64,000 nucleotides of DNA from Microbacterium sp. Root180. GTDB taxonomy: Bacteria > Actinomycetota > Actinomycetes > Actinomycetales > Microbacteriaceae. The notes beneath the pieces were generated by a model. The model saw only the letters and a list, made by a program, of their open reading frames with translations, did no database searches and was not told where the DNA came from. The translations under genes were made by a program, and so were the position numbers. The stretch covers positions 789,626 to 853,625 of the forward strand of contig NZ_LMHS01000003.1 of NCBI RefSeq assembly GCF_001428485.1. The letters run 5' to 3'. Positions 1 to 64,000 of this stretch are shown here, in pieces; position 1 is the first letter of the stretch; each line of letters opens with the position of its first letter.

Positions 1-480
1 GTCATCTGGCATACGCCGCCCAACCGTCTCGGATTCGGCTGGCGTTGGCTGGCAGCGCTCGCCGCGGTGGTCATAGGCCTCGCTTTGGTCATCGCGGCAC
101 GCATCCTCGTGCAGGGTGACGGCGCACTGACGCTGCTCGAGTTCGTCATCGAAGTCGTTCTCTGGAGTGCACTGTGGTGGATCGCGTCCTGGATCGTGAT
201 CGACCGCCGGGTCACGCTTCGCGAGCTTCTGCCCGGCTCTGTGCTCGCCGGACTCGGATTCGCGGTTGCGGGGATCGTCGGCCGTGCATTTCTTCCTCTG
301 CTGCTCGCGGACTCTGCCCATCGATTCGGCGTTCTCGGCATGACATTCGCCTACATCGGGTGGCTGCTGGCGTTGGCGATGATCCTCCTCGTCGCGGTGA
401 CGGCGGGCCGCGTCGTCCATCTCACGTATGCAGGGCGTGCGTGGCGTCAGTCCGCTTCGGCGTCGGCGGATCGCCGCTGA
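1..480 (+). CDS. YihY/BrkB family membrane protein, C-terminal part
   Basis: The reading frame is open from the first base, so the 5' end lies outside the window and only the last 159 residues are visible. They contain about four hydrophobic segments separated by short loops, then a basic cytoplasmic tail ending in ADRR. The spacing of the helices and the loop 'RRVTLRELLPGSVLAGLGF' fit the YihY/virulence factor BrkB family, once misnamed ribonuclease BN. Members are multi-pass membrane proteins whose transport substrate is unsettled. The next gene converges on it from the other strand. The family call rests on remembered family pattern and hydropathy, not on a search. Confidence 0.7.
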   Translation, partial: VIWHTPPNRLGFGWRWLAALAAVVIGLALVIAARILVQGDGALTLLEFVIEVVLWSALWWIASWIVIDRRVTLRELLPGSVLAGLGFAVAGIVGRAFLPLLLADSAHRFGVLGMTFAYIGWLLALAMILLVAVTAGRVVHLTYAGRAWRQSASASADRR

Positions 481-517
481 GACGCGGGCTCCCCGTTCGA
501 CAGGGTCTGGACAGCGC

Positions 518-823
518 CTATTCGAAGACGGGCGTGAGGAATCGGCGTTCGTAGCGGCGGATGCAGCCGGTGCGGCGAGCGAATTCGTACGCGTCCATGC
601 ATTCCGGGTCGGTGCGGGAAGCCTGCCGGTAGGTTTCGTAGTCGGCGAGGGAGGGGAAGGTGAACAGGGCGAACGCTTCGTCGCTGTCACCTTCGCTGGG
701 CAGGAAGTAGCCGTGGTGCGTGCCGCCGAAGCGATCGACCAGGCGGATCCACGTCTGCGCGTACTGAGTGAAGTCGTCGAGCTTGTCGGCGTCGATCTCG
801 TAACGGAGGTGGACGGTGATCAT
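518..823 (-). CDS. NIPSNAP family protein
   Basis: This 101-residue protein is a single alpha/beta-barrel (ferredoxin-like) domain of the NIPSNAP family, whose members in bacteria are small dimeric proteins of uncertain function often found near catabolic enzymes. Features seen are the opening MITVHLRYEID, the central aromatic stretch 'FGGTHHGYFLP' and the C-terminal 'RRYERRFLTPVFE', all typical of the family. The ATG at 823 is preceded by GGGAG at good distance; longer in-frame starts lack such a site. It is a single-gene unit, convergent with the YihY-like gene. A second NIPSNAP protein occurs at 28575-28883 inside the catabolic operon. Confidence 0.8.
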   Translation of the reverse strand: MITVHLRYEIDADKLDDFTQYAQTWIRLVDRFGGTHHGYFLPSEGDSDEAFALFTFPSLADYETYRQASRTDPECMDAYEFARRTGCIRRYERRFLTPVFE

Positions 824-1105
824 GTGGTCTCCCGGTCGAGGACGTAGCGGTGGTTGCGGATGCTGCGAGCGCGAGCAAGTATCGCCGAACGCTGAGACCG
901 TCCCTGCCACAATCGGTGGTCCCGCCGCGATGTGGCAGGAATCCGCGCAAGATCGGACGCGGGAACGGATGGCGGCGTACGCCCGCGCGGGGTCGTAGAC
1001 TTCATCAACACTCCGTGGATGGTGCCGGCGATCGAGAACGTCGCCCACATCTTCATCGTCTCGATGACGATCGGAGTGACGCTGTCGGTACCGGTGGGAG
1101 TGAAC

Positions 1106-1378
1106 ATGAGCGGCGAGTGGCATCGTAAGCATCTCGGAGACGACGTACCGGAGCAGGCGCCCGGTGAGGAGACGCTGTTGGGCGCCGCCGGCGACGAGGT
1201 TCCCCCGGGCGGAGTCGTCGCGGGCTCGTTCGATCAGGAGTTCCCCGTCGCCGACCCGTACGCGGGCATTCCGGCCGATGAAGTCGGCCTGCCGCCCCTG
1301 AGCGAGGCGGAGCAGGAGGCCGTGGCGCGCGAGGCGGACCGTCTCGCAGACGACCTGGACGCACGCCGCGACCTCTGA
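1106..1378 (+). CDS. Small acidic hypothetical protein
   Basis: This 90-residue acidic protein has no recognised catalytic motif. It begins MSGEWHRKHLGDDVP and has a disordered, Pro/Gly/Glu-rich middle and a charged helical C-terminus. It has no signal peptide and no membrane segment. The ATG at 1106 follows GGGAG by five bases, which favours it over upstream in-frame starts. I recall similar short acidic proteins in Microbacteriaceae but cannot name a family. It converges with the sortase gene. Confidence 0.55.
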   Translation: MSGEWHRKHLGDDVPEQAPGEETLLGAAGDEVPPGGVVAGSFDQEFPVADPYAGIPADEVGLPPLSEAEQEAVAREADRLADDLDARRDL

Positions 1379-1420
1379 CCACCCGCGACGCGAGAGACTC
1401 CAGCGAGGAGTGAATTCGGA

Positions 1421-2050
1421 TCAGGTCACCGGCGTCGCAATGGCCACGACATTGTCGGCGTACAGTCCTGTCGTCGGATCGATCGGTCCGCCGCAGGTGA
1501 TGAGCACCAGGTTCCGTGAACCCTCCCGCGCGAACAGCTCGGCGACCGGCAGTTCCCGCTTCCGGATGTTCGTCACGCTCTCGACTGCGTACCGATGCAC
1601 GCCTCCCGCGGCGTCGGTGACCTCGACGACCGCGCCCACCGCCAGGTCGCGCAGTCGGCTGAACGGGCCGATCGAGTACACCCGCGAGTCGACGTGGGCG
1701 GCGATGACGACGTTCCCGTCCGCGCTGGAGGGGTCGGATCCGTAGCGGTACCATCCGCCGATCGCAGGATCGTCGGGGATCTGCATGAAGCCTTCGGGCT
1801 CGACTCCGACCGGCTGCACCGCCACATCGACCTCGACGGTGGGCGCGACGAGCCTCACCGGCGGTGTCGGCGTGCGGGTGGGTGGCGGAGTCGCCGGGGC
1901 GACCGGCACCTCGACGGCGGGGGTCGGGCGCACCGTCGCCGTCGGCGAAGGCGTGCCCGCCGTAGGGGCGGCGCCCGGTGATGAGGCGCACGCCGTGAGC
2001 GCGAGGACGACCGCAAGGACCGAAGCGGCCCCTGCGGTCGTCCTGATCAT
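1421..2050 (-). CDS. Class F sortase, lipoprotein-like N-terminus
   Basis: This 209-residue transpeptidase-type protein starts with a short hydrophobic signal ending LALTACASS, a lipobox-like site, then a Pro/Thr-rich linker to about residue 70. The C-terminal half is the sortase beta-barrel. The catalytic His lies in 'AAHVDS' and the catalytic Cys in 'LVLITCGG', matching the sortase LxTC signature; the 'GLYADNVVAIA' end is usual for class F enzymes. Class F sortases cleave a sorting signal and anchor proteins to the cell wall. Its start lies 11 bases after the stop of the DUF4397 gene, so both are probably co-transcribed. That neighbour lacks a visible LPxTG, so the true substrate is unclear. 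Confidence 0.85.
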   Translation of the reverse strand: MIRTTAGAASVLAVVLALTACASSPGAAPTAGTPSPTATVRPTPAVEVPVAPATPPPTRTPTPPVRLVAPTVEVDVAVQPVGVEPEGFMQIPDDPAIGGWYRYGSDPSSADGNVVIAAHVDSRVYSIGPFSRLRDLAVGAVVEVTDAAGGVHRYAVESVTNIRKRELPVAELFAREGSRNLVLITCGGPIDPTTGLYADNVVAIATPVT

Positions 2051-2061
2051 GTCGCGTTCTT

Positions 2062-2886
2062 TCAGCGATCGGCCCGCGCACGCACGGTGACGACGACGGT
2101 CGCCGCGATCGCCGCAGCCACGGCGAGGCCGCCGAGCACCCACAGCGACTGCTGCATCATGTCGCGCTGCGCGAGCTGGCCGCCGGTTCCCGACTCCACG
2201 CCGTCCGGGCCGGAGTGGAGCCCCGTGATGGTCTGGACGGCGAGGTCGAGATTCTCGTCCTCGAGGCTGCCCCACGCGTACACGATCGTGAGGACGCCTT
2301 CCTGCACCTCGACGGGCGCGGGACCGATGACGGGATCGGTCGTACCCGCAGCGGCGACGGATGCCTCGATCGTGCCGGCGGCCAGGTCCAACGTCGCCTC
2401 ATCGGGATTCGCAAGCCCTTCGATGACCGGCGTGCCGCCGGCGAGGACGTCGACGGCGGGCGCGGCCGCGTCGTGGCGGACCGTGAGACGTCCCTCGCCG
2501 GCAGCGGTCGGCGAGGTGTCGTTGACGTAGGGGGTGACCGTCGGCGACCCCGACTCGTCGAGGTGGGCGACCGCGGTGTAGTTCACACCCGCGTCGAGCG
2601 TCAGGTCCACGGGCCCGAGAACCGGCGCGCTGTCGTCCGCCGCGTCCGTAGCCGTGAGCGCGACGGAGTACGTCCCTGCGGGCAGGTCGAGCGGGCCGGC
2701 GAGGTCGCCGGGGGCGAAGTCGTCGAGGGTGAGCTCGCCGTTGACGTACACATCGACGGGGGTGTCCGGGATGCCGTGAAGCACCGAGAGCACGGCATTG
2801 GCCGAAGTGTCGGCACTGGCCGGGGCGATCGCGCCCAGGGCGGCGACAGCCCCGGCGGCGACGGCGGCGAGAATCTTCTTTCGCAC
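2062..2886 (-). CDS. DUF4397 secreted, C-terminally membrane-anchored protein
   Basis: This 274-residue exported protein opens with a Sec signal peptide (VRKKILAAVAAGAVAALG, cut near ASA-DT). Two tandem DUF4397 beta-domains follow, the first beginning 'LSVLHGIPDTPVDVYVNG' and the second 'LTVRHDAAAPAVDVLAGG'. A transmembrane helix lies near residues 247-268 with the basic tail RARADR. The GTG start at 2886 has a full AGGAGG six bases before it. DUF4397 domains are found in surface proteins of unknown role. The layout (signal, domains, TM, Arg tail) is that of a sortase substrate, yet no LPxTG-like pentapeptide precedes the TM helix. It is the first gene of a pair with the class F sortase. Confidence 0.85.
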   Translation of the reverse strand: MRKKILAAVAAGAVAALGAIAPASADTSANAVLSVLHGIPDTPVDVYVNGELTLDDFAPGDLAGPLDLPAGTYSVALTATDAADDSAPVLGPVDLTLDAGVNYTAVAHLDESGSPTVTPYVNDTSPTAAGEGRLTVRHDAAAPAVDVLAGGTPVIEGLANPDEATLDLAAGTIEASVAAAGTTDPVIGPAPVEVQEGVLTIVYAWGSLEDENLDLAVQTITGLHSGPDGVESGTGGQLAQRDMMQQSLWVLGGLAVAAAIAATVVVTVRARADR

Positions 2887-2981
2887 GATGTTCCTCCTAC
2901 GTCGGAGCGGCCCGTTGCCGCCCATCGGAGAGTTCTTCCGCGCGATGCATGCGTATGGATGCAGTTGGCCGAGACGGATCT

Positions 2982-3470
2982 CTATGCGACGTGCGCTGTC
3001 GAAAGGTGGGCCTTCGCGGCACCGCCCTGCACGGCGGCGGTGCGGGGCCATGTCCAGGCGGAGCGCAGGATGAAGGCCAGGAGCAGCACTTCGATTCCGA
3101 TCGAGAGACCGTAGAAGAACGCCCATTCCCACGTCGAACCGGCCGCGTTGAACACCGAGTAGGGGATGTAAAGCGATGCGACGACGAGATTCACGACCCG
3201 GCTCGCCCGCGCGGGAAGCGCCAGGGAGAGCATCACCATCAGGGCGGGGATCGCCACGGACGCGAGCATGGTGGTCAAGAGCGTCGAGCTGACCTCGAAC
3301 CTCCAGACGAGGCCGTTAAGGATGCCGTCGACGACGCCCGGCTTGTAGAGGTTGAAGAAGTCGACATAGATGTAGAGGAACATGAAGCTGGTCCAGGCGG
3401 CGGCGAGCTTCGCCTGAACCGGAACCGGCGGGGTGTCGAGCAGGTTCGAGGTTGTCGTTCGGATGGTCAT
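2982..3470 (-). CDS. DUF6326 family membrane protein
   Basis: This 162-residue integral membrane protein has four predicted helices, including 'SFMFLYIYVDFFNLYKPG', 'LLTTMLASVAIPALMVMLSLAL' and 'FFYGLSIGIEVLLLAFIL'. The first helix and following loop fit the DUF6326 family; the function is unknown. The ATG at 3470 follows AGAAGAA. It lies 92 bases downstream of the oxidoreductase gene on the same strand and is probably read from the same TetR-controlled promoter. No catalytic residues are evident. Confidence 0.7.
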   Translation of the reverse strand: MTIRTTTSNLLDTPPVPVQAKLAAAWTSFMFLYIYVDFFNLYKPGVVDGILNGLVWRFEVSSTLLTTMLASVAIPALMVMLSLALPARASRVVNLVVASLYIPYSVFNAAGSTWEWAFFYGLSIGIEVLLLAFILRSAWTWPRTAAVQGGAAKAHLSTAHVA

Positions 3471-3562
3471 CGGTTCTTCTTTCGAGTCGAGCGGTCCGTC
3501 CGTGAGTGACGGCGGGCCTGGGTGTGCATGCGCACGGGTGAGTCGTTCCCTTGGTCGGGTCC

Positions 3563-4531
3563 TCAGATGGTGACCACGACCTTCCCGCGGGTGTGGCCGG
3601 CCGCGATGTAGTGGAGGGCGTCGGCTGCTTCGTCGAGGGGGTAGGTGCGGTCGATGACGGGCGTGACCTGCCCGGTCGCGAGCAGGTCGGCCAGGGTGAG
3701 CAGGTCCTCGTGCTTCTCGACCGACGCGAAGGGCCTCAGGTGCTGACGGGTGAACGCGGACAGCACGCGCGCTGTGACGATCCGACCGAGAGGGCCGACC
3801 CAGCGTCCGCCGCGTCCGCTGTTGGGGATCAGGATGCCGGTGGGCGTCAGCGCTCGTCGGACTGCCCTCAGCGGCTGGGCTTCCACGTTGTCGAGGATGA
3901 CGTCGTAGAGCTTCTCGGCGCGGGTGAAGTCGGTCCTCGTGTAGTCGACGACGTGGTCGGCGCCGAGTGAGCGGACCAGCTCGATGCTGCGGGTGCGGCA
4001 CACACCCGTGACTTCGGCGCCGAGCGCCTTGGCGATCTGCACGGCGAAGGAGCCCACGCCGCCCGACGCGCCCGTGACCAGCACGCTCTGACCGGGTTGA
4101 ACGTTCGCGATCCTGCACAACGCCTGAAGTGCTGTGAGCGCGGATGTGGGCACCGCTGCCACGTCCACGACCGAGACGTCGGCGGGCACCGTCACGAGGT
4201 GGTCCGCCGGGACGCAGGCGTACTCGGCGAGCGTTCCCTCGGCGCTCCACCCGAACACCTCGTCGCCGGGGCGGAGCTCGGTGACATCCGTCCCGACCGC
4301 TGACACCACGCCGGCGAGATCCCGGCCCGGGACGCCGTGACGCGGCCGGCGGAGCCCGAACACCAGGCGCACCATGTACGGAACGCCGGTCATGACGAAG
4401 TAGTCGCCGGGATGCACCGAGGCCGCGCGCAGCTGCACGAGCACCTCGCCGCGAGCGGGTGACGGCATGGCCACCTCGGTCAACTCGAGCACGGAGGGCG
4501 GGCCGTAACGGTGCTGGACGACCGCTCGCAT
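3563..4531 (-). CDS. NAD(P)-dependent quinone oxidoreductase-like MDR enzyme
   Basis: This 322-residue protein belongs to the medium-chain dehydrogenase/reductase superfamily, zinc-free quinone-oxidoreductase branch. The N-terminal GroES-like domain contains 'RAASVHPGDYF' and 'PGRDLAGVVSAVGTDV'. The Rossmann domain has the dinucleotide motif 'GASGGVGSFAVQIAKALGA' (about residues 140-160). The C-terminus ends in 'HTRGKVVVTI', usual for the group. The Cys ligands of zinc alcohol dehydrogenases are absent. It would reduce quinones or enones using NADPH in the cytoplasm. The ATG at 4531 follows GGGA. The gene is divergent from a TetR regulator, with a palindromic operator between them. Confidence 0.85.
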   Translation of the reverse strand: MRAVVQHRYGPPSVLELTEVAMPSPARGEVLVQLRAASVHPGDYFVMTGVPYMVRLVFGLRRPRHGVPGRDLAGVVSAVGTDVTELRPGDEVFGWSAEGTLAEYACVPADHLVTVPADVSVVDVAAVPTSALTALQALCRIANVQPGQSVLVTGASGGVGSFAVQIAKALGAEVTGVCRTRSIELVRSLGADHVVDYTRTDFTRAEKLYDVILDNVEAQPLRAVRRALTPTGILIPNSGRGGRWVGPLGRIVTARVLSAFTRQHLRPFASVEKHEDLLTLADLLATGQVTPVIDRTYPLDEAADALHYIAAGHTRGKVVVTI

Positions 4532-4640
4532 CGTTCCCGCACGAGCCTGATCCCTCACCCCAGGCGCCCGTCCTCCGGCATCCGATCGCTGATCGATTCC
4601 CACAGAAGTCTCCCTTTCCGAGCCGCGATTCTCGCCGCTC

Positions 4641-4684
4641 GTACACTGTACGTCGTACGGTGTACTATGACCGTACGCTGTACG
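4641..4684. promoter_or_regulatory. Candidate TetR operator in the divergent promoter
   Basis: An inverted repeat, GTACACTGTACG then one base then CGTACGGTGTAC, spans 4641-4665 with a single mismatch between arms. A further related site CGTACGCTGTACG follows at 4672-4684. The region sits between the oxidoreductase start (4531) and the TetR-type start (4718), where a local repressor would act on both promoters. A -10-like TACGAT overlaps the last site. Confidence 0.65.
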
Positions 4685-4717
4685 ATTGTCAAGCCGTTCG
4701 AACGAGCGAGGAGAGTC

Positions 4718-5392
4718 GTGTCCGCGAAGGAACAACGCCCAGACGCGTCAGAGGCGGGGCTGAGCAAGCAGCGGGTGGTGGCCGAGGCGGTGCGGCTCGC
4801 CGACCGCGAAGGGGTCGACGGGCTGAGCATGCGTCGACTTGCCGGCACGCTCGGCGCCGGCGCGATGTCGCTCTATCACTACGTGGCGAGCAAGGACGAG
4901 CTGCTGGACGCCATGATCGACATCGTGTTCGAGGAGATCGAACTCCCGCCCGAGGGGACCGACTGGCAGTCCGCCCTGCGACGGCGGGCGGCGTCGGCCC
5001 GACAGGTTCTCGCACGCCACCCGTGGGCGATCGGCCTGCTGGAGTCACGGACATCGCCCGGGCCCGCGAACCTCCGCCACCACGAAGCGGTCACAGCCTG
5101 CCTGCGGAAGGCGGGATTCTCGGTCGTGATGGCGACGCACGCCAACTGGCTGCTCGACAGCTATGTCTACGGATTCGCCCTGCAGGAAGCCAGCCTGCCT
5201 TTCGACACCCCCGACGAGTTCGCGGACGCTGCCGAAGACGTCTACCTGCCCCAGCTTCCTCCGGACGAGTTCCCCTACCTCAACGAGTCCGCCGCGGCGC
5301 TCGTCGCTGCCGACTACGACCCGGCGGAGGAGTTCGCCTTCGGCCTCGACCTGATCCTCGCCGCCCTCGAGCCCCTGAGAGCCACCGCCTAG
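4718..5392 (+). CDS. TetR/AcrR family transcriptional regulator
   Basis: This 224-residue repressor-type protein has an N-terminal TetR helix-turn-helix at about residues 20-65: 'LSKQRVVAEAVRLADREG' then 'LSMRRLAGTLGAGAMSLYHYV', the last being the recognition helix. The rest is the all-helical ligand and dimer domain, ending in 'FAFGLDLILAALEPL', which resembles the TetR C-terminal family of tetracycline-type repressors. The GTG at 4718 is preceded by GAGGAGA; upstream in-frame codons run through the operator and are not credible starts. It is divergent from the oxidoreductase/DUF6326 pair, which it most likely represses together with itself. The inducer is unknown. Confidence 0.85.
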   Translation: MSAKEQRPDASEAGLSKQRVVAEAVRLADREGVDGLSMRRLAGTLGAGAMSLYHYVASKDELLDAMIDIVFEEIELPPEGTDWQSALRRRAASARQVLARHPWAIGLLESRTSPGPANLRHHEAVTACLRKAGFSVVMATHANWLLDSYVYGFALQEASLPFDTPDEFADAAEDVYLPQLPPDEFPYLNESAAALVAADYDPAEEFAFGLDLILAALEPLRATA

Positions 5393-5447
5393 CGACGCTC
5401 ACCAGGCCAGCACGGTCCAGACTGAGGCGGCGAAGCCGGTCGGCGGT

Positions 5448-5654
5448 CTATTCGGGCGCGTACTTGAACGAGAGCTGGATCCGGACTCTGAACAGCAGCG
5501 TGCCGTCGTCGCCGACGACGACATCCTGCTTCGCCACTTCTGCGACGCGAAGGTCGTGCAGCGAGCCCGCGGCCGCGAGTATGGCTTCTCGCGCCGCCTC
5601 CTCCCAGGACGAGGCACTCGTGCCGATGACATCGATTACGCGGTAGACGCTCAT
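5448..5654 (-). CDS. Dodecin (flavin-binding small protein)
   Basis: This 68-residue protein has the dodecin signature throughout: 'YRVIDVIGTSASSWEEAAREAI', then 'LRVAEVAKQDVVV' and the final 'FRVRIQLSFKYAPE'. Dodecins form hollow dodecamers that bind and buffer FMN, riboflavin or CoA in the cytoplasm. The length is normal for the family. AGGAGAGG stands just before the ATG at 5654. It is a single-gene unit, convergent with the TetR gene. Confidence 0.92.
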   Translation of the reverse strand: MSVYRVIDVIGTSASSWEEAAREAILAAAGSLHDLRVAEVAKQDVVVGDDGTLLFRVRIQLSFKYAPE

Positions 5655-6044
5655 CTCGACCTCTCCTCTGCGGACGCGGACAGGTCCATAGTGACCTTGC
5701 CGGCGCTCGAATGGAAGAGCCTCACGGGATGGCGCCTCACGGGATGGCGCCTCACGGGATGGCGCCTCACGGATTCGCCTTCACCCTCGCCGACGCAACG
5801 CTGGATCTGGAAGAAGTCGCCAGATGGAACGTCCGGGTCCTGCTGGGACGGGGGGTGAACCCTGCGACGTCAATGCCACTCGCGCGCGAGGGGCTTCATG
5901 CTCCGGCATTGCAGAACGATGGCCGATTGACGGTGCGCGGCGCTCTGCCCTCTGGCGCTCCGACAGGGTGTACGCCGCCGCCTGCAACCCATCGACGACG
6001 CACGACAGCGGGCGTACTCTGACGCTCATCGATCCGGAGGAAAC
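5655..6044. other. Intergenic region with a short tandem repeat
   Basis: This 390-base stretch separates dodecin from the next plus-strand gene. Frames through it give low-complexity or shadow-like peptides and none has a convincing ribosome site. The only structure seen is the 15-bp tandem repeat at 5721-5773. The last bases hold the GGAGG for the gene starting at 6045. Confidence 0.5.
5721..5773. repeat. 15-bp tandem direct repeat, about 3.5 copies
   Basis: The unit CTCACGGGATGGCGC is repeated exactly at 5721, 5736 and 5751 and partly at 5766. The copies are identical, which suggests recent expansion by slippage. It lies in apparently non-coding DNA upstream of the gene at 6045. Confidence 0.9.
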
Positions 6045-6509
6045 GTGAAGAAGCGACGAGCCCCTCGCCCGATCAGCGATGACGAGCACATGGCGCGGTA
6101 TGCGTACGTCCTGGGCAACGTGCCGGCCAGCGTCGCCGATAAGGCGTTCGCGGCTGCCTTCGCCCAGCTCTCGGAGGCACAGCGTCGGGTCGTTCTCGAC
6201 GAGCTTCGCCCGCACCTGCCCGCGCAGACGGAAGCGGAGACCGATATCGACCCGGATTCGTTCGCCGTGAACATGCGGGACCTGCATTGGCGCAGCGCTC
6301 TGGCCCGCATCGAGAGTGCCCCCCTCATCGCAGCGGAGTTCGTTCGGAGCCGCCCGACCGTCGACTACTTCAGGGTCGGTGCCGGCTCGGTGACGATGGA
6401 CCATCAGCCGCCGTGGGTGCACGAACTGGCCGGGCATGAAACAGCCCCACTCGACGGGGGAAGGATGCACCACCGCCAGGGCATGAACCAGGGTGAATGG
6501 TACGTCTGA
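6045..6509 (+). CDS. Hypothetical protein, 154 residues
   Basis: The product starts with the basic KKRRAPRP and has a helical N-terminal half (to about residue 65) containing 'HMARYAYVLGNVPASVADKAFAAAFAQLSEAQRRVVLDEL'-like spacing of hydrophobic residues. The second half contains 'VDYFRVGAGSVTMDHQPPWV' and a Gly/His-rich C-terminus. A strong GGAGG lies five bases before the GTG at 6045, and coding periodicity is good. It has no signal peptide or membrane segment. I do not recognise a characterised family and assign no function. Confidence 0.65.
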   Translation: MKKRRAPRPISDDEHMARYAYVLGNVPASVADKAFAAAFAQLSEAQRRVVLDELRPHLPAQTEAETDIDPDSFAVNMRDLHWRSALARIESAPLIAAEFVRSRPTVDYFRVGAGSVTMDHQPPWVHELAGHETAPLDGGRMHHRQGMNQGEWYV

Positions 6510-6608
6510 GGTCTTGCGCGCAGGCGGTGGGGGTTGCAGAACCGTCGGACTATGCGTACAGCGATTTCGATCGCGCGCGAAGGGGTCGACGCATCGCGAC
6601 ACCGCGCA

Positions 6609-6693
6609 TGGTGGCAGTTGCAGGACTCGAACCTGCGAAGCCTTTCGGCAGCCGGTTTACAGCCGGCCCCCTTTGCCGCTCGGGAAAACTGCC
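6609..6693 (-). tRNA. tRNA-Tyr (GTA)
   Basis: The minus strand folds as a class II tRNA with acceptor arm GGCAGTT/AACTGCC, a long variable arm (GCTGCCGAAAGGC) and the T-arm GCAGGTTCGAGTCCTGC. The anticodon loop is CTGTAAA, giving anticodon GTA for tyrosine. The discriminator is A and an encoded CCA follows (6609-6611). The strand to its right is accessory in character. Confidence 0.93.
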
Positions 6694-6874
6694 TCGCACT
6701 CGATTGGATGCCTGCATCCGCCGTGTTGTTCCCGCTCTCCCACTCGGATCGCGAAAACGCACGAGCGCGGACGCTCTGCACTGGCACCCGATGCACGGCG
6801 ATTGAGCGCCGGTCCCCCCGGCACGCGACCACGTCCGGCGGGAACATGCCGGCAACCTGCAGCATCCAACCTGC

Positions 6875-7162
6875 GTGGACGAGCCTGTGCGCAGCATCCA
6901 ACTCGGACATCTCCGGCGCGCCTACGAGTCTGTCAACCGGTTCTACGGCGAACGGGCGGAGACGAGCGCGTTCTCCGACGGCGGCTCCGCCGGGTTCGTG
7001 TTCGTTATCGCGCCCGGGCTGAGAGTGTCGCTGGAGGTCAACTTCAGCGACGGCGTCATCGCCGTCGGCCTGGCGTACGGCGACATGTCGTGGCCGCTGA
7101 TGTCGGTCGAGTCCGTCCCGCATGAACCTACTCGCTGCGGCGGGGAACCCTCGCCGCAGTAA
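6875..7162 (+). CDS. Possible small hypothetical protein
   Basis: This 95-residue frame from a GTG reads like a folded beta-rich protein: 'AFSDGGSAGFVFVIAPGLRVSLEVNFSDGVIAVGLAYGDMSWPLM'. No good ribosome site precedes the GTG, so the true start or the 5' part may be lost. It ends inside a hairpin that it shares with the convergent DUF2971 gene. I recognise no family. It could be a remnant of a longer gene. Confidence 0.35.
   Translation: MDEPVRSIQLGHLRRAYESVNRFYGERAETSAFSDGGSAGFVFVIAPGLRVSLEVNFSDGVIAVGLAYGDMSWPLMSVESVPHEPTRCGGEPSPQ
7135..7159. terminator. Hairpin between convergent genes
   Basis: CTGCGGCG and CGCCGCAG form an 8-bp perfect stem around a 9-base loop, located just past the stop of the DUF2971 gene. 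There is no clear T-run, so termination is inferred from position only. Confidence 0.4.
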
Positions 7163-7164
7163 CG

Positions 7165-8583
7165 CTAGGCGTTTCGCGCTGCGTCGAGCACGGCTGTGGC
7201 GGCCACGACGGCGGCGCGAAGTCCCGACGCCAACTCGCTCCACTTCGACTCACCACTGAGTAGATCGACCTCGCTCGAGGCGCGCCACAGCTCGGTTATG
7301 TGGTTGGGCGAGCTACTCAAGTCTTCGATGTCGACCATGGCATGCAGACGGACGATATCCCCATCAAGTAATTGGAGCGCCGCCGCGGCAATGAGTTCAG
7401 GAGGGTGCGCTGATTCCGAGACGCGCGCGTCTCTCGCGATGAGCATCTGCCCGGTTTCGAAATGAACTCGTTCGCCTACTACTCCGGGTGCACGCCGCCG
7501 ATAGGCCGTGGGCACCGCGCGCGCCGACGACAGGGCTCTGAGAGATACACCGTCCACGAAACCGCTAACGGACGGAAGCTTGTCGACGTCATCCCTGATT
7601 GTGCGTGCTAGATGGGCAGTTGCTTCCAAACCCTCTGCGCGCAGCTTCTCAGCCTCCAGTTCGGCCGACCTCAGCATCGCTGCACGGTCGGCGAGCGAAC
7701 CTTCACGCCGGGCTGCTCCCCATGGACCTGTTGCCAGTCGCTCAGTCTCTGCAGGTTGCTCCGCTATGTGCGGGTGACGATTGTGGAAGTAACTGCGGTA
7801 TACCGGGAGTCCGGGGTGAAGGGCGAGTACTTCATGGAGGGCGGGAAGACGGTTATCCGGGAACCGCTCGCCGAGGATCAGGCCAGTTAGCGCCTCCCGA
7901 ATGTCGAGCTCGACGGGAAGACGTGATTGGTGGAGGCCGATCAAGCGGTACTCGGACTCGTTCTCCCAATCGCGGTGTTTCTCGAACAGCAGTCCGCGGT
8001 GATGCTTCTCGATGTATCGCGCGGCGACCGCGTCGAGACCGAACTCCCGAATCTGGCCGATGTCGAGGGCCTCCCCGACGGAGCCCCACCCGCTCGCGCG
8101 GTACACCACTGGCCCATGGAAGGTGGCGCTCGCCAAGTCAGCTGATTGCGCTAGCGCGTTGATGAGTTTGGCTCGGTCGAAGCGAAGACACACACCGGCG
8201 TGTGCATTGCCGTAGTGTGCCCACGCAGAAAGGTGATTCCATCCTGCGAACGCGTGTTGGTCACCGACATGGTCCGGGAGGGACCACTCCTGCGTGAAGC
8301 ACGCTACTTTGACCCGAAGTCGGATCTCTCGGTCGATCGATTCCCACAGGTCCACCCCAGGGTCAACGGCGATGTCGTCCTCGTGCGCCTGGATGGTCGG
8401 GTGCCCCGGTTTCGACTCCCACAAATCGTTCGTCGATTCGAATGGCGACATCCGCAGTTGACCAGACTTGAGGATCCCAAAGATCGCGGCGTCGGCGTTC
8501 GTGTAGTGGTACAGATTTGCCGTAGGAGTTCGCGGCGCAAGCAGCACCTCCGCATCCAAGAACGCTGAATGGTCGAACTCCAC
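7165..8583 (-). CDS. DUF2971 domain-containing protein
   Basis: This 472-residue protein has a DUF2971 domain in its first 270 residues. It begins 'LYHYTNADAAIFGILKSGQLRMSPFESTNDLWES', contains 'VACFTQEW' and 'AHYGNAHAGVCLRFDR', and later 'GLLFEKHRDWENESEYRLI', all regular marks of the family. The remaining 200 residues are helical, of unknown kind. DUF2971 proteins are scattered through accessory DNA and their activity is not established. The GTG at 8583 has only a weak upstream site. Composition is less GC-rich than its surroundings, in keeping with acquired DNA. Confidence 0.75.
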   Translation of the reverse strand: MEFDHSAFLDAEVLLAPRTPTANLYHYTNADAAIFGILKSGQLRMSPFESTNDLWESKPGHPTIQAHEDDIAVDPGVDLWESIDREIRLRVKVACFTQEWSLPDHVGDQHAFAGWNHLSAWAHYGNAHAGVCLRFDRAKLINALAQSADLASATFHGPVVYRASGWGSVGEALDIGQIREFGLDAVAARYIEKHHRGLLFEKHRDWENESEYRLIGLHQSRLPVELDIREALTGLILGERFPDNRLPALHEVLALHPGLPVYRSYFHNRHPHIAEQPAETERLATGPWGAARREGSLADRAAMLRSAELEAEKLRAEGLEATAHLARTIRDDVDKLPSVSGFVDGVSLRALSSARAVPTAYRRRAPGVVGERVHFETGQMLIARDARVSESAHPPELIAAAALQLLDGDIVRLHAMVDIEDLSSSPNHITELWRASSEVDLLSGESKWSELASGLRAAVVAATAVLDAARNA

Positions 8584-9084
8584 TCACTCAATCTACTCAG
8601 CCCTGCGCGGCTCGAAGATCAATCCATCGTGATCATCGGGGCGGGCACTTCAGTCGCTCCATCACGGGGTCGAGAGCATGCGTCCCGGTTCGACGCTGCG
8701 GTGACCGTGGGATTTGAACGCACGCGAGATGGGGTCACAGGGATCACATGAGGCTGAAAACCGCGTGAAGTCCACATCCTGAGTTCTCCCACACTGCAGT
8801 GAGTCACACCGGATTCACTGCGACTGTTCCCGCATGTGTTCCCAAGCTGAACGGATCAGATGCGGGCCCATGCTGGGCCGACCCTTGGAGGAGACAATCG
8901 GCCCCGGCTGGGGGAAGCGCCGACTGCGGCGAGCTGGACGATCTCGGCGAACAGTCGTGGTGCCGATCGGATCAGTGGAGCCGAGGTCCTCCAGTGGCTC
9001 AAATGTGATGATGCCGCAGCACCTCGGCGCTCGACAGTAGTGGGAGCGTTTCCACCAACTCCAAGGTGTTGACAGGGTTTCGCC
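8584..9084. other. Intergenic region with tRNA-like debris
   Basis: No credible gene was found in these 500 bases. Near 8702-8724 the minus strand carries a T-arm-like sequence (GTTCAAATCCCACG) flanked by short complementary segments GTGACC and GGTCAC, but no complete cloverleaf can be drawn. This may mark a past integration at a tRNA. Several frames cross the region without ribosome sites. Confidence 0.4.
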
Positions 9085-9720
9085 TCAGCACTCCGGCGCC
9101 GAGACGCGCAGAATGCGAGCCAAGGTCGCCGGCCAGATAGCGGTAGTGGTTCCGGCAGCAATGTTGGTGATTGTCGTGTGACCCACTGATGCCACCCGTC
9201 CAATTTCTCGGAGGGACCAACCAGCCTCTCGCAACAGTTGTATCTTGGCGACAGCCGGCGACGTGTCGACAGGTAGTGGGCGCGTAGGGACTCCTCGTGC
9301 TCGCGCCGCTCTGCGACGTGCGGCGTTGCGGGCTTCGGAACAGGTCACTCCATCGATGCCACCAGGGCACTCCTCCGGCCGACGGCAACCTTTCAGATAC
9401 CCAGAAGCGGAACCATGGACTGGGCGCTGAGCCTCCCGTCGTTGCCAATGCGGTTCCCTCTTCGCCGATGCACGGTTTGTTGAAGCCTGCCGCTCACGCA
9501 CGGCCCGAGTTCGGTCGACCTCATCGCGCCGAATCGGTTCATCGAGCGGTTTGCGCCCAAGGACGAAGTCAGACCGCCACGCAGTCTCGGCGTCGACACA
9601 AGTGATGAGGTGATCCGAATGGAGATTGGGGCATCCCCCACGCGACCGGCAACCGCTTCGATAGCCGAGCGGCGAGCCGTGCCGCACCGCCAACGGCGGG
9701 AAGGACGGTTCTGCCTCCAT
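9085..9720 (-). CDS. Cys-motif and HTH protein of mobile-element type
   Basis: This 211-residue protein has two copies of a small motif that I associate with actinophage and integrative-element proteins: 'RHGSPLGYRSGCRSRGGCPN' near residue 13 and 'HGSASGYLKGCRRPEECPGG' near residue 105. Each has the form HG-x3-GY-x2-GC-x4-5-C. The last 65 residues contain a helix-turn-helix, 'KIQLLREAGWSLREIGRVASVGHTT'. AAGGAG stands eight bases before the ATG at 9720, preferred over the longer frame starting at 9783. A DNA-binding role with metal-stabilised fingers is an inference. It fits the accessory setting beside the DUF2971 gene. Confidence 0.6.
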   Translation of the reverse strand: MEAEPSFPPLAVRHGSPLGYRSGCRSRGGCPNLHSDHLITCVDAETAWRSDFVLGRKPLDEPIRRDEVDRTRAVRERQASTNRASAKREPHWQRREAQRPVHGSASGYLKGCRRPEECPGGIDGVTCSEARNAARRRAARARGVPTRPLPVDTSPAVAKIQLLREAGWSLREIGRVASVGHTTITNIAAGTTTAIWPATLARILRVSAPEC

Positions 9721-9846
9721 GAGCGTTGCTCCTTGACGAGTTGTGGACAGAGAGATCGCGATGTCCGCGGATTCACCATCCATATTCAGAACGTCTACGA
9801 CGAGAGTCGATGGACCACTCGTCAGTTCCCGCTGCCAAGAGACCTT

Positions 9847-10755
9847 TCAGCCGGCCGCGCGAGGTCGCCGCGCCCACGGCTCGGGATCGGGCGCGGGTTC
9901 GCTGCGCAGCGGAATCGTGCCGCCGAACGCGCTCCACGCGCTGCGCATCAGGTCAAACGAGAGCGCGGTCACCGGTAGCGACAGCTCCAGAGCATCGGCC
10001 TGCCGAGTCGCCGCCCGCATGTCCTTGACCAGGATGTCGAGTCCATTGCCTGCGCCGCGCCAATACTCCTCGACATGAGGCCAATTGCGCGCGACCCAAC
10101 TGTCGGCGACCGAATGAGTGAGGACGCGAACGAGTTCGTCGGGGGCGATGCCGAACGCGGTGCCGAGTCGCAATGCCTCGAACACGCCCAGCATGTTCAC
10201 CCCGTAGATGAGTTGGACGGCCAGCTTCGCGGCGTGCGCCATCGGCGGATCCTCGCCGACGACGTGCAGCTCGGTACCGGTCGACTCGAAGATCGTCCGG
10301 ACGCGAACGACGTCCGCCGCGCTCCCCGCGACCGCCCATGTCAGCGTCCCCGCCTGCGCACCCCACGGTCCGCCGCTGAGCCCGGCTCCGATCGGCGCGA
10401 GTCCCTCCGCCCGCAGATCCCCACTGATCTCTGTCATCGTCGTCGGCGAAACCGTGCTCGCGACGATCACCGGCACCCCCGGCCGAAGTCCGGCTGCGAC
10501 ACCGTCCTCGCCGAAAAGGGCATCCCGCACCTGATCGTCGGTCCGCACGACCACCATGACGGCGTCGGGCGACGTGTCCGCGAGCGCCCTTCCTCCCTCG
10601 GCGAGCCGTACGCCGTCGGATGCCGCGGTCCGCCTCGCCTGCTCGCTCGCATCGACACCCACGGTGTCGAACCCAGCTGACGCGAGGTTCTTCGCGATGC
10701 CCCCACCCATCATCCCGAGCCCGATCACTCCGATCGTCTGTATACCCTCAACCAC
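9847..10755 (-). CDS. NAD(P)-dependent beta-hydroxyacid dehydrogenase-like protein
   Basis: This 302-residue protein belongs to the 3-hydroxyisobutyrate dehydrogenase superfamily. The N-terminal Rossmann fold has 'IGVIGLGMMGGGIAKNLASAG'. The substrate motif is 'LSGGPWGAQAGTLT' and the catalytic Lys lies in 'HAAKLAVQ', where the family's usual K-x3-N reads K-x3-Q. The all-helical C-terminal domain is complete. Members oxidise beta-hydroxyacids or reduce the semialdehydes. GAAGGAG precedes the GTG at 10755. It is the last gene of the sugar-type ABC operon, 29 bases after the deaminase. A paralogue with the same unusual motifs is at 27461-28288. Confidence 0.85.
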   Translation of the reverse strand: MVEGIQTIGVIGLGMMGGGIAKNLASAGFDTVGVDASEQARRTAASDGVRLAEGGRALADTSPDAVMVVVRTDDQVRDALFGEDGVAAGLRPGVPVIVASTVSPTTMTEISGDLRAEGLAPIGAGLSGGPWGAQAGTLTWAVAGSAADVVRVRTIFESTGTELHVVGEDPPMAHAAKLAVQLIYGVNMLGVFEALRLGTAFGIAPDELVRVLTHSVADSWVARNWPHVEEYWRGAGNGLDILVKDMRAATRQADALELSLPVTALSFDLMRSAWSAFGGTIPLRSEPAPDPEPWARRPRAAG

Positions 10756-10784
10756 TTCGCTTCTCCTTCGAGTCGGTCGCTTCA

Positions 10785-11234
10785 TCACCAGCGCCTGCGT
10801 CGGCCGGCGTTCAGATCGACACCGATCGCCCGCATCTCCTGGAACGGGCGGCCGGCGCCTCCGCGGCTGACCACGACCTCCTCCAATGCAACCCACTCGA
10901 CAATCAGTCCGCTATCGCACGGTCCACCGTGGGCAATCCGGCGAATCCCTGCCAACTGCGCGGCGGCGCGGCACAGCGGGCAGGGATCACAGCTCGAAAC
11001 GAGGACCGCGCCCTCCAGCCACTCGGATCCCGTAACCCGACAGGCGTTTCGGATGGCGTCGACCTCGGCGTGCGCCGTAACGTCTTCCGTCTCGAGCACT
11101 CGGTTGCGGCCCTCAGCGATCACGATTCCGTCGCGCACGACCAGTGCGCCGTACGGCCGCTGACCCTGATTCACGTTCGCGCTTGCGATCGCGATGGCGC
11201 GATCGAGCAGCGGGAGGTAGTCCTCGGTTGTCAT
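10785..11234 (-). CDS. Nucleoside/cytosine deaminase-like zinc enzyme
   Basis: This 149-residue protein is of the cytidine/deoxycytidylate deaminase superfamily, in the guanine deaminase/TadA-like branch. The zinc site is 'AHAEVDA' (His and catalytic Glu) and 'SSCDPCPLC' (P-C-x2-C). It would hydrolyse an amino group from a purine, pyrimidine or related ring, releasing ammonia. Its ATG overlaps the stop of the ABC permease by four bases, so it is translationally coupled to import. This suggests that it acts on the imported compound. A paralogue sits in the second importer operon at 15661-16140. The substrate is not predictable from the motif. Confidence 0.83.
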   Translation of the reverse strand: MTTEDYLPLLDRAIAIASANVNQGQRPYGALVVRDGIVIAEGRNRVLETEDVTAHAEVDAIRNACRVTGSEWLEGAVLVSSCDPCPLCRAAAQLAGIRRIAHGGPCDSGLIVEWVALEEVVVSRGGAGRPFQEMRAIGVDLNAGRRRRW

Positions 11235-12106
11235 CCCTTGACCGACCCGCCGACGCTGTCCACGAACCCCCGCTGCGCGAACAGGAAAAAGATCACCGGC
11301 GGGAGAGTGAAGATGAACGTCGCAGCCATGATCGTGTCCCACGGCACGTCGTAGACCCCGAGGAACGAGGCGATGCCGATGCCGCCCACCCATTGCTCGC
11401 CGCTCTGGATGACGATGCGCGAGAACAGGAACTCCTGCCACCCCCACATGAATGCGAACGCGGCGGCGCTCGCGATACCGGGGAGGGATGCGGGGATGGT
11501 GATCCGCACGAGCGTGCCCAAGCGCGTGCACCCGTCCACCTGAGCGGCTTCCTCGAGTTCGATCGGGACGGCCTTGAAGCTCGCCGCCAGCATCCATGTC
11601 ACGACAGGGAGCGTGAAGGCGACGTTTCCGACGATCACCGCAAGCAGGCTGTCGAAGAGACCCATCTGCGTGACGATCAGATAGAGCGGCACCATCAGCA
11701 CGACGGGCGGGATCATCTGGCTCGCGAGCACGAAGACCGACGAGGCGACGACCAGACGGCTCCGGTAGCGGGCGATGGCGTACGCCGCGCCCGCACCGAG
11801 CACAAGGGATGCCGCGGTGGAGGCAAGCGCGACCACGGTGGAGTTGCGGAGCCAGACGAATAGCTCCCCTCCCCCGATCGCCGAAACGAAACCGTCGAGG
11901 GTGAACGCCCGCGGATCCACGACAGGTGGGACGGAGAAGCGGAGCTCGTTGGGGACGAGCGCCTGAACGAGCATCCACAAGAAGGGGAAGACGATCACTG
12001 CGGCGAATGCCCAGCTGACCGCAGTGAGCGCGCCCGAACCCATCCGACGGAGTCGGCGGGAACGGGTTGGCCGCGCGGTGGCGGCGCGGTAGGAGATTTC
12101 AGTCAT
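11231..12106 (-). CDS. ABC transporter permease, MalG-type
   Basis: This 291-residue inner membrane permease of the carbohydrate uptake CUT1 group has six predicted helices; the first is 'ALTAVSWAFAAVIVFPFLWMLV'. The ATPase-coupling EAA loop is 'EEAAQVDGCTRLGTLVRITIP' near residue 200. The ATG at 12106 is preceded by GAAGG and overlaps the end of the MalF-type gene by eight bases; the longer frame would need a TTG. The ATPase for this importer is not in the operon, so a shared MsiK-type ATPase elsewhere is likely. Confidence 0.9.
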   Translation of the reverse strand: MTEISYRAATARPTRSRRLRRMGSGALTAVSWAFAAVIVFPFLWMLVQALVPNELRFSVPPVVDPRAFTLDGFVSAIGGGELFVWLRNSTVVALASTAASLVLGAGAAYAIARYRSRLVVASSVFVLASQMIPPVVLMVPLYLIVTQMGLFDSLLAVIVGNVAFTLPVVTWMLAASFKAVPIELEEAAQVDGCTRLGTLVRITIPASLPGIASAAAFAFMWGWQEFLFSRIVIQSGEQWVGGIGIASFLGVYDVPWDTIMAATFIFTLPPVIFFLFAQRGFVDSVGGSVKG

Positions 12107-13040
12107 CACGCGCAACCTTCAGGTAGAACACGGTCAGCAGCGCAGCGATCAGCATCACGACGATCCCCAGCGCGGACGCCTGCGGAAGATCGAAGAGCTG
12201 AAAGCCCGTTTGGTAGGTGCGCAGAACGAGCGTCTCGGTGGCACCTGCCGGGCCACCGCCCGTCGTGAGGAAGATCACCATAAACGCGCGCCCGAACGTC
12301 CACAGCACGAGGAGCAGGGTGAGCGCGACGAGGGTGCCGCGCAGTCCCGGCAGGGTGACGTGAACGAACCGCGACCAAGCACCCGCTCCGTCGAGCGATG
12401 CCGCCTCATAGAGCTCCTGCCCGATGTTCTGGCGCCCGGCGAGCAGCATGATCGCGGCGAGCGGGAAGTTCTTCCAGATCTCGATCACCGAGACGGTGAG
12501 CAACGCGAAGGGCGAGTTGAACGGGCTCGCGGACACCTCGCCGCCGAGCGCCTCGACGAGAAATGTCACGACGCCGTACTGCGGATCGAGCATCCACCGC
12601 CAGACAAGGGCAGCGGAGACGAACGGCATCGCCCACGGGAGGACGTACAGCGCGCGGAGCACCGCTCGACCACGGATCGGCCGGTTCAACAGCATGGCCA
12701 CGGCCATTCCGAGAACCAGCGAACCGGTGACCACCAGCACCGTGTACACCACCGAGACACCGAGACTAGCGGCGAACCGCGGATCCCCCACCGCCCGGAG
12801 GTAGTTGTCGAAAGTGAACACGCCGGTCGCCTTCTCCTGCAGGCTTAGCCAGAAGGTCTGAGCGAGCGGCCACAGGAAGAAGAGCGCCATGCCGACGAAG
12901 GTCGGCGCGAGGAAGGCGAGAGGGACGAGCGCGTCCCGGCTACGGCGGGTGCGACGCGACGCGCGAGGCCGGAGCCCCGCGGTGCGGCGGGGCTCCGGAT
13001 CGGTCAGCACGGAGTGCTGGTCGGTGGTCAGCATGGTCAT
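12099..13040 (-). CDS. ABC transporter permease, MalF-type
   Basis: This 313-residue CUT1 permease has a basic cytoplasmic N-terminus (to about residue 36), then six helices starting 'ALVPLAFLAPTFVGMALFFLWPLAQTFWLSL'. The EAA loop is 'YEAASLDGAGAWSRFVHVTLP', followed by the usual 'TTGGGPAGATETLVLRTYQTGF'. It pairs with the MalG-type permease downstream and the binding protein upstream, whose stop codon overlaps its ATG (TGATG). Confidence 0.92.
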   Translation of the reverse strand: MTMLTTDQHSVLTDPEPRRTAGLRPRASRRTRRSRDALVPLAFLAPTFVGMALFFLWPLAQTFWLSLQEKATGVFTFDNYLRAVGDPRFAASLGVSVVYTVLVVTGSLVLGMAVAMLLNRPIRGRAVLRALYVLPWAMPFVSAALVWRWMLDPQYGVVTFLVEALGGEVSASPFNSPFALLTVSVIEIWKNFPLAAIMLLAGRQNIGQELYEAASLDGAGAWSRFVHVTLPGLRGTLVALTLLLVLWTFGRAFMVIFLTTGGGPAGATETLVLRTYQTGFQLFDLPQASALGIVVMLIAALLTVFYLKVARDD

Positions 13041-14347
13041 CAGTTCGCGAGGATCTGCGTCAGCTCGTCCTGCAGGCGGTCGGCGACGTCCTGGGCGCTC
13101 GCGTCGGTGAACAGCAGCTCCTGATAGTGGCGGGTGACCGCATCCTGCACGCTCGGCGCCAGCTCCTCGACACCAGAAGGGGCGACCGACTCAGCGTTCG
13201 GCACCGCGTCGACCACTGTCTGGAACCAGGGATTCTCGGCGACGTACTCCTCGGGCGTCATCCCCGGACGAGCAGGAGTCTGTGCCGACATCTCGACGAG
13301 CTTGCGCTGCCACTCGTCCTGCAGCAGCTGGAGCACGACCTTCGCAGCGCCCTCCTTGTTCTTGGCGTCCTTCGGAATCGCGAGGAATCCGTTCGCCGAC
13401 GACGTGCGCTCGGTGCCGAACGGCAACGGGACGGCGATGAAGTCGTCCAGCGCGTCGGGGTTCTTCTCCGCGATGATCGCCATGATGAACGAGCCAACGA
13501 CGAGGCTTGCGATCTTCCCCTGCGCGAACGCCTCGCGATAGACGAGTTCGGTCTGTCCGGTCGGGATCAGCCCGTCATCGTGCATCGCCTTGATCCACTC
13601 GAGCGCCTCGACGGTCTCCTCCGAATTGGCTACCGCTTCGCCGTCGCGAACGAAGTCTCCACCGAAGCTCTTCACGATCGGCACCAGTTCGCCGTACGTC
13701 GGGAACGCTGCCGCCGAGGCAGACATGGTGGCGAAACCGTAGAGTCCCGGGTCGGCCGCATGGAGCTGCTCCGATACCTCGCGCACCTCCTCCGGCGTGG
13801 TCGGGATGTCGAGACCGTGCTCCTCCAGAAGCCGCTTGTTCACAAACATCACGCGCGGGTTCGAAACGAGGATGACTCCGTAGATCTTGCCGTCCTCACC
13901 CTTGGCCATCTGGTTCGCCGGGATGAAGCTGTCCAGGTCGTACCCGGCCTCCTCAAGCCAGGGATCCAGGGGCTCGAGCAGGCCCGCCCCCATCCACGCG
14001 CGGAGCGTGGGATCGAACGGGGTGACGAGGTCCGGCGGGTTGCCCGACGACAAGAGCGTGAACATCTTGTCCTGGTACTCGCCACCGGGAATGACGTCGT
14101 CCGTGAGCGTGGCGCCGGCGTGCTCCTCCTCGAAGCCCGCCTTCATCGCCTGCCAGAACGGGGCGTTGTCCGGTGCGCTCCACATCCAGTTTGGGAACTC
14201 GACCGTTCCCACCTCGCCGGCGTCGGAACCTGACTCGCTGGGACCGGCGCACGCTGCGAGAGCGGTCGAGGCCGCCGCGATCAGAACAAGAGCCCGGCCG
14301 AATCGGCCGATCCGCGACATGCCACTGCGTTGTGTTCGGGAATCCAC
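13040..14347 (-). CDS. Extracellular solute-binding lipoprotein of a CUT1-type ABC importer
   Basis: This 435-residue lipoprotein has a signal peptide with lipobox LAAC at about residue 33, then an acidic linker and a family 1 binding-protein fold. Recognisable segments are 'GNPPDLVTPFDPTLRAWMGAGLLEPLDPWL', 'GKIYGVILVSNPRVMFVNKRLLEEHGLDIPTTPEE' and 'FAQGKIASLVVGSF'. AAGGAGG lies seven bases before the GTG at 14347. As first gene of the operon (binding protein, two permeases, deaminase, dehydrogenase) it sets the substrate. The fold usually binds sugars or polyols, but operon partners suggest a nitrogen-containing ligand. A direct-repeat operator (14390-14430) lies upstream. Confidence 0.92.
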   Translation of the reverse strand: MDSRTQRSGMSRIGRFGRALVLIAAASTALAACAGPSESGSDAGEVGTVEFPNWMWSAPDNAPFWQAMKAGFEEEHAGATLTDDVIPGGEYQDKMFTLLSSGNPPDLVTPFDPTLRAWMGAGLLEPLDPWLEEAGYDLDSFIPANQMAKGEDGKIYGVILVSNPRVMFVNKRLLEEHGLDIPTTPEEVREVSEQLHAADPGLYGFATMSASAAAFPTYGELVPIVKSFGGDFVRDGEAVANSEETVEALEWIKAMHDDGLIPTGQTELVYREAFAQGKIASLVVGSFIMAIIAEKNPDALDDFIAVPLPFGTERTSSANGFLAIPKDAKNKEGAAKVVLQLLQDEWQRKLVEMSAQTPARPGMTPEEYVAENPWFQTVVDAVPNAESVAPSGVEELAPSVQDAVTRHYQELLFTDASAQDVADRLQDELTQILAN

Positions 14348-14389
14348 TGACTGCCTCCTTGTAGTTCGTGGACCTCCTTCCTAACGCAC

Positions 14390-14430
14390 ATGTACTGCCT
14401 TTGTCTAGTGATTGTCATAGATATGTGTGC
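14390..14430 (+). promoter_or_regulatory. Direct-repeat operator, site 1
   Basis: Four repeats at exact 11-base steps are seen on the plus strand: ATGT (14390), TTGT (14401), TTGT (14412) and ATGTGTGC (14423). The site lies 43-83 bases upstream of the binding-protein GTG. The same pattern recurs at five other points of the cluster. An 11-base period places repeats on one DNA face, as for MocR-type regulators, which bind direct repeats. Confidence 0.65.
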
Positions 14431-14540
14431 CAAACAATGTGCGGTAGATTGTGCAGTGAGTGGCCCGCACCCGTGTGTCGTAGCGGACAGTGGCAACGGC
14501 TGTCCAGGGGGTGCGCGAGCGCGTCGCGCACACGCCTCAT

Positions 14541-14570
14541 GCCTCGATCGACCAGCTGATCGATCGAGGC
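14541..14570. terminator. Terminator-like hairpin downstream of the CapA gene
   Basis: GCCTCGATCGA and TCGATCGAGGC form a perfect 11-bp stem with an 8-base loop. It stands 18 bases past the stop of the CapA-like gene, where the BMP operon should end. No T-run follows on the minus strand. Confidence 0.6.
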
Positions 14571-14587
14571 GTGGGTGGGTCGGCGCT

Positions 14588-15664
14588 TCAGGCTCCCCGT
14601 GGAACAGCCCGGAAACCGCCGTTATCCGGGAGGAGGTCAGTGCTGAAGCGCCGCCGGGACTCCGAGCGCACATGGCGTGCGACTGCCGCAGCATCCTCGT
14701 CACCGAGAAGCGCCGGTCGGCCGTCGGGCTCCGTCTCGATCGGGACGATCCGCAGCGCGACTTCCCCGGCTTCATCGATGTCGATGACAGATACGTACGC
14801 GTCGGGCGAGAATGCCTCGTAGATGGCGATGACCTCGGGCGTCGCATGCTCCGGATCCCGGGGCTGCTGGGCGATGAAGTTGCCTGGGCTGTAGACGATC
14901 GGCGCCCCGCGATAGAGCTCGACTCCCTGCGGTGCGTGCGCGTGATGTCCCAGCACCGCTCCGGCGCCTGCTTCGATCAGCTCGTGCGCCAGTGGACGCT
15001 GATACTCGGCCATGTCGGTTCCGAAGCCCCAACCCCAATGGATCGACACGATGACGACGTCGACGTCCCTCGCTAGTGCGCGCACGTCCTCGAGCAGACG
15101 CGATCTGTCCTCGGCGCGAGGCGTCGTCCGGATCCGCGGCGGCACACCGGGTTCTTCGAGCTGATACTCGCCATTTACCTCCCACGCGGTCTCGATGTGA
15201 ACCGCGGCGACCCCTGGCCGCTCCGGACCGGCCGCCGCGCCCAGCGGGATCAGGCACGTGCGAGGCACGAATCCGATCCGCTTGCCGTTGACTTCGAGCA
15301 CGAGCGGACGCTCGGCGGCATCCCGATCCGCGCCGGCGCCGATCGCACGGATGCCCGCACCCTCGAGTCTTCGTCGGGTGTCGTCGAGCGCCACCCATCC
15401 GTAATCAGAGGAGTGGTTGTTGGCGAGGGTGGCCACGGTCAGCCCGTATGGCACGAGTTCGCGGACGAGCTCCGGCCGCGCCCGGAAGTTCAGCACGCGA
15501 TCGGATGGGTGACCGAGATCACTGAAAGGGAGCTCGACGCTCGAGAGCACGACATCTGCGCTCTGCAGCATCCGTTGCAGGGCACCCACACGCGGGTCGT
15601 CGCGGCAATCCTCGGACGACTTGGTCAGGACGATATCGCCGGTCGCGACGATGCGAACGCTCAT
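14588..15664 (-). CDS. CapA family (PGA_cap) metallophosphatase-like protein
   Basis: This 358-residue protein of the CapA/PgsA family has a calcineurin-like fold named after poly-gamma-glutamate capsule synthesis. Typical motifs are 'IVATGDIVLT', 'DVVLSSVELPFSDLGHP', 'LANNHSSDYGWVALDDT', 'VIVSIHWGWGF' and 'GAVLGHHAHAPQGVELYRGAPIVYSPGNFI'. There is no signal peptide, so it is probably cytoplasmic, unlike the capsule proteins. Its ATG overlaps the stop of the upstream deaminase by four bases. The context (importer, oxidoreductases, deaminase) suggests a catabolic hydrolase rather than a capsule enzyme, but that is inference. Confidence 0.85.
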   Translation of the reverse strand: MSVRIVATGDIVLTKSSEDCRDDPRVGALQRMLQSADVVLSSVELPFSDLGHPSDRVLNFRARPELVRELVPYGLTVATLANNHSSDYGWVALDDTRRRLEGAGIRAIGAGADRDAAERPLVLEVNGKRIGFVPRTCLIPLGAAAGPERPGVAAVHIETAWEVNGEYQLEEPGVPPRIRTTPRAEDRSRLLEDVRALARDVDVVIVSIHWGWGFGTDMAEYQRPLAHELIEAGAGAVLGHHAHAPQGVELYRGAPIVYSPGNFIAQQPRDPEHATPEVIAIYEAFSPDAYVSVIDIDEAGEVALRIVPIETEPDGRPALLGDEDAAAVARHVRSESRRRFSTDLLPDNGGFRAVPRGA

Positions 15665-16140
15665 GCGCGCCTGTCCTCGTCGTGGCGCTCGATCCACACG
15701 GCGAAGGGAACCCGCGACACCGCCGGAGGGATGTCGCCGGCGACGACGTATCCCGGGAGCTCGCTCCTCAGTCGCTCTTGCACGCGGGCGGCGCGAGAGG
15801 GTGCCGGGAACCCCATGTCGGCGGCAAGCGCGCTGGATGCCGCGAAGACCATGCGCTCCACTCCGCTGAAGAGGCCCGTCGCCTGGCACATGATGCAGGG
15901 CTCGCAGCTCGTGTAGACGATCGCCCCCGACAGATCCTCGCCGCCGACCGCCTGGCTCGCGGCGCGGATGGCCCGAACCTCGGCGTGGTCGGTCGGATCC
16001 CCCGAGCTGGTCACGGTGTTGACCCCCTCTGCGACAACGCGCCCGCCGGCCACGACGATCGCACCGAACGGACGCTGCCCGTCGCGCACGTTCGCGGCGG
16101 CCAGATCCAACACGCGCTGCAGAATACCTCGCTCATCCAT
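15661..16140 (-). CDS. Nucleoside/guanine deaminase-like zinc enzyme
   Basis: This 159-residue zinc deaminase has 'DHAEVRAIRAA' with the catalytic Glu and 'TSCEPCIMCQAT' with the two Cys ligands. The N-terminal 'ANVRDGQRPFGAIVV' closely parallels the paralogue at 10785-11234 ('ANVNQGQRPYGALVV'). The C-terminal 'PAPSRAARVQERLRSELPGYVV' resembles guanine deaminase-type enzymes. The ATG at 16140 is preferred; a GTG twelve bases upstream is too close to the AAGGGG. It lies 23 bases after the aldehyde dehydrogenase and overlaps CapA by four bases. Confidence 0.83.
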   Translation of the reverse strand: MDERGILQRVLDLAAANVRDGQRPFGAIVVAGGRVVAEGVNTVTSSGDPTDHAEVRAIRAASQAVGGEDLSGAIVYTSCEPCIMCQATGLFSGVERMVFAASSALAADMGFPAPSRAARVQERLRSELPGYVVAGDIPPAVSRVPFAVWIERHDEDRRA

Positions 16141-16163
16141 GTCGGTCGGCACCCCTTCGTTCC

Positions 16164-17660
16164 TCACCGGCCGGCGAACGGACTCGTGCGTTCCGCCGTG
16201 CGAATCTGCAACGTGCGGTACTCGGTGAACTCGCGGTAGCCCTCGAAGCCGGCGTCGCGCCCGTATCCGGATGCCTTCACTCCGCCGAACGCCAGCTGCG
16301 GCGAGCCGTCGGTGCACGTGTTCACCCAGATCGTTCCGGCCTCCAGCCGCCGGCCGAGGTTCACGCCGCGATCCAGATCGGTCGTCCACAGCGAATGCGC
16401 GAGGCCGTACGAAGTGGCGTTCACCAGAGCAACGGCGTCGTCGTCGTCATCGAAGACGCTGACCGCGAGCACGGGACCGAAGACCTCCTCGGAGAACAGG
16501 GCGGACGTGGGGTCGACGCCCGAGACGATCGTCGGCGGATAGAAGGCTCCGTCCGACAGTTCGCCCCCCGGGATCTCGCCACCCAGCTCGAGGACGCCGC
16601 CCGCGGCGACGGCCGCATCGACGGCGGCCGCGACAGCGTCGCGGTGCGGCGGATGGATGAGCGCGCCGAGGTCCGCCTCCGGGTCCTCCGGCCGTCCCAG
16701 TCGCAGCTTCGCAGCACGCGAGACGACCATCGCGGTGAATCGCTCGGCGATCGATCGCTGCACGATGAGCCGCGTCGTCGCAACGCACGACTCCCCCTGG
16801 TTGATGAAGGCGCCGAAGACCGCGCCGTCGGCGGCCTTCTCGAGGTCGGCGTCAGCGAACACGACGTTCGCCGCCTTGCCTCCGAGCTCCAGTCCGACCC
16901 GCTTGAGCTGACGGGCAGCGGTCTCGGCCACCACGCGCCCAGTGCGAGTAGACCCGGTGAACGACACGTACGCGACGTCGGCGTGCTCGAGGATCCCCTG
17001 ACCCGCGGTGCGGCCATACCCTGTGACCACGTTGACTGCCCCCGCGGGGATGGCCGCCGCCTCGGCGAGCTGCGCGATGACGACCGCCGAACTGGACGTG
17101 AACTCGGATGGCTTCACCACGGTCGTGCAACCGGCGGCGAGCGCGTACGGCAGCTTCTGCAGCATGATCTGCGCCGGGAAGTTCCAGGGGATCACGAGCC
17201 CCACGACACCGAGCGCGCGTCTCTCTCCCACGGCGAGGTAGCCGTGGGAGACGCCGGGAAACGCCTCCCCGGTCTCGGTTCGTGCGATCGCGGCTGCTTG
17301 ACGTACGTGAGCGATCCCGAGGTCGATGTCACCGAGTGCGAACGCGAGCGGCTTGCCGACCTCCTGCGCGTCGATCTCGGCGAGGCGCTGGCGATTCTCC
17401 GTCAGGATCTCGGCGAACCGCTCGAGCCAGGAGGCGCGCTGACCGTGAACGGTGCTCTGCCACGTCTCTGACTCGAAGGTCGTCCGGGCTGCTGCCACGG
17501 CAGCGTCCACTTCCTCTGCCGTCGCGTCGGCGTACAGGGCGACGAGTTCGCCGGTCGCCGGTGCGTGTCTCTCGATAGTCGGCTCACCGACCTCCCTCCC
17601 GCCGATCCAGTGACGGACGAGACGGACGTCGGTGAGTGTCTGAGGGTCTGCGATGGTCAT
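16164..17660 (-). CDS. Aldehyde dehydrogenase family protein
   Basis: This 498-residue NAD(P)-dependent aldehyde dehydrogenase is of full length. Landmarks are 'VIPWNFPAQIMLQKLPYALAAGCTTVVKPSEFT', the glycine motif 'FTGSTRTGRVV', the general-base Glu in 'LELGGKAANVVF' and the catalytic Cys in 'NQGESCVATTR'. The 'EEVFGPVLAV' and 'PQLAFGGVKASGYGRDAG' ends are standard. It oxidises an aldehyde to the acid in the cytoplasm. Placed after the GMC oxidoreductase, it probably takes the aldehyde made by that enzyme. It is separated by 48 bases from the upstream subunit gene. Confidence 0.92.
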   Translation of the reverse strand: MTIADPQTLTDVRLVRHWIGGREVGEPTIERHAPATGELVALYADATAEEVDAAVAAARTTFESETWQSTVHGQRASWLERFAEILTENRQRLAEIDAQEVGKPLAFALGDIDLGIAHVRQAAAIARTETGEAFPGVSHGYLAVGERRALGVVGLVIPWNFPAQIMLQKLPYALAAGCTTVVKPSEFTSSSAVVIAQLAEAAAIPAGAVNVVTGYGRTAGQGILEHADVAYVSFTGSTRTGRVVAETAARQLKRVGLELGGKAANVVFADADLEKAADGAVFGAFINQGESCVATTRLIVQRSIAERFTAMVVSRAAKLRLGRPEDPEADLGALIHPPHRDAVAAAVDAAVAAGGVLELGGEIPGGELSDGAFYPPTIVSGVDPTSALFSEEVFGPVLAVSVFDDDDDAVALVNATSYGLAHSLWTTDLDRGVNLGRRLEAGTIWVNTCTDGSPQLAFGGVKASGYGRDAGFEGYREFTEYRTLQIRTAERTSPFAGR

Positions 17661-17708
17661 CGGTCCTGCTTCTCCTTGCGGTCGAGTCTTGACGGCCTGT
17701 TCCGAGCG

Positions 17709-18209
17709 CTATCCACGCTTCGAGGCCTCTACGGCGTCCACGGCCTCCTGGGGCGCGTCGGGCGGGAGACGGTAAATCGGGCCGCGCTCCATGACGGCGT
17801 CGAGGAGTCCGTCCTCGATCGCTTGGAACACGTCGTCCGGACGGACGATCTTCGCCTCCTGCCAGGGGTAGCGGAGAGCATCGGCGACGGTCTGCGACAT
17901 CAGGTAGCCGCCGGCGACGACGAGTCCGACGACCGCGAGGCCCGGCTCGGCATCCACGCGCGCCGCAATCCTGTGAGCCGCCTCGCCGGCGAGGATGTCC
18001 AACCCCACGAGAAGCGGCTCGGCGAGGTCGGGTCGCACCGTCAGCACCTGGTCGAGAAGACCCGCGTCGATCCCGACGTCGACGGCCGACGGGAGCCCGG
18101 CCCCGGCCGGAATGAGCGCCTCGGCGACGGTGCGGAGTACCGCGCGGTGCTCCGCACCGATCCGGGGCGAGACTTCGCCGGCGGGAAGACCGATGTTCAG
18201 CGCGCTCAT
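17709..18209 (-). CDS. Gluconate 2-dehydrogenase subunit 3-like protein
   Basis: This 166-residue helical protein starts its domain with 'HRAVLRTVAEALIPAGAGLPSAVDVGIDAGL' and continues with 'PWQEAKIVRPDDVFQAIEDGLLD'. This resembles the small (gamma) subunit of gluconate 2-dehydrogenase-type membrane oxidases, though no Tat signal is present. Its ATG has GGAGG at five bases and overlaps the GMC gene stop end by four bases, the usual pairing of catalytic and small subunits. No cytochrome c subunit is found nearby. The family call is moderate. Confidence 0.6.
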   Translation of the reverse strand: MSALNIGLPAGEVSPRIGAEHRAVLRTVAEALIPAGAGLPSAVDVGIDAGLLDQVLTVRPDLAEPLLVGLDILAGEAAHRIAARVDAEPGLAVVGLVVAGGYLMSQTVADALRYPWQEAKIVRPDDVFQAIEDGLLDAVMERGPIYRLPPDAPQEAVDAVEASKRG

Positions 18210-19813
18210 GCCGACCTCCGGACCGCTGCCCGCCGTTCGACGAGGTGACGCGCGTTGCGAAGAGCGACCGCGGCGATCGTGGCAGTGGGGTTCACTCCCG
18301 AGGAGGTGGGGAAGGTGCTTCCGTCGAAGACGAACAGGTTCTCGACATCGTGGGCCTCCCCCCAGCGATCAACGACCGACGACTCGGGATCGTCACCCAT
18401 GACTGCGGTCCCCATGAGGTGCCATCCCGTACCGCGCAGATGGGGATTCTTGATCACCTTCGTGGCGCCCATCTCCTGGAGGAGTTCCTCGATTCGCGCG
18501 AGGTGCCAGTCCATCATGGCGAGCGTGTTGGGCGAGGTCCGATAGTGGACGCGCACTCCCGGGATGCCGCCCTCCGCGGCGGACCCGGATCGGTCGTCGA
18601 GCGTGACCCGGTTCTCGGCATCGGGCAGGTCTTCGCAGATGACCCCCCAGATCATCGAGTGGCCGAACCGCTCCCGCAGGAGGCGGGTGAATCCCTCGCC
18701 CCAGACCGGTTCGTCGCCCCAGGTGCCCGGAAGCATCATCGAGAGCGGCGCACCCGAGGGCAGGAGGTTCCACTTCGCCCCCCGGACGAATCCTCGGGAG
18801 AGATCCGTCTCGTAGAACTCCAGCGAGTGGAGGTACTGCCCCAGTGGTCCGCGCCACGACTCGAGGTCCTCGTCGAAGATCCCGATCGCGTTGCCGAACG
18901 GATGCATCATGAGCCGACGGCCAACGAGGTCGGTGGAGTTCGCGATCCCCGCGCCGTCGGCGGAGTTGAGAAGTATCCGCGGCGTGCCGAGCGCGTTCGC
19001 TGCGAGGATCACGACGTCTGAGGTGAGAACACGTCGCGCGCCGTCGGCGTCGACGTAGACAACGCCGGATGCCCGGCCCCGCGCATCCACGAGCACCTGC
19101 TCGACGGTGCTTTTCGTGCGCAGATCCACACCATCGCGAACGAGTGAGCGCCAGTGCGTGCGGTCGGCCGAGCCCTTCGCTCCCGTCGGACAGCCGAAGG
19201 GACATGCGGTTCGCTGACCGCACGCGTGCATGTCGCGGACGTTCCGCGTCGCGATCGCGTTCATTCCGGGCCACCAGTGCCAGCCTTTCGCCGCGAGGCC
19301 CTCCGCGCCCCGACGGCCGACCGCGTTGAGCGGCACCGGGGGGAGCTCGAGTGGCGCGGCCTCGGGGAACGCAGTGTCACCGTCGAGACCGCTCACCACG
19401 AAGGCCGGCTCGACCTCGTCGTAGAAGGGTGCGAGGTCCCAGTACGACATCGGCCAGTCGTCCCCGACGTCATCGAGCATGCGCGTGCGGAAATCGCTCG
19501 GCAGGAAGCGCTCCCAATGTCCTGCGTAGAGCACGGTGCTGCCGCCGACCCCCGCGTACATCAACGCGGTCACGTCGGAGTCCCGGTCGTCGATCGCGTA
19601 GTCGCCGACACCTCGACGCTGATTCGGATCCCAGTTCCAGTGCTTGCGCGCACCGAGCTCGAAGTCGGGATGTCCCGATCGAGCCAGCGCGTAGTCCGGC
19701 CACGCGCCCTGCTCCAGGCAGACCACCGTCATCCCCGCGTCGTGCAGCTCCCGTGCGGCCACCGCGCCCGAAGGGCCGGCACCGACGATCACCGCATCCA
19801 CCTGATCCGTCAT
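18206..19813 (-). CDS. GMC family FAD-dependent oxidoreductase
   Basis: This 535-residue flavoprotein of the glucose-methanol-choline family has an N-terminal FAD motif 'AVIVGAGPSGAVAARELHDAG'. The stretch 'YAGVGGSTVLYAGHW' is the usual GG-S/T-x2-N/Y region. A Cys-rich insert 'DMHACGQRTACPFGCPTGAKGS' is as in gluconate 2-dehydrogenase flavoproteins. The C-terminus holds the active-site His in 'GTGWHLMGTAVMG' and 'GVNPTATIAAVALRNA'. It oxidises an alcohol or polyol to an aldehyde or ketone; electrons probably pass to the small-subunit partner. It follows the two BMP-type permeases by 45 bases and feeds the aldehyde dehydrogenase. Confidence 0.9.
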   Translation of the reverse strand: MTDQVDAVIVGAGPSGAVAARELHDAGMTVVCLEQGAWPDYALARSGHPDFELGARKHWNWDPNQRRGVGDYAIDDRDSDVTALMYAGVGGSTVLYAGHWERFLPSDFRTRMLDDVGDDWPMSYWDLAPFYDEVEPAFVVSGLDGDTAFPEAAPLELPPVPLNAVGRRGAEGLAAKGWHWWPGMNAIATRNVRDMHACGQRTACPFGCPTGAKGSADRTHWRSLVRDGVDLRTKSTVEQVLVDARGRASGVVYVDADGARRVLTSDVVILAANALGTPRILLNSADGAGIANSTDLVGRRLMMHPFGNAIGIFDEDLESWRGPLGQYLHSLEFYETDLSRGFVRGAKWNLLPSGAPLSMMLPGTWGDEPVWGEGFTRLLRERFGHSMIWGVICEDLPDAENRVTLDDRSGSAAEGGIPGVRVHYRTSPNTLAMMDWHLARIEELLQEMGATKVIKNPHLRGTGWHLMGTAVMGDDPESSVVDRWGEAHDVENLFVFDGSTFPTSSGVNPTATIAAVALRNARHLVERRAAVRRSA

Positions 19814-19858
19814 GTCTTCTCGTTCCGTCTCCTTGGATCCTGTGCCCTCATCGCACGC

Positions 19859-20734
19859 CTACTCAAGCGCCTCGGGCGAAGCCGCGATCGTCATTCCGCG
19901 GCGCCGGTAGCCGATGCCGGCGACGACCATCGCTACGATCGTGGCGACGTACGGCGCCATCTGGATGAACTGCGAAGGCACCTGGCCGCCCCACGTGAGT
20001 TGCGCCTCGATCCCGATCCCCTCGGCGAAGCCGAAGAAGATCGCAGCGGCGGCGGTCCCGATCGGCGTGACACCCCCGAGCAGCACCGCGATGAACGCGA
20101 CGTAACCCCGTCCCGCCGCCATGTTTTGGCTGAAGCTCTGCACGTTCGAGAGGGCCAGCTCCGTCCCGGCGAGCGCACAGCACGCGCCGGCGATCAGGAG
20201 GGCGACCAGTCTCGTGCGGTCGACGTGAACTCCCGCGCTGCGTGCGGCGAAGACATCCCTCCCACTGACGGAGATTCTGAGGCCCCACCGCGTCCGCGCG
20301 AAGACGAACCACGCGACGGCCGTGAGCCCGACCGCGGCGTAGGTCAGGATCGACAGCTCGCCCCCGAATGGTTTCGGCAGTTCCACCGTGGTCTGAATCG
20401 CGGCCTGCGAGCCGAAGATGCGCACCAGGGCATATGTCGTCGCCGATGCGGCCGTCAGTGAGATCGCGAGGCCCACGATCACGACGTTCGCTCTCAGTTT
20501 CGTGATGAGCAGCCAGAACAGGACGGAGACGACGAGCGACGCCGCGATCGCCACGGTCATGGACATGACCAGGGAGCCGGTCGCGATGGCGATGGTGACG
20601 CTGACGAACGCGCCGATCAGCATGAGTCCCTCGAGGCCCATGTGGAGCACTCCCGCACGCTGGGCGAAGAGTCCACCCAGTGCGGCGAGCCAGATCGGCG
20701 TGGCCGCTTGCAGGCACGTGATGAGGAAATCCAT
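19859..20734 (-). CDS. ABC transporter permease, nucleoside (BMP) type, second subunit
   Basis: This 291-residue membrane protein has about eight to nine helices of the BPD_transp_2 family. 'AALGGLFAQRAGVLHMGLEGLMLIGAF' near the N-terminus is the YufQ-like signature of nucleoside importers. 'FAARSAGVHVDRTRLVALLIAGACCALAGTELAL' is the ATPase-contact region. The ATG at 20734 follows AGGAGG; only two bases separate it from the stop of the companion permease. It forms the heterodimeric channel with that protein. Confidence 0.9.
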   Translation of the reverse strand: MDFLITCLQAATPIWLAALGGLFAQRAGVLHMGLEGLMLIGAFVSVTIAIATGSLVMSMTVAIAASLVVSVLFWLLITKLRANVVIVGLAISLTAASATTYALVRIFGSQAAIQTTVELPKPFGGELSILTYAAVGLTAVAWFVFARTRWGLRISVSGRDVFAARSAGVHVDRTRLVALLIAGACCALAGTELALSNVQSFSQNMAAGRGYVAFIAVLLGGVTPIGTAAAAIFFGFAEGIGIEAQLTWGGQVPSQFIQMAPYVATIVAMVVAGIGYRRRGMTIAASPEALE

Positions 20735-20736
20735 GG

Positions 20737-21894
20737 TCACTTGCCTCCTGTCTTCGCGAGCATGGGACCGGTGTCCTGGGCATTCCGCGGCGGATCGCCG
20801 TCCGATCTCGGCACGGGTGCGATCAGGGCCGACTCCTGCATCCGTCTCCGCCGCCGCGCCAACCACGCCGGGATCGCCGCGATCGAGAGGGGAACCGCCG
20901 AGATGGTGATGAGGAGCGCGACGAGTCCGCTGATGAGTTCGACCCCGCTCTGAGGTACGTCGCTCACCACGGGGAGGAAGAGCGTTGCGGCGCGGAGGGC
21001 ACCGAAGAACGCTGCGGCGGCGAGGACGCCGAAGACCCCCAGCCCGCCGACCAGGGCGACGATGATCCCCATGAATCCGACCTGCGGAGAGTACGCGGCC
21101 CGGATCATGCCGGCCGGCCCGAGCACTTCGACGGCACCCGCGAGCCCGGCCGTTGCGCCCGAGAGCGCGAAGACGAGCGATCCCAGCTTCTTGTCGTCGA
21201 CGCCCTGCCATTTCGCCATGACGGGATTGCGACCCGCGATCCGGATCTCCAGCCCCGTCCGCGTGAACCGGCCGAAAACGAAGGCGGACGCCGTGACGAC
21301 CGCGCAGATGACGAGGATCGTCGGTGATACGCCCGAGATCCCGCTGATCCGCAAGTCCGTCGGAACCGGCACCGAGACGGCGGCCTGCCCGCTGCCGGCG
21401 CCGCTCTTGAGCGGTCCCGCGGCGACCCACTGGAGCAGCAGGATCGCGATGAAGTTCAGCATGAGGCTGGTGACAACTTCGTCGGCGGCGAACACGAACC
21501 GCAGCACTCCGGAGATGAGCGACCAGATCGCGCCGCAGACAATACCGGCCAGCAGCACGATCGGGACCGCGAGCCACGCGGGCATGCCTTCGAGGCTCAC
21601 CGCTGCCCAGAGGGCGCCGATCGATCCGAGGTACATCTGACCTTGCGCGCCGACGTTGAAGTAACCGGCGCGGAACGACACGGAGACGCCGAGCGCGATG
21701 AGCAGGAGCGGCACAGCCCAGCGGACCGACTGCGTGAGCGCTTCGGGTGTCGCGACAGATCCCTGCAGGATCCCCGATACGACCTCACCGACGTCGTATC
21801 CGGTCAAGGCGTACACGGCGAGCGCAACGCCGATCCCGGCGACCACGACGCCGACGGTCCTGGCAACCCGCGCCAGCCCGGTGGTACGGCTCAT
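20737..21894 (-). CDS. ABC transporter permease, nucleoside (BMP) type, first subunit
   Basis: This 385-residue permease resembles YufP. After a first helix (residues 15-35) it shows 'LGVSVSFRAGYFNVGAQGQMYLGSIGALWA', the hallmark of the larger nucleoside-importer permease. 'GRNPVMAKWQGVDDKKLGSLVFALSGATAGLAGAVEVLGPAG' is the coupling segment. The C-terminus is a 40-residue cytoplasmic tail. Its ATG overlaps the ATPase gene stop by four bases. With the neighbours it makes a complete importer. Confidence 0.92.
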   Translation of the reverse strand: MSRTTGLARVARTVGVVVAGIGVALAVYALTGYDVGEVVSGILQGSVATPEALTQSVRWAVPLLLIALGVSVSFRAGYFNVGAQGQMYLGSIGALWAAVSLEGMPAWLAVPIVLLAGIVCGAIWSLISGVLRFVFAADEVVTSLMLNFIAILLLQWVAAGPLKSGAGSGQAAVSVPVPTDLRISGISGVSPTILVICAVVTASAFVFGRFTRTGLEIRIAGRNPVMAKWQGVDDKKLGSLVFALSGATAGLAGAVEVLGPAGMIRAAYSPQVGFMGIIVALVGGLGVFGVLAAAAFFGALRAATLFLPVVSDVPQSGVELISGLVALLITISAVPLSIAAIPAWLARRRRRMQESALIAPVPRSDGDPPRNAQDTGPMLAKTGGK

Positions 21895-23438
21895 TCGTGT
21901 TCCCCTCCGGTCATCGCCCATCCGACCGCGTCGCGGTCCCACGGCGCGGTGAATTCGCCAGACACGCGGCCCGCGCAAAGCACGACCACGCGGTGAGAGA
22001 GCTGGAACAGTTCATCCAGATCAGCCGAGACCAGGAGCACCGCGGTGCCATCGGCGGCTGCCTCGGTGACTGCTTGCCGCACCGACTCGGTCGCCGCGAG
22101 GTCCAGGCCGCGGGTCGGATGCGCCGCGATCAGGCAGCGTACGTCGCCCGCGATCTCGCGGGCAAGGATCGTCTTCTGCACATTGCCGCCCGAGAGTTCA
22201 CTCGGTCGCTGGTCCACGTTCAGATACTTGACCCGCCAGCGATCGAGCGCCGCGGCGCATGCCCGCTTGGCGCGACGAGGGCTGAAGAAGAAGCCGTCTC
22301 CGGAATGACGGAGCATGGCGTGGTTCTCCCACAGCGTGCTCGACTTGGATGCGCCTTCCGTGTTGCGCTCGAACGGGATGGTGCGCAAGCCGTGCGCGCG
22401 GCGCTGACGTACCCCGACGCCCCCGAGCGAGACGCCGTCGAGCTCCAGGGCGCCGCTCTGCACGGACACGACGCCGACGATCGTCTCCACGAGATTTCGC
22501 TGGCCGTTGCCCTCCACGCCCGCGATGCCGACGATCTCTCCCGGGAGGATCTCGAGGTCCACCTCCTCGATCGAGTGATCGTGTCGGGAACCGGATGCTG
22601 TCACTCCGCACAGTCGGAGCAGAGCGGGCTGATCTTTCGGGGGTGGCGGCGCGTCGACGACCGGCACGACGGCGTCCCCGATGATCGCGCTCGACACGGT
22701 GCGACGATCGAGCGATTCGGCAGGCGTCGGTGGGAGGATCAGTCGCCCCTCACGGAGAACGCTGATCGTCTCCGCCACCCCGAACACCTCACCGAGCTTG
22801 TGCAGCACGAGGATCACGCAGATCCCGGCCCTCGCGAGGGCGCGGACGCGATCGAACAGTCGCTCGACCGCCTGCGGCGAGAGCACAGCGGTCGGCTCGT
22901 CCAACACGAGGACCGAGGGCTTCGATGCCAGCGCTCGCGTGATCTCCAGCGCCTGCTGGGTCTCGACGGGAAGGTCGCCGACCTTCGCATCGGGGGACAG
23001 ATCGAGGTCGCCGACAGCGAGCTGACGGGTCGCGTCGGCTCGGAGGGCGCGACGGGTGAAGACGCCGCCCGGACGTCGCTCGGCGCTGAAGAGCTCCAGG
23101 GCCTGAGCCACCGTGAACGAGGAAGGCAAAGCGAAATGCTGGTGCACGATCTCGACACCGCGGCTGCGCGCCGCGACCACGTCTGCGCTGCCCAGCTCTT
23201 CGCCGCCGATCAGAACGCCACCGTGGCTCGGGTGCTGAAGTCCCCCCAGCACCCGAGCCAGCGTGGTCTTCCCTGCACCGTTCTGCCCGACGACGACGTT
23301 GATCGTGCCGGGGAGCCAGGCGAGCGAGACATCCGACAGCGCCTGGAAAGCCCCATACTGCACGCTGACGGCCCGAGCCTCGATGGCGGCCGGTGTCGTG
23401 CCGACGGTCGTCGCGAGGACATTCGATGCAGAGGTCAT
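21891..23438 (-). CDS. ABC transporter ATP-binding protein with two nucleotide-binding domains
   Basis: This 515-residue fused ATPase is of the RbsA/YufO type. The first domain has a canonical Walker A 'GQNGAGKTT' and Walker B 'VLVLDEPTAVL', with the divergent signature 'LPVETQQALEI'. The second has a degenerate Walker A 'GVEGNGQRNL', a full signature 'LSGGNVQKTILAREI' and 'CLIAAHPTRGLDLAATE', the pattern usual for nucleoside importers. It powers the BMP importer. The start at 23438 lies two bases after the stop of the binding protein; the longer open frame overlaps that gene and is not used. Confidence 0.93.
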   Translation of the reverse strand: MTSASNVLATTVGTTPAAIEARAVSVQYGAFQALSDVSLAWLPGTINVVVGQNGAGKTTLARVLGGLQHPSHGGVLIGGEELGSADVVAARSRGVEIVHQHFALPSSFTVAQALELFSAERRPGGVFTRRALRADATRQLAVGDLDLSPDAKVGDLPVETQQALEITRALASKPSVLVLDEPTAVLSPQAVERLFDRVRALARAGICVILVLHKLGEVFGVAETISVLREGRLILPPTPAESLDRRTVSSAIIGDAVVPVVDAPPPPKDQPALLRLCGVTASGSRHDHSIEEVDLEILPGEIVGIAGVEGNGQRNLVETIVGVVSVQSGALELDGVSLGGVGVRQRRAHGLRTIPFERNTEGASKSSTLWENHAMLRHSGDGFFFSPRRAKRACAAALDRWRVKYLNVDQRPSELSGGNVQKTILAREIAGDVRCLIAAHPTRGLDLAATESVRQAVTEAAADGTAVLLVSADLDELFQLSHRVVVLCAGRVSGEFTAPWDRDAVGWAMTGGEHE

Positions 23439-23440
23439 GC

Positions 23441-24481
23441 TCAGAATCCGTCGGTATTGAACGGGATCTCGACTTCGCCGTCGATGATCTGCTGCTTCAC
23501 GTCCTCGATCTCCGGAAGCGCGTTCTCGAACGCGGCAACAGCCTCCTCTGATCCGGAGGTGATGAAGAGGTCGTTCGGAGCCAGGACGACACCGCCGTCC
23601 GCGAGGCCGGCCACGACGTGTCCCGGCTTCCATGTTCCGGCCACGATCTCGCCAACCTCATTGAAAATCGAGGTGCCGAACTGCTGGGTCGCGGTCGAGG
23701 ACACGACGTCCGAGATCTGTTCCGTGACCTGGCCGTCGTAGACGACGATCGAGCCGGCGTCCTGTGCAGCCTTCACGACTCCGAGCGAAGCTCCGCCGCC
23801 ATAGGCGAGCACGTAGTCGATGCCTCGCCCGAACAGGCTCTGGCCGACCTGCTGGCCCTTCACCTGGTCGGTCCAGGATCCGACGACGAGACCGGTGATC
23901 TCGACATCCGGGTCCGTCGCCTCGACTCCCGCGGCGAACGCGTGATAGTCCGCATTGACCTGTGGGAGAGCCTCTCCGCCCACGAAGCCGACCTTGCCGG
24001 TCTTCGTCGATGCAGCCGCGAGCACGCCCGCGAGATAGGCGGGTCCGTTCGTGTCGTAGGACACGGATCGGACGTTCTCCAGCTCGGGCTCGTAGGGGTC
24101 GGCGTAGAGGTGGACGATCTTCGTCTTGGTGCAGTTCGGCGCGACGGCCTTGATCGCGTCGGTGAACTGCGTGAAGGCGATGAAGGCGACGTCGGTGCCC
24201 GCCTGGCACAGATTCGAGATGGTCGACTCGAAGGTCGACGGGTCGGTCGCCTCGATGTGCCGTGTCTCGATGCCGTATTCCTCCTCGGCCTGTGCGAGGC
24301 CGGCCAGCATTTGGTCGGTGGGGCCGCCGTCGCCTGCCTTCTCCGGAGTGACGAGGGCGACCTTGAGCGGCTCGTCGCCGGAGTCGGGAGCTGCCGGCGA
24401 CTGGCCGCAGCCCGTCAGCGTGAGCAGCGCTGCGGAAGCGAGCGCCACCAGCAGGACGCTGCGTCGGTTTCGTGATGCCAT
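23441..24481 (-). CDS. BMP family ABC substrate-binding lipoprotein
   Basis: This 346-residue lipoprotein has a signal peptide with lipobox LTGC at about residue 25. The mature part is of the BMP/PnrA-like family: 'VALVTPEKAGDGGPTDQMLAGLAQAEEEYGIE', 'NGPAYLAGVLAAASTKTGKVGFVGGEALPQVNADYHAFAAGVEA' and 'GIDYVLAYGGGASLGVVKAAQDAG'. Known relatives bind purine nucleosides; some bind other ring compounds. It heads the operon of importer, GMC oxidoreductase, aldehyde dehydrogenase, deaminase and CapA-like genes. Two direct-repeat operator sites lie 80-220 bases upstream. Confidence 0.93.
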   Translation of the reverse strand: MASRNRRSVLLVALASAALLTLTGCGQSPAAPDSGDEPLKVALVTPEKAGDGGPTDQMLAGLAQAEEEYGIETRHIEATDPSTFESTISNLCQAGTDVAFIAFTQFTDAIKAVAPNCTKTKIVHLYADPYEPELENVRSVSYDTNGPAYLAGVLAAASTKTGKVGFVGGEALPQVNADYHAFAAGVEATDPDVEITGLVVGSWTDQVKGQQVGQSLFGRGIDYVLAYGGGASLGVVKAAQDAGSIVVYDGQVTEQISDVVSSTATQQFGTSIFNEVGEIVAGTWKPGHVVAGLADGGVVLAPNDLFITSGSEEAVAAFENALPEIEDVKQQIIDGEVEIPFNTDGF

Positions 24482-24560
24482 CGATGTCTGCTTTCTCGAA
24501 CGCTCTCAGAGCGGGACGGCGCCGATCGGGTGTCGGCGTTGACGTGGCAACTGTAACGTA

Positions 24561-24591
24561 TTGTATGTTCATTGTCCATCGAATGTGATGC
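24561..24591 (+). promoter_or_regulatory. Direct-repeat operator, site 2
   Basis: TTGT at 24561, TTGT at 24572 and ATGTGATGC at 24583 follow each other at 11-base steps. The site lies about 80 bases upstream of the BMP lipoprotein ATG. Its first 27 bases match site 4 in all the repeat cores and also in the spacer TGTTC. Confidence 0.65.
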
Positions 24592-24667
24592 TTACGTGAC
24601 AAGAACATTCCAGAAAGAAGGGTCTCGCTTGTCGCAAGGGTGGATCGTCGCCGCGCGTGGCATTGAT

Positions 24668-24697
24668 ATGTACTGGCATTGTTCCAGCGATGTGTGC
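24668..24697 (+). promoter_or_regulatory. Direct-repeat operator, site 3
   Basis: ATGT at 24668, TTGT at 24679 and ATGTGTGC at 24690 repeat at 11-base steps. The 8-mer ATGTGTGC is identical in sites 1, 3 and 6. It is the distal of two sites upstream of the BMP operon. Confidence 0.6.
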
Positions 24698-25010
24698 TGA
24701 TTTCAATGGGATCGTGGCGACGATCAGAGCGGACATCGCTGTCACGACCGCTGTGCTCACCAGCACGTGCGCACGCTGAGGTTCGATCTCGTCACCGCAG
24801 GAGATCAGTCGACCGATGGCGGCCGAGGTTGGTCCCGGCCATGATCGCGGCCCACCTCGGCGCGCCCGCGCTCATGCTCGACGAGCCGTGCGGTCCTCAT
24901 CGATTCGCCCGCACCCCTATGGCCATCGTCGGAAGGAGCCGTGTATGACCACAACCCTCTTCCTCGACACCCGTTTCAACGCAATCGTCGGGAGCTGTTG
25001 GTGGGTCGAC

Positions 25011-26543
25011 CTAGGGCGAGAACAGCAAGTTCCCCCGCCCCATCGACTCGTCGATGGCGCGGAGGATCGCGTCGGAGATCTCGCCGAGGCGGCTGGGCTC
25101 TGCGGCGCCCACGTTCACGCGGATGAAGTTCCGGCGACCCGGGACCAGGAAGAACGGTTCGCCATCGGCGACGAGCACGCCCCGCTTCGCTGATGCCTCG
25201 ACGACGGCATCCGAACGGGCGCCCGCTGGCAGCTTGACCCACAGGTGCAGGCCCTCCGTGCCTTCGGTGGCGAGCGAGGACGTACCGACCTGCGCAGCCA
25301 TCCGCTCGATCGCCGCAGCACGATTCCCTCGGTACTGGTCTGCGGCTACCTGCAACGTCGCGGGGAGCTTCGCGTCGGCGAGGATCGCGGCGAGCGTGCG
25401 CTGTGCGAACACCGATGTCCAGCCGTCCGCGTACGAGCGCTCCTCGAGGAAGGCGCCACGCACGGCGGCGCCGACGTATGCGACCGCCGTGCGGAGGTCG
25501 GGTCCGATCGACTTCGAGAAGCTTCGCACGTGCACGACACGGTCGCGCAGGCGGCTGTCACCCGAAATGGAGCCGGGACGAGCCTCCGCGAGCTCGGCGA
25601 AGTAGTCGTCCTCGAGCACCCACACGTCTCGAGCGTCCGCGAGGATGTTCGAGAGCTCTGCACGGCGTTCCGCGCTCCAGGTCGCGCCGGTGGGGCTGAG
25701 GGCACGGGGGGTGAATACCACGAGACGGACGCCCGCCGCAACCGCGGCACGCAGCGCGTCGGGAGTCACGCCGCGCTCGTCGACGGCAAGCCCGTGGAGG
25801 TTGCAGCCGGCACGTTCGATCGTGTCCATCGCCGTCTGATACCCCGGCTCTTCGATCGCGACGAGGGGGCGCTCGACAGCCACGCCTTCCACGATCTCGC
25901 CGCTGCGGACCAGCACCTGAGCGACCAGGGTGATGCACTGCTGAGCGGAGTTCACCGCGACGAGGGCTTCGCGATCGGACGCGATCCCGTCCGCCGCGAA
26001 TCGCTCGCCCACCAGGTCGGCGAGGGTCGGATCGATCGCCAGGGAGAGCGGGTACTCCAGGTCCTGGGTGCGGTACCCCTTGGCTGCTGCACCCCACGAT
26101 CGGCGCACGATGTCGAGCGGAAGGAGCCGCGCGGCAGGACTGCCCCGCATGAGATCCACCGCCTGCGGAAAGCGATCTCGCAGACGTGCCTCGCTCTCCG
26201 CGAGCGCCCGCCGCCTCCATGGATGGCTCCGTCGATGCGCGGAGTCTCCGCGGCGGCCGGGGCCTTGCAGCGCTGCCGACCGCTCGTTGGCGGGTGTGTT
26301 GACGAACGTGCCACGACCCGCCTCACCCGTCGTGTACCCGTGCTCGCTCAGACGCGCGTACATGCTCATGATGGTGGTGGCGCTGACGGAGGCCTCACTC
26401 GCGAGCTTGCGCACCGTCGGCAGCTTCGCGCCGCCCGACAAACGGCCGTCGTCAATGGCTCTTGCGACCGCGTCGGCGAACCGCTCGTACTGAGGGCGAC
26501 CATCGTCCTCGGCGGCGAATAGCAGGTCAACGACTGTTGTCAT
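25011..26543 (-). CDS. MocR-type (GntR/aminotransferase-like) transcriptional regulator
   Basis: This 510-residue regulator has an N-terminal GntR winged helix at about residues 12-85, with 'KLPTVRKLASEASVSATTIMSMYARLSEHGYTTGEAGRGTFV'. A linker joins it to a full fold-type I aminotransferase-like domain. The PLP-binding Lys is in 'RSFSKSIGPDLRTAVAYVG', and 'WVLEDDYFAEL' holds the Asp that contacts the pyridine ring. MocR proteins sense amines or vitamin B6 and bind direct repeats. The ATG at 26543 lies just after a -10-like TATATT, so the mRNA may be leaderless. A direct-repeat site overlaps this promoter, suggesting autoregulation. It is the likely controller of the cluster. Confidence 0.9.
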   Translation of the reverse strand: MTTVVDLLFAAEDDGRPQYERFADAVARAIDDGRLSGGAKLPTVRKLASEASVSATTIMSMYARLSEHGYTTGEAGRGTFVNTPANERSAALQGPGRRGDSAHRRSHPWRRRALAESEARLRDRFPQAVDLMRGSPAARLLPLDIVRRSWGAAAKGYRTQDLEYPLSLAIDPTLADLVGERFAADGIASDREALVAVNSAQQCITLVAQVLVRSGEIVEGVAVERPLVAIEEPGYQTAMDTIERAGCNLHGLAVDERGVTPDALRAAVAAGVRLVVFTPRALSPTGATWSAERRAELSNILADARDVWVLEDDYFAELAEARPGSISGDSRLRDRVVHVRSFSKSIGPDLRTAVAYVGAAVRGAFLEERSYADGWTSVFAQRTLAAILADAKLPATLQVAADQYRGNRAAAIERMAAQVGTSSLATEGTEGLHLWVKLPAGARSDAVVEASAKRGVLVADGEPFFLVPGRRNFIRVNVGAAEPSRLGEISDAILRAIDESMGRGNLLFSP

Positions 26544-26547
26544 GAGC

Positions 26548-26562
26548 ACAATATACACACAA
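26548..26562 (-). promoter_or_regulatory. Direct-repeat operator at the MocR promoter, site 5
   Basis: On the minus strand TTGT, seven bases and TTGT occur just upstream of the MocR ATG, with the intervening bases containing TATATT. The spacing equals that of the other sites, but the orientation relative to transcription is reversed. Confidence 0.5.
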
Positions 26563-26567
26563 GTGCG

Positions 26568-27464
26568 CTACGACATTCCGACGAGGCCTCGTCCGGTCGT
26601 GTCGGCCGCGCGAGACCGCCACCGGCCCGCTTCCACGTCGTCGACGAACTCCGCCACGAGCGCGGTGAACCTCGCCGGATCCTCGAGATTGGGCGTATGC
26701 CCCGTCCGGGGGAGCACGACGAGCGCGCTCGAGGGCATCGCCCGCTTGAGCGCGAGGTTAGTCTCGAGACATCCGTCGTCCTCGTCGCCCACAACGAAGA
26801 GGACCGGCGCACGCACCTCACCGAGCGGCTCGGTAAGGCTCAGCAGCGACGGGCGGCGTCCCTGGACCTGCGCGAAGGTGAGGGACATTCCCGTGGGGTC
26901 GTGACCCTCGAGTGACTCTCGGAAGGCCTGCCACCGCTGAGGCGCCTTCGACTTCAATTGCATCCGAGTCGGACCGTCCGCATAGGCGCGGGCGGCAGCG
27001 ACGCGGTCCGACCGAAAGGCCTCCGCGGCCGCGCGAGCCTCTGCCTGAAAGCGTGGCCTCTCATCTGGGTTGGAGCCATACCCTGCGCCAACGATCACCG
27101 CGGAGCGTGCGCGCTCTGGTGCGGTCAAGAGGAGGTGAGCGGCCGCGAAGCCACCCATGGAGAAGCCGACGACGTGTGCCGAGTCCACGCCGACCGCATC
27201 GAGCACCGCCGACGCGTCCTCAACCGCAATACTTTGCGAGTACATCTCGGGATCCGTCGGCACATCCGAGGGCGGATAGCCCCGGGCGTTGTATCGGATG
27301 CAGCGGTAGGTTCCGGCGAGTTCGCTCACCTGAGCGTCCCAGCTCCTGACGGTTCCTGCGACTTCATGGAGGAACAGGATGGGCGGGGCATCCGGCGGTC
27401 CGTCAACCTCGACATGCAGCGACGTGCCACCGGTCGACCATGCCCGGAGCAACACGTGGCTCAC
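26568..27464 (-). CDS. Alpha/beta hydrolase, enol-lactonase/esterase type
   Basis: This 298-residue alpha/beta hydrolase resembles 3-oxoadipate enol-lactonases and related carbon-carbon or ester hydrolases. The oxyanion segment is 'PPILFLHEVAGTVRSWDAQ'; the nucleophile elbow is 'VVGFSMGGFAA'. The acid lies in 'VVGDEDD' and the His in 'RTGHTPNLEDP'. It is cytoplasmic. The GTG at 27464 overlaps the dehydrogenase stop by four bases (GTGA), so it is coupled to the long operon. It ends 24 bases before the MocR start. Confidence 0.88.
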   Translation of the reverse strand: MSHVLLRAWSTGGTSLHVEVDGPPDAPPILFLHEVAGTVRSWDAQVSELAGTYRCIRYNARGYPPSDVPTDPEMYSQSIAVEDASAVLDAVGVDSAHVVGFSMGGFAAAHLLLTAPERARSAVIVGAGYGSNPDERPRFQAEARAAAEAFRSDRVAAARAYADGPTRMQLKSKAPQRWQAFRESLEGHDPTGMSLTFAQVQGRRPSLLSLTEPLGEVRAPVLFVVGDEDDGCLETNLALKRAMPSSALVVLPRTGHTPNLEDPARFTALVAEFVDDVEAGRWRSRAADTTGRGLVGMS

Positions 27465-28288
27465 GATCGCTGCCAGACGTCACGAAGCAACTGGAACGTG
27501 AGGGCGGAGACCGGGACCGGCACGACGTCCTGATCGGCTTCGGTCATGGTGGAGCGCAGATCCTTGAGGAGGATGTCGAGATCCTCGCCGGGCACGTAGG
27601 TCTCCCACCACGGCTTCACGCGAGACCAGTTCTTTGTCGTCCAGCTCCCGCCGACGCTGTGCGACAGGATCTCCATCAGCTGCCCCTCGTCCACGCCGTG
27701 CGACTTGACGACCTGCAGCGCCTCGAAGACCGCCATCATGTGAATGCCGAAGGACAGCTGCACCGCGAGCTTCGTCGCCTGGCCGGTTCCCGGAGTGTCC
27801 CCGACGACATACCGATTGCCGCTCACGGACTCGGCGAGCGGCGCGATGCGCTCGACCGCGGCCGGCGCTCCCGAGATCATGAGCGTCAGTGTGCCGGCCT
27901 CCGCGCCCCACGGTCCACCGGACATGGTCGCGTCGACCGCCGAACCGCCGGTGGACGCGACGCGCTCGGCGATGGAACGCATCGTCGTGGGATCGAGCGT
28001 GCTCGAGATCACGACGGTCCGCGGTTCGCCGATCGACGTCACACCCCCGGGGCCGAACAACACGGCCTCGGTCTGAGCCTTCGTCCGGACGACGGACCAG
28101 ACCACCTCGTCGGCGGCGAGCGCTGCAGCGCGCGGGGAGTCGACGGTGACGATGCCTTTGTCGCGCGCTTTGGCCTGCTGTTCCGGCGAGGGGTCGAAGC
28201 CGTGCACGCTGTGGCCGGCTGCCACGAGGTTCGCGGCGATGCCGAGTCCCATCGCACCCAGCCCGATGAATCCGATCTGCTCGCTCAT
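27461..28288 (-). CDS. NAD(P)-dependent beta-hydroxyacid dehydrogenase-like protein
   Basis: This 275-residue 3-hydroxyisobutyrate dehydrogenase-type protein has the N-terminal 'IGFIGLGAMGLGIAANLVAAGH'. The substrate motif is 'MSGGPWGAEAGTLT', and the catalytic Lys is in 'QATKLAVQLSFG', with Gln in place of the usual Asn four residues on. 'SHSVGGSWTTKNWSRVKPWW' matches 'THSVADSWVARNWPHVEEYW' of the paralogue at 9847-10755. AGGAA precedes the ATG. The shared deviations suggest that both act on related, non-standard hydroxyacids. Confidence 0.87.
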   Translation of the reverse strand: MSEQIGFIGLGAMGLGIAANLVAAGHSVHGFDPSPEQQAKARDKGIVTVDSPRAAALAADEVVWSVVRTKAQTEAVLFGPGGVTSIGEPRTVVISSTLDPTTMRSIAERVASTGGSAVDATMSGGPWGAEAGTLTLMISGAPAAVERIAPLAESVSGNRYVVGDTPGTGQATKLAVQLSFGIHMMAVFEALQVVKSHGVDEGQLMEILSHSVGGSWTTKNWSRVKPWWETYVPGEDLDILLKDLRSTMTEADQDVVPVPVSALTFQLLRDVWQRS

Positions 28289-28578
28289 GCGGGCGTTCCT
28301 TTCAGGTCGATGACAGTGACCGCGGCGCCGTCCAGTCGCTGCGCCGCGGCGATATGTGCGGGGTCGTCCAGGTAGGCGTCCAGCGCAGCCTCGTCGGCGA
28401 ACACCGCGGCCAGGGCGAGGGCGGCGCCGCCGGAGAACTCGCTGGGTGCTGCATTCGCCCCGTGATGCACGTGGGCGGCGCCGGCAGATCGCGCGAGGCG
28501 CGCGAGCTCCTCCACCACGGGGGCCAGCGCCTCCGGGTCCGTCTCGGACCCGATCGCCACGACGTGCGCGACGGTCAT
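28285..28578 (-). CDS. Dabb (stress-responsive A/B barrel) domain protein
   Basis: This 97-residue protein looks like a dimeric ferredoxin-like barrel: 'LARLARSAGAAHVHHGANAAPSEFSGGAALALAAVFADEAALDAYLDDPAHIAAAQRLD' has the Dabb pattern, where the 'Y-x2-P-H' near the C-terminus is the best mark. Such proteins serve as small cyclases, decarboxylases or isomerases in polyketide and aromatic pathways, or have unknown roles. ATGA overlaps link it to both neighbours. The function here is not assignable. Confidence 0.65.
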   Translation of the reverse strand: MTVAHVVAIGSETDPEALAPVVEELARLARSAGAAHVHHGANAAPSEFSGGAALALAAVFADEAALDAYLDDPAHIAAAQRLDGAAVTVIDLKGTPA

Positions 28579-28883
28579 CTCGACAGCTCCACGGTCTCCA
28601 TCGCGGCGATCGGACCCGGCGAGCCGGATGCCGCCTCTCGCGCCTGCGCCTGGACCCAGTCCGGATGCTCGCGGAACGCGGCCCACTTGGCGTCGCGGTC
28701 ATCGGGCGAGTCGAACTCCGCGACGTAGACGAACACCTCGCCCTTCTTGAGAGATCGCAGCCACGGACCATGGACGACGATGCCGATGTCAGCGAAGATC
28801 GGACGGCTCACCTCCTCGAACTGACGGAGCATCGGCTCTCGGCCATCGGCGGTGAGCGTGTAGGTGCGCAGTTCAGCCAACAT
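28575..28883 (-). CDS. NIPSNAP family protein
   Basis: This 102-residue protein starts 'MLAELRTYTLTADGREPMLRQFEEVSRPIFADIGI', the standard NIPSNAP opening with R-x-Y-T-L. It continues 'VHGPWLRSLKKGEVFVYVAEFDSPDDRDAKWAAFREHPDWV', with the family's W-x2-F-x2-H-P-x-W. The fold is a ferredoxin-like dimer. It is embedded in the catabolic operon, overlapping the genes on each side, so a pathway role is likely although none is proven for the family. Confidence 0.85.
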   Translation of the reverse strand: MLAELRTYTLTADGREPMLRQFEEVSRPIFADIGIVVHGPWLRSLKKGEVFVYVAEFDSPDDRDAKWAAFREHPDWVQAQAREAASGSPGPIAAMETVELSR

Positions 28884-29551
28884 CAGCGGATCCCTTCGGA
28901 CGTCGGTGCAGACCAGGCGGTCTCGAAAGCGGAGGTGTCGGCGACGACCGCGAAGCGCTGCGCCGCCGTGAGGAGCGAGGCCTCATGGAGGGCCATGTCC
29001 CAGGATGCGCACGCGTCGTGGGCGATATGGACCGAGATCTCGCGTGCGAACGCCTCGCGCGCGGTGGTGTCCACGCACACGTTCGTCGACACGCCCGCGC
29101 AGACGACCGACCCGATGCCCACGCTCCGCATCACCAGCTCGAGCTCGGTGCCGGTGAACGCGCCGTACCGGTACTTCTTGACGATCAGGTCGCCGCCTTC
29201 GGGAGCCAGCGCGGTCACGGGCTGCTGTCCCCAGGTGCCGTCTTCGCAGATGTCGGTCGCGGAGTATGTGGCGCGGGACCGCGCATCGCGCCAAACCGGC
29301 GAGTCCGACCTGCCGTCCGGCAGCGTCGTGTGCAGACAGTGGATCACGGTGACTCCTGACGCGCGAGCTGCCTGGAGAAGTCGCCGCGCGTTGGCGATCG
29401 CGGACACCGCGTGCGAGACATCCCGCTTGCCGACCGTCGCGGCCTTGCCAGCAGGGTCCACGAAGTCGTTGGAGAAGTCGATCAGGAGGAGCGCCGTTCG
29501 CCCGGGAGCGACGCGTGCCGGTTCCACGGCATCGGCGAATGGATGGGTCAT
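28883..29551 (-). CDS. Cysteine hydrolase of the isochorismatase superfamily
   Basis: This 222-residue protein has the catalytic triad of the isochorismatase-like hydrolases: Asp in 'ALLLIDFSNDFVDP', Lys in 'LIVKKYRYGAFTGTEL' and Cys in 'VCAGVSTNVCVDTTAREAF'. A 'G-V-x-T-N-V-C' signature with a following Thr/Ala is frequent in N-carbamoyl and ureido-type amidohydrolases (RutB, N-carbamoylsarcosine hydrolase). It would cleave an amide or ureido C-N bond. The ATG at 29551 overlaps the upstream stop by four bases; a longer frame would overlap more. It supports the idea of a nitrogenous substrate. Confidence 0.88.
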   Translation of the reverse strand: MTHPFADAVEPARVAPGRTALLLIDFSNDFVDPAGKAATVGKRDVSHAVSAIANARRLLQAARASGVTVIHCLHTTLPDGRSDSPVWRDARSRATYSATDICEDGTWGQQPVTALAPEGGDLIVKKYRYGAFTGTELELVMRSVGIGSVVCAGVSTNVCVDTTAREAFAREISVHIAHDACASWDMALHEASLLTAAQRFAVVADTSAFETAWSAPTSEGIR

Positions 29552-30105
29552 GCAAGTGTCCGTTCTGACGTTCGAGGTCGAATGAGCCACCGGTCGCCGA
29601 GGCCGTCTGCGATTGCCGACGGGTCAGCGCCGGGGGCGACCAGCGCAAAGAGCCCGCGGCGCCCCGCGAGCGCGTCACGGTGTCCTTCGACGCCGGTGGC
29701 CGCGAGCTCCGCGGCCTCCGCGCCGGCGCGGACGGCATGCGCACGCTGGAGCGCACCGAGTGGTCCCGCCTCGAGCTCCTCGAGTCCACCGGCCTGAGTC
29801 GCCGCGAGGCCGATCGCTCGCTCAGCCGTGCGGGAGTCGAGCTTGCGCCATCTGCTCCCGGCGACCGCGGACCCGACGACGAGCGCCGCGCTCGTGCGGC
29901 TCCAGCCGCCTTCGACGTGACCGTCCAGCGCGGCGATGATGCGGAGCGCGACCTCCGCGCCTGCCGCGAGGTCGGGTTCGGCGGCTTGCGGATGCGCCTC
30001 TCTGAGCGCGTCGATGAGCGCCAGCGCGTCGGCGGAGACCGGCACGGGTTCCCCGTCCGCCGCCGCGAATGCGGCCACCGCTGCCGTGATGCCCGCGTCG
30101 ATCAT
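29548..30105 (-). CDS. Short stand-alone MmgE/PrpD-like protein
   Basis: This 185-residue protein aligns by eye with the middle helical part of MmgE/PrpD proteins: 'GAEVALRIIAALDGHVEGGWSRTSAALVVGSAVAGSRWRKLDSRTAERAIGLAATQAGG' then 'GALQRAHAVRAGAEAAELAATGVEGHRDALAGRRGLF'. The N- and C-terminal domains of the family are missing. It overlaps the full-length paralogue upstream and the hydrolase downstream by four bases, so it is kept in the operon as a gene, not as debris. It may be a partner subunit of the full-length protein. Confidence 0.65.
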   Translation of the reverse strand: MIDAGITAAVAAFAAADGEPVPVSADALALIDALREAHPQAAEPDLAAGAEVALRIIAALDGHVEGGWSRTSAALVVGSAVAGSRWRKLDSRTAERAIGLAATQAGGLEELEAGPLGALQRAHAVRAGAEAAELAATGVEGHRDALAGRRGLFALVAPGADPSAIADGLGDRWLIRPRTSERTLA

Positions 30106-31493
30106 CGGGCCACCTCCTCGGCATCGAGGCCCAGCGACCGCCAAGGATGGTTGTCGGACCCGTGCAACGCTGTGACCGTCGACTCGACGGCACGGATGCC
30201 GGGAGTGCGCGCGAACCCGAGGAGCACCGCGGCCTTGGCTCGCACCTCGTCGTCCGTGAGTGGACGGGCGGCGCTCCCCCGGGCGTGCGCGATGTGATGC
30301 CGGAGCACCGTGCCGTCCTCCAGTTCGACGGATACCTCGGCTTCGTCGCGTCGCAGTGAGGCATCGGTGATGACCTCCGTCGCGAAGCGGATCCGGCGGA
30401 TCTCGTCGTCGACAGCGACGGTCTCCTCGAACTCGGCGATACCGGCGGCGCGATGCCGCAGTCCTACGGCGACACCGTGGCGGGCCGAGAATCGCGCCTC
30501 GAGAGAGGTCTCCGGATCCACCCGGCCCATGAGCTCCTCGACGAGCGGATGTGCGCGATAGCGGACGACGCGGATGCTCTTGGTCGAGACTCCCGCCCCG
30601 ACGAGTTGCTCACCTACCGCCACCCCGGCATCGATCCCCGGATGCGCCACGATGCCGCACGGATACGGCTTGAACGCGTTGTACTCCAGCTCCCACGGGG
30701 TGTCCACGCCCCACTCCCGCGCGAGCAGCCCGTGGTCGGCGGCGCCGGGAGCGAATGCCTCGAGCAGGAGTGCCAGGGGATCCGCGCCCATGCGCCAGTC
30801 GGCGTGCCTCTCAGCGAAGCCCGGTGCTTCGTCGGTGATCTCGACGCCCGCGGCGGCGGCGAGGCCGGCGTGCAGCGGCTTGGTCTCGCTGCCGAAACCC
30901 TCACGGTGCCCGAGCGTGCGAACACATGCGATGGCGATGCTCGCGGCGAGGGTCTGTCCCCTGAGCCCGCGCAGGAGCGCGGCTGTGACGGTCGCGCCGA
31001 CGACGCCGCACGTGCCGGTGATGTGCCAACCGCGATCGTAGTGCTCGGGGCACACGGCCTCTCCCAGCCGCAGCTGCGCTTCGCAGCCGATCGCGAAGGC
31101 CCGCAGCAGGTCGTCGCCCGTCACCTCACCGCTCCAGCCGATCGCCCACGCGGCGCCGAAGCACGCGGCCGACGGATGGATCACGGTGCCGAGATGCGTG
31201 TCGTCGAAATCGTCGTAGTGCCCCGCGAATCCGGAGACGAGCGCGGCATCGCGGACACTGGCGCGCCCGGGCACGAGATCCGTGATCCCGAGCGGGGCGG
31301 TTGCCGCGCCGGCTTCCCCATCTGCGACTCGTACGTATGACGCCAAACGCTGTACGCCGGGTGTCCGCTCGGCTCCTGCAATCACGCCCACGATGTTAAG
31401 CAGGGACCGCTCAGCCGCGCGCCGGACGCGCTCCGGCAGCGGTCTCTCCCACTCCCGGGCGATGACAGCCACGAACGCGTCCAGCTCGCCCAT
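30102..31493 (-). CDS. MmgE/PrpD family protein (2-methylcitrate dehydratase-like)
   Basis: This 463-residue protein has a complete MmgE/PrpD fold. Marks are 'RRAAERSLLNIVGVIAGA', 'DAALVSGFAGHYDDFDDTHLGTVIHPSAACFGAAWAIG', 'GWHITGTCGVVGATVTAALLRG' and 'AFKPYPCGIVAHPGIDAG'. The H-x-D-D/F-D-D-T-H segment is the active-site region of the family, which includes 2-methylcitrate dehydratase and itaconate decarboxylase. The start may be ATG 31493 or GTG 31499; the latter has GGAG at five bases. Substrate is unknown; a dehydratase or isomerase on a polycarboxylate-like acid is plausible. Confidence 0.88.
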   Translation of the reverse strand: MGELDAFVAVIAREWERPLPERVRRAAERSLLNIVGVIAGAERTPGVQRLASYVRVADGEAGAATAPLGITDLVPGRASVRDAALVSGFAGHYDDFDDTHLGTVIHPSAACFGAAWAIGWSGEVTGDDLLRAFAIGCEAQLRLGEAVCPEHYDRGWHITGTCGVVGATVTAALLRGLRGQTLAASIAIACVRTLGHREGFGSETKPLHAGLAAAAGVEITDEAPGFAERHADWRMGADPLALLLEAFAPGAADHGLLAREWGVDTPWELEYNAFKPYPCGIVAHPGIDAGVAVGEQLVGAGVSTKSIRVVRYRAHPLVEELMGRVDPETSLEARFSARHGVAVGLRHRAAGIAEFEETVAVDDEIRRIRFATEVITDASLRRDEAEVSVELEDGTVLRHHIAHARGSAARPLTDDEVRAKAAVLLGFARTPGIRAVESTVTALHGSDNHPWRSLGLDAEEVAR

Positions 31494-31495
31494 GG

Positions 31496-31903
31496 TCACG
31501 CGGACTCCGGCGTGAAGGGTGCACCGGCCGCGTCGGCGTCCGGGCCGAGCCACGTGATGGGGCCGAACGACAGCGCCAGCTGCGCCAGCGCAGAGTCCTC
31601 GGCGGCGCCGTGATAGTGCTCTTCCCCGGGCTCGATCCACACCACGTCCCCGGCTTCGAGGCGGAGGGGATCTTGACCGCGCCGACCGACGACACCGGAG
31701 CCGTGGACCACGTGGATGAGCTGCCCGTCGGTGTGGCTGTGCCAATTTCCGCGGACCGCGGGCGCCAGCCGGATGAGGGCGGCGGTGGCCTTGCTGGTCT
31801 GCGTCTGACCGATGGACGACTGGAACGCATCACCGCTGAACTGCGCCGGCTCCGGGACCGGAGTGGGGTCGGCCAGGAGTTCGCTGATGGAGACGCGCTT
31901 CAC
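31496..31903 (-). CDS. Cupin domain protein
   Basis: This 135-residue single-domain cupin has the metal motif 'GNWHSHTDGQLIHVVHGSG' (motif 1, with two His and a Gln in place of the Glu) and 'LEAGDVVWIEPGEEHYHG' (motif 2). The C-terminus 'PITWLGPDADAAGAPF' is typical of small cupins of the AraC-sensor or dehydratase type. GGAGG stands seven bases before the GTG at 31903, which overlaps the upstream gene by four bases. It could be a small metalloenzyme in the pathway; no substrate is evident. Confidence 0.85.
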   Translation of the reverse strand: MKRVSISELLADPTPVPEPAQFSGDAFQSSIGQTQTSKATAALIRLAPAVRGNWHSHTDGQLIHVVHGSGVVGRRGQDPLRLEAGDVVWIEPGEEHYHGAAEDSALAQLALSFGPITWLGPDADAAGAPFTPESA

Positions 31904-32760
31904 GCCGAAGCCTCCGCCGCCGCGGGAACCTCGGCGCCAGGCAGGGCGATCGAGGTGAAGGCCCGGATGGTCTCGGTCATCGCGATCTCGACGGGAATGC
32001 GCTCCATGCTCGAGGCGCCGAGGAATCCGACCACTCCGTGGCACTGGCCAATCACGTACGCGGCGTCCTCCGGAGTTGCGATGGGCCCGCCGTGGCACAC
32101 CACGTGGGAACGGTCGTTGACCTCGCGGACCACGTCGTGAACGCGCTGGGTGAGCTCGACCGCGCGATCGAGGTCGACGGCGTGCTGTCCGCCGATGAAT
32201 CCCTGCGCGGTCAGTCCCACGTGCGCGACGATGATGTCCGCGCCGACGGCGGCCATGGCGCGGGCCTCCTCGTCGGTGCGGACGTACGCAGCAGTGACCA
32301 GGTCCAGCTCTATGGCGCGACGGACCATTTCGACCTCTTGCGCGAAGGTGTACCCCGTCGACTCGAGGTCAGCCCGCGCGGCACCGTCCAGCAGACTTAC
32401 GCTCGGGAAGTTCTGCACTCCCTTGAAGCCCTGCTCCTTCAGCTGAACGAGGAATCGAGGGATGTCGCGCATCGGGTCGGTCGCGCACACGCCGGCGAAG
32501 ACGGGAGTGTTCGGCGCGACCGGGAGCACTTCCGCGCCCATCTCCACGACGATGTCATTGGCGTTCCCATACGGCATCATGCCTGCCATGGACCCGCGGC
32601 CCGCCATCCGAAAACGACCCGCGTTGTAGACGACGATGAAGTCCGCTCCCGCTGTGTCGGCGCACTTCGCCGACAGGCCTGTTCCGGCGCCCGCTCCGAT
32701 GAGTGCGACTCCGCGGCGCACCTTGTCGTCGTAGCCGCTGAGGATGTGTTCCCGGCTCAT
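31900..32760 (-). CDS. PEP hydrolase-like TIM-barrel protein (PF09370 type)
   Basis: This 286-residue TIM barrel is of the phosphoenolpyruvate hydrolase-like family. Segments seen: 'VRRGVALIGAGAGTGLSAKCADTAGADFIVVYNAGRFRMAGRGSMAGMMPYGNAN', 'FAGVCATDPMRD', 'GFKGVQNFPSVSLLDG' and 'AHVGLTAQGFIGG'. Proteins of this type are commonly adjacent or fused to Tm-1-like (UPF0261) proteins, and the Tm-1-like gene lies immediately upstream here. The enzymatic role is unproven. The start has operator site 4 about 65-100 bases upstream, suggesting an extra promoter inside the operon. Confidence 0.87.
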   Translation of the reverse strand: MSREHILSGYDDKVRRGVALIGAGAGTGLSAKCADTAGADFIVVYNAGRFRMAGRGSMAGMMPYGNANDIVVEMGAEVLPVAPNTPVFAGVCATDPMRDIPRFLVQLKEQGFKGVQNFPSVSLLDGAARADLESTGYTFAQEVEMVRRAIELDLVTAAYVRTDEEARAMAAVGADIIVAHVGLTAQGFIGGQHAVDLDRAVELTQRVHDVVREVNDRSHVVCHGGPIATPEDAAYVIGQCHGVVGFLGASSMERIPVEIAMTETIRAFTSIALPGAEVPAAAEASA

Positions 32761-32822
32761 GGTCGTAGGTTCTCCAAATCTCGCTCGTGATTCGAGTCAG
32801 TGCGACGAGGCACGATCGAACA

Positions 32823-32860
32823 TTGTCAGCATATTGTGTGTTCCTTGTTTATGCAATGTG
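32823..32860 (+). promoter_or_regulatory. Direct-repeat operator, site 4
   Basis: Four repeats at exact 11-base steps: TTGT at 32823, 32834 and 32845, then ATGTG at 32856. The site overlaps the stop codon of the Tm-1-like gene and precedes the PEP hydrolase-like gene. It shares spacer bases TGTTC with site 2. Confidence 0.65.
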
Positions 32861-34069
32861 CGGGTGTCGATGACGATCCATCTCGGACGGAGGCAGGAGC
32901 GCAAGAAGCTCCTGCGCGGCGATCCGCCCGAAGTCGGCAGTGTCCAGGGGCACTCCGGCGTGCACTACGCGGATGTTCTCGGAAAGCCTGGTCACCAGGG
33001 ACTGTACGAGAGCGGCGTCCGCATCGGCATCCGCGAATGCGCCGCCTGCGGCGCCGAGCGATGAGAAGCCCCCCTCCGGCAGGACGACGGTCGTCGGCCC
33101 CGTCGCGGCGGTGAGCTTCTCAGCGAGAATCTCTCCGAGTCTGACGCCGTCCTCGCTGTTGGTCCGGACGAGAGTGTCCAGGGGACCGTGCTGCGACATC
33201 GTGCGCGAACGCAACCGGGCAGGCACCGTATCAGGAGGGCCGAAGTTGGCGATATCGAGCGCACCCACCGACACCACCTGAGGGATGCCGGCGCGTGCGG
33301 CCGCGCCCAGTCGATCCGGCCCGGCGGTGGCCTTGCCTCCGAGGAGCTCATCGGCTAGTTCGGTCGTGGTCAGGTCGAGGACGGCCGCGATACGGCCGTC
33401 CCGGACGAGGCGTTCGACCGTGCGGCCGCCAGCACCGTTCGCATGGAAGGCGACAGGCTCCCATCCAGCGCTCGCCAGAACGCGGGCTGCTTCTGTGGCG
33501 GCCGTCGTGGTGACGCCGAACATCGTGACGGCGACCGTCCGACCGCCCTCGCGAGGCTCGGGCACAGCAGCGGCCGCCGAGACCATCGCCGCGGCCCGGT
33601 CGAGCACCAAGCGGGTCAGTCCATTGAGGCCGGCGAAGTCGACAGGCGAAGGGACGACGATGACGTCACTGCCCGAGGTCGCCTGAGCCGCCACCTCGGC
33701 CATCGTCGTGAGGAGCAGCTTGGGCATCCCGAGCGGCAGAGCGACGAATGCGGGGGCTGCCAGGGCGACGGCACCGGAGCCGCCGACGGCGACGGCCCCC
33801 GTCAGGTCATCCGCCCGCTCGAGAGCCAATCGACGCAGCCCCTCGGCCATCCCTGCCAGCACCGGCGCCCGGTCGGCGCGGTCCCGATCGCCGAGTGTGA
33901 CGTCACCCGCCCGCGCGATCGCCTCTCGCGTCACGTCCGCCACGAGGCCCGGCACTCCCGAAGTGCCCACGTCAACTAGAAGCACCTGCTCGCCACGGGC
34001 AACCAGCACATCGCGGAGATGCGCGAACTCCGCCGCCTTCGTGTCGAAGCTACCTGCCAGCAGAATCAC
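32849..34069 (-). CDS. Tm-1-like ATP-binding (UPF0261) protein
   Basis: This 406-residue protein of the Tm-1-like ATP-binding family is named after a tomato virus-resistance protein. The N-terminus 'VILLAGSFDTKAAEFAHLRDVLVARGEQVLLVDVGTSG' is diagnostic. 'GGSGAVALAAPAFVALPLGMPKLLLTTMAEVA' and 'NGAGGRTVERLVRDGRIAAVLDLTTTELADELLGG' follow in the usual order. AAGGAGG precedes the GTG at 34069. The family's bacterial function is not settled; its constant partner is the PEP hydrolase-like protein, found next in this operon. It is the first gene of the long minus-strand operon, divergent from the VOC gene. Confidence 0.9.
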   Translation of the reverse strand: MILLAGSFDTKAAEFAHLRDVLVARGEQVLLVDVGTSGVPGLVADVTREAIARAGDVTLGDRDRADRAPVLAGMAEGLRRLALERADDLTGAVAVGGSGAVALAAPAFVALPLGMPKLLLTTMAEVAAQATSGSDVIVVPSPVDFAGLNGLTRLVLDRAAAMVSAAAAVPEPREGGRTVAVTMFGVTTTAATEAARVLASAGWEPVAFHANGAGGRTVERLVRDGRIAAVLDLTTTELADELLGGKATAGPDRLGAAARAGIPQVVSVGALDIANFGPPDTVPARLRSRTMSQHGPLDTLVRTNSEDGVRLGEILAEKLTAATGPTTVVLPEGGFSSLGAAGGAFADADADAALVQSLVTRLSENIRVVHAGVPLDTADFGRIAAQELLALLPPSEMDRHRHPHIA

Positions 34070-34078
34070 GTCGCCTCC

Positions 34079-34104
34079 TTGTACGCTTAATGTGTGCAAA
34101 ACAT
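34079..34104 (+). promoter_or_regulatory. Direct-repeat operator, site 6
   Basis: TTGT at 34079 and ATGTGTGC at 34090 have the 11-base step. An inverted ACAT follows at 34101, again one step on. The TTGT overlaps the complement of the Tm-1 ribosome site, so only the second repeat is independent evidence. The site lies between divergent genes and could serve both. Confidence 0.5.
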
Positions 34105-34176
34105 ACCGCAATCGCGGATGGAACGGGCGCCCGGTCCGCGCACCTCTATCCCATGTCAGAGAGAAGGATGATCCGA

Positions 34177-34641
34177 ATGACTCCCGATACCAACGCTCCC
34201 AAGCAGCTCCGGCTGATCATCGAGACAGACGACTTCGACAGCGCGGTGCGCTTCTATCGTGATGCGCTCGGCATGAAGGAGCAGCTGGCCTTCGCGACGG
34301 AGGGCGACGACCGAGTCGCGATCCTCCACGCCGGGATTGCGACGATCGAGCTCGCGACTCCGACTCACGCGAAGAACATCGACGCCGTCGAAGGCGCACC
34401 GCACGCGGCGGGCGTGCTCCGGCTAGCCCTCGAGGTGGGAGACACCGCCGGCGCCGTAGAGACGGCGCTGGAGGAGGGGGCTGAACTCATCGCTGCCCCC
34501 GTTAGGACGCCATTCCAGAGCCTGAATGCCCGGGTGGCCGGGCCGGCCGGCTGGCAGGTGACGTTCTTCCAAGAGCTCGAGTCGATCGAAGAGCGCGCCG
34601 CGCGCGAGGGGTTCACGACGGACGACGCCAGGACGCGCTAG
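34177..34641 (+). CDS. VOC family (glyoxalase/dioxygenase-like) protein
   Basis: This 154-residue protein is of the vicinal oxygen chelate fold with two beta-alpha-beta3 modules: 'LRLIIETDDFDSAVRFYRDALGMKEQLAF' opens the first and 'LEVGDTAGAVETALEEGAELIAAPVRTPFQSLNARVAGPAGWQVTFFQE' forms the second. Members isomerise, cleave or bind small molecules, often with a metal; the terminal Glu ligand is present in 'FFQELE'. Three in-frame ATGs exist; the one at 34177 has GAAGG at nine bases. It is the only plus-strand gene of the catabolic cluster and is divergent from the Tm-1 operon. Confidence 0.82.
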   Translation: MTPDTNAPKQLRLIIETDDFDSAVRFYRDALGMKEQLAFATEGDDRVAILHAGIATIELATPTHAKNIDAVEGAPHAAGVLRLALEVGDTAGAVETALEEGAELIAAPVRTPFQSLNARVAGPAGWQVTFFQELESIEERAAREGFTTDDARTR

Positions 34642-34771
34642 TCCGTGAGGGACTCCAGCGGCTGCCGTTTCCGATACCTTCCGGCGTCATTCGGCTCGCG
34701 CCGTCACGTGCAGACAGGATGTCCGCCAGAGTGCGAGCGCCGCCCTCACGCTCACCCCGCGCCTGGCAACG

Positions 34772-34812
34772 CGGGAACAGCCGCCGCGATGATCTCGCGA
34801 CGGCTGTTCCCG
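34772..34812. terminator. Strong hairpin downstream of the VOC gene
   Basis: CGGGAACAGCCG and CGGCTGTTCCCG form a perfect 12-bp stem with a 17-base loop, followed by TTCT. It stands 130 bases past the VOC stop and probably ends that transcript. Confidence 0.65.
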
Positions 34813-34878
34813 TTCTACCCCACGTTTGTTCCCGCCAAAAGAGAGAAAATAGGGTTTGACCTGGGCTTTTTATGACTG

Positions 34879-34931
34879 CGACGGTGGATTTGAACCCTCG
34901 GGAGGTCTCCACCTGCGGAGAGGTGTTGCAC
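34879..34931 (-). pseudogene. tRNA-Ser 3'-half relic
   Basis: The minus strand carries a T-arm (GGTTCAAATCC) and a degenerate anticodon/variable region similar in order to the intact tRNA-Ser at 35144-35232. No matching 5' acceptor strand or D-arm is present, so it cannot form a full tRNA. It lies downstream of the intact tRNA on the same strand, as attachment-site duplications often do. Confidence 0.55.
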
Positions 34932-35018
34932 CCGGACGGCTGATCGACGCGATTTCCGCGGAAACACCCGGCGCAGTGGTGGCAGGACGCTGTGCCCGCG
35001 CGCGAATCTGGCTCCTAA

Positions 35019-35060
35019 GTGTCCCCCAGGTGTCCCCGCTGGGGGTCCCCTGGGGGACAC
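35019..35060. repeat. Inverted repeat between tRNA-Ser relic and tRNA-Ser
   Basis: GTGTCCCCCAGG and CCTGGGGGACAC are perfect 12-bp complements enclosing an 18-base centre that is itself C-run/G-run symmetrical. No gene is nearby except the tRNA and its relic. It may be a leftover recombination site. Confidence 0.7.
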
Positions 35061-35115
35061 CTGGAGCGCGAACTGAGCGGTTCAACGCCCTCAGAACCGA
35101 CCCGACCAACGCGAA

Positions 35116-35137
35116 AACCCCCGGATAACCGGGGGTT
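35116..35137 (-). terminator. Terminator of tRNA-Ser(GCT)
   Basis: AACCCCCGG and CCGGGGGTT form a 9-bp stem with a 4-base loop directly after the tRNA on the minus strand, followed in that direction by TTTTCG. This is a typical intrinsic terminator. Confidence 0.8.
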
Positions 35138-35143
35138 CTTCCG

Positions 35144-35232
35144 CGGAGACGGAGGGATTTGAACCCTCGGTCCCCGTGAGGGGACTCCACCTTAGCAGGG
35201 TGGTGCACTAGGCCGAACTATGCGACGTCTCC
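35144..35232 (-). tRNA. tRNA-Ser (GCT)
   Basis: This is a class II tRNA with acceptor GGAGACG/CGTCTCC, anticodon loop CTGCTAA (anticodon GCT), a long variable arm (GTCCCCTCACGGGGAC) and T-arm GAGGGTTCAAATCCCTC. The discriminator is G, as in serine tRNAs; CCA is not encoded. Confidence 0.95.
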
Positions 35233-35303
35233 AGGCGCCCGACGGCCGAAACCGGCGGATGCACCCAGCAATCATAACCGCTCGCCGCGGCCGATTCGAA
35301 CCG

Positions 35304-36593
35304 TCAGCCCCCGGGGACCGTGCACGTGGTCTGCGCCGCGGTCTGGCCGGCGATGCCCGAGGGCAGGTCGACCCGCTCCTCGGCGGCGGGGGTCTCGGCC
35401 GGTGCTGCCGAGCCGGTCGGGTCGGGGGTCGGCGTCGCCGACGGGGCCGGCTTCGCGGCCTCTCCCGTCACCTCGACTCCGTAGCCCTGGCTCGCCTCGC
35501 CGGTGAGGGCGATCGGCTTGTTCTCACGCAAGGCAGTGAAGAGCACGTCCGCCGTCTCGGTCACGGGGATGACCCGGCTGTAGCCGTCGGCGTACGCCGT
35601 CGGGTACTGCACGAAGACGATGTCCTCGTACGGCACGTCCTTGACCGCCATCGCAATCTGCACCATGAGTGTGGGGTTCGCGAGCGACTGACTCAGGATC
35701 AGCTGCTTCTGCTGCACCTGGTTGATCGCGGTCGTCGCGAGGTTGAGCAGCACGCTCGGATCGGCGAGCACGGAGTTGGACTGCAGCTTGCGTACGAGCG
35801 ACGACATGAACTGCTGCTGGTTCGAGATGCGTCCGAGGTCCGACCCGTCGCCGATGCCGTGGCGCATGCGCAGGAACTGCAGCGCCGCCACACCCGCGAG
35901 GTTGTGTTTCCCGGCGGTGAGCGTAAGACCGGTGTGCGGATCGTGGACGTCCCCCGAGACGCACACGTCGACGCCGCCGATGGCGTCGGACATGTTGATC
36001 ACGCCTGTCCAGCGGATGGCCGCGGCGAAGTCGATGTCGTCGCCGATGAGCTCCTCGACGGTGAGCACCGTGCAGGCCAGGCCGCCGTACTGGTACGACG
36101 CGTTGAGCATCTGCGCGCTCATGGCGGAGTAGCTTCCGCCGTCCTCGGAGGGGCACGACGGGATGGGCACGACCATGTCACGCGGGAACGAGACGACGGT
36201 CACACGCCGGGGCTCGTCCGAGATGTGGACGAGCATCGTGACGTCGTTGCGCTCCCCCGCGGTGTCACCGTTCTGGCACGCGCCCGACAGCGCGGCGTTG
36301 GCACCCTCGCAGGAGTCGGTGCCGACCATGAGCAGGTTCACGCCACCCTCGATGGCGCCCAGCGACGGCGGCAGCGCCTCGCCCTCCTCACCGAGGACGA
36401 TGGCGTTCGCGGACAGGGAGTTGGCGGCATCCCACACGTTGAACGCCACGAGACCGACGGCACTCGCGCCGACGACGCCGAACGCCACGGCGGCCATCGC
36501 GATGAACGCGAGGATCGGATGCCGCTCCCGCTGCACCGCGTGACGCGCCAGTGGCGCGCGGCCCTCGCGAGAGGGTCCCGTGCCCGCCGCCAT
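35304..36593 (-). CDS. LCP family (LytR-CpsA-Psr) cell-wall ligase
   Basis: This 429-residue protein has a cytoplasmic N-terminus, one membrane helix (about residues 28-50, 'ILAFIAMAAVAFGVVGASAVGLVAF') and an extracellular LCP domain. Motifs are 'GGVNLLMVGTDSCEG', 'RNDVTMLVHISDEPRRVTVVSFPRDMVVPIPSC', 'INMSDAIGGVDVCV' and 'LRMRHGIGDGSDLGRISNQQQFMSSL'. The Arg and Asp residues bind the polyprenyl pyrophosphate. LCP enzymes attach secondary polymers to peptidoglycan. A Pro/Thr-rich C-terminal tail follows. Its ATG overlaps the stop of the paralogous LCP gene (TGATG), so both are one operon. Confidence 0.93.
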   Translation of the reverse strand: MAAGTGPSREGRAPLARHAVQRERHPILAFIAMAAVAFGVVGASAVGLVAFNVWDAANSLSANAIVLGEEGEALPPSLGAIEGGVNLLMVGTDSCEGANAALSGACQNGDTAGERNDVTMLVHISDEPRRVTVVSFPRDMVVPIPSCPSEDGGSYSAMSAQMLNASYQYGGLACTVLTVEELIGDDIDFAAAIRWTGVINMSDAIGGVDVCVSGDVHDPHTGLTLTAGKHNLAGVAALQFLRMRHGIGDGSDLGRISNQQQFMSSLVRKLQSNSVLADPSVLLNLATTAINQVQQKQLILSQSLANPTLMVQIAMAVKDVPYEDIVFVQYPTAYADGYSRVIPVTETADVLFTALRENKPIALTGEASQGYGVEVTGEAAKPAPSATPTPDPTGSAAPAETPAAEERVDLPSGIAGQTAAQTTCTVPGG

Positions 36594-37870
36594 CAGCCGT
36601 TCGCCCGCAGGTTGCCGGCCGAACACGTCTGGTCCGCGCCCGAGGTTCCCGAGATCGACCCCGGAAGATCGACGGCCGCCTCGGTCGGCGCCGGCGTGCC
36701 CGACGCCGTCGGCGCGGGAGTCGCGGCCGGGGTCTGTGCCGGATCGGGCTCGACCGCGATGACCCCGCCACCGGCGTTCGGATCGTTCGTGACGTTGATC
36801 GCCTTGTTCTCGGCGAGCAGCTGCCACAGCGTGTCGGCGCTGCCGTAATCGGGAACGACGCGGTTGATGTCGTCGGGGTCGGTGTTGACCGGGTACTGCA
36901 AAAACACGATCTCCTCGAGCGGCACGTTCTTCACCGCCAGCGCGATCTGCACCATCGTCGTCGGATTCGCGAGCGACTGGCTGGGCGTGATGTTGTCGAC
37001 GGCCGTCGTGGCGAGCTTGTACAGCGTCGCGGGGTTCGACAGGACGTCTTCACTGGTGAGCTTGCGGGCCAGGCTCGACATGTACTGCTGCTGGTTGCTG
37101 ATGCGCGCGAGGTCGCTGCCGTTCTGGAGACCGTGGCGTGTGCGCAGGAACTGGAGAGCCTCGACGCCCTTCACGTTGCGGATTCCGGCCGGCCAGTCGA
37201 TGGCCGTGTAGTAGTCGCGGATGCCGCCGTTGCCGATGCAGACGTCCACGCCGCCGATGGCGTCGGTGATGTTGATGACGTTGCCGAAGCTGACCTTCGC
37301 CGCGAACGGGATGTTCATGCCGCTCAGCTCCGAGATGGTCTTGGTGACGCACGACAGCCCGCCGTAGGACCATGCCGAGTTGAGCTGCTGCTTGGACATC
37401 GCCGAACTCACCGAGCCGTCCTCGCGCGTGCACGACGGGATCGGCGCCATCAGATCGCGGGGGAACGAGATCACCGTGACGCGTCGAGGATTGTCGGAGA
37501 TGTGCAGCAGCATGTTGACGTCGTTGAGCTGCCCACCCGAGTCGGCGCCGGTGCAGCGGTCGCCGAAGATGCTGGCGTACTCGGGCTCGCACTCGTCAGT
37601 GCCGACCAGCAGCACGTTGACGCCGCCTTCAATGGCGCCGATGTCGGGCGGAACCGGCTCCTGGCCCTCGAGGGCGACGGAGTTCTCGGCGATGCTCGTC
37701 GTGAGGTCTATCGCGGCATAGGCGGCGACGCCCGCGCCCGAGACGAGGACGACGGCGACGATCACGCCGAGGACCTTCATGATCAGCGAGAAGGGATGCG
37801 GCGACGAGAGCTCACCGTGCCGTGCGACGGTGCGACGGCCGCGCTTGGCGGGCTTGGTCGTCTCAGCCAC
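36593..37870 (-). CDS. LCP family (LytR-CpsA-Psr) cell-wall ligase
   Basis: This 425-residue paralogue of the next gene has the same layout: a short basic N-terminus, a membrane helix near residues 28-52 ('SLIMKVLGVIVAVVLVSGAGVAAYAA') and an LCP domain with 'GGVNVLLVGTDECEPE', 'LNDVNMLLHISDNPRRVTVISFPRDLMAPIPSC' and 'LRTRHGLQNGSDLARISNQQQYMSSL'. The tail is Pro/Thr-rich with a Cys near the end (QTCSAG), as in its partner (QTTCTV). AGAGGA precedes the GTG at 37870. The promoter must lie in the 53 bases before tRNA-Ser(TGA). Confidence 0.93.
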   Translation of the reverse strand: MAETTKPAKRGRRTVARHGELSSPHPFSLIMKVLGVIVAVVLVSGAGVAAYAAIDLTTSIAENSVALEGQEPVPPDIGAIEGGVNVLLVGTDECEPEYASIFGDRCTGADSGGQLNDVNMLLHISDNPRRVTVISFPRDLMAPIPSCTREDGSVSSAMSKQQLNSAWSYGGLSCVTKTISELSGMNIPFAAKVSFGNVINITDAIGGVDVCIGNGGIRDYYTAIDWPAGIRNVKGVEALQFLRTRHGLQNGSDLARISNQQQYMSSLARKLTSEDVLSNPATLYKLATTAVDNITPSQSLANPTTMVQIALAVKNVPLEEIVFLQYPVNTDPDDINRVVPDYGSADTLWQLLAENKAINVTNDPNAGGGVIAVEPDPAQTPAATPAPTASGTPAPTEAAVDLPGSISGTSGADQTCSAGNLRANG

Positions 37871-37923
37871 TCGGGTTCCTCTCGGGGTGCTCGCTCACGG
37901 TTCGCCCCCCGGCCAGCCTTCTG

Positions 37924-38008
37924 CGGAGGGTGTGGGATTCGAACCCACGGGACATTGCTGCCCACTGGTTTTCAAGACCAGGTCCATCGGCCGCTCGGAC
38001 AACCCTCC
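37924..38008 (-). tRNA. tRNA-Ser (TGA)
   Basis: This is a class II tRNA with acceptor GGAGGGT/ACACCCTCC-type pairing, anticodon stem CTGGT/ACCAG with loop CTTGAAA (anticodon TGA), a long variable arm and T-arm GTGGGTTCGAATCCCAC. The discriminator is G. It stands between the LCP operon and the protease operon. Confidence 0.94.
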
Positions 38009-38290
38009 CGACAGATCACCCCGGGTGGAGGCATCCGTCGAACAGGCGTCGAGTCTAGCCGACAGCACTGTCGAGCCATTCTTCCAGGCACGCCTGTGCA
38101 AGCTCTGAAAGGCGCTCCGGATGCCGCCATCCCGCCTCCGGCATCCCTCTCGCGGGTTTGGGGCGAACATCGTCCGTTGGGGCGCCCGATACCCGCCCCA
38201 ACGGAAGGATCGCGCCCCGAATCCGGGTCCGCGGTGTGCCGGACGCCTTCCCTGCGCGGACGGGGTGCCCGACGGGCTGCGCGGCGCGGC
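38009..38290. other. Intergenic region between the protease operon and tRNA-Ser
   Basis: No gene is seen. The region holds an inverted repeat, CCGTTGGGGCG at 38174-38184 and CGCCCCAACGG at 38194-38204, followed by AAGGA, and a smaller GGATGCCG/CGGCATCC pair near 38117-38145. Either could terminate the hydrolase transcript on the minus strand. Confidence 0.6.
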
Positions 38291-39202
38291 CTACGGCGCG
38301 GTCAGCGCCTGGTACACCCATTCCGCGACGGCGGGATCGCCGAGATATCCGCGGATGCCGTGATGGTCGTCGAACTCGTTGTCCACGCCGCCGTTGTTCT
38401 TGACGGCCGGATCCACGGCGAACCACGGCGCAGACAGCGGTCGCAGCGCGACGACGTCCGCCGGGTCGTACGCGTTCATCCATTCGCCGACGGCGGCCGG
38501 GTGGCGAGTGGCGCCGAGACTGCCATTGATCGCCCGGATGCCGAGTGGCGACCCGACGGTGATCAGCCGCGGCACCTTCCACGCCGACTCACGCGCGCGT
38601 TCGCTGATCAGCCGGTAGGCCACGACACTCCCGAGCGAGTGAGCGACGACGACGTTCTCGCGGTCGGAGGACATCGCCTCGCTGACCCCGTCGTCGATCC
38701 TCTCCGCGATCCGGCCGTTGTGCAGGTACACGTACACGTCGTGCGTGACCGCCGAGATGAGGGCGCCGCCCAGGCCGGGCAGATACTCGTTGATCGCCCG
38801 CAGAAGCGCGAGCACCGGCGCGGAGTTCTGGATGCCCATCTCCACCAGCTCGGCTTGATTGACCTCGCGAACCTGTTCGTCGGTCACGCCGGCCTGATCC
38901 TTCACCTCCCGCAGCACAGCCTCGAGGAAGCGCCGTTCCCGGTCGTCCTCCTCGGTTCCCATGACGATGACGTTGGCGAGGTCATCACCGGAGCGCCCCT
39001 CGATCATCCCGATCAGGGTGTCCCCGTAGAAGGGGAAGCGGATGTCCGTCTCGTCGATGGGGAGTTCTCGACCGGCTTTCCGGAGTCCCTCGCGCAGCGC
39101 GTCCACCCACTCCTTCTTCGCCGCGACAGGATCCCTGCCCTGCTGGCTGCGGCCGTGCACGAAGACGAGCTGCCTCTTCTTCTCGTTCACCACTGGCACC
39201 AT
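38291..39202 (-). CDS. Alpha/beta hydrolase (lipase-like), last gene of the protease operon
   Basis: This 303-residue protein has an alpha/beta-hydrolase core: oxyanion segment 'QLVFVHGRSQQG' (residues 11-22), nucleophile elbow 'VVVAHSLGSVVAYRL' with Ser189, acid in 'NAYDPADVVALRPL' and His in 'DDHHGIRGYLGDP'. A 130-residue helical insert between strands is unusual and may be a lid or partner-binding part. It has no signal peptide, so it acts in the cytoplasm. The ATG at 39202 follows AGAGGG and lies 35 bases after the caspase-like gene. In context it may be the effector, for example a lipase released by proteolysis; that is inference. Confidence 0.75.
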   Translation of the reverse strand: MVPVVNEKKRQLVFVHGRSQQGRDPVAAKKEWVDALREGLRKAGRELPIDETDIRFPFYGDTLIGMIEGRSGDDLANVIVMGTEEDDRERRFLEAVLREVKDQAGVTDEQVREVNQAELVEMGIQNSAPVLALLRAINEYLPGLGGALISAVTHDVYVYLHNGRIAERIDDGVSEAMSSDRENVVVAHSLGSVVAYRLISERARESAWKVPRLITVGSPLGIRAINGSLGATRHPAAVGEWMNAYDPADVVALRPLSAPWFAVDPAVKNNGGVDNEFDDHHGIRGYLGDPAVAEWVYQALTAP

Positions 39203-39237
39203 GCGATGATCCCTCTTTCCGTTTCTCGACGGCCCGT

Positions 39238-40986
39238 TCAGGCCCTGCCGAACGCTCGACGCGCGATCTCGACGCCCTGCTCGTCGAGTTGGGTCCACAC
39301 GGAAGCGGTGAGGTGCGACTCGAGCGCAGCGAGATCCGGGTCGAGCGACACGTTGCGGGCTCCGAGCATCGACCAGTGCCGCGTCAACAGTGGCGCCGCG
39401 GGGATCACTCCCTCACGGTCGCCGGGGACCGTGCCGTCGAGCGCACCCGTGAGCAGCGCGAGGTCGAACAGCTGCACCCCGAGTGCGCGCTGGACCTGCA
39501 CGGCGGCCTCGGCGACGAGGTCACGCCGTCGAAGCGCCGAGAACGCGGTCGCCGCGAGGAGCGCGAGGATCGGGTCGAGACCGTCCTCGTCCAGGGCGGC
39601 GGCGGCGAGTGCGTCGACCTCGTCCGCATCGAGTTCGAGGGCGTCCACCCGGGAGGCCGCCGCCAGGAGGCCGCGCAACTGCTCGTTGCGGAAGGACGGG
39701 CGCGCGCTGCGCGACCCGACCGCCACGTCGCGCAGCTCCCCCTCGACGAAGGCGGCCCGGGTGAGGCATCGCTCGACGATCGGCAGGATGACGCCGCGTC
39801 CGTCGTCGGTCACGGCGAAGACCGAGCCCGCGGCCGCTCGCTCCAGCTTCAGCAGCGCGCCGCGCGAGCCGGGGTCGAGCACCGCGGCGTCGGGAGAGAT
39901 CGCCTCCGTGAGCGTCGCCCCCTCCAGGCTGAGGACGGCCTCGACGGGAGCGACGAGCCCGTCGGCCTGGCCCGCCCCGTTCGGTGCGGCGACCACCAGC
40001 ACGCCGTCGGCGAGCTCGCCCACGCCGTCCGCGCCCGGCATCCCGGCTTCGTCGACGGACAGTTCACGCCGCCGCAGAGAGCGGAGCTGCTCGCCCACCG
40101 AATCATGGGCCGCGACCTCGCCGGTGTACGCACCGTCGTCCTCGTCCCCGCCGGCACCGGGCATGCCTCCGGGCGACTGTTCCCCGCCGCCGTGCCACTC
40201 GAACCGGGCGATCCAGGACTCCTCGGACTCCGGCCGCACCACGGGATTCTGGAAGACGGCGGCATCCACCTGCAGCTCGTCGAGCTTCTTCCCGACGAGG
40301 CGCTTGAGCCGCGCGGTGTGACTGCGTCGCGCGCGGACGAAGGCGAATCCCTCCTCTCCCGCGCCGCCTCGCTCGAGGAGCGCGGGCTCCTTGCCGGACA
40401 GCACCGACACCATCACCTCGGTGAAGACGCCGCGGTACCGCGGGTCGGCGGCTCCGGGGGCCTTGACCTGGTGCGCTGCGTACCCGAGCTCGGCGCCGAA
40501 GAAGATCGCGACCGGGCTCTCTCCCCCGGCCGGTCCCGCGTTGGGGAACACCTCGCTGCCGGTGACGTTCGACATCTCGATTCCGCTGCCGCCGGTGCGG
40601 CAGGCATCCGCGATGAAGACGACCTCCGAGACCCCGGCCATACGTGCGAGCTCGACGGTCCCGTGCAGGTTGATGGCCGCCTGCGGGTCGTCGGGCGCGT
40701 CGGACAGCAGCCAGTACTCGCTGTAGCGCTGATAGACGCCGTGCCCCGCGAAGTACACGATGAGCTGCCCGATCGTGCCGCGGTCGCACAGAGTCTTGAT
40801 GGCCTTCCTCACGTCGGCGGCCGTGACGACGCCACCATCGATGTCCGTCACCCTGATCACCGACTCGCGGGTCATCTCCTGCGCGAGCGCCCATTCCTCC
40901 ATCGCGTCGATGCAGTCGCCGACGGCGGGCAGGTGGTCCAGCCCACCGCTCCTGCTCACCCCGATCAGGACTGCTGCGCGTTCCAT
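39238..40986 (-). CDS. Caspase-like (C14 family) protease with long C-terminal extension
   Basis: This 582-residue protein has an N-terminal caspase fold. The catalytic His is His82 in 'LIVYFAGHGVYQ' and the catalytic Cys is Cys129 in 'EVVFIADACRTGG'; both are intact. 'GVFTEVMVSVLSG' completes the fold near residue 200. The remaining 370 residues are acidic and helical, with 'WIARFEWHGGGEQSPGG' and a repeat-like C-terminus, and I recognise no family in them. Bacterial caspases act in programmed death and in activation of partner effectors. The ATG lies inside the end of the large upstream gene, with a 22-base overlap, so the two are translationally coupled. Confidence 0.88.
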   Translation of the reverse strand: MERAAVLIGVSRSGGLDHLPAVGDCIDAMEEWALAQEMTRESVIRVTDIDGGVVTAADVRKAIKTLCDRGTIGQLIVYFAGHGVYQRYSEYWLLSDAPDDPQAAINLHGTVELARMAGVSEVVFIADACRTGGSGIEMSNVTGSEVFPNAGPAGGESPVAIFFGAELGYAAHQVKAPGAADPRYRGVFTEVMVSVLSGKEPALLERGGAGEEGFAFVRARRSHTARLKRLVGKKLDELQVDAAVFQNPVVRPESEESWIARFEWHGGGEQSPGGMPGAGGDEDDGAYTGEVAAHDSVGEQLRSLRRRELSVDEAGMPGADGVGELADGVLVVAAPNGAGQADGLVAPVEAVLSLEGATLTEAISPDAAVLDPGSRGALLKLERAAAGSVFAVTDDGRGVILPIVERCLTRAAFVEGELRDVAVGSRSARPSFRNEQLRGLLAAASRVDALELDADEVDALAAAALDEDGLDPILALLAATAFSALRRRDLVAEAAVQVQRALGVQLFDLALLTGALDGTVPGDREGVIPAAPLLTRHWSMLGARNVSLDPDLAALESHLTASVWTQLDEQGVEIARRAFGRA

Positions 40987-43900
40987 TGCTCACTGAACCC
41001 TTCGTCGTCGGTCGCAGCGATCGAGTACGCCAGCCGGGCCAGCGTCTCCACGCCGCTCCAGGAGCTCACCCGGTCGCTCGCATCGGCCGGTGGGGCCACA
41101 CGCACGAGGCCGGGGATCGCCGACGCGTCGCGCAGCACCCGCTCGGGTCGCTGCGCCACGACCCACGCCTCGGGGGCGAACCACTCCTCCCAGTCGACGA
41201 ATCCGGTGATCGGTGCTCGTCCGTCGGCGAGTTCGACCACCACCGACTTCCGGTCCAGAGAGTCGTCGATGTCCAGCTCGAAGGGTCGAAGAGACGTGTA
41301 TCGATCGCCCGATCGCACCAGCGCGGCGCGCGCGAGAAGAACACCCCGCACGAAAAGGCGCGGATCCTTCCCCGGTTCCGATAGAGCCGAGAGACTGTCG
41401 ACCCACTCCGGGCCCATCAGGAGGCGAAGTGTTCGGGAAGCCGGATCGAGCAATGCCTCTGCGACGGCATCCGATCCACTTTCGCTGGGCTCGCCGCCGC
41501 CCGCTTCGTCGTTCGGCACGAAGTCTGTACTGAGGATCTCTCTCAGATCACCGATCAAGCCTGTGGCCAGAGGCGACGCAAGCGCCCTGACGGCGCGGTC
41601 CCACTCCCAATGCATGAGAGCTCCACTGTCCGCAGCAGGTCGCGTGGACTCGATCTCCGCCCGCACCTCCTCGACCAGCCCGTCGAAGCGGTCGACGATC
41701 CGATCCGAGCGGGCGTCGAGCCCCGGATCCTCGTCTCGCTGCCGTCGCAGCATCTCGCGCACGAACACGCGGTTGAGGTCGAACTCCTCCGCGACCAGCG
41801 TGCGCGCGAAACGTTCGCGAAGCATCGCCCATCCGCTCGTGGAATCCGCGCTGACGATGTTCACGACCGCGAAAGCCGTGTCGGCCGAGCACGGCGCCAT
41901 GGCGAGTTCACAACTCGGCGCCAGCGGTTCGGAGAGATCGCGCGCAGATCTCATTGCTCTCTGGTAGATCGCCGCCCAGGTCGCGAATCCGCTCTGCGCG
42001 GTATTGGCGAGATCGGATCGCTTCCAGACCTCTGCCCAGAGCCGGCCGGCACCTTCGCCATAACGCGTGTGCATCTCGGCGGCCCAGTTGGGGTACTCGA
42101 GAAGATCCTCTGCGCGGCGCGCACGGTCGAAGCACTCGTCGGCCTTCTCGATCTCCCCGAGCGACCCGTACGCGATCCCCCGTAGTGCGTCGAACCATCC
42201 TGCGTACTCGTCCGGCTGGGGCTCGACCTGGTCGAGCAGCTCGATCGCCTCGCCGTACCGGCCGCTGTTGAGAGCCGCGTATGCACGCGCGCGGAGCGCC
42301 TCGGGCGACGCCGGATCGAGGCGGTCGGCGACGAAGGACGCCGTGTGCATGAGCCCGACGTCGATGAGATCCGCGACGAGACCCGCCCACCGGGCGTCAG
42401 AGACGTCGCCCAAGCGGATGGCCGCCACGGTCTCGCCGAGGGCGAGCCAAGGATGCTCGGGTCTCGGGCGCGCCGCGACGCGGTACAACTGCTGGTACAC
42501 GGCACGAGCGAGCGAGTGAGCCCACGCGTCAGCGAGGGTGATGGGTGAGAGTTCGGCGGCCCGGGCAGTGAGCTCGAGCGCCGCTTCCAGATCGCGCACC
42601 GCAACCGCGCGATCCTTCTCGCTGAAGGCGCCGGCCTGGAGTGCGTCGGCGAGACCCCGCATGGTGGCCGCGTCCGTCGGGCGCACCTCCAACGCGCGCT
42701 CGAAGTACCCACGGGCCTCGACGCTCATCATCGACCAGAGCGCCCTGTTCCCGGCCGAGCGGAGTTCGTCGGCCAGCACATCGGACGAAGGGTGGGTGGC
42801 TTCGGTGATGCGCACCTCCAGATCGCTCGCCGGGACGAGCAGCTCGGGGCGGAGCGCCACCCCGTCGAGCTGCCCGAGCAGCGCCTGGGCACGCTCGAAC
42901 TCGCGCTCGGCGAAGAGGCGGGTCGCGAGCGCGAGCACGAGCTCCGGGGCGGGCGTCTCGAAGATCATGTCCAGGCGCTCCGCGCCGCCGGCGACGGAGT
43001 GCAGGCCGTCGACGAGGCTCTGAATGTCGGCCAGAGCCCGATCTCCGTCGGGATCATCGGCGTCCGCTTCGGACCGCTGCAGTTCGATGTACTCGTGGAT
43101 CGCGAACAGGTCCGCCACTGCTCCACGTGCCGCCCAGCTCCGCCCGGGGCGATGCGTGCCCACGCTGTGTCGGGCGAGGAACGACTCCGTGGTGACCACC
43201 GCACGGTTGAGAGCCGCCTGACTGCCCGTTTCGGCGTAGCCGACGAGGTGTCGCGCCTGTTCGACGAGACGGTCCGCCTGAGAGTCTCCGGCGAGAGCGA
43301 GCACCCGCGCCGCGACGACAAGGAGCAGAACCCGCGAGCGGACGGGGTCACGGCCGAATTGCTGCAAACGGCCGAAAACGTGATCGAGATCGGATGCCGC
43401 ACCCTCGTCGTCGATGAGCATGTCGACGAGTCCGCCGAGTAGGGCCGCCGCGCTCTCGGGATCGTCTCGCGCATACTCGACGGAGAGCTGGAGCGCTGCC
43501 GCGCGATCGGGGAGCCAGACCGCCCACGGGGCGAGTTCGACCGATGCCCGCAGCACGCTCCACGCCTCGTCCGCGGCGCCCGCGATCATCGCATCGAACC
43601 AGGCCTCGAACCAGCGCACTGTTCCTCGATCGATGTCATCAGCGAGTTCACTCTGCAGCCGGGCAGCGCGCTCGGCGCGACCTCGCGCAGCGAACCGGGA
43701 ATCCCACTCGGCATGCGTCGCACGTGACTCCACGAGCGCCCCCGCAGCACCCAGGGCCGACGACAGCTTCTTTAGAGACTTCGCAGCGAGGTCCGCGATG
43801 TCGACGTCTCGCGCAGTGACTTCCGCGGTGCCCTCGCGAAGCAGCATCGCGATTCTCGCGACGACGTCGGTCACCCCCTCGAGCGCGGCCTCGAGGGGCG

Positions 43901-43988
43901 CCGGCGACAGCGCGGGCTCGAATCGCGCCGAGGAGGACTCGGCGTCGGACGCCGGCGACTCACTGCGTGATGCCTCTTCGTACTTCAT
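40965..43988 (-). CDS. Large helical-repeat (TPR-like) protein of the protease operon
   Basis: This 1007-residue, acidic, almost wholly alpha-helical protein has TPR-like units, clearest at about residues 430-480 ('GYFERALEVRPTDAATMRGLADALQAGAF') and 590-650 ('AYAALNSGRYGEAIELLDQVEPQPDEYAGWFDALRGIAYGSLGEIEKADECFDRA'). The first 100 residues are Ser/Glu-rich with a predicted coiled coil. The last 100 residues seem a separate beta-containing domain ('DRKSVVVELADGRAPITGFVDWEEWFAPEAWVV'). No NTPase motif was seen. It is coupled to the trypsin/CHAT gene (ATGA overlap) and to the caspase gene (22-base overlap). A sensor or scaffold role between the two proteases is plausible. Confidence 0.7.
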   Translation of the reverse strand: MKYEEASRSESPASDAESSSARFEPALSPAPLEAALEGVTDVVARIAMLLREGTAEVTARDVDIADLAAKSLKKLSSALGAAGALVESRATHAEWDSRFAARGRAERAARLQSELADDIDRGTVRWFEAWFDAMIAGAADEAWSVLRASVELAPWAVWLPDRAAALQLSVEYARDDPESAAALLGGLVDMLIDDEGAASDLDHVFGRLQQFGRDPVRSRVLLLVVAARVLALAGDSQADRLVEQARHLVGYAETGSQAALNRAVVTTESFLARHSVGTHRPGRSWAARGAVADLFAIHEYIELQRSEADADDPDGDRALADIQSLVDGLHSVAGGAERLDMIFETPAPELVLALATRLFAEREFERAQALLGQLDGVALRPELLVPASDLEVRITEATHPSSDVLADELRSAGNRALWSMMSVEARGYFERALEVRPTDAATMRGLADALQAGAFSEKDRAVAVRDLEAALELTARAAELSPITLADAWAHSLARAVYQQLYRVAARPRPEHPWLALGETVAAIRLGDVSDARWAGLVADLIDVGLMHTASFVADRLDPASPEALRARAYAALNSGRYGEAIELLDQVEPQPDEYAGWFDALRGIAYGSLGEIEKADECFDRARRAEDLLEYPNWAAEMHTRYGEGAGRLWAEVWKRSDLANTAQSGFATWAAIYQRAMRSARDLSEPLAPSCELAMAPCSADTAFAVVNIVSADSTSGWAMLRERFARTLVAEEFDLNRVFVREMLRRQRDEDPGLDARSDRIVDRFDGLVEEVRAEIESTRPAADSGALMHWEWDRAVRALASPLATGLIGDLREILSTDFVPNDEAGGGEPSESGSDAVAEALLDPASRTLRLLMGPEWVDSLSALSEPGKDPRLFVRGVLLARAALVRSGDRYTSLRPFELDIDDSLDRKSVVVELADGRAPITGFVDWEEWFAPEAWVVAQRPERVLRDASAIPGLVRVAPPADASDRVSSWSGVETLARLAYSIAATDDEGFSEQWNAQQS

Positions 43989-45955
43989 TGGCCGAACTTC
44001 CTCGCTCCGACGCTCGGCCCCCTGCGCTGGAACTGCCGGGCAGCCGGCACCGGGGCCTCCGGCCCCTGACCGACCCCATACGCATTGGCTCCGGCCGGGG
44101 GCGGCGGAGTGGCCGCCGGCGGCGCCGTGAGCACCCGGACGTTGCCTTCGGCTGTGGTCACGACGCTCACAGCACCGAACGCGGCGTGGTCCTTGCCGAT
44201 CCCCTCAACCGGCGAGTTCGGCGGGTCGCTTCGCAGGTTCTCCCGTACGGTCTGCACCGCGCGCTCGATCGAATAGCCGAGGTCGAGCGCGGCATAGAAC
44301 GCCCGGGTGAACATGGTGATGTGGTCGGTCGTCGTCGTATGCTGCGTCAGGATGAGCGCGTGCGCTTCCGTGGGCACCACCGAGCCGTCGGCGCGACGGT
44401 CGGGCTCGAAGACGTCCACAAAGGTCGAGAGCATCGGCGGCGCCTCGAATCGAGGCGTGCCCACCTGGAGGACGACCACCTTCGCGCGCGACTCGGCGAG
44501 CGCCTTGACGATCGTGCGCCACTGCTTGCGTTCCATCCGCCGCTCCGCGAACTCACCGGGCGCCTGCTCGCCGCCTTGCTCGGGGAAGGCGAGAGCGCCG
44601 TCGCTCCACCCCGTGCCGGCGATGTGGATGACATCCCACCCCTCGCGCGCGACCTTGACGAACTCGGGGCCGCTGATGCCGTCGTAGAGGGTGAACTCGA
44701 TGCGCGGGAAGCTCGAGCTGAGGTATTCAAACAGCGACTCCGCGAACGTCGCGCTGTGCACCCCCTCGATCGCGTTCAGGACAATGAGCACCCTCGCCTC
44801 AGCGAGGGCGACGGTCGGGGACTTCTTGCGGTCCACGTAGCGAGCGAACGACCATTCCGGCGAGGTCGCGAGGTTGTCGGCGTACTCCCACGGCATGGTC
44901 ATCAACCGATCCTTCGACAAGTGCAGCCGAACGATGGGGGGCTCGGCTCTCGGCAGCGCCCTCGCCTTCGCTGCGATCTGCTTCACCAGCAGACCGCTCG
45001 CGAGTACCTGGCCGAGCACGCCGACCTGATCCTCGTCCGCGAGGTTTGTCCGGCGCGACCAGTAGTCGACCGCCTCGAGCACTCCCCCTTCGAGGTCTGC
45101 CACCGCCCTCGCGGTAGGCGTATCCTTGTCCGCCCCGAGCATGCCCACTGTCCACGCCTGGATCGACGTGCTCGCCGCCGCCGCATCCACCTGCGTCACG
45201 TCTTGGAGCTGGATGTCGACAAGCTCAGGCTTCGCCACCTCTGCGTCGAATCGATGACCGTTCTCGTCGCGCTCGAAGTCCTTGAGCTCCATCTGCTTGT
45301 ACAGGTCGAGCCACGCCTTGACCGCCGGATCCGGGCGATCGTGCAGCAGGCGGAGGTCGTCGATCTCAGGAAGGATGTCGCGGATCGGTACGAAGAAGCC
45401 CCCGAGCTGCGTCTGCCGGCCACGCGTCACGCGGACGTACCCGCACACGAAACCATCGGAGGTGACGACAGCGGCTCCCGACATCCCGGGATCGATGCTC
45501 TCCCCGGCGATGAGCACATACCGGCGCCCCGCTGCGTCGAAGTTGAACTTCGACCCGATGCCGTAGTTCCGCGTCTGGTACCCGACAGCCTCCTGCGCGG
45601 GGAAGCCGCCAACGTACACCACGTTCTCGTCGGCGGGAAGACGAGCGTCGAGGATCACCGCGGTCGCGAGGGGCTCGCCGACGACTTCCAGAAGCGCAAG
45701 ATCCGGCCACCGATCGGAGGCCGCCCGGCCGGCAAGCTCGTCGTCGGCCGGAAACTTCTGCAGAACCTTCGCGGTGCGAGCGGGACGACCGGGGAACGAG
45801 AGCTCCACCTCGTCGCCCTTCTCCCGCTTCTCAACGACATGGCGGCACGTAACGAGCAGCCTCGACGACACCGCGAACGCGGTGCCTTTGTCTGCGCCGG
45901 TCGTCACAAGATACGTACTGCTCGCCAGCTGATCCCCGAAATCCTCAAGCTGCAT
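43985..45955 (-). CDS. Trypsin-like protease fused to a CHAT domain lacking the catalytic dyad
   Basis: This 656-residue protein begins with a trypsin-like domain (about residues 1-205) whose triad is intact: His39 in 'VTCRHVV', Asp85 in 'RWPDLALLEV' and Ser159 in 'IDPGMSGAAVV'. After a helical linker comes a CHAT (caspase-like) domain, about residues 335-600, recognised by 'MPWEYADNLATS', 'WDVIHIAGTGWSDG' and 'FTRAFYAALDLGYSIERAVQTVRENL'. The usual 'AGHG' His is Thr448 and the 'NAC' Cys aligns with Gly499, so the CHAT part looks inactive. The tail is Pro/Gly-rich. GAGGAG precedes the ATG at 45955. It is the first gene of the operon and lacks a signal peptide. Confidence 0.82.
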   Translation of the reverse strand: MQLEDFGDQLASSTYLVTTGADKGTAFAVSSRLLVTCRHVVEKREKGDEVELSFPGRPARTAKVLQKFPADDELAGRAASDRWPDLALLEVVGEPLATAVILDARLPADENVVYVGGFPAQEAVGYQTRNYGIGSKFNFDAAGRRYVLIAGESIDPGMSGAAVVTSDGFVCGYVRVTRGRQTQLGGFFVPIRDILPEIDDLRLLHDRPDPAVKAWLDLYKQMELKDFERDENGHRFDAEVAKPELVDIQLQDVTQVDAAAASTSIQAWTVGMLGADKDTPTARAVADLEGGVLEAVDYWSRRTNLADEDQVGVLGQVLASGLLVKQIAAKARALPRAEPPIVRLHLSKDRLMTMPWEYADNLATSPEWSFARYVDRKKSPTVALAEARVLIVLNAIEGVHSATFAESLFEYLSSSFPRIEFTLYDGISGPEFVKVAREGWDVIHIAGTGWSDGALAFPEQGGEQAPGEFAERRMERKQWRTIVKALAESRAKVVVLQVGTPRFEAPPMLSTFVDVFEPDRRADGSVVPTEAHALILTQHTTTTDHITMFTRAFYAALDLGYSIERAVQTVRENLRSDPPNSPVEGIGKDHAAFGAVSVVTTAEGNVRVLTAPPAATPPPPAGANAYGVGQGPEAPVPAARQFQRRGPSVGARKFGQ

Positions 45956-46062
45956 CCGCGCCACTCCTCGACGAGTCGCACCACCCCATTGTTCCGGCCA
46001 GTGTCGTGCACTCCGCTATCCGGCGCAAGAGGTCGGGCAAAGCGGCTGACCTTGGGGGTTCG

Positions 46063-46971
46063 CTACAGCTTCCGCAGTACCTCGGCCACGCCACCGGCCG
46101 ACACCGACGTGGTGGTCTCGCCCGCGGCATCCCGCACCTCCTGCGGACCCTGCTCCATCGCCACCGCGCGCCCGCCGTTCTCGAGCGCCCACCCGAACAT
46201 CCCCAGGTCGTTGCGGCCGTCGCCGATCACGAGCACGTGGGAGGGATCGATGCCGAGCTCGGTGCGCACGCGCTCGAGGCCGGTGCTCTTGTCGACGCCC
46301 TGCGGGGCGATGTCGAGCCACGCGGTCCAGCCCACGGCGTACGAGACCTCGTTGAGGCCGATGCGGCCGACGAGGTCGACAAAGTCCTGCTCTTGCTGCT
46401 CCGGGGCGACGACGACGATGCGGCACACGGGCTGCGCGGCCAGCTCCTCGAAGGAGACGCGCTGGGCGTGCATGAGGTTCCAGTCGTCGAGGTACTCGGT
46501 GTACAGGCGCCGCCCGTCGGGCAGCTCGACGAGGTAGCGCGCGTCGGGAAGATGCTCGCGCAGCTGGGTGAGCACCTCGGTGGCGTCGAACGTCTCGACG
46601 TGCTCGCGGTCGTAGTGCAGCGCGCCGGCGTCGACGCGCTTGAGGACGACGGCACCGTTGGAGCAGACGACGTACTCGGGCGCGATCCCGAGCATGCGCA
46701 GGATGCCCTGCGTGCCCTCCCAGCTGCGGCCGGTCGCGATCATGACCTCGTGCCCGGCGCGCTGCGCATGCGCGACGGCGTCGACCACTCCGGGACTGAG
46801 CGACTCGTCTTCGAGGATGACGGTGCCGTCGATGTCCAGCGCGATGAGCAGCCGCTCGGTGACGACGGCCTCGTCCTCGGTGTCGCGCGCGACCCGCTCG
46901 ACGAGCTTGGCCGCCTTCTTCGGCTTTACGACCTTGATCGATCCCGTCGGGGGCAGATGCGCTTCGGTCAC
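46063..46971 (-). CDS. HAD family (Cof-type) phosphatase
   Basis: This 302-residue HAD hydrolase has motif I '[15 protein letters not shown]' (nucleophile and acid Asp), motif II in 'MIATGRS' and motif III/IV in 'DKSTGLERV' and '[14 protein letters not shown]'. The large C2B cap is as in Cof/YbjI sugar-phosphate phosphatases. The first 40 residues are an extra basic/helical segment. The GTG at 46971 overlaps the serS stop by four bases. A small phosphorylated metabolite is the likely substrate. Confidence 0.9.
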
Positions 46972-48242
46972 TCGACGGGCTCCATCACCTCGAGGCCGCC
47001 GAGGTACGGACGGAGCACCTCCGGCACGACCACCGAGCCGTCCTCGCGCTGGTGCGTCTCGAGGAGGGCGACGATCCACCGCGTGGTGGCGAGCGTGCCG
47101 TTGAGCGTCGCGACGTGCTCGGTCTTGCCGCCGCGGTCGGCGGGCAGGCGATGACGGATGTCGAGCCGGCGCGCCTGGTACGTCGTGCAGTTCGACGTGG
47201 AGGTGAGCTCTCGGTAGGCGCTCTGCGTGGGAACCCACGCCTCGACGTCGTACTTGCGGGCCGCGCTCGAGCCGAGGTCGCCGGCGGCGACGTCGATCAC
47301 GCGGTAGCTCAGGCCGAGGTCCTGCAGCATCCGCTCCTGCAGCTCCACCAGACGCACGTGCTCCGCCTCGGCGTCCTCGCGCGTCGTGTAGACGAACATC
47401 TCGAGCTTGTTGAACTGGTGCACCCGGATGATGCCGCGGGTGTCCTTGCCGTACGAGCCGGCCTCGCGCCGGTAGCAGGTCGACCAGCCGGCGTAGCGCT
47501 TGGCGCCCTTGCCGAGGTCGAGGATCTCGTCCATGTGGTAGCCGGCGAGCGGCACCTCACTGGTGCCGACGAGGTACAGGTCGTCCTCTTCGAGGTGGTA
47601 GACCTCGGCGGCGTGCTGACCGAGGAATCCGGTGCCCCGCATGACCTCCGGCCGCACGAGCGTCGGCGGGATCAGCGGGATGAAGCCGGCCTGCAGCGCC
47701 CGGTCGAGCGCGAGGCTCATGAGCGCGAGCTCGAGGCGCGCGCCGATGCCCTTGAGGAAGTAGAACCGGCTGCCCGAGACCTTGGTGCCCCGTTCCATAT
47801 CGATCGCGTCGATCATCTCGCCGAGCGCGAGGTGGTCGCGCGGCTCGAAGTCGAACCGGGGGATCTCGCCGTGCGTGCGCAGCGTGACGAAGTCCTCTTC
47901 GCCGCCGGCCGGTACACCGTCGATGACGATGTTCTCGATCTTCGAAAGGGCGAGAGCGGATGCCTCCTCCGCGGCCGTGACGGCGTGCTGTGCCTGCTTG
48001 ACCCGCTCGCTGAGCTGCTTGGCCTCGGCGACGAGGGCCGCCTTCTCTTCCTTCGGCGCCTGCGCGACCTTCTTGCCGTGGGCGTTCTGGGCGGCGCGGA
48101 GCTCTTCGAAGGACGTGATCGCCGCTCGACGGTCGCGGTCGGCGGCGAGCGCCACGTCGACCGTGTCGGGAGACTCCCCCCGGGCCTCCTGCGAGCGCTT
48201 GACCAGCTCGGGATTCTCGCGGAGGAGCACAGGATCGATCAC
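46968..48242 (-). CDS. serS: Seryl-tRNA synthetase
   Basis: This 424-residue class II aminoacyl-tRNA synthetase attaches serine to tRNA-Ser. The N-terminal coiled-coil arm (residues 30-110) binds the long variable arm of tRNA-Ser. Class II motif 2 is '[32 protein letters not shown]' and motif 3 is '[34 protein letters not shown]'. The length is standard. The GTG at 48242 gives the canonical '[17 protein letters not shown]' start. Three class II tRNA genes lie in the same window, two of them for serine. Confidence 0.98.
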
Positions 48243-48286
48243 CCTGCCAGCCTAGTCGCCGCTCGTGACAGGGCCGCGGGATGCCA

Positions 48287-49033
48287 TCAGTCGTCGTCGA
48301 GGCGACCGGAGAGCGAAGCCAACGCGACCCGGTCGGTGAAGAAGCGGGCGTAGATGGCCTCGAGATCGGGGGCGAACCCGTCCACCCGCACCACCTCGCT
48401 GCCGAGGTAGGCGAAGATCTCGCTCTCGAGTGACGCCTCATGCCCTCCGACCGACCACTCGATGCTTCGGCGGATCGGGTCATCGATCGCTACGCGCTCG
48501 AGCTCCGCAGTGAGCAGCGGACCGAGGCGCACGCGCTCGGCGGAGCTCAAGTTCGCGTACGCCGCGTGCAGCAGTTCGTGCGCGAGCGTCGTAACGGCCA
48601 GGTCGGCGGCGCGCGGGTCGGCGGGCTGCGCGACGAAGATGCGGTCGAAGTTCCCCACCGCCACGTAGCAGCCGGTCGGCGGATCGTCGGCGGGGCGTTG
48701 GCACGCCTCGGCGACCGCATCGCGATCGACCAGCTGCGGACGGGTCTCGATGAGCAGCTGCATGCCCTCTTCCGTGAGATGAGCCTTCTCGGCGAGCGCC
48801 ATGACCTCGTCGCTCAGGTCGGCGTAGCCGGGGGCGAACACGTTCCGCACTGCGCCGATGACCGTGCTCGGACCGATCACGACCACAGCGACGAACAGGA
48901 CGGCGCACAGCGCGGCGGCGGCGCTGCTCCACCGGACCGTCGCCCGCCGTCGGCGCTCCTCCCTCGGCGTCGAGAGCGGATCGTCGGAGTGCCGTCGCCG
49001 GGAGTCCGTCGGGCCGGGCTCGAAGAACGTCAC
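48287..49033 (-). CDS. Membrane-anchored protein with HELLH metallopeptidase motif
   Basis: This 248-residue protein has a basic cytoplasmic N-terminus (residues 1-34), one membrane helix ('SSAAAALCAVLFVAVVVIG', about 36-56) and an extracellular domain. 'LAVTTLAHELLHAAYANLS' contains the zinc-type HExxH motif at residues 152-156, and 'GGHEASLESEIFAYLG' lies further on as a possible third ligand region. Two Cys at about 111 and 122 may form a disulfide. No named peptidase family is recognised, so catalysis is an inference from the motif. The GTG at 49033 is used because longer frames run into the divergent promoter. It sits 45 bases from the serS start. Confidence 0.7.
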   Translation of the reverse strand: MTFFEPGPTDSRRRHSDDPLSTPREERRRRATVRWSSAAAALCAVLFVAVVVIGPSTVIGAVRNVFAPGYADLSDEVMALAEKAHLTEEGMQLLIETRPQLVDRDAVAEACQRPADDPPTGCYVAVGNFDRIFVAQPADPRAADLAVTTLAHELLHAAYANLSSAERVRLGPLLTAELERVAIDDPIRRSIEWSVGGHEASLESEIFAYLGSEVVRVDGFAPDLEAIYARFFTDRVALASLSGRLDDD

Positions 49034-49152
49034 GGCAGTACGGTACTGGCTCCGGGGCGCTCGCTCCGGCACCGGGCGGTGTATGTCTCGCGTCCCACTC
49101 GCGCCGACCCCGTCCGATCGGCCGACTCCCGGCGCGGCCGTAGGGTGTACGC

Positions 49153-50328
49153 ATGGCGAGCGTGCGGGATCAGGAGCGGTCGGGGCCTGGCGACGAGGCG
49201 CTCGACCCTGCCGGGGCTGCCGAACCGGACGGGGTGATCCGCGAGCCTGACGACGTCGAGCCCGATTCGGCCGGCGGCGAGGGCGGCGAGGCCCGGCGGG
49301 TCGGACCCGAGGGTGAGCCACGCCCGATGGAGGGCGGGCAGGAGCGACCCGCTCCCAAGGCCGCGCTCGTCTACAACCCGATCAAGGTCGACGCCGACGC
49401 GCTGCGCGCGACGGTCCAGCGGCTCTCCGAGGCGGCCGGCTGGTCGGAGCCGCTCTTCTACGAGACGACCGTGGACGACCTGGGCGACGACGTGACGCGG
49501 CAGGCGCTGGAGGAGAGCGTCGATGCCGTGCTCGTGGCGGGCGGCGACGGGACGGTGCGCGCGGTGTCGGAGGCGATGACCGGCAGCGGCGTGCCCCTCA
49601 CGATCGTGCCCAGCGGCACCGGGAACCTTCTCGCGCGCAATCTGCGGCTGCCGCTGGACGGCGGCGACGCGATGGTGCGGGCGACGTTCGACGGCGATCG
49701 CCTTCCGATGGACGTCGGCTGGGCCGCCCTCCGGCGCAGCGACGGCACGGTCGCGGAGCACGCCTTCGTGGTGATGGGCGGGATCGGGCTCGACGCCGCG
49801 ATGATCGCCAACACCAGCCCGCAGCTCAAGAAGACCGTCGGCTGGGTGGCCTACGTCGACGGCGCCGCACGCTCGCTCGCGTCGGCCAAGCCCTTCCGCG
49901 TCATGTACCAGCTCGACGGCTCGCGCCTGCACTCCGCCCGTGTGCAGAGCGTGCTGTTCGCGAACTGCGGCTCGCTTCCCGCGGGCCTCGAGCTCATCCC
50001 CGAGGCATCCGTCGCCGACGGCGCGCTCGACATCGTGATCTTCCAGCCCAAGGGTCCGCTCGGATGGATCTTCGTGTGGCGCCGCGTCGCGTGGGACAAC
50101 AGCGTGCTCCGGCGGTTCCGCGCCGGGCGCCGCGTGCTCACCCTGCGCACCAAGGACAACGCCGTGAAGTACTCCCGCGGCACCGGCATCGAGATCGCGA
50201 CCGCTCAGGCCACGCCGGTGCAGCTCGACGGCGACGAATTCGGCGAGGCCGTGCACGTGCGCACGCGCGTCGACGCCGGCTCGCTGCTGATCACGGTGCC
50301 GAAGGGCCACAACACCGCCGGCCTCTGA
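49153..50328 (+). CDS. Diacylglycerol kinase-like (DAGK_cat) lipid kinase
   Basis: This 391-residue protein has a low-complexity Gly/Glu/Pro N-terminus to about residue 68. The kinase core runs from 'AALVYNPIKVDADALRATV' through 'DAVLVAGGDGTVRAVSEAM' (ATP-binding GGDGT) and 'VPLTIVPSGTGNLLARNLRLPLD'. The C-terminal beta domain contains 'FANCGSLPAGLELIPEASVADGALDIVIF'. Relatives phosphorylate diacylglycerol, sphingosine or undecaprenol-type lipids at the membrane. The gene is divergent from the metallopeptidase gene. The low-complexity head is an actinobacterial extension. Confidence 0.92.
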   Translation: MASVRDQERSGPGDEALDPAGAAEPDGVIREPDDVEPDSAGGEGGEARRVGPEGEPRPMEGGQERPAPKAALVYNPIKVDADALRATVQRLSEAAGWSEPLFYETTVDDLGDDVTRQALEESVDAVLVAGGDGTVRAVSEAMTGSGVPLTIVPSGTGNLLARNLRLPLDGGDAMVRATFDGDRLPMDVGWAALRRSDGTVAEHAFVVMGGIGLDAAMIANTSPQLKKTVGWVAYVDGAARSLASAKPFRVMYQLDGSRLHSARVQSVLFANCGSLPAGLELIPEASVADGALDIVIFQPKGPLGWIFVWRRVAWDNSVLRRFRAGRRVLTLRTKDNAVKYSRGTGIEIATAQATPVQLDGDEFGEAVHVRTRVDAGSLLITVPKGHNTAGL

Positions 50329-50353
50329 CGCGGCCTCCGCTCGACCACATCCT

Positions 50354-50545
50354 TCTTCCGTTTGTGCGGGCGGATGACTGCCCGAACCCGGTGTCGCACG
50401 CGCATACTCCCGCACGAACCCTCGTCCGTTTGTGCGGGCGGATGTCTGCCCGAACCCGGTGTCGCACGCGCCCTCTTCCGTTTGTGCGGGCGGTTGTCCG
50501 CCCGAACCCGGTGTCGCACGCGCATACTCCCGCACGAACGGAAGA
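50354..50545. repeat. Three tandem copies of a palindromic intergenic element (class i)
   Basis: The core CCGTTTGTGCGGGCG occurs at about 50358, 50426 and 50478, each time followed by 'TGCCCGAACCCGGTGTCGCA'-type sequence. The last copy ends in CCCGCACGAACGGAAG, complementary to the start with one mismatch, so the block is bounded by inverted repeats. The copies are nearly identical. Two other loci carry the same terminal repeats (51617-51680 and 53770-53833). Confidence 0.85.
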
Positions 50546-50643
50546 GGAGGGGGCGGTTCCTCCCCAGAGCCCGGATCCGGCCGGGATTCGCCGGGATCGG
50601 AGAGAGGCACCGAGCGCGGGTCGGCGAAGAGCAGGGTCGACGG

Positions 50644-51612
50644 ATGCCCCGACCCGCACCCCTGCCCGAAGAGCTCTCGCGATCGGGATTCCGTTCGAGC
50701 ACCGCCCGGCAGCTCGGTGTCTCGCCCGGACGCCTCAGCCGCAGCGACCTGCACAAGCCGTTCCATGGCGTTCGGGTGCCCTCGACCTCACTTGCCCGAC
50801 TCGGCGAGACCGACATCCGCGGTGCGGAGGACTATTGGGAGCGGCTGCACGCCGTGGCCCTCGCTCGAGTGGATGCTGCGCTCCTCCTGGTCGGACCGCG
50901 AACCGTCCTCAGCCACATCACGGCAGCCAGGCTGCTTGAGCTGCCGCTGCCCGTGCGGCTCCAGCGCGATGTCGCGGTGCACGTGTCGGTTGCCCGGCGC
51001 GAGGAGCGGCCGCAGATCGTCGGCATCCGATCGCACCTTGCTCCCCGGGATGTGACCTCGGCAATCGAACTCGACGGCCGCCGGATGACCAGCGCCGTCC
51101 AGACCTGGTGTGCACTGGCCCCACTGGTCCTCCTGGATGAGCTCGTCACCGTCGGCGATGACCTCGTCCGGCGGATCGACCCGCACTCGACGATGGCTGA
51201 GCTCGACGACGCGGTTTCCCGGTCCGCCGGACGTCACGGCGCGAAGAGGCTCCGCGCGGCGCTCGAGCTCGTACGTCCCCGCACAGATTCGCCCAAAGAG
51301 ACCGAGTTGCGCCTCCTCTTGGCTGACGCAGCCCTGCCGGAGCCGATCGTGAACCACCCACTGTTCGATGTGCGCGGGCATTTCATCAGACATGGCGACC
51401 TCGCTTATCCTCGCCACCTCGTCCTGGTCGAGTACAACGGCGAGCAGCATCGCACAGATGATGCGCAGTTCCGTCTGGACACCGAACAGCTCGACCGAAT
51501 CGTCGCGGCCGGCTGGCTGGTCGTGCAGGTCGTCAAGGACCAGATGCGCCACCCGGCCGGTGTCGCTCAGCGCGTGCGCTCCGCTCTCGTCTCACGAGGC
51601 TGGCGTCCCTGA
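50644..51612 (+). CDS. Hypothetical protein with DUF559-like endonuclease domain
   Basis: This 322-residue protein has an N-terminal AbiEi-like or wHTH segment ('SRSGFRSSTARQLGVSPGRLSRSDLHKPFHGVRV'). The C-terminal part 'HGDLAYPRHLVLVEYNGEQHRTDDAQFRLDTEQLDRIVAAGWLVVQVVKDQM' resembles the Vsr/DUF559 PD-(D/E)xK nuclease fold, with D-L...E-Y-x-G-x-x-H as core. Such proteins are frequent in Actinobacteria and have no proven role. The ATG at 50644 follows the intergenic repeat block; an earlier start in frame would translate the repeats and is unlikely. Confidence 0.7.
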   Translation: MPRPAPLPEELSRSGFRSSTARQLGVSPGRLSRSDLHKPFHGVRVPSTSLARLGETDIRGAEDYWERLHAVALARVDAALLLVGPRTVLSHITAARLLELPLPVRLQRDVAVHVSVARREERPQIVGIRSHLAPRDVTSAIELDGRRMTSAVQTWCALAPLVLLDELVTVGDDLVRRIDPHSTMAELDDAVSRSAGRHGAKRLRAALELVRPRTDSPKETELRLLLADAALPEPIVNHPLFDVRGHFIRHGDLAYPRHLVLVEYNGEQHRTDDAQFRLDTEQLDRIVAAGWLVVQVVKDQMRHPAGVAQRVRSALVSRGWRP

Positions 51613-51616
51613 CCGG

Positions 51617-51680
51617 CCGTTTGTGCGGGCGATTGCCCGCAACGGTGTTCCTCCACGCGTGCACACGCCCGCACAAACGG
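51617..51680. repeat. Palindromic intergenic element (class i), second locus
   Basis: CCGTTTGTGCGGGCG at 51617-51631 and CGCCCGCACAAACGG at 51666-51680 are perfect 15-bp complements around 34 bases. The element begins four bases after a stop codon and lies between convergent genes, a position suited to bidirectional termination. Confidence 0.88.
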
Positions 51681-51749
51681 AAAGAAGAGGACGGACGGAT
51701 GCCGGGGCTCGGCCTCGGCGGGGCCGGGACTGGGGCGCGCGAGCGCGGC

Positions 51750-52733
51750 TCAGCCCTTGACGGCGCCGCCGAGCCCGGCCGACCGCAGGAACACCGACTG
51801 GAACACCAGGAACATCGCGATCGGGATGAGCGTCGCGATCGCGAGCGCGGCGAGGAAGACGTCGAGCTCGGTCTGGGACTGCACGGCGGGCAGGCGCACC
51901 GACAGCGGCTGCACGGCCGGATCGGGGAGCACCAGCATCGGCCAGAGGTAGTCCTTCCACGCCGCGATGATCGCGAACACGGACACGACTCCGAGGATCG
52001 GCTTGGACATCGGCAGCACGATCGACCAGAACAGGCGGAAAGGCCCCGCCCCATCGGTCTTCGCGGCCTCGAACACCTCGCGCGGCAGATTGTCGAAGAA
52101 CCGCTTCACCAGCAGGATGTTGAACGCGTTCGCCCCCATCGGCAGCCATACCGCCAGGTAGTTGTTGAGCAGGCTGACGTCGCCCAGCAGCGGCGGGTTG
52201 ACGATCGTCAGGTACAGCGGCACGAGCAGCACGATGCCGGGGATGAACAGCGTTGCCAGCACGAGCGCCGACAGCACTGGTGCGTACTTCGGGCGCAGCA
52301 CCGACAGCGCGTAGCCGGCCGTCGTCGCGATGAACAGCTGCGTCACCCACGCGCCGAGCGCGATCACGATCGTGTTCCAGAAGTAGAGGTCGATGTGGAT
52401 GTCGTTCCACGCCGTCGACAGGTTCGCCCAGTCGATCCCGTTCGGCCACAGCGCGAACGGCTGCTGCAGCGTGTCCTGGGTGGGGGTCACCGCCGATTTC
52501 GCGAGCCAGAGGATCGGCCCGAGTCCGGCGATCACGAGCGTCACGAACAGGAAGACGTGCGTGAGCGACATCCCGAACCGCGTGCCCGGGCGTCGGCGCT
52601 CGGAGTCCGACACGACCGTGCGGTCCGCGAGGTCGTCGAGGGATTCGCGCTTGCGGCCGCCACCGGCGCCGCGGCGGCCGAGCCACCCGCGAAGCCCCTC
52701 GCGCCCCTCGGCGGTGGAGATCGACGTGGTCAT
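51750..52733 (-). CDS. Carbohydrate ABC transporter permease, MalG-type
   Basis: This 327-residue CUT1 permease has a 50-residue basic/acidic cytoplasmic N-terminus and then six helices. The EAA loop is 'FEAAKTDGAGPFRLFWSIVLPMSKP' and the C-terminus 'FLVFQSVFLRSAGLGGAVKG' is standard. The ATG overlaps the upstream permease stop by four bases. With its partners and the GH13 enzyme upstream, it takes up an alpha-glucoside such as maltose, trehalose or a related oligosaccharide. No ATPase gene is in the operon. Confidence 0.93.
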   Translation of the reverse strand: MTTSISTAEGREGLRGWLGRRGAGGGRKRESLDDLADRTVVSDSERRRPGTRFGMSLTHVFLFVTLVIAGLGPILWLAKSAVTPTQDTLQQPFALWPNGIDWANLSTAWNDIHIDLYFWNTIVIALGAWVTQLFIATTAGYALSVLRPKYAPVLSALVLATLFIPGIVLLVPLYLTIVNPPLLGDVSLLNNYLAVWLPMGANAFNILLVKRFFDNLPREVFEAAKTDGAGPFRLFWSIVLPMSKPILGVVSVFAIIAAWKDYLWPMLVLPDPAVQPLSVRLPAVQSQTELDVFLAALAIATLIPIAMFLVFQSVFLRSAGLGGAVKG

Positions 52734-53698
52734 GAGGTGCTCCAGCGGTTCGTGAGCTTGAAGTACAGCCAGGACAGGACGGCGAGCACGATCGCGAGGA
52801 GCACCGACACCGCGGTCGCCTCGCCGTAGTCGCCGCCGAGGCTGTTGCGGAACGCCTTGTCGTAGATGTAGAGCAGGATCGTCTTGGTCGCGCCCGCCGG
52901 ACCTCCGCCGGTGAACAGGAACGGCTCGAGGAACACCTGCGCGGTCGCGATGACCTGCAGGATCAGCATGATGAAGAGGATGCCGCGCAGCTGCGGCAGC
53001 GTGACGTGCCACACCTTGCGCCAGATCCCCGCGCCGTCGACCTCGGCGGCGTCGTAGAGCTCCGGCGGCACCGAGAGCAGGGCGGCGAGGTAGATGATGA
53101 TCGACCCGCCCGCGGCTGCCCACGTCGCCTCGATCACGAGGGACGGCATGGCCTGCACCGTGGACTGGATCCAGGGCTGCGGCGGAATCCCGAACCACCC
53201 CAGCACGGTGTTGAAGACGCCCGAGGGGTCGGCGCTGTAGAAGAACTTCCACAGCAGCACGGCGACCACGGGCGGGATGACGACGGGCAGATACGCGAGC
53301 GCCGAGTACAGGCCCTTGCCGCGGCGCACCTCGCTCATGAGCACGGCCACGAACAGCGGCAGCGGGAACCCGAACAGCAGGGCAAGCAACGCGAAGTAGA
53401 CCGTGTTGACGACCGCGCGACCGAGTTCGGGATCGCTCATCACCGCGACGTAGTTGTCGAACCCGACCCACTCCGAGACGATCATGTTCGTCTTCTGCAG
53501 GCTCATGATCACCGACTGCACGATCGGCGACCACGAGAAGAAGAAGAACACGAACAGCATCGGCAGCACGAACAGCAGGTTCGCGAGCCCGCCGCCGCGG
53601 TACCACGTGAGCGGCGAGCGGCGGATCCTTCGCCGCGCCGGCGGCGGGGCGGGAGGGGCGGATGCCGCGGCCGGCCGCTCCGGGAGGGTGGCTGTCAT
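52730..53698 (-). CDS. Carbohydrate ABC transporter permease, MalF-type
   Basis: This 322-residue CUT1 permease has a Pro/Ala-rich N-terminus, then helix one 'GGLANLLFVLPMLFVFFFFSWSPIVQSVIMSL'. The EAA loop is 'YDAAEVDGAGIWRKVWHVTLPQLRG', followed by 'FTGGGPAGATKTILLYIYDKAF'. It forms the channel with the MalG-type subunit. The 235-base gap from the binding-protein gene is unusually long for this operon type and contains a palindromic element and G-rich repeats. Confidence 0.93.
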   Translation of the reverse strand: MTATLPERPAAASAPPAPPPARRRIRRSPLTWYRGGGLANLLFVLPMLFVFFFFSWSPIVQSVIMSLQKTNMIVSEWVGFDNYVAVMSDPELGRAVVNTVYFALLALLFGFPLPLFVAVLMSEVRRGKGLYSALAYLPVVIPPVVAVLLWKFFYSADPSGVFNTVLGWFGIPPQPWIQSTVQAMPSLVIEATWAAAGGSIIIYLAALLSVPPELYDAAEVDGAGIWRKVWHVTLPQLRGILFIMLILQVIATAQVFLEPFLFTGGGPAGATKTILLYIYDKAFRNSLGGDYGEATAVSVLLAIVLAVLSWLYFKLTNRWSTS

Positions 53699-53769
53699 TC
53701 GGGGGCCTTCGCTGTGGGTTCTTCCGATTCTGTCCCCGCCCCGCCCCCGCCCCCGCCCCCGCCCCCGCT

Positions 53770-53833
53770 CCGTTTGTGCGGGCGTATGCCCGGGTGGGCG
53801 GAGCACGGAGCAGGCATTCGCCCGCACAAACGG
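53770..53833. repeat. Palindromic intergenic element (class i), third locus, inside an operon
   Basis: CCGTTTGTGCGGGCG at 53770-53784 and CGCCCGCACAAACGG at 53819-53833 are perfect complements, again 34 bases apart. It lies between the binding-protein gene and its permeases. A stable hairpin here could protect or end part of the mRNA and so set the excess of binding protein over permease. Confidence 0.88.
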
Positions 53834-53857
53834 AAAGGAAAGGGAGGGAAGGAAGGA

Positions 53858-53889
53858 GGGAGGGAGGGAGGGAGGGAGGGAGGGAGGGA
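53858..53889. repeat. (GGGA)8 tract with facing C-rich tract
   Basis: Eight exact GGGA units span 53858-53889, preceded by further GGAA/GGGA-type sequence from 53833. On the other side of the palindrome, 53731-53770 is a run of CCCCCG units. Both tracts can form four-stranded structures on opposite strands and are prone to length change. Confidence 0.9.
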
Positions 53890-53933
53890 TGCCGCGGCCC
53901 GGCGGCGAGACCGGGCCGCGGCATCCGATGGGC

Positions 53934-55301
53934 CTACGAGTCGAGCAGCGCCTGCGCGTCCGTCTGGGCCTGCGCGAGGAGAGCGTCGATGTCGGCGTTC
54001 TCATCGGTGAGGACCGTCTGGACCACGGTGTCCAAGAGAGCGTAGACCTCCTGCGTCTTCACCTTGGCCTCGCCGACGGGCGTCTGATCCCAGATCGCGT
54101 CGGTGAACGGCGCCATCTGATCGCGCGGCACATTGATGTACGGCTCGATCCACACGAGGGACTCCTCGTAGAGCTCACGGCTCAGCACCGGCAGCAGCGG
54201 CGTGCCGACGGCCTGGCCCGACTCGTTGAGGGTCTTGGCGTCCTGCACCGCGGCATCCTCGTCCAGCAGCTTCTGCATGTAGTACCAGTCGATCCACTCG
54301 ACGCCGGCGGCCTTCGTCTCGTCGTCGATCGTCGGGCTCATGACGGCGATGTCGCCACCGCCGAGCGTGCCCGGGTCGTCGCCCTCGAGCGGGATGACGG
54401 TGAGCCCGTACACGTCCGAGTCGAGACCGAAGTCGCGCACGAGCGCCGTGTAGATGTCGGAGCCGGTGGTGTACATGCCGATGTTCCCGGCGGCGAACTC
54501 CTGGTTGATCGTGCCCCAGTCGAGGTCGACCTTCGAGCCGAAGGAGCCGTCCTCCCACTTGAGGTCGTGCAGGAACTGCAGGACTCCGCGCGTGGCGTCG
54601 TTGTCGATCGTCGACTGCGCCGTGCCGTCGCCGTTGTCAGTCTGCGTGCGACCGCCGCGGGCCACGGTGCCCACCGTCAGCTGCCAGCCGCCGGTGTTGT
54701 TGATCGCCATCTGCGAGTAGCCGGCCTTGCCGGTCTCGTCGGTGATCTTCTTGGCGTACTCGCGCACCTCGTCCCACGTCGTCGGCGGGCTGTCGGGGTC
54801 GAGCCCGGCCGCCTCGAACAGCTCGCGGTTGTACGAGAGCGCGTTGGCGTAGGCCTGGCGCGGGAAGCCGTAGATCTTGCCGTCGTCGCCCGTGACGCCC
54901 TCGAGGATGATCGGGTTGAAGCTGTCGGTGTACCCGAGGTCGTCCATCTCGGCCGTCACGTCCATGAGCTGGTCGTTCTCGAGCAGCGTCTTGGCGTCGG
55001 TGAACGGCACCGTGAACACGTCGGGCAGGCTTCCGCCGGCGAGCTGCACGGCGAAGGTCGGGCCCTCCCACTCGTATTCGACACCGATGATGTCGATGTC
55101 GGGGTGCTCGTCCTCGAACTGCTTCTCCTGGGCGGCGAAGGCCTCGTAGGCTGCGGCATCCGCTCCCGGGGGGAACGTCGCGACGCGCAGCTCGGTCTTT
55201 CCGCTGCTGTCGTCGCCTCCGGCGGTGGAGCAGCCGACGAGCGCGCCGACGGTCGCCGCGGCGGCGACACCGGCGAGCAGGACCCTTGCTGGTGACTTCA
55301 T
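53934..55301 (-). CDS. Sugar-binding lipoprotein of the GH13-linked ABC importer
   Basis: This 455-residue lipoprotein has a signal peptide with lipobox LVGC at about residue 24. The family 1 solute-binding fold shows 'FAVQLAGGSLPDVFTVPFTDAKTLLENDQLMDVTAEMDD', 'GKIYGFPRQAYANALSYNRELFEAAGLDPDSPPTTWDEVREYA' and 'FAAGNIGMYTTGSDIY'. It binds the sugar outside the cell and delivers it to the permeases. It follows the GH13 gene by 30 bases and is probably repressed by the LacI protein next door. Confidence 0.93.
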   Translation of the reverse strand: MKSPARVLLAGVAAAATVGALVGCSTAGGDDSSGKTELRVATFPPGADAAAYEAFAAQEKQFEDEHPDIDIIGVEYEWEGPTFAVQLAGGSLPDVFTVPFTDAKTLLENDQLMDVTAEMDDLGYTDSFNPIILEGVTGDDGKIYGFPRQAYANALSYNRELFEAAGLDPDSPPTTWDEVREYAKKITDETGKAGYSQMAINNTGGWQLTVGTVARGGRTQTDNGDGTAQSTIDNDATRGVLQFLHDLKWEDGSFGSKVDLDWGTINQEFAAGNIGMYTTGSDIYTALVRDFGLDSDVYGLTVIPLEGDDPGTLGGGDIAVMSPTIDDETKAAGVEWIDWYYMQKLLDEDAAVQDAKTLNESGQAVGTPLLPVLSRELYEESLVWIEPYINVPRDQMAPFTDAIWDQTPVGEAKVKTQEVYALLDTVVQTVLTDENADIDALLAQAQTDAQALLDS

Positions 55302-55331
55302 CGTCTTTCCTTTCGTTGGGCGGTTCCCGCG

Positions 55332-57068
55332 TCAGCCTCTCGGCGCGGGAGCCTCCGTGGTGTGTGCGGTGGGGTGGGGATCCGTCGCTGCGCCGATGCG
55401 CAGCCACGCGGTGGCGTTGCCCGCAAGGGCGCCGTGCTCGAGCGGCGAGCTCGAGAGCAAGAGGTCCGCGCCCGCCGGGAGGGCCGCGGGGTCGTCGCCG
55501 GTGTTCACGACGCAGGCGAAGTCGTCGCCCCGGCGGAACGCGAGGACGTCGGATGCCGCCGGCGCGGCGTCGTCCCACCACTCGAGCGGTCCGTCGCCGA
55601 GGGCGGGGAGCGCGCGCCGCAGGCGCAGTGCCTCGCGGTAGAGGCTGAGGGTCGAGTCGGGGTCGGCCGCCTGGGCCTCGACGGTCAGGCCGCTCCAGCC
55701 CGCCGGCTGCGGGAGCCACGGCGCGGAGCCGTCGCGTCCGAAGCCGAAGGGGGCGGAGGACCCGGCCCACGGGAGCGGGACGCGGCATCCGTCCCTTCCC
55801 GGGTCCGTGCCTCCGGAGCGGAAGTGCATCGGGTCCTCGATGAGGTCCAGCGGAAGGTCCTCGACCTCGGGGAGCCCGAGCTCATCCCCCTGGTAGATGT
55901 AGAGACTGCCGGGGAGGGCAGCCACGAGAAGCGCGGCGGCGCGGGCGCGGTGCAGCCCGAGCTGCGGGTCGGTCGGCACGCCGAACCGCTTCCTCAGGAA
56001 CGCGAACGCCGTGTCCTCGCGGCCGTAGCGGGTGACCGGGCGCGTGACGTCGTGGTTGGAGAGCACCCAGGTCGACGGGGCGCCGACGGGCGCATGCGCG
56101 GCGAGCGTGGCCGAGATGGACTCGCGGAAGGATGCCGCGCCCCACGGCCGCGCGAGGAAGTCGAAGTTGAACGCGGTGTGCATCTCATCGGGCCGCAGGT
56201 ACGCGGTGAACCGGTCGATGTCGGGCACCCAGATCTCGCCGACGAGCACGCGCGTGCCGGGGTAGGAGTCCGCGATCGCCCGCCACGACCGGTAGACGTC
56301 GTGCAGTTCGTCGCGGTCCTCGGTGGGGTGGTCGGGCTTCTCGCCCACCTCGGGCAGGTCGGCGTCCTTGATGAGGAGCGCGGCCGAGTCGATCCGCACA
56401 CCCGCGACACCCCGGTCGAACCAGAAGCGCAGGATGTCCTCGTGCTCGCGGCGCACGTCGGGGTGGTTCCAGTTCAGGTCGGGCTGCTCCGGCGTGAACA
56501 TGTGGAGGTACCACTCCCCCGGCGTGCCGTCGGGGTTCGTCGTGCGGGTCCACGTCTCGCCCTGGAAGCTCGAGACCCAGTGCGTGGGGATCTCGTCGCC
56601 GTTCTCGCCCTTGCCCGGGTGGAACCAGAACCGCTCGCGCGCGGGGCTTCCGGGGCCGGCCGCCAGCGCCTCCTGGAACCACGGATGCTGGTCGGAGATG
56701 TGGTTGGGCACCACGTCGATGATGGTGCGGATGCCGAGCTCCAGCGCCTCTGCGATGAGCGCCTCCGCCTCGGCCAGTGTGCCGAAGCGCGGATCGATGT
56801 CGCGGTAGTCCTGCACGTCGTAGCCGCCGTCGGCGAGCGGGCTCGGGTACCAGGGGTTGAACCAGATCGCGTCGACGCCGAGGTCCTTCAGGTAGCCGAG
56901 CCGGGCGCGGACGCCCGCGAGGTCGCCCGTGCCGTCGCCGTTTCCGTCGGCGAAGCTGCGCACGTAGACCTGGTAGATCACGGCGGAGCGCCACCACAGC
57001 GGGTCGGCGGTCGACGGCGCCGGCGCGGCGGGCGCCTGGTCGGCTCGGGTGAGGACGTCGCTGTCCAC
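55332..57068 (-). CDS. Glycoside hydrolase family 13, alpha-glucosidase type
   Basis: This 578-residue cytoplasmic enzyme has the GH13 barrel: region I 'DVVPNH' (118-123), region II 'GVAGVRIDSAA' with nucleophile Asp227, region III 'VLVGEIW' with acid/base Glu278 and region IV 'VLSNHD' with Asp340. 'WWRSAVIYQVYVRSFADGNGDGTGDLAGV' is the oligo-1,6-glucosidase-like start. It hydrolyses imported alpha-glucosides to glucose. GAGGAG precedes the GTG at 57068. It heads the operon with the ABC importer, 300 bases downstream of the LacI gene. Confidence 0.94.
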   Translation of the reverse strand: MDSDVLTRADQAPAAPAPSTADPLWWRSAVIYQVYVRSFADGNGDGTGDLAGVRARLGYLKDLGVDAIWFNPWYPSPLADGGYDVQDYRDIDPRFGTLAEAEALIAEALELGIRTIIDVVPNHISDQHPWFQEALAAGPGSPARERFWFHPGKGENGDEIPTHWVSSFQGETWTRTTNPDGTPGEWYLHMFTPEQPDLNWNHPDVRREHEDILRFWFDRGVAGVRIDSAALLIKDADLPEVGEKPDHPTEDRDELHDVYRSWRAIADSYPGTRVLVGEIWVPDIDRFTAYLRPDEMHTAFNFDFLARPWGAASFRESISATLAAHAPVGAPSTWVLSNHDVTRPVTRYGREDTAFAFLRKRFGVPTDPQLGLHRARAAALLVAALPGSLYIYQGDELGLPEVEDLPLDLIEDPMHFRSGGTDPGRDGCRVPLPWAGSSAPFGFGRDGSAPWLPQPAGWSGLTVEAQAADPDSTLSLYREALRLRRALPALGDGPLEWWDDAAPAASDVLAFRRGDDFACVVNTGDDPAALPAGADLLLSSSPLEHGALAGNATAWLRIGAATDPHPTAHTTEAPAPRG

Positions 57069-57368
57069 GGATCTCCTCGTCGTCGGGGGGAAGGACTCGA
57101 TGCGACGAATGTATTCCGGGTTCGCGTTGTTTGCAAGTCTTAGACAGAATCACGCAAGATCACGATTGTGTGACAGCCGGCGGCGGGCTGCGTGAACGCC
57201 GTCCCCGGCCGCCGAGCCCGTGGCCGGGTGGCGTGGCCGGTCGGCGCCGGTGGCCGTGTCACACGACGCGCGCGTGAAGGAGCCGAGGACCCGCCGATCG
57301 TGTGACACGACGGGTGGGCGGGACGGGCTCAGGCCGGCGGCGGCGCGGCGGCGCGGCGGCGGGCGGGC
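57069..57368. other. Promoter region of the GH13 operon
   Basis: No gene is seen in these 300 bases. The part near 57110-57170 is AT-richer and holds LacI-like half-sites GCAAG at 57133 and 57154. The remainder is very GC-rich and holds the inverted repeat at 57255-57309. Confidence 0.5.
57255..57309. repeat. Palindromic intergenic element (class iii)
   Basis: CGTGTCACACGA and TCGTGTGACACG are perfect 12-bp complements 31 bases apart, between the LacI stop and the GH13 promoter. A further single TTGTGTGACA lies at 57165. The arrangement matches the other long inverted repeats of this region but the sequence differs. Confidence 0.8.
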
Positions 57369-58376
57369 TCAGGCCGCGGCGGGACCGGTGGAGGCCCGCA
57401 GCACGAGCTCGGGCTCGAAGAGGAGCTCGTCGCCGGGCTCGGTCGTGCCGGCGATCTGTGACAGCAGCAGGTCGATCACCGTGCGGCCCATCGACTCGAT
57501 CGGCTGGCGCACCGTCGTGAGGGGCGGCTCGGTGCAGCTCATCAGGAACGAGTCGTCGAAGCCGACGACGCTCACATCGTCGGGCACGCGCAGGCCGGCG
57601 CGACGGGCGGCGCGCACGGCGCCGAGAGCCAGTGGGTCGCTCGCGCACACGACGGCCGTCGCGCCGGCGGCGAAGAGGCGGGATGCTCCTGCCTGACCCG
57701 ACTCGAGCGAGTACAGGCCTCGCACCACGAGCGCGTCGTCGAGCGGAGAGCCGAGGCGCTCCAGCAAGGGCCGCGCGGCGGCGAGCTTGCGCTGCGAGGG
57801 GATGTGATCCAACGGGCCGAGCAGCATCCCGATCCGGCGATGGCCGAGCTGATGGAGGTGCTGGATCGCCTGCTCCGCGGCCGCGCCGTCGTCGGTCGAG
57901 ACCGTCGCGAAGTCGAGCTTCGGGATGCGCGCATTGACCAGGACCGTGGGGAGGTTCACCTGCCGCAGCCTGCCGTAGTGGTCGTGCGGGGCATCCGCCT
58001 GGCTGTAGTTGCCGCCGAGGAAGATCACTCCCGACACCTGCTGCTGGAGCAGGAGGTCGATGTAGTCGGATTCGGTGATGCCGCCGGCGTTCTGCGTGCA
58101 CAGCAGCGGCGTGTAGCCGTTCTGCGTCAACCCACCGCCGATGATCTCGGCCAGCGCCGGGAAGATCGGGTTCTGCAGCTCCGGCAGCACGAGGCCGACA
58201 AGTCGCGCGCGCTCCCCACGCAGCTTGGTCGGCCGCTCGTAGCCGAGCACGTCGAGCGCCGTCAGCACGGCCTTGCGCGTGGCGTCGGACACGCCAGGCT
58301 TGTCGTTGAGCACGCGGCTGACGGTGGCCTCGCTGACACCGACCTTGCGCGCCACTTCGGCGAGACGCTTCGACAT
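57369..58376 (-). CDS. LacI family transcriptional regulator
   Basis: This 335-residue repressor has the LacI helix-turn-helix at residues 3-25 ('KRLAEVARKVGVSEATVSRVLN') and hinge region 'RKAVLTALDVLGYERP'. The periplasmic-binding-type effector domain includes 'VGLVLPELQNPIFPALAEIIGGGLTQNGY', 'VVCASDPLALGAVRAARRAGLRVPDDVSVVGFDDS' and the final 'TTVRQPIESMGRTVIDLLL'. It most likely represses the GH13/ABC operon and itself, with a sugar as inducer. A palindrome GCAAG-AA-CTTGC lies 14 bases upstream of the ATG. Confidence 0.94.
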   Translation of the reverse strand: MSKRLAEVARKVGVSEATVSRVLNDKPGVSDATRKAVLTALDVLGYERPTKLRGERARLVGLVLPELQNPIFPALAEIIGGGLTQNGYTPLLCTQNAGGITESDYIDLLLQQQVSGVIFLGGNYSQADAPHDHYGRLRQVNLPTVLVNARIPKLDFATVSTDDGAAAEQAIQHLHQLGHRRIGMLLGPLDHIPSQRKLAAARPLLERLGSPLDDALVVRGLYSLESGQAGASRLFAAGATAVVCASDPLALGAVRAARRAGLRVPDDVSVVGFDDSFLMSCTEPPLTTVRQPIESMGRTVIDLLLSQIAGTTEPGDELLFEPELVLRASTGPAAA

Positions 58377-58389
58377 GCGCTCAGTGTAC

Positions 58390-58401
58390 GCAAGAACTTG
58401 C
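58390..58401. promoter_or_regulatory. LacI-type operator upstream of the LacI gene
   Basis: GCAAGAACTTGC is an inverted repeat of GCAAG around two central bases, the usual layout of LacI-family operators. It sits just upstream of the regulator's own start. GCAAG half-sites recur at 58409 and in front of the GH13 gene. Confidence 0.65.
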
Positions 58402-58471
58402 AGGATCGCGCAAGCGGGATACATTGCCCGGGCGTGTGCGGCTCGGCCCCGACTGCCCCCATGATGGACCG

Positions 58472-59041
58472 ATGGGGAAAGCGACGCGCACAGTGACCCT
58501 CCTCGCGATCGTCGCGGCCTTCGCAACCGGGTGCACGGCGACCAACACGGACACGGCAGCGCCCACACCCACCCCGACGCCGACACCGGCGTGCATCGTC
58601 GGCTCGTGGTCGGTCGGCGCAGCGGAGCTCCAGCCGATCTACGACGCCCTGCCCGGCGGTCTCGAGTACCCGGACGGGGTCATCGACCCCGCAGCATCCG
58701 CGAGCATCTCGTTCGCGTCCGACGGCACATTCTCGTTCGAGCAGGACGTGCCGACCTCGGTCACCTGGCTCGGCCACACCGCTTCGGTCGCACTCGGCGG
58801 CACGATGACCGGCGAGTACACGGCCGACGACGAGGCGCTCGCCCTCACGGCGCGCGACAACGGGCTGACCGTCGCGCCGACCGACGACGGCACGGCGAGC
58901 GCGATCTTCGCGTCCGAGACGGCGGAGACCCTCGCCGAGTGGCCCGTGTCGGCATCGTCGTACACCTGCGCCGGCGACGAGCTCGTGCTGCACCTCGGCA
59001 CCGAGGGCTACGCGGCCTCCGTTCCCTTCGTGCGCGGCTAG
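58472..59041 (+). CDS. Predicted lipoprotein, 189 residues
   Basis: The N-terminus 'MGKATRTVTLLAIVAAFATGC' is a lipoprotein signal with Cys21 as the attachment site. A Thr/Pro spacer then leads to 'CIVGSWSVGAAELQPIYDAL'. The rest is beta-rich with Thr/Asp/Gly ('FASDGTFSFEQDVPTSVTWLGHTASVALGGTMTGEYTADD'), resembling lipocalin-like lipoproteins of Actinobacteria in which 'I-x-G-x-W' opens the barrel. The function is unknown. The gene is divergent from lacI and 49 bases before the photolyase gene. Confidence 0.75.
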   Translation: MGKATRTVTLLAIVAAFATGCTATNTDTAAPTPTPTPTPACIVGSWSVGAAELQPIYDALPGGLEYPDGVIDPAASASISFASDGTFSFEQDVPTSVTWLGHTASVALGGTMTGEYTADDEALALTARDNGLTVAPTDDGTASAIFASETAETLAEWPVSASSYTCAGDELVLHLGTEGYAASVPFVRG

Positions 59042-59090
59042 ACCCTGTCAACCCCGCCTCCCCGGCGACCGGGGCGGGCAGGATGGAGCC

Positions 59091-60446
59091 ATGCCGAGCC
59101 CCTCGATCGTGTGGCTGCGCGACGACCTGCGCCTGGCCGACAACCCGGCACTGCGCGCGGCCGTCGACCGAGGCGAGCCGGTCGTGGTCCTGTACGTGCT
59201 CGACGAGGAGTCGCCGGGCGTCCGGGCGCTCGGCGGCGCCGCACGGTGGTGGCTGCACCACTCGCTCGCCTCACTCGGCGAGCGGCTGGCCGAACGCGGC
59301 GCCCGCCTGGTGCTGCGGCGCGGACCGGCCGAGCGCGTCGTCCGCGAGGCGGTGACGGATGCCGCGGCCGGCGCCGTCTTCTGGAACAGGCGCTACGGCG
59401 GTCCCGAGCGCGAGGTCGACGCCGCGCTCAAGGCCGGGCTGCGCGCGGACGGCGTCGAGGTGGCCTCGTTCGCCGGTTCGCTCCTGTTCGAGCCGTGGAC
59501 CGTCACGACCGGCGCCGGAACGCACTTCTCGGTCTTCACCCCGTTCTGGCGCGCGTGCCTCGCGCTTCCCGCGCCCCGGCAGCCGCTGCCCGAGCCGCGC
59601 GAGGTGGCGGGGGCGCGGCATCCGATCGCCTCGGACGAGCTCGAGGACTGGGGCCTCCTACCGACGGGTCCGGACTGGGCGGACGGCCTGCGCGAGACGT
59701 GGGAACCGGGCGAGCCCGCCGGGCGGCGGCGACTGCGGGAGTTCCTGACCCACGACCTCGACGCCTACGACCGCGCCCGGGACGAGCCGTCCGCCGGGGC
59801 GACGTCGCTGCTGTCGCCGCGCCTGCGGTGGGGCGAGGTGAGTCCGTTCACGGTGTGGCACGAGGCCGTCGAGCACGGCCACGGCGGGCGGTTCCTGTCC
59901 GAGCTCGGATGGCGGGAGTTCGCGTGGCACACCCTCTTCCACTCCCCCGATCTCGCGACGGCCAACCTCCGGCGCGAGTTCGACGCGTTCCCCTGGCCGC
60001 GGCTGAAGCCAACCCACCTCGAGGCATGGCAGCGCGGACGCACCGGCGTCGCCCTCGTCGACGCGGGCATGCGCGAGCTGTGGGAGACCGGCTACATGCA
60101 CAACCGCGTCCGCATGGTGACGGCATCCTTCCTCGTCAAGAACCTGCTCATCGACTGGCGCCGCGGCGAGGAGTGGTTCTGGGACACGCTCGTCGACGCG
60201 GATGCCGCCAACAACCCCTTCAACTGGCAGTGGGTCGCGGGGTCCGGGGCGGATGCGGCACCCTACTTCCGTGTGTTCAACCCCGAGCTGCAGGCCAAGA
60301 AGTTCGACGCCGACGGGCACTACGTGCGGCGGTGGGCGCCGGAGCACCTGTCGGACGATCCTCCCGAGCCGATCGTCGACCTCGGCGAGACGCGCAAGGC
60401 CGCGCTCGCGGCGTACGACGTGGTGAAGCGGGCGCTGCGCGGCTGA
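59091..60446 (+). CDS. phr: Deoxyribodipyrimidine photolyase
   Basis: This 451-residue FAD enzyme of the CPD photolyase/cryptochrome family repairs pyrimidine dimers with blue light. The N-terminal antenna domain starts 'SIVWLRDDLRLADNPALRAAV'. The FAD-binding helical domain contains 'LSPRLRWGEVSP', 'FLSELGWREFAWHTLFHSPDL' and 'MRELWETGYMHNRVRMVTASFLVKNLLIDWRRGEEWFWDTLVDADAANNPFNWQWVAGSGADAAPYFRVFNP', which holds the conserved Trp residues and the Asn opposite FAD N5. The length is normal for class I enzymes. Confidence 0.96.
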   Translation: MPSPSIVWLRDDLRLADNPALRAAVDRGEPVVVLYVLDEESPGVRALGGAARWWLHHSLASLGERLAERGARLVLRRGPAERVVREAVTDAAAGAVFWNRRYGGPEREVDAALKAGLRADGVEVASFAGSLLFEPWTVTTGAGTHFSVFTPFWRACLALPAPRQPLPEPREVAGARHPIASDELEDWGLLPTGPDWADGLRETWEPGEPAGRRRLREFLTHDLDAYDRARDEPSAGATSLLSPRLRWGEVSPFTVWHEAVEHGHGGRFLSELGWREFAWHTLFHSPDLATANLRREFDAFPWPRLKPTHLEAWQRGRTGVALVDAGMRELWETGYMHNRVRMVTASFLVKNLLIDWRRGEEWFWDTLVDADAANNPFNWQWVAGSGADAAPYFRVFNPELQAKKFDADGHYVRRWAPEHLSDDPPEPIVDLGETRKAALAAYDVVKRALRG

Positions 60447-60490
60447 CCGCCGCCCGCCGGCCGCCGCGCGGGCGGCGCGGGGTGGCTGCC

Positions 60491-60594
60491 CCGGCGCATA
60501 ACTCCTGCACCTTCCGGCACGCACCGCGCGCGGCTCGCGGAATCCCGCGGCGCCGTGCCCGGACGGTGCGAGAAGTGCAGGAGTTATGCGCCGG
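60491..60594. repeat. Palindromic intergenic element (class ii) with perfect 20-bp ends
   Basis: CCGGCGCATAACTCCTGCAC at 60491-60510 is exactly complementary to 60575-60594. Inside are further nested complementary segments (CCGGCACG with CGTGCCCGG). It lies between the convergent photolyase and alpha-galactosidase genes. Confidence 0.9.
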
Positions 60595-60616
60595 AGACCG
60601 CGGACAGCGGGCGGGT

Positions 60617-62677
60617 TCAGACCGCCGCGACGTGCAGCACGAGGGCGTTCCCGGGAAGCAGCAGCGGCATCGCCAAGCCGACGGCCGCGAGCACGGCGCC
60701 CGGCAGCTCCACCCCGGAGGCGAGCCACGGCGGCGGGGCGTCCTCGAGCGCGGCGGCGGGAGCCCCGACGTCGACCACCTCGACGCGGTAGCGGCGGGCC
60801 GGATCGAGTCCGGGCAGCCGCAGCGGCTCGGGCAGGGCGGCGTCGGCGGCTTCGAGCACGGCGTAGGAGAACAGCGCCTCGCCGGCGTCCGGCGCGACCA
60901 CGCCGTGGATCACGACGGCGTCGGAGGCGGCATCCGCCCGAACCACCCGGCCGGTGTGCAGCAGCTCCCGGTGCGCACGGTGCACGGCCGTCCACGCGCG
61001 CAGCGCCTCGAGGTCGTCGGGGCCGACGCGCGTCAGGTCGGACTCGATGCCGGCATGGCCGAACAGCGCGGTCGCCAGGCGGAAGCCGAGTCCCGCGACG
61101 CGGCCCGTCGTATGCGCGCGGGCGTCGCCGACGTGCGAGCCGAGGTATTCGGGCGGGATCACGATGCCGGTCCACCGCTGGATCCGCTGCCGCATGAGCG
61201 GGTCGTTCGTGTCGCTGGTCCACACGCGGTCGACGCGGCGCAGGATGCCCAGATCGACACGCCCGCCGCCGGAGGCGCACGACTCGATCTCGACTCCGGG
61301 ATGCGCGGCGCGGAGGCGGTCGATCAGCCGGTACAGCGCGCGCACCTGAGCACCCGCGTCGGGCACCAGGAGGTCACGGTTGTGATCCCACTTGAGGTAG
61401 GCGATCGGGTACTCGGCGAGCAGAGCGTCGAGCTGGGCGAACAGGTGCTGCTCGACCTCGGGCAGCGACAGGTCCAGCACGTGCTGTGCGCGCCACGTGA
61501 CCGAATCGGGGTCGGTGAGGAGCCAGGTCGGATGCTGTCGCGCGAGCTCCGAGTCGAGGCTGACCATCTCGGGCTCGACCCACAGGCCGAACTCCATCCC
61601 CCGGGCGTGCACGCGCTCGACCAGCGGCGCGAGGCCGCCTGGCCAGCGGACGGGGTCCACGGTCCAGTCGCCCAGCGCGCGACGGTCGTCGGTGCGTCCG
61701 AGGAACCAGCCGTCGTCGAGCACGAACCGCTCGACGCCCACCTCGGCCGCCCGGTCGATGAGAGGCGCGAGCCGGTCCAGGGAGTGCTCGAAGTACACCG
61801 CCTCCCACGTGTTGAGGGTGACCGGTCGGGGCCGGTCGATCGTCGACCACGACCGCACCCACGGGTGCAGGCGGTCCGACAGCCCGTCCAGTCCGGCGCC
61901 GGACCACGTCGCGACCACCGTCGGCGCGGCGTATTCCTCACCCGGCATGAGGGTCACGGCACTGATCCGCTCGCCCGCGCCGAGCACCGTCGGTCCGACG
62001 TCGGTGCGCTCGAACCAGAGCCGGACGTCGCCGCTCCACGCGAGATGCGTCGACCACACCTCACCCGCGCCGAATCCGAACCCCGGCGTCCCCGCGACCA
62101 TCAGGAAGGGATCATCGTGCCCGCCGCGGCCGTGACGGGTCTCGCGGAGCCAGACGCCGTGGCCCGGCACCGCCCGCTGCGGCCGGCGCTCCCCTGCCCA
62201 GCGTCCCGAGAAGTCCAGCACCTCGCGCGCCCGGTCGGGCACCGGAAGGGCGACCCCCGCAGAGGTGAGCGTGAGGGCGCTGTCGCCGACGTTGCGCACG
62301 GCCTGCGATGCGAGGAGCACGCCCTGCGCCGTGAGTTCGAGGCGGGTCGTGATGACAGCATCCGCCCACTCCGTCTCGGCGACGAGCACGTCGCCGTCGC
62401 GCACCGTGCTCCGCTGACGCGGCGCGGAGCGCGACCCCTCGACCACGACGGCGGGGAGTCCCGACCAGCCGTCGGCCAGGGAGGGCAGCAGGGTCAGCCG
62501 GAGCGGGACGTCGATCGAGCTCGGCGGCACCGCGGGCACGGCCGCGTCCGACAGGAGGGCGAGGTCTGATTCGGCGAGCGCCCCGAGGTCTCGTCCCCAG
62601 TGGACGATCGACGGAACGCCCGAGCCGCGGGAGTCGAGCACGAGGCTGACTCCCGCGGCGCGGAGGTGATGGATCAC
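60617..62677 (-). CDS. Alpha-galactosidase, glycoside hydrolase family 36
   Basis: This 686-residue enzyme has an N-terminal beta-supersandwich domain (to about residue 280), a TIM barrel and a C-terminal beta domain. 'FVLDDGWFLGRTDDRRALGDWTVDPVRWPGGLAPLVERVHARGMEFGLWVEPEMV' is typical of GH36. The nucleophile is Asp431 in 'YLKWDHNRD' and the acid/base is Asp489 in 'WTSDTNDP', with 'CASGGGRVD' between them. It releases galactose from raffinose-type sugars or galactosides in the cytoplasm. The GTG at 62677 lies nine bases after the stop of the binding-protein gene, so the two are co-transcribed. Confidence 0.95.
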   Translation of the reverse strand: MIHHLRAAGVSLVLDSRGSGVPSIVHWGRDLGALAESDLALLSDAAVPAVPPSSIDVPLRLTLLPSLADGWSGLPAVVVEGSRSAPRQRSTVRDGDVLVAETEWADAVITTRLELTAQGVLLASQAVRNVGDSALTLTSAGVALPVPDRAREVLDFSGRWAGERRPQRAVPGHGVWLRETRHGRGGHDDPFLMVAGTPGFGFGAGEVWSTHLAWSGDVRLWFERTDVGPTVLGAGERISAVTLMPGEEYAAPTVVATWSGAGLDGLSDRLHPWVRSWSTIDRPRPVTLNTWEAVYFEHSLDRLAPLIDRAAEVGVERFVLDDGWFLGRTDDRRALGDWTVDPVRWPGGLAPLVERVHARGMEFGLWVEPEMVSLDSELARQHPTWLLTDPDSVTWRAQHVLDLSLPEVEQHLFAQLDALLAEYPIAYLKWDHNRDLLVPDAGAQVRALYRLIDRLRAAHPGVEIESCASGGGRVDLGILRRVDRVWTSDTNDPLMRQRIQRWTGIVIPPEYLGSHVGDARAHTTGRVAGLGFRLATALFGHAGIESDLTRVGPDDLEALRAWTAVHRAHRELLHTGRVVRADAASDAVVIHGVVAPDAGEALFSYAVLEAADAALPEPLRLPGLDPARRYRVEVVDVGAPAAALEDAPPPWLASGVELPGAVLAAVGLAMPLLLPGNALVLHVAAV

Positions 62678-62686
62678 GCGGGGAGA

Positions 62687-64000
62687 CTACTCCGCAACCG
62701 GGATGGACTGCGCCTTCAGGGTCGCGATGGTCGACTCCTGAGCCGCCTCGAGGGCCTCGAGCAGCGTGCCCTGACCCGTCACGGCCTTCTGGAAGCCGTC
62801 CGAAACGTCGGCGTAGGTCTGCGTCATCGTCGGGCCCCACACGAAGTCGGGGTTGACCTGCTCGGCCGCCTCGGCGAAGACGTCGTAGATCTTCTGCCCG
62901 CCGTAGAACTCCACACCCTCCTGCAGCGACGGCAGCGCGAGGCCGGCCGTCGTGGCGGGGTAGATGTTCGCCGACTCGTTGAGCGCGGTCAGCGCCTCGT
63001 CCGAGGTGTTGAGCCACAGCGCGAACTTCGTCGCCTCGTAGAGGTGATCGGTGCCCTTGAAGACCGCGATGGACGAGCCGCCCCAGTTACCGGAGCTGGC
63101 GCCGCCGGCCTCCCACTGCGGGGACGGAGCGACCGACCAGTTGCCGGCGGTGTCGGGAGCGCCCGACGAGATCGAGTTGGCGCCCCACACGGCCGAGTTC
63201 CAGCTCCAGACCTCGCCCGAGTTGTAGGCGTTGTTCCACTCCTCGGTCCAGGCCGGATAGGTGGCCACGAGGTCCTCATCGAGGAGCTCCTGCCAGTAGT
63301 CGGCGACCGTCGTCGACTGCTCGCCGGTCAGGTCGACCGTCCACTCCTCGCCGTCGTTGGAGAACCAGTCGCCGTTGCCCTGCCACACGAAGCCCGCGAA
63401 CTGGTTGATGTCGGCGGTGGAGAAGTTCGTGATGTACCCGCCGGCGGCGCGCACGGCCTTGGCGGCCTCCTTGTACTCCTCCCACGTCGTCGGGACCTCG
63501 ATGCCGTTCTGCTCGAACAGGTCCGAGCGGTAGAACAGCGCCATGGGACCCGAGTCCTGCGGCACGCCGTAGACGCCGTCGGTGCCGAGGGTGACCTGGC
63601 CCCACGTCCACGGGATGAACTCGGCCTCGGCGGCGACGACGTCCTCGCACACCGAGAGGTCCTCGAGCCCGTCCTGCACGCGGAAGCTCGCGAGCGCGTC
63701 GTACTCGATCTGGCCGAGGTCGGGGGCGTTGCCCGCCTCGAGCTGGCTGAAGAAGCTCTGGTAGGTGCCGCCGTTGCCGTTCGGGCCGGTCTGCACCTCC
63801 ACCTGGATATCGGGGTTCTCCTCGTTCCACATCGCGGCGACGTCCTCGATACCGGGGATCCACGAGGTGAACTCGAGCGTGACGTCTCCGTCCGACGGCG
63901 CGCAGGCTGCGGCATCCGCGCCACCGCCGTTGTCGGTTGCGGAGCCTCCGCCGGCGCATCCGGCCAGCGCGAGCGCGCTGAGCAGTGCGACGCCGGTGAC
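62687..64000 (-). CDS. Sugar-binding lipoprotein, 5' end beyond the window
   Basis: The frame is open to the right edge. At least 437 residues are visible, starting inside the signal peptide (VTGVALLSALALAGC, lipobox LAGC). The fold is a family 1 solute-binding protein: 'FFSQLEAGNAPDLGQIEYDALASF', 'GVYGVPQDSGPMALFYRSDLFEQNGIEVPTTWEEYKEAAKA' and 'SGNWGGSSIAVFKGTDHLYEATKFALWLNTSDEALTAL'. It probably binds an alpha-galactoside for the enzyme encoded next. The permeases are not between the two genes and must lie elsewhere. Confidence 0.93.
   Translation of the reverse strand, partial: VTGVALLSALALAGCAGGGSATDNGGGADAAACAPSDGDVTLEFTSWIPGIEDVAAMWNEENPDIQVEVQTGPNGNGGTYQSFFSQLEAGNAPDLGQIEYDALASFRVQDGLEDLSVCEDVVAAEAEFIPWTWGQVTLGTDGVYGVPQDSGPMALFYRSDLFEQNGIEVPTTWEEYKEAAKAVRAAGGYITNFSTADINQFAGFVWQGNGDWFSNDGEEWTVDLTGEQSTTVADYWQELLDEDLVATYPAWTEEWNNAYNSGEVWSWNSAVWGANSISSGAPDTAGNWSVAPSPQWEAGGASSGNWGGSSIAVFKGTDHLYEATKFALWLNTSDEALTALNESANIYPATTAGLALPSLQEGVEFYGGQKIYDVFAEAAEQVNPDFVWGPTMTQTYADVSDGFQKAVTGQGTLLEALEAAQESTIATLKAQSIPVAE

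Follow-up and report, generated by a model that had tools for sequence, protein, structure and literature searches.

Introduction

Regulators of the MocR subfamily recognise operators built from two to four boxes with a conserved TGT or TGG, arranged as direct repeats one or several helical turns apart, as described in the main text of a collection of such motifs (PMC5320631). There, Suvorova and Rodionov 2016 report three direct boxes for 18 regulons and three direct boxes plus one inverted box for 14. Among the individual systems, EnuR is a MocR-type repressor of ectoine catabolism with ATTGT half-sites overlapping the -35 and -10 elements (PMC8739950). GabR of Bacillus subtilis controls the use of GABA, and PdxR-type regulators use direct and inverted boxes with TGT or TGG.

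Here we describe a catabolic gene cluster that encodes its own MocR protein and carries arrays of TGT boxes at its promoters. It lies within a 64-kb stretch of DNA, which we call the window. With EnuR/EutR the locus shares the regulator subfamily, the putative control of an importer together with catabolic genes, the ATTGT half-site and operators lying over -35 and -10 elements spaced by 17 bp (PMC8739950). The EnuR consensus is, however, the inverted ATTGT-N6-ACAAT, whereas here at least three direct boxes follow each other every 11 bp, at times joined by an inverted ACAAT, and the EnuR pathway genes differ from those of the cluster. Common to GabR and the present system are the GntR winged helix-turn-helix joined to an aminotransferase fold, direct-repeat operators and autoregulation, the last being a prediction for our locus. 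GabR repeats are wider apart, by two or three helical turns according to the main text of PMC5320631, and the protein is distant in sequence (profile match with E of about 1e-25). Direct and inverted boxes with TGT are also what the locus has in common with PdxR-type systems.

Results and Discussion

Box arrays at the promoters of the cluster

The original prediction placed direct repeats in exact 11-base steps before the operons of the cluster, and a recount in the window confirmed both positions and spacing. Pairs of the form WTGT-N7-WTGT occur 12 times on the two strands of the window. All 12 lie inside six promoter sites of the cluster, at 14390, 24561, 24668, 32823 and 34079 of the plus strand and at 26562 of the minus strand. 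When one mismatch was allowed, all six sites consisted of at least three boxes in 11-bp steps:

14390 to 14438, plus strand: array 1, candidate operator with four boxes (ATGT at 14390, TTGT at 14401, TTGT at 14412, ATGTGTGC at 14423)
24561 to 24597, plus strand: array 2, candidate operator with boxes at 24561, 24572 and 24583 and a degenerate ACGT at 24594
24668 to 24700, plus strand: array 3, candidate operator and second site of the BMP operon, with boxes at 24668, 24679 and 24690 (the last ATGTGTGC)
26541 to 26573, minus strand: array 6, candidate operator with boxes TCGT at 26573, TTGT at 26562 and TTGT at 26551
32823 to 32866, plus strand: array 4, candidate operator with four boxes (32823, 32834, 32845, 32856)
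34068 to 34100, plus strand: array 5, candidate operator with boxes ACGT at 34068, TTGT at 34079 and ATGTGTGC at 34090

For the minus-strand repeat at 26548-26562 and the repeat near Tm-1 at 34079-34104 the predicted positions stood. Their reading as two-unit forms did not, since each has a third box with one mismatch (TCGT at 26573 and ACGT at 34068, respectively). The 8-mer ATGTGTGC, predicted to be exact in three sites, was indeed found three times in the window (14423, 24690 and 34090), each time within an array. Also the shared spacer bases of sites 2 and 4 could be reproduced, with TTGTxTGTTCxTTGT common to 24561 and 32834. The sites at 14390 and 24668 share ATGTACTGSC; among the sites, spacer bases are variable. 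The boxes of array 1 are followed by an inverted ACAAT at 14434-14438.

The arrays belong to the following genes:

11231 to 14347, minus strand: sugar-type ABC importer (SBP and two permeases), accessory
14588 to 24481, minus strand: BMP-type importer (BMP, ATPase, two permeases), GMC oxidoreductase, 166-aa protein, ALDH, CDA-like deaminase and PGA_cap protein
25011 to 26543, minus strand: MocR-subfamily regulator (GntR wHTH plus class I/II aminotransferase domain, Lys 344), assigned by domain and profile searches
26568 to 32760, minus strand: PEP-hydrolase-like protein, cupin, two MmgE/PrpD ORFs, isochorismatase-like hydrolase, NIPSNAP, 3-hydroxyacid-dehydrogenase-type reductase and alpha/beta hydrolase
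32849 to 34069, minus strand: Tm-1/UPF0261 protein
34177 to 34641, plus strand: glyoxalase-fold protein, divergent from Tm-1 across array 5

Downstream of array 1 lies the sugar-type ABC operon (start codon 14347, minus strand), and array 2 precedes the BMP-transporter/GMC/ALDH operon (start 24481, minus strand). Array 4 is located upstream of the PEP-hydrolase-like operon (start 32760, minus strand) and overlaps the 3' end of Tm-1. Array 5 occupies the divergent gap between Tm-1 (start 34069, minus strand) and the glyoxalase gene (start 34177, plus strand), where its site at 34079 shares bases with the Shine-Dalgarno region of Tm-1. Array 6 overlaps a TATATT -10-like element and the start codon of MocR (ATG 26543). 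Literature searches on a Tm-1/PEP-hydrolase pathway and around thiamine-pyrimidine breakdown gave nothing useful.

Specificity in the genome

We searched the 3.35-Mb genome for equally good matches elsewhere. The three-unit form was found six times, in all cases in the cluster, and a control with the reversed pattern gave no match. Allowing one mismatch resulted in 12 matches, nine of them in the cluster. The two-unit form WTGT-N7-WTGT had 41 matches in the genome, including the 12 of the cluster.

The repeats could be a product of chance or composition, i.e. of AT-rich promoter DNA or curved DNA without any specific protein, and no DNA of the cluster is richer in AT than that holding the arrays (GC 0.46-0.60). 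Dinucleotide shuffles of five intergenic segments, however, contained on average 0.17 pairs (maximum 3) and 0.0017 triples, compared to 12 and 6 observed. When spacings from 5 to 33 were scanned, only 22 (twice 11) exceeded two pairs apart from 11 itself. Chance is refuted by these shuffles, by the genome-wide specificity and by the conservation across families described below, and we give it practically no weight.

The MocR protein of the cluster

The N-terminal part of the MocR protein is a GntR winged helix-turn-helix (PF00392, E 1.7e-11, residues 24-86) and the C-terminal part a class I/II aminotransferase-like domain (PF00155, E 2.4e-12). A profile search of the PDB returned GabR and fold-type-I aminotransferases. 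Lysine K344, located in an SFSKS motif, is invariant across eight MocR orthologues and aligns with the FSK lysine of the aminotransferases; it is the predicted PLP-binding lysine. Among the Pfam-scanned cluster genes (9.8 to 37.8 kb) no transcription factor besides MocR was found.

The protein scored under the cut-offs of all the curated PdxR, EhuR, PtsJ, YczR, MocR and GabR models. The best model was that of PdxR (NCBIfam NF052282) with 200.9 bits at a cut-off of 320. Because of this score we rejected an identity as PdxR; unlike PdxR-type systems, the cluster also has no pdx genes among its scanned genes. For the ectoine-regulator model EhuR (NF052286) 187.9 bits were obtained at a cut-off of 480. 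An identity as EnuR was discarded based on this value and on the arrays, which are 11-bp direct repeats and not its inverted operator.

The arrays agree with the operator pattern of the subfamily, i.e. two to four TGT or TGG boxes, direct or inverted, one or several turns apart. Their structures are of kinds already described in the MocR collection, whereas the content of the regulon differs from the MocR groups named in its main text (PMC5320631). That the regulon is new while its operator type is known is thus well supported, as judged from these main-text group descriptions (PMC5320631) and from the curated-model cut-offs.

Orthologous clusters in a distant family

A search of 149 sampled congener genomes and 300 genomes of the family, each set containing the genome of the window, gave no further counterpart of the MocR protein at E<=1e-60. 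As the regulator lacks a counterpart there, the cluster looks like an accessory, i.e. acquired, island. A MocR query against all species genomes gave no relative, and orthologous clusters were therefore sought via the PEP-hydrolase-like gene. This search revealed an orthologous cluster in four Actinomadura, one Nonomuraea and one Sinosporangium (L033-L038). A seventh (genome G721, loci L060/L061) came from a search of the family to which these six belong, the Streptosporangiaceae.

Each orthologous cluster contains 19-20 of the 25 query proteins, from PGA_cap and the BMP importer through to the glyoxalase, which was not seen in L037, where the locus stops at the contig end. The MocR gene is adjacent and divergent in all seven, and its product is 45-47% identical over the full length. 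In the six genomes searched at E<=1e-40 a single MocR match was obtained per genome, located beside the cluster. These data support MocR as the regulator proposed in the original prediction: it accompanies the cluster, where no second transcription factor was found, and would bind the arrays. Support was likewise obtained for the candidate regulon of two importers and the enzymes, of which the sugar-type importer and the CDA-like genes were seen in the cluster of this genome only (the importer and two CDA-like deaminases had no match in the seven orthologous clusters). The conserved core regulon would comprise the BMP importer, the GMC, ALDH, PEP-hydrolase and PrpD enzymes and MocR.

Pairs of PEP-hydrolase and Tm-1 genes of the same family (L003-L031, about 49-56% identical) were rejected as different clusters with short flanks devoid of the remaining cluster genes. 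They served as negative control, and a two-unit match was present in only one of them. Loci with GMC homologues of 50-55% (L062-L066) were set aside, as they lack the rest of the cluster. Plasmid records contained only distant MocR proteins (about 31%).

Conservation of the arrays

The repeats are kept in the orthologous clusters. Five of the seven have a conserved site, TGT-N8-TGTCTAGAGGATGTATGCATAACAAT, before their BMP operon. In L033, L034, L035 and L037 it reads (C/T)TGTCATC(C/T)TG-GTGTCTAGAGG-ATGTATGCATA-ACAATC, with a close variant in L060, and in these five loci it forms three boxes in 11-bp steps plus an inverted ACAAT. Array 1 of the window, TTGTCTAGTGA-TTGTCATAGAT-ATGTGTGCCAA-ACAATG, has the same register. 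Box arrays also precede the GMC gene in L036 (five boxes including an ACGT), L037, L038 and L060; no array was found at the GMC promoters of L033-L035. The GMC-upstream sequence TGTCTAGTGA of L038 is identical to window array 1, and the Nonomuraea array runs GTGT-TTGT-TTGT-ACGT-ATGT in 11-bp steps. At the promoter of the MocR gene itself, the Streptosporangiaceae have a partial site only (ATGTATGC).

Within the orthologous intergenic DNA 17 TGT pairs have a spacing of 11; no other spacing on the same strand has more than 6. The pattern TGT-N8-TGT-N8-TGT-N-TGC had six matches in about 70 Mb from eight genomes, and the reversed control three. Two of the six are in arrays of the window and four at the BMP-upstream positions of Actinomadura clusters.

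Matrices were applied in both directions. For a matrix built from the Streptosporangiaceae sites, array 1 was the top match of the window, in the same register, and arrays 5, 2 and 6 were among the top nine. The score was 15.8, compared to a mean shuffle maximum of 11.4, the largest of 60 shuffles reaching 21.4. A matrix built from the six window sites had its best match within cluster intergenic DNA in all seven 20-kb loci, although such DNA makes up 3-5% of each locus. As chance scores above 20 occurred in 3 of 32 control loci, what counts here is where the best match falls rather than how high it scores. Being close relatives, the four Actinomadura clusters are not independent of each other, such that the independent support comes from about four lineages and the window.

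Promoter architecture and regulator identity

On the operon strand the boxes TGTCTA and TGTCCA read TAGACA and TGGACA, which match the -35 consensus in five of six positions. For array 2 this results in the following feature:

24550 to 24578, minus strand: predicted promoter TGGACA-N17-TACAGT, its -35 being the complement of the array 2 box TGTCCA

TRGACA-N17/18-TA...T is present at this array and also, at box 2, in 11 of the 14 regions upstream of orthologous BMP or GMC genes. In these orthologous regions the -10 elements found after 17-18 bp are TACGTT, TACCTT or TATGTT (BMP) and TACGGT (GMC). A clear -10 was not found for arrays 1, 3, 4 and 5 of the window. At several sites a box falls within the -35/-10 spacer. 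Since one box is the -35 hexamer, the boxes span from the spacer to about -60.

The sequences themselves show how the sites are built, their specificity within the genome, the conservation of both the boxes and the promoter architecture, and the joint inheritance with MocR. The arrays are very probably docking sites of MocR, because they lie at nearly every operon start of the cluster and recur in the clusters of distant bacteria. We therefore read them with considerable confidence as operators through which the cluster-encoded MocR would co-regulate the main operons and its own gene. Operators of OmpR/PhoB-type and some DeoR-type regulators likewise typically consist of 11-bp direct repeats, which speaks for a regulator encoded elsewhere, with the neighbourhood of MocR being coincidental. 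We rate this as improbable, since no other regulator was found among the scanned genes of the cluster. In addition, the sites in the genome are essentially confined to the cluster, MocR is the sole regulator found with arrays in two distant families, and one array sits on the mocR start codon. The TGT boxes and ATTGT half-sites moreover fit MocR proteins, as the main text of PMC5320631 and PMC8739950 describe them.

Proposed mode of control

As operators of MocR, the arrays would consist of at least three direct boxes (W-TGT, with ACGT and TCGT as weaker variants) one helical turn apart, sometimes with an inverted ACAAT. Given this spacing the boxes should lie on one face of the DNA. A head-to-tail MocR dimer would suit the layout, boxes i and i+2 being 22 bp or two turns apart. 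Because one box is the -35 hexamer on the operon strand, bound MocR would cover roughly -20 to -60 of the operon promoters. At its own gene it would cover the -10 and the start codon, suggestive of autoregulation. Most likely MocR would repress until a primary-amine intermediate of the pathway reacts with its PLP to give an aldimine. A pathway amine is the probable ligand, since the predicted PLP lysine K344 is invariant and aligned with that of the aminotransferases.

With the same operators MocR might also activate in a GabR-like manner, such that the protein with PLP and amine ligand recruits RNA polymerase to weak promoters and represses its own gene only. The -10 elements (TACGTT, TACGGT) are indeed poor and the -35 matches in five of six positions, the array at mocR lies over the -10 and start codon of that gene, and GabR activates gabTD and autorepresses gabR (PMC6917764). 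However, a protein bound to a box within the -35/-10 spacer would more simply block the polymerase, and the similarly placed EnuR is a repressor (PMC8739950), with which the placement of the arrays fits. We thus lean towards repression and derepression, and consider activation the less probable, though serious, option.

More tentatively still, the extended tandem arrays of three to five boxes at single-turn spacing might be read by interleaved head-to-tail dimers (boxes i and i+2), providing cooperative control of an undescribed catabolic pathway that moves between actinobacterial families together with its regulator. The regulon deduced here would bring two importers and about 20 genes under one PLP-type regulator, so that the inducer of the pathway could be searched for with a single reporter. 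Further members of the pathway may be found through their arrays, which would also offer naturally occurring multi-box operators on which the reading of direct repeats by head-to-tail MocR dimers could be studied.

Conservation of the catabolic cluster

Between the window genome and the Streptosporangiaceae (loci L033-L038 and L060, which carry the seven orthologous clusters) the catabolic cluster at 9847-34641 was found to match nearly gene for gene. The conserved genes are those for the BMP importer, GMC oxidase, ALDH, PEP-hydrolase-like, Tm-1, MmgE/PrpD, isochorismatase-like, NIPSNAP and cupin proteins. At 29548-31490 the window cluster contains two adjacent MmgE/PrpD ORFs, in an order that the orthologous clusters share; the N-terminal domain is matched by the first ORF only in part.

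Individual genes compared between clusters:
17709-18209, 166-aa protein, after the GMC oxidoreductase
15664-16389 and 10788-11978, two CDA-like deaminases
L033:18299-19540, Amidohydro_3 protein, after the glyoxalase gene

For the 166-aa protein Pfam gives no confident match (weak Gluconate_2-dh3, E 0.17). It follows GMC genes in the seven orthologous and five other clusters and is likely a GMC partner subunit. The CDA-like deaminases had no match in the orthologous clusters at L033-L038 and L060; the L033 Amidohydro_3 protein may be their functional replacement.

Intergenic element and candidate substrate

In most Streptosporangiaceae clusters the DNA between the genes of the MocR regulator and the PGA_cap protein contains a conserved element, CAATACGTTA...GTACAATC (L033:338-607 and equivalents). 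Its word AACGTATTG also flanks array 2 of the window, one of the two sets of 11-bp-step boxes before the BMP operon. As for the substrate of the cluster, our candidate, a guess, is an N-heterocycle bearing a hydroxymethyl group.
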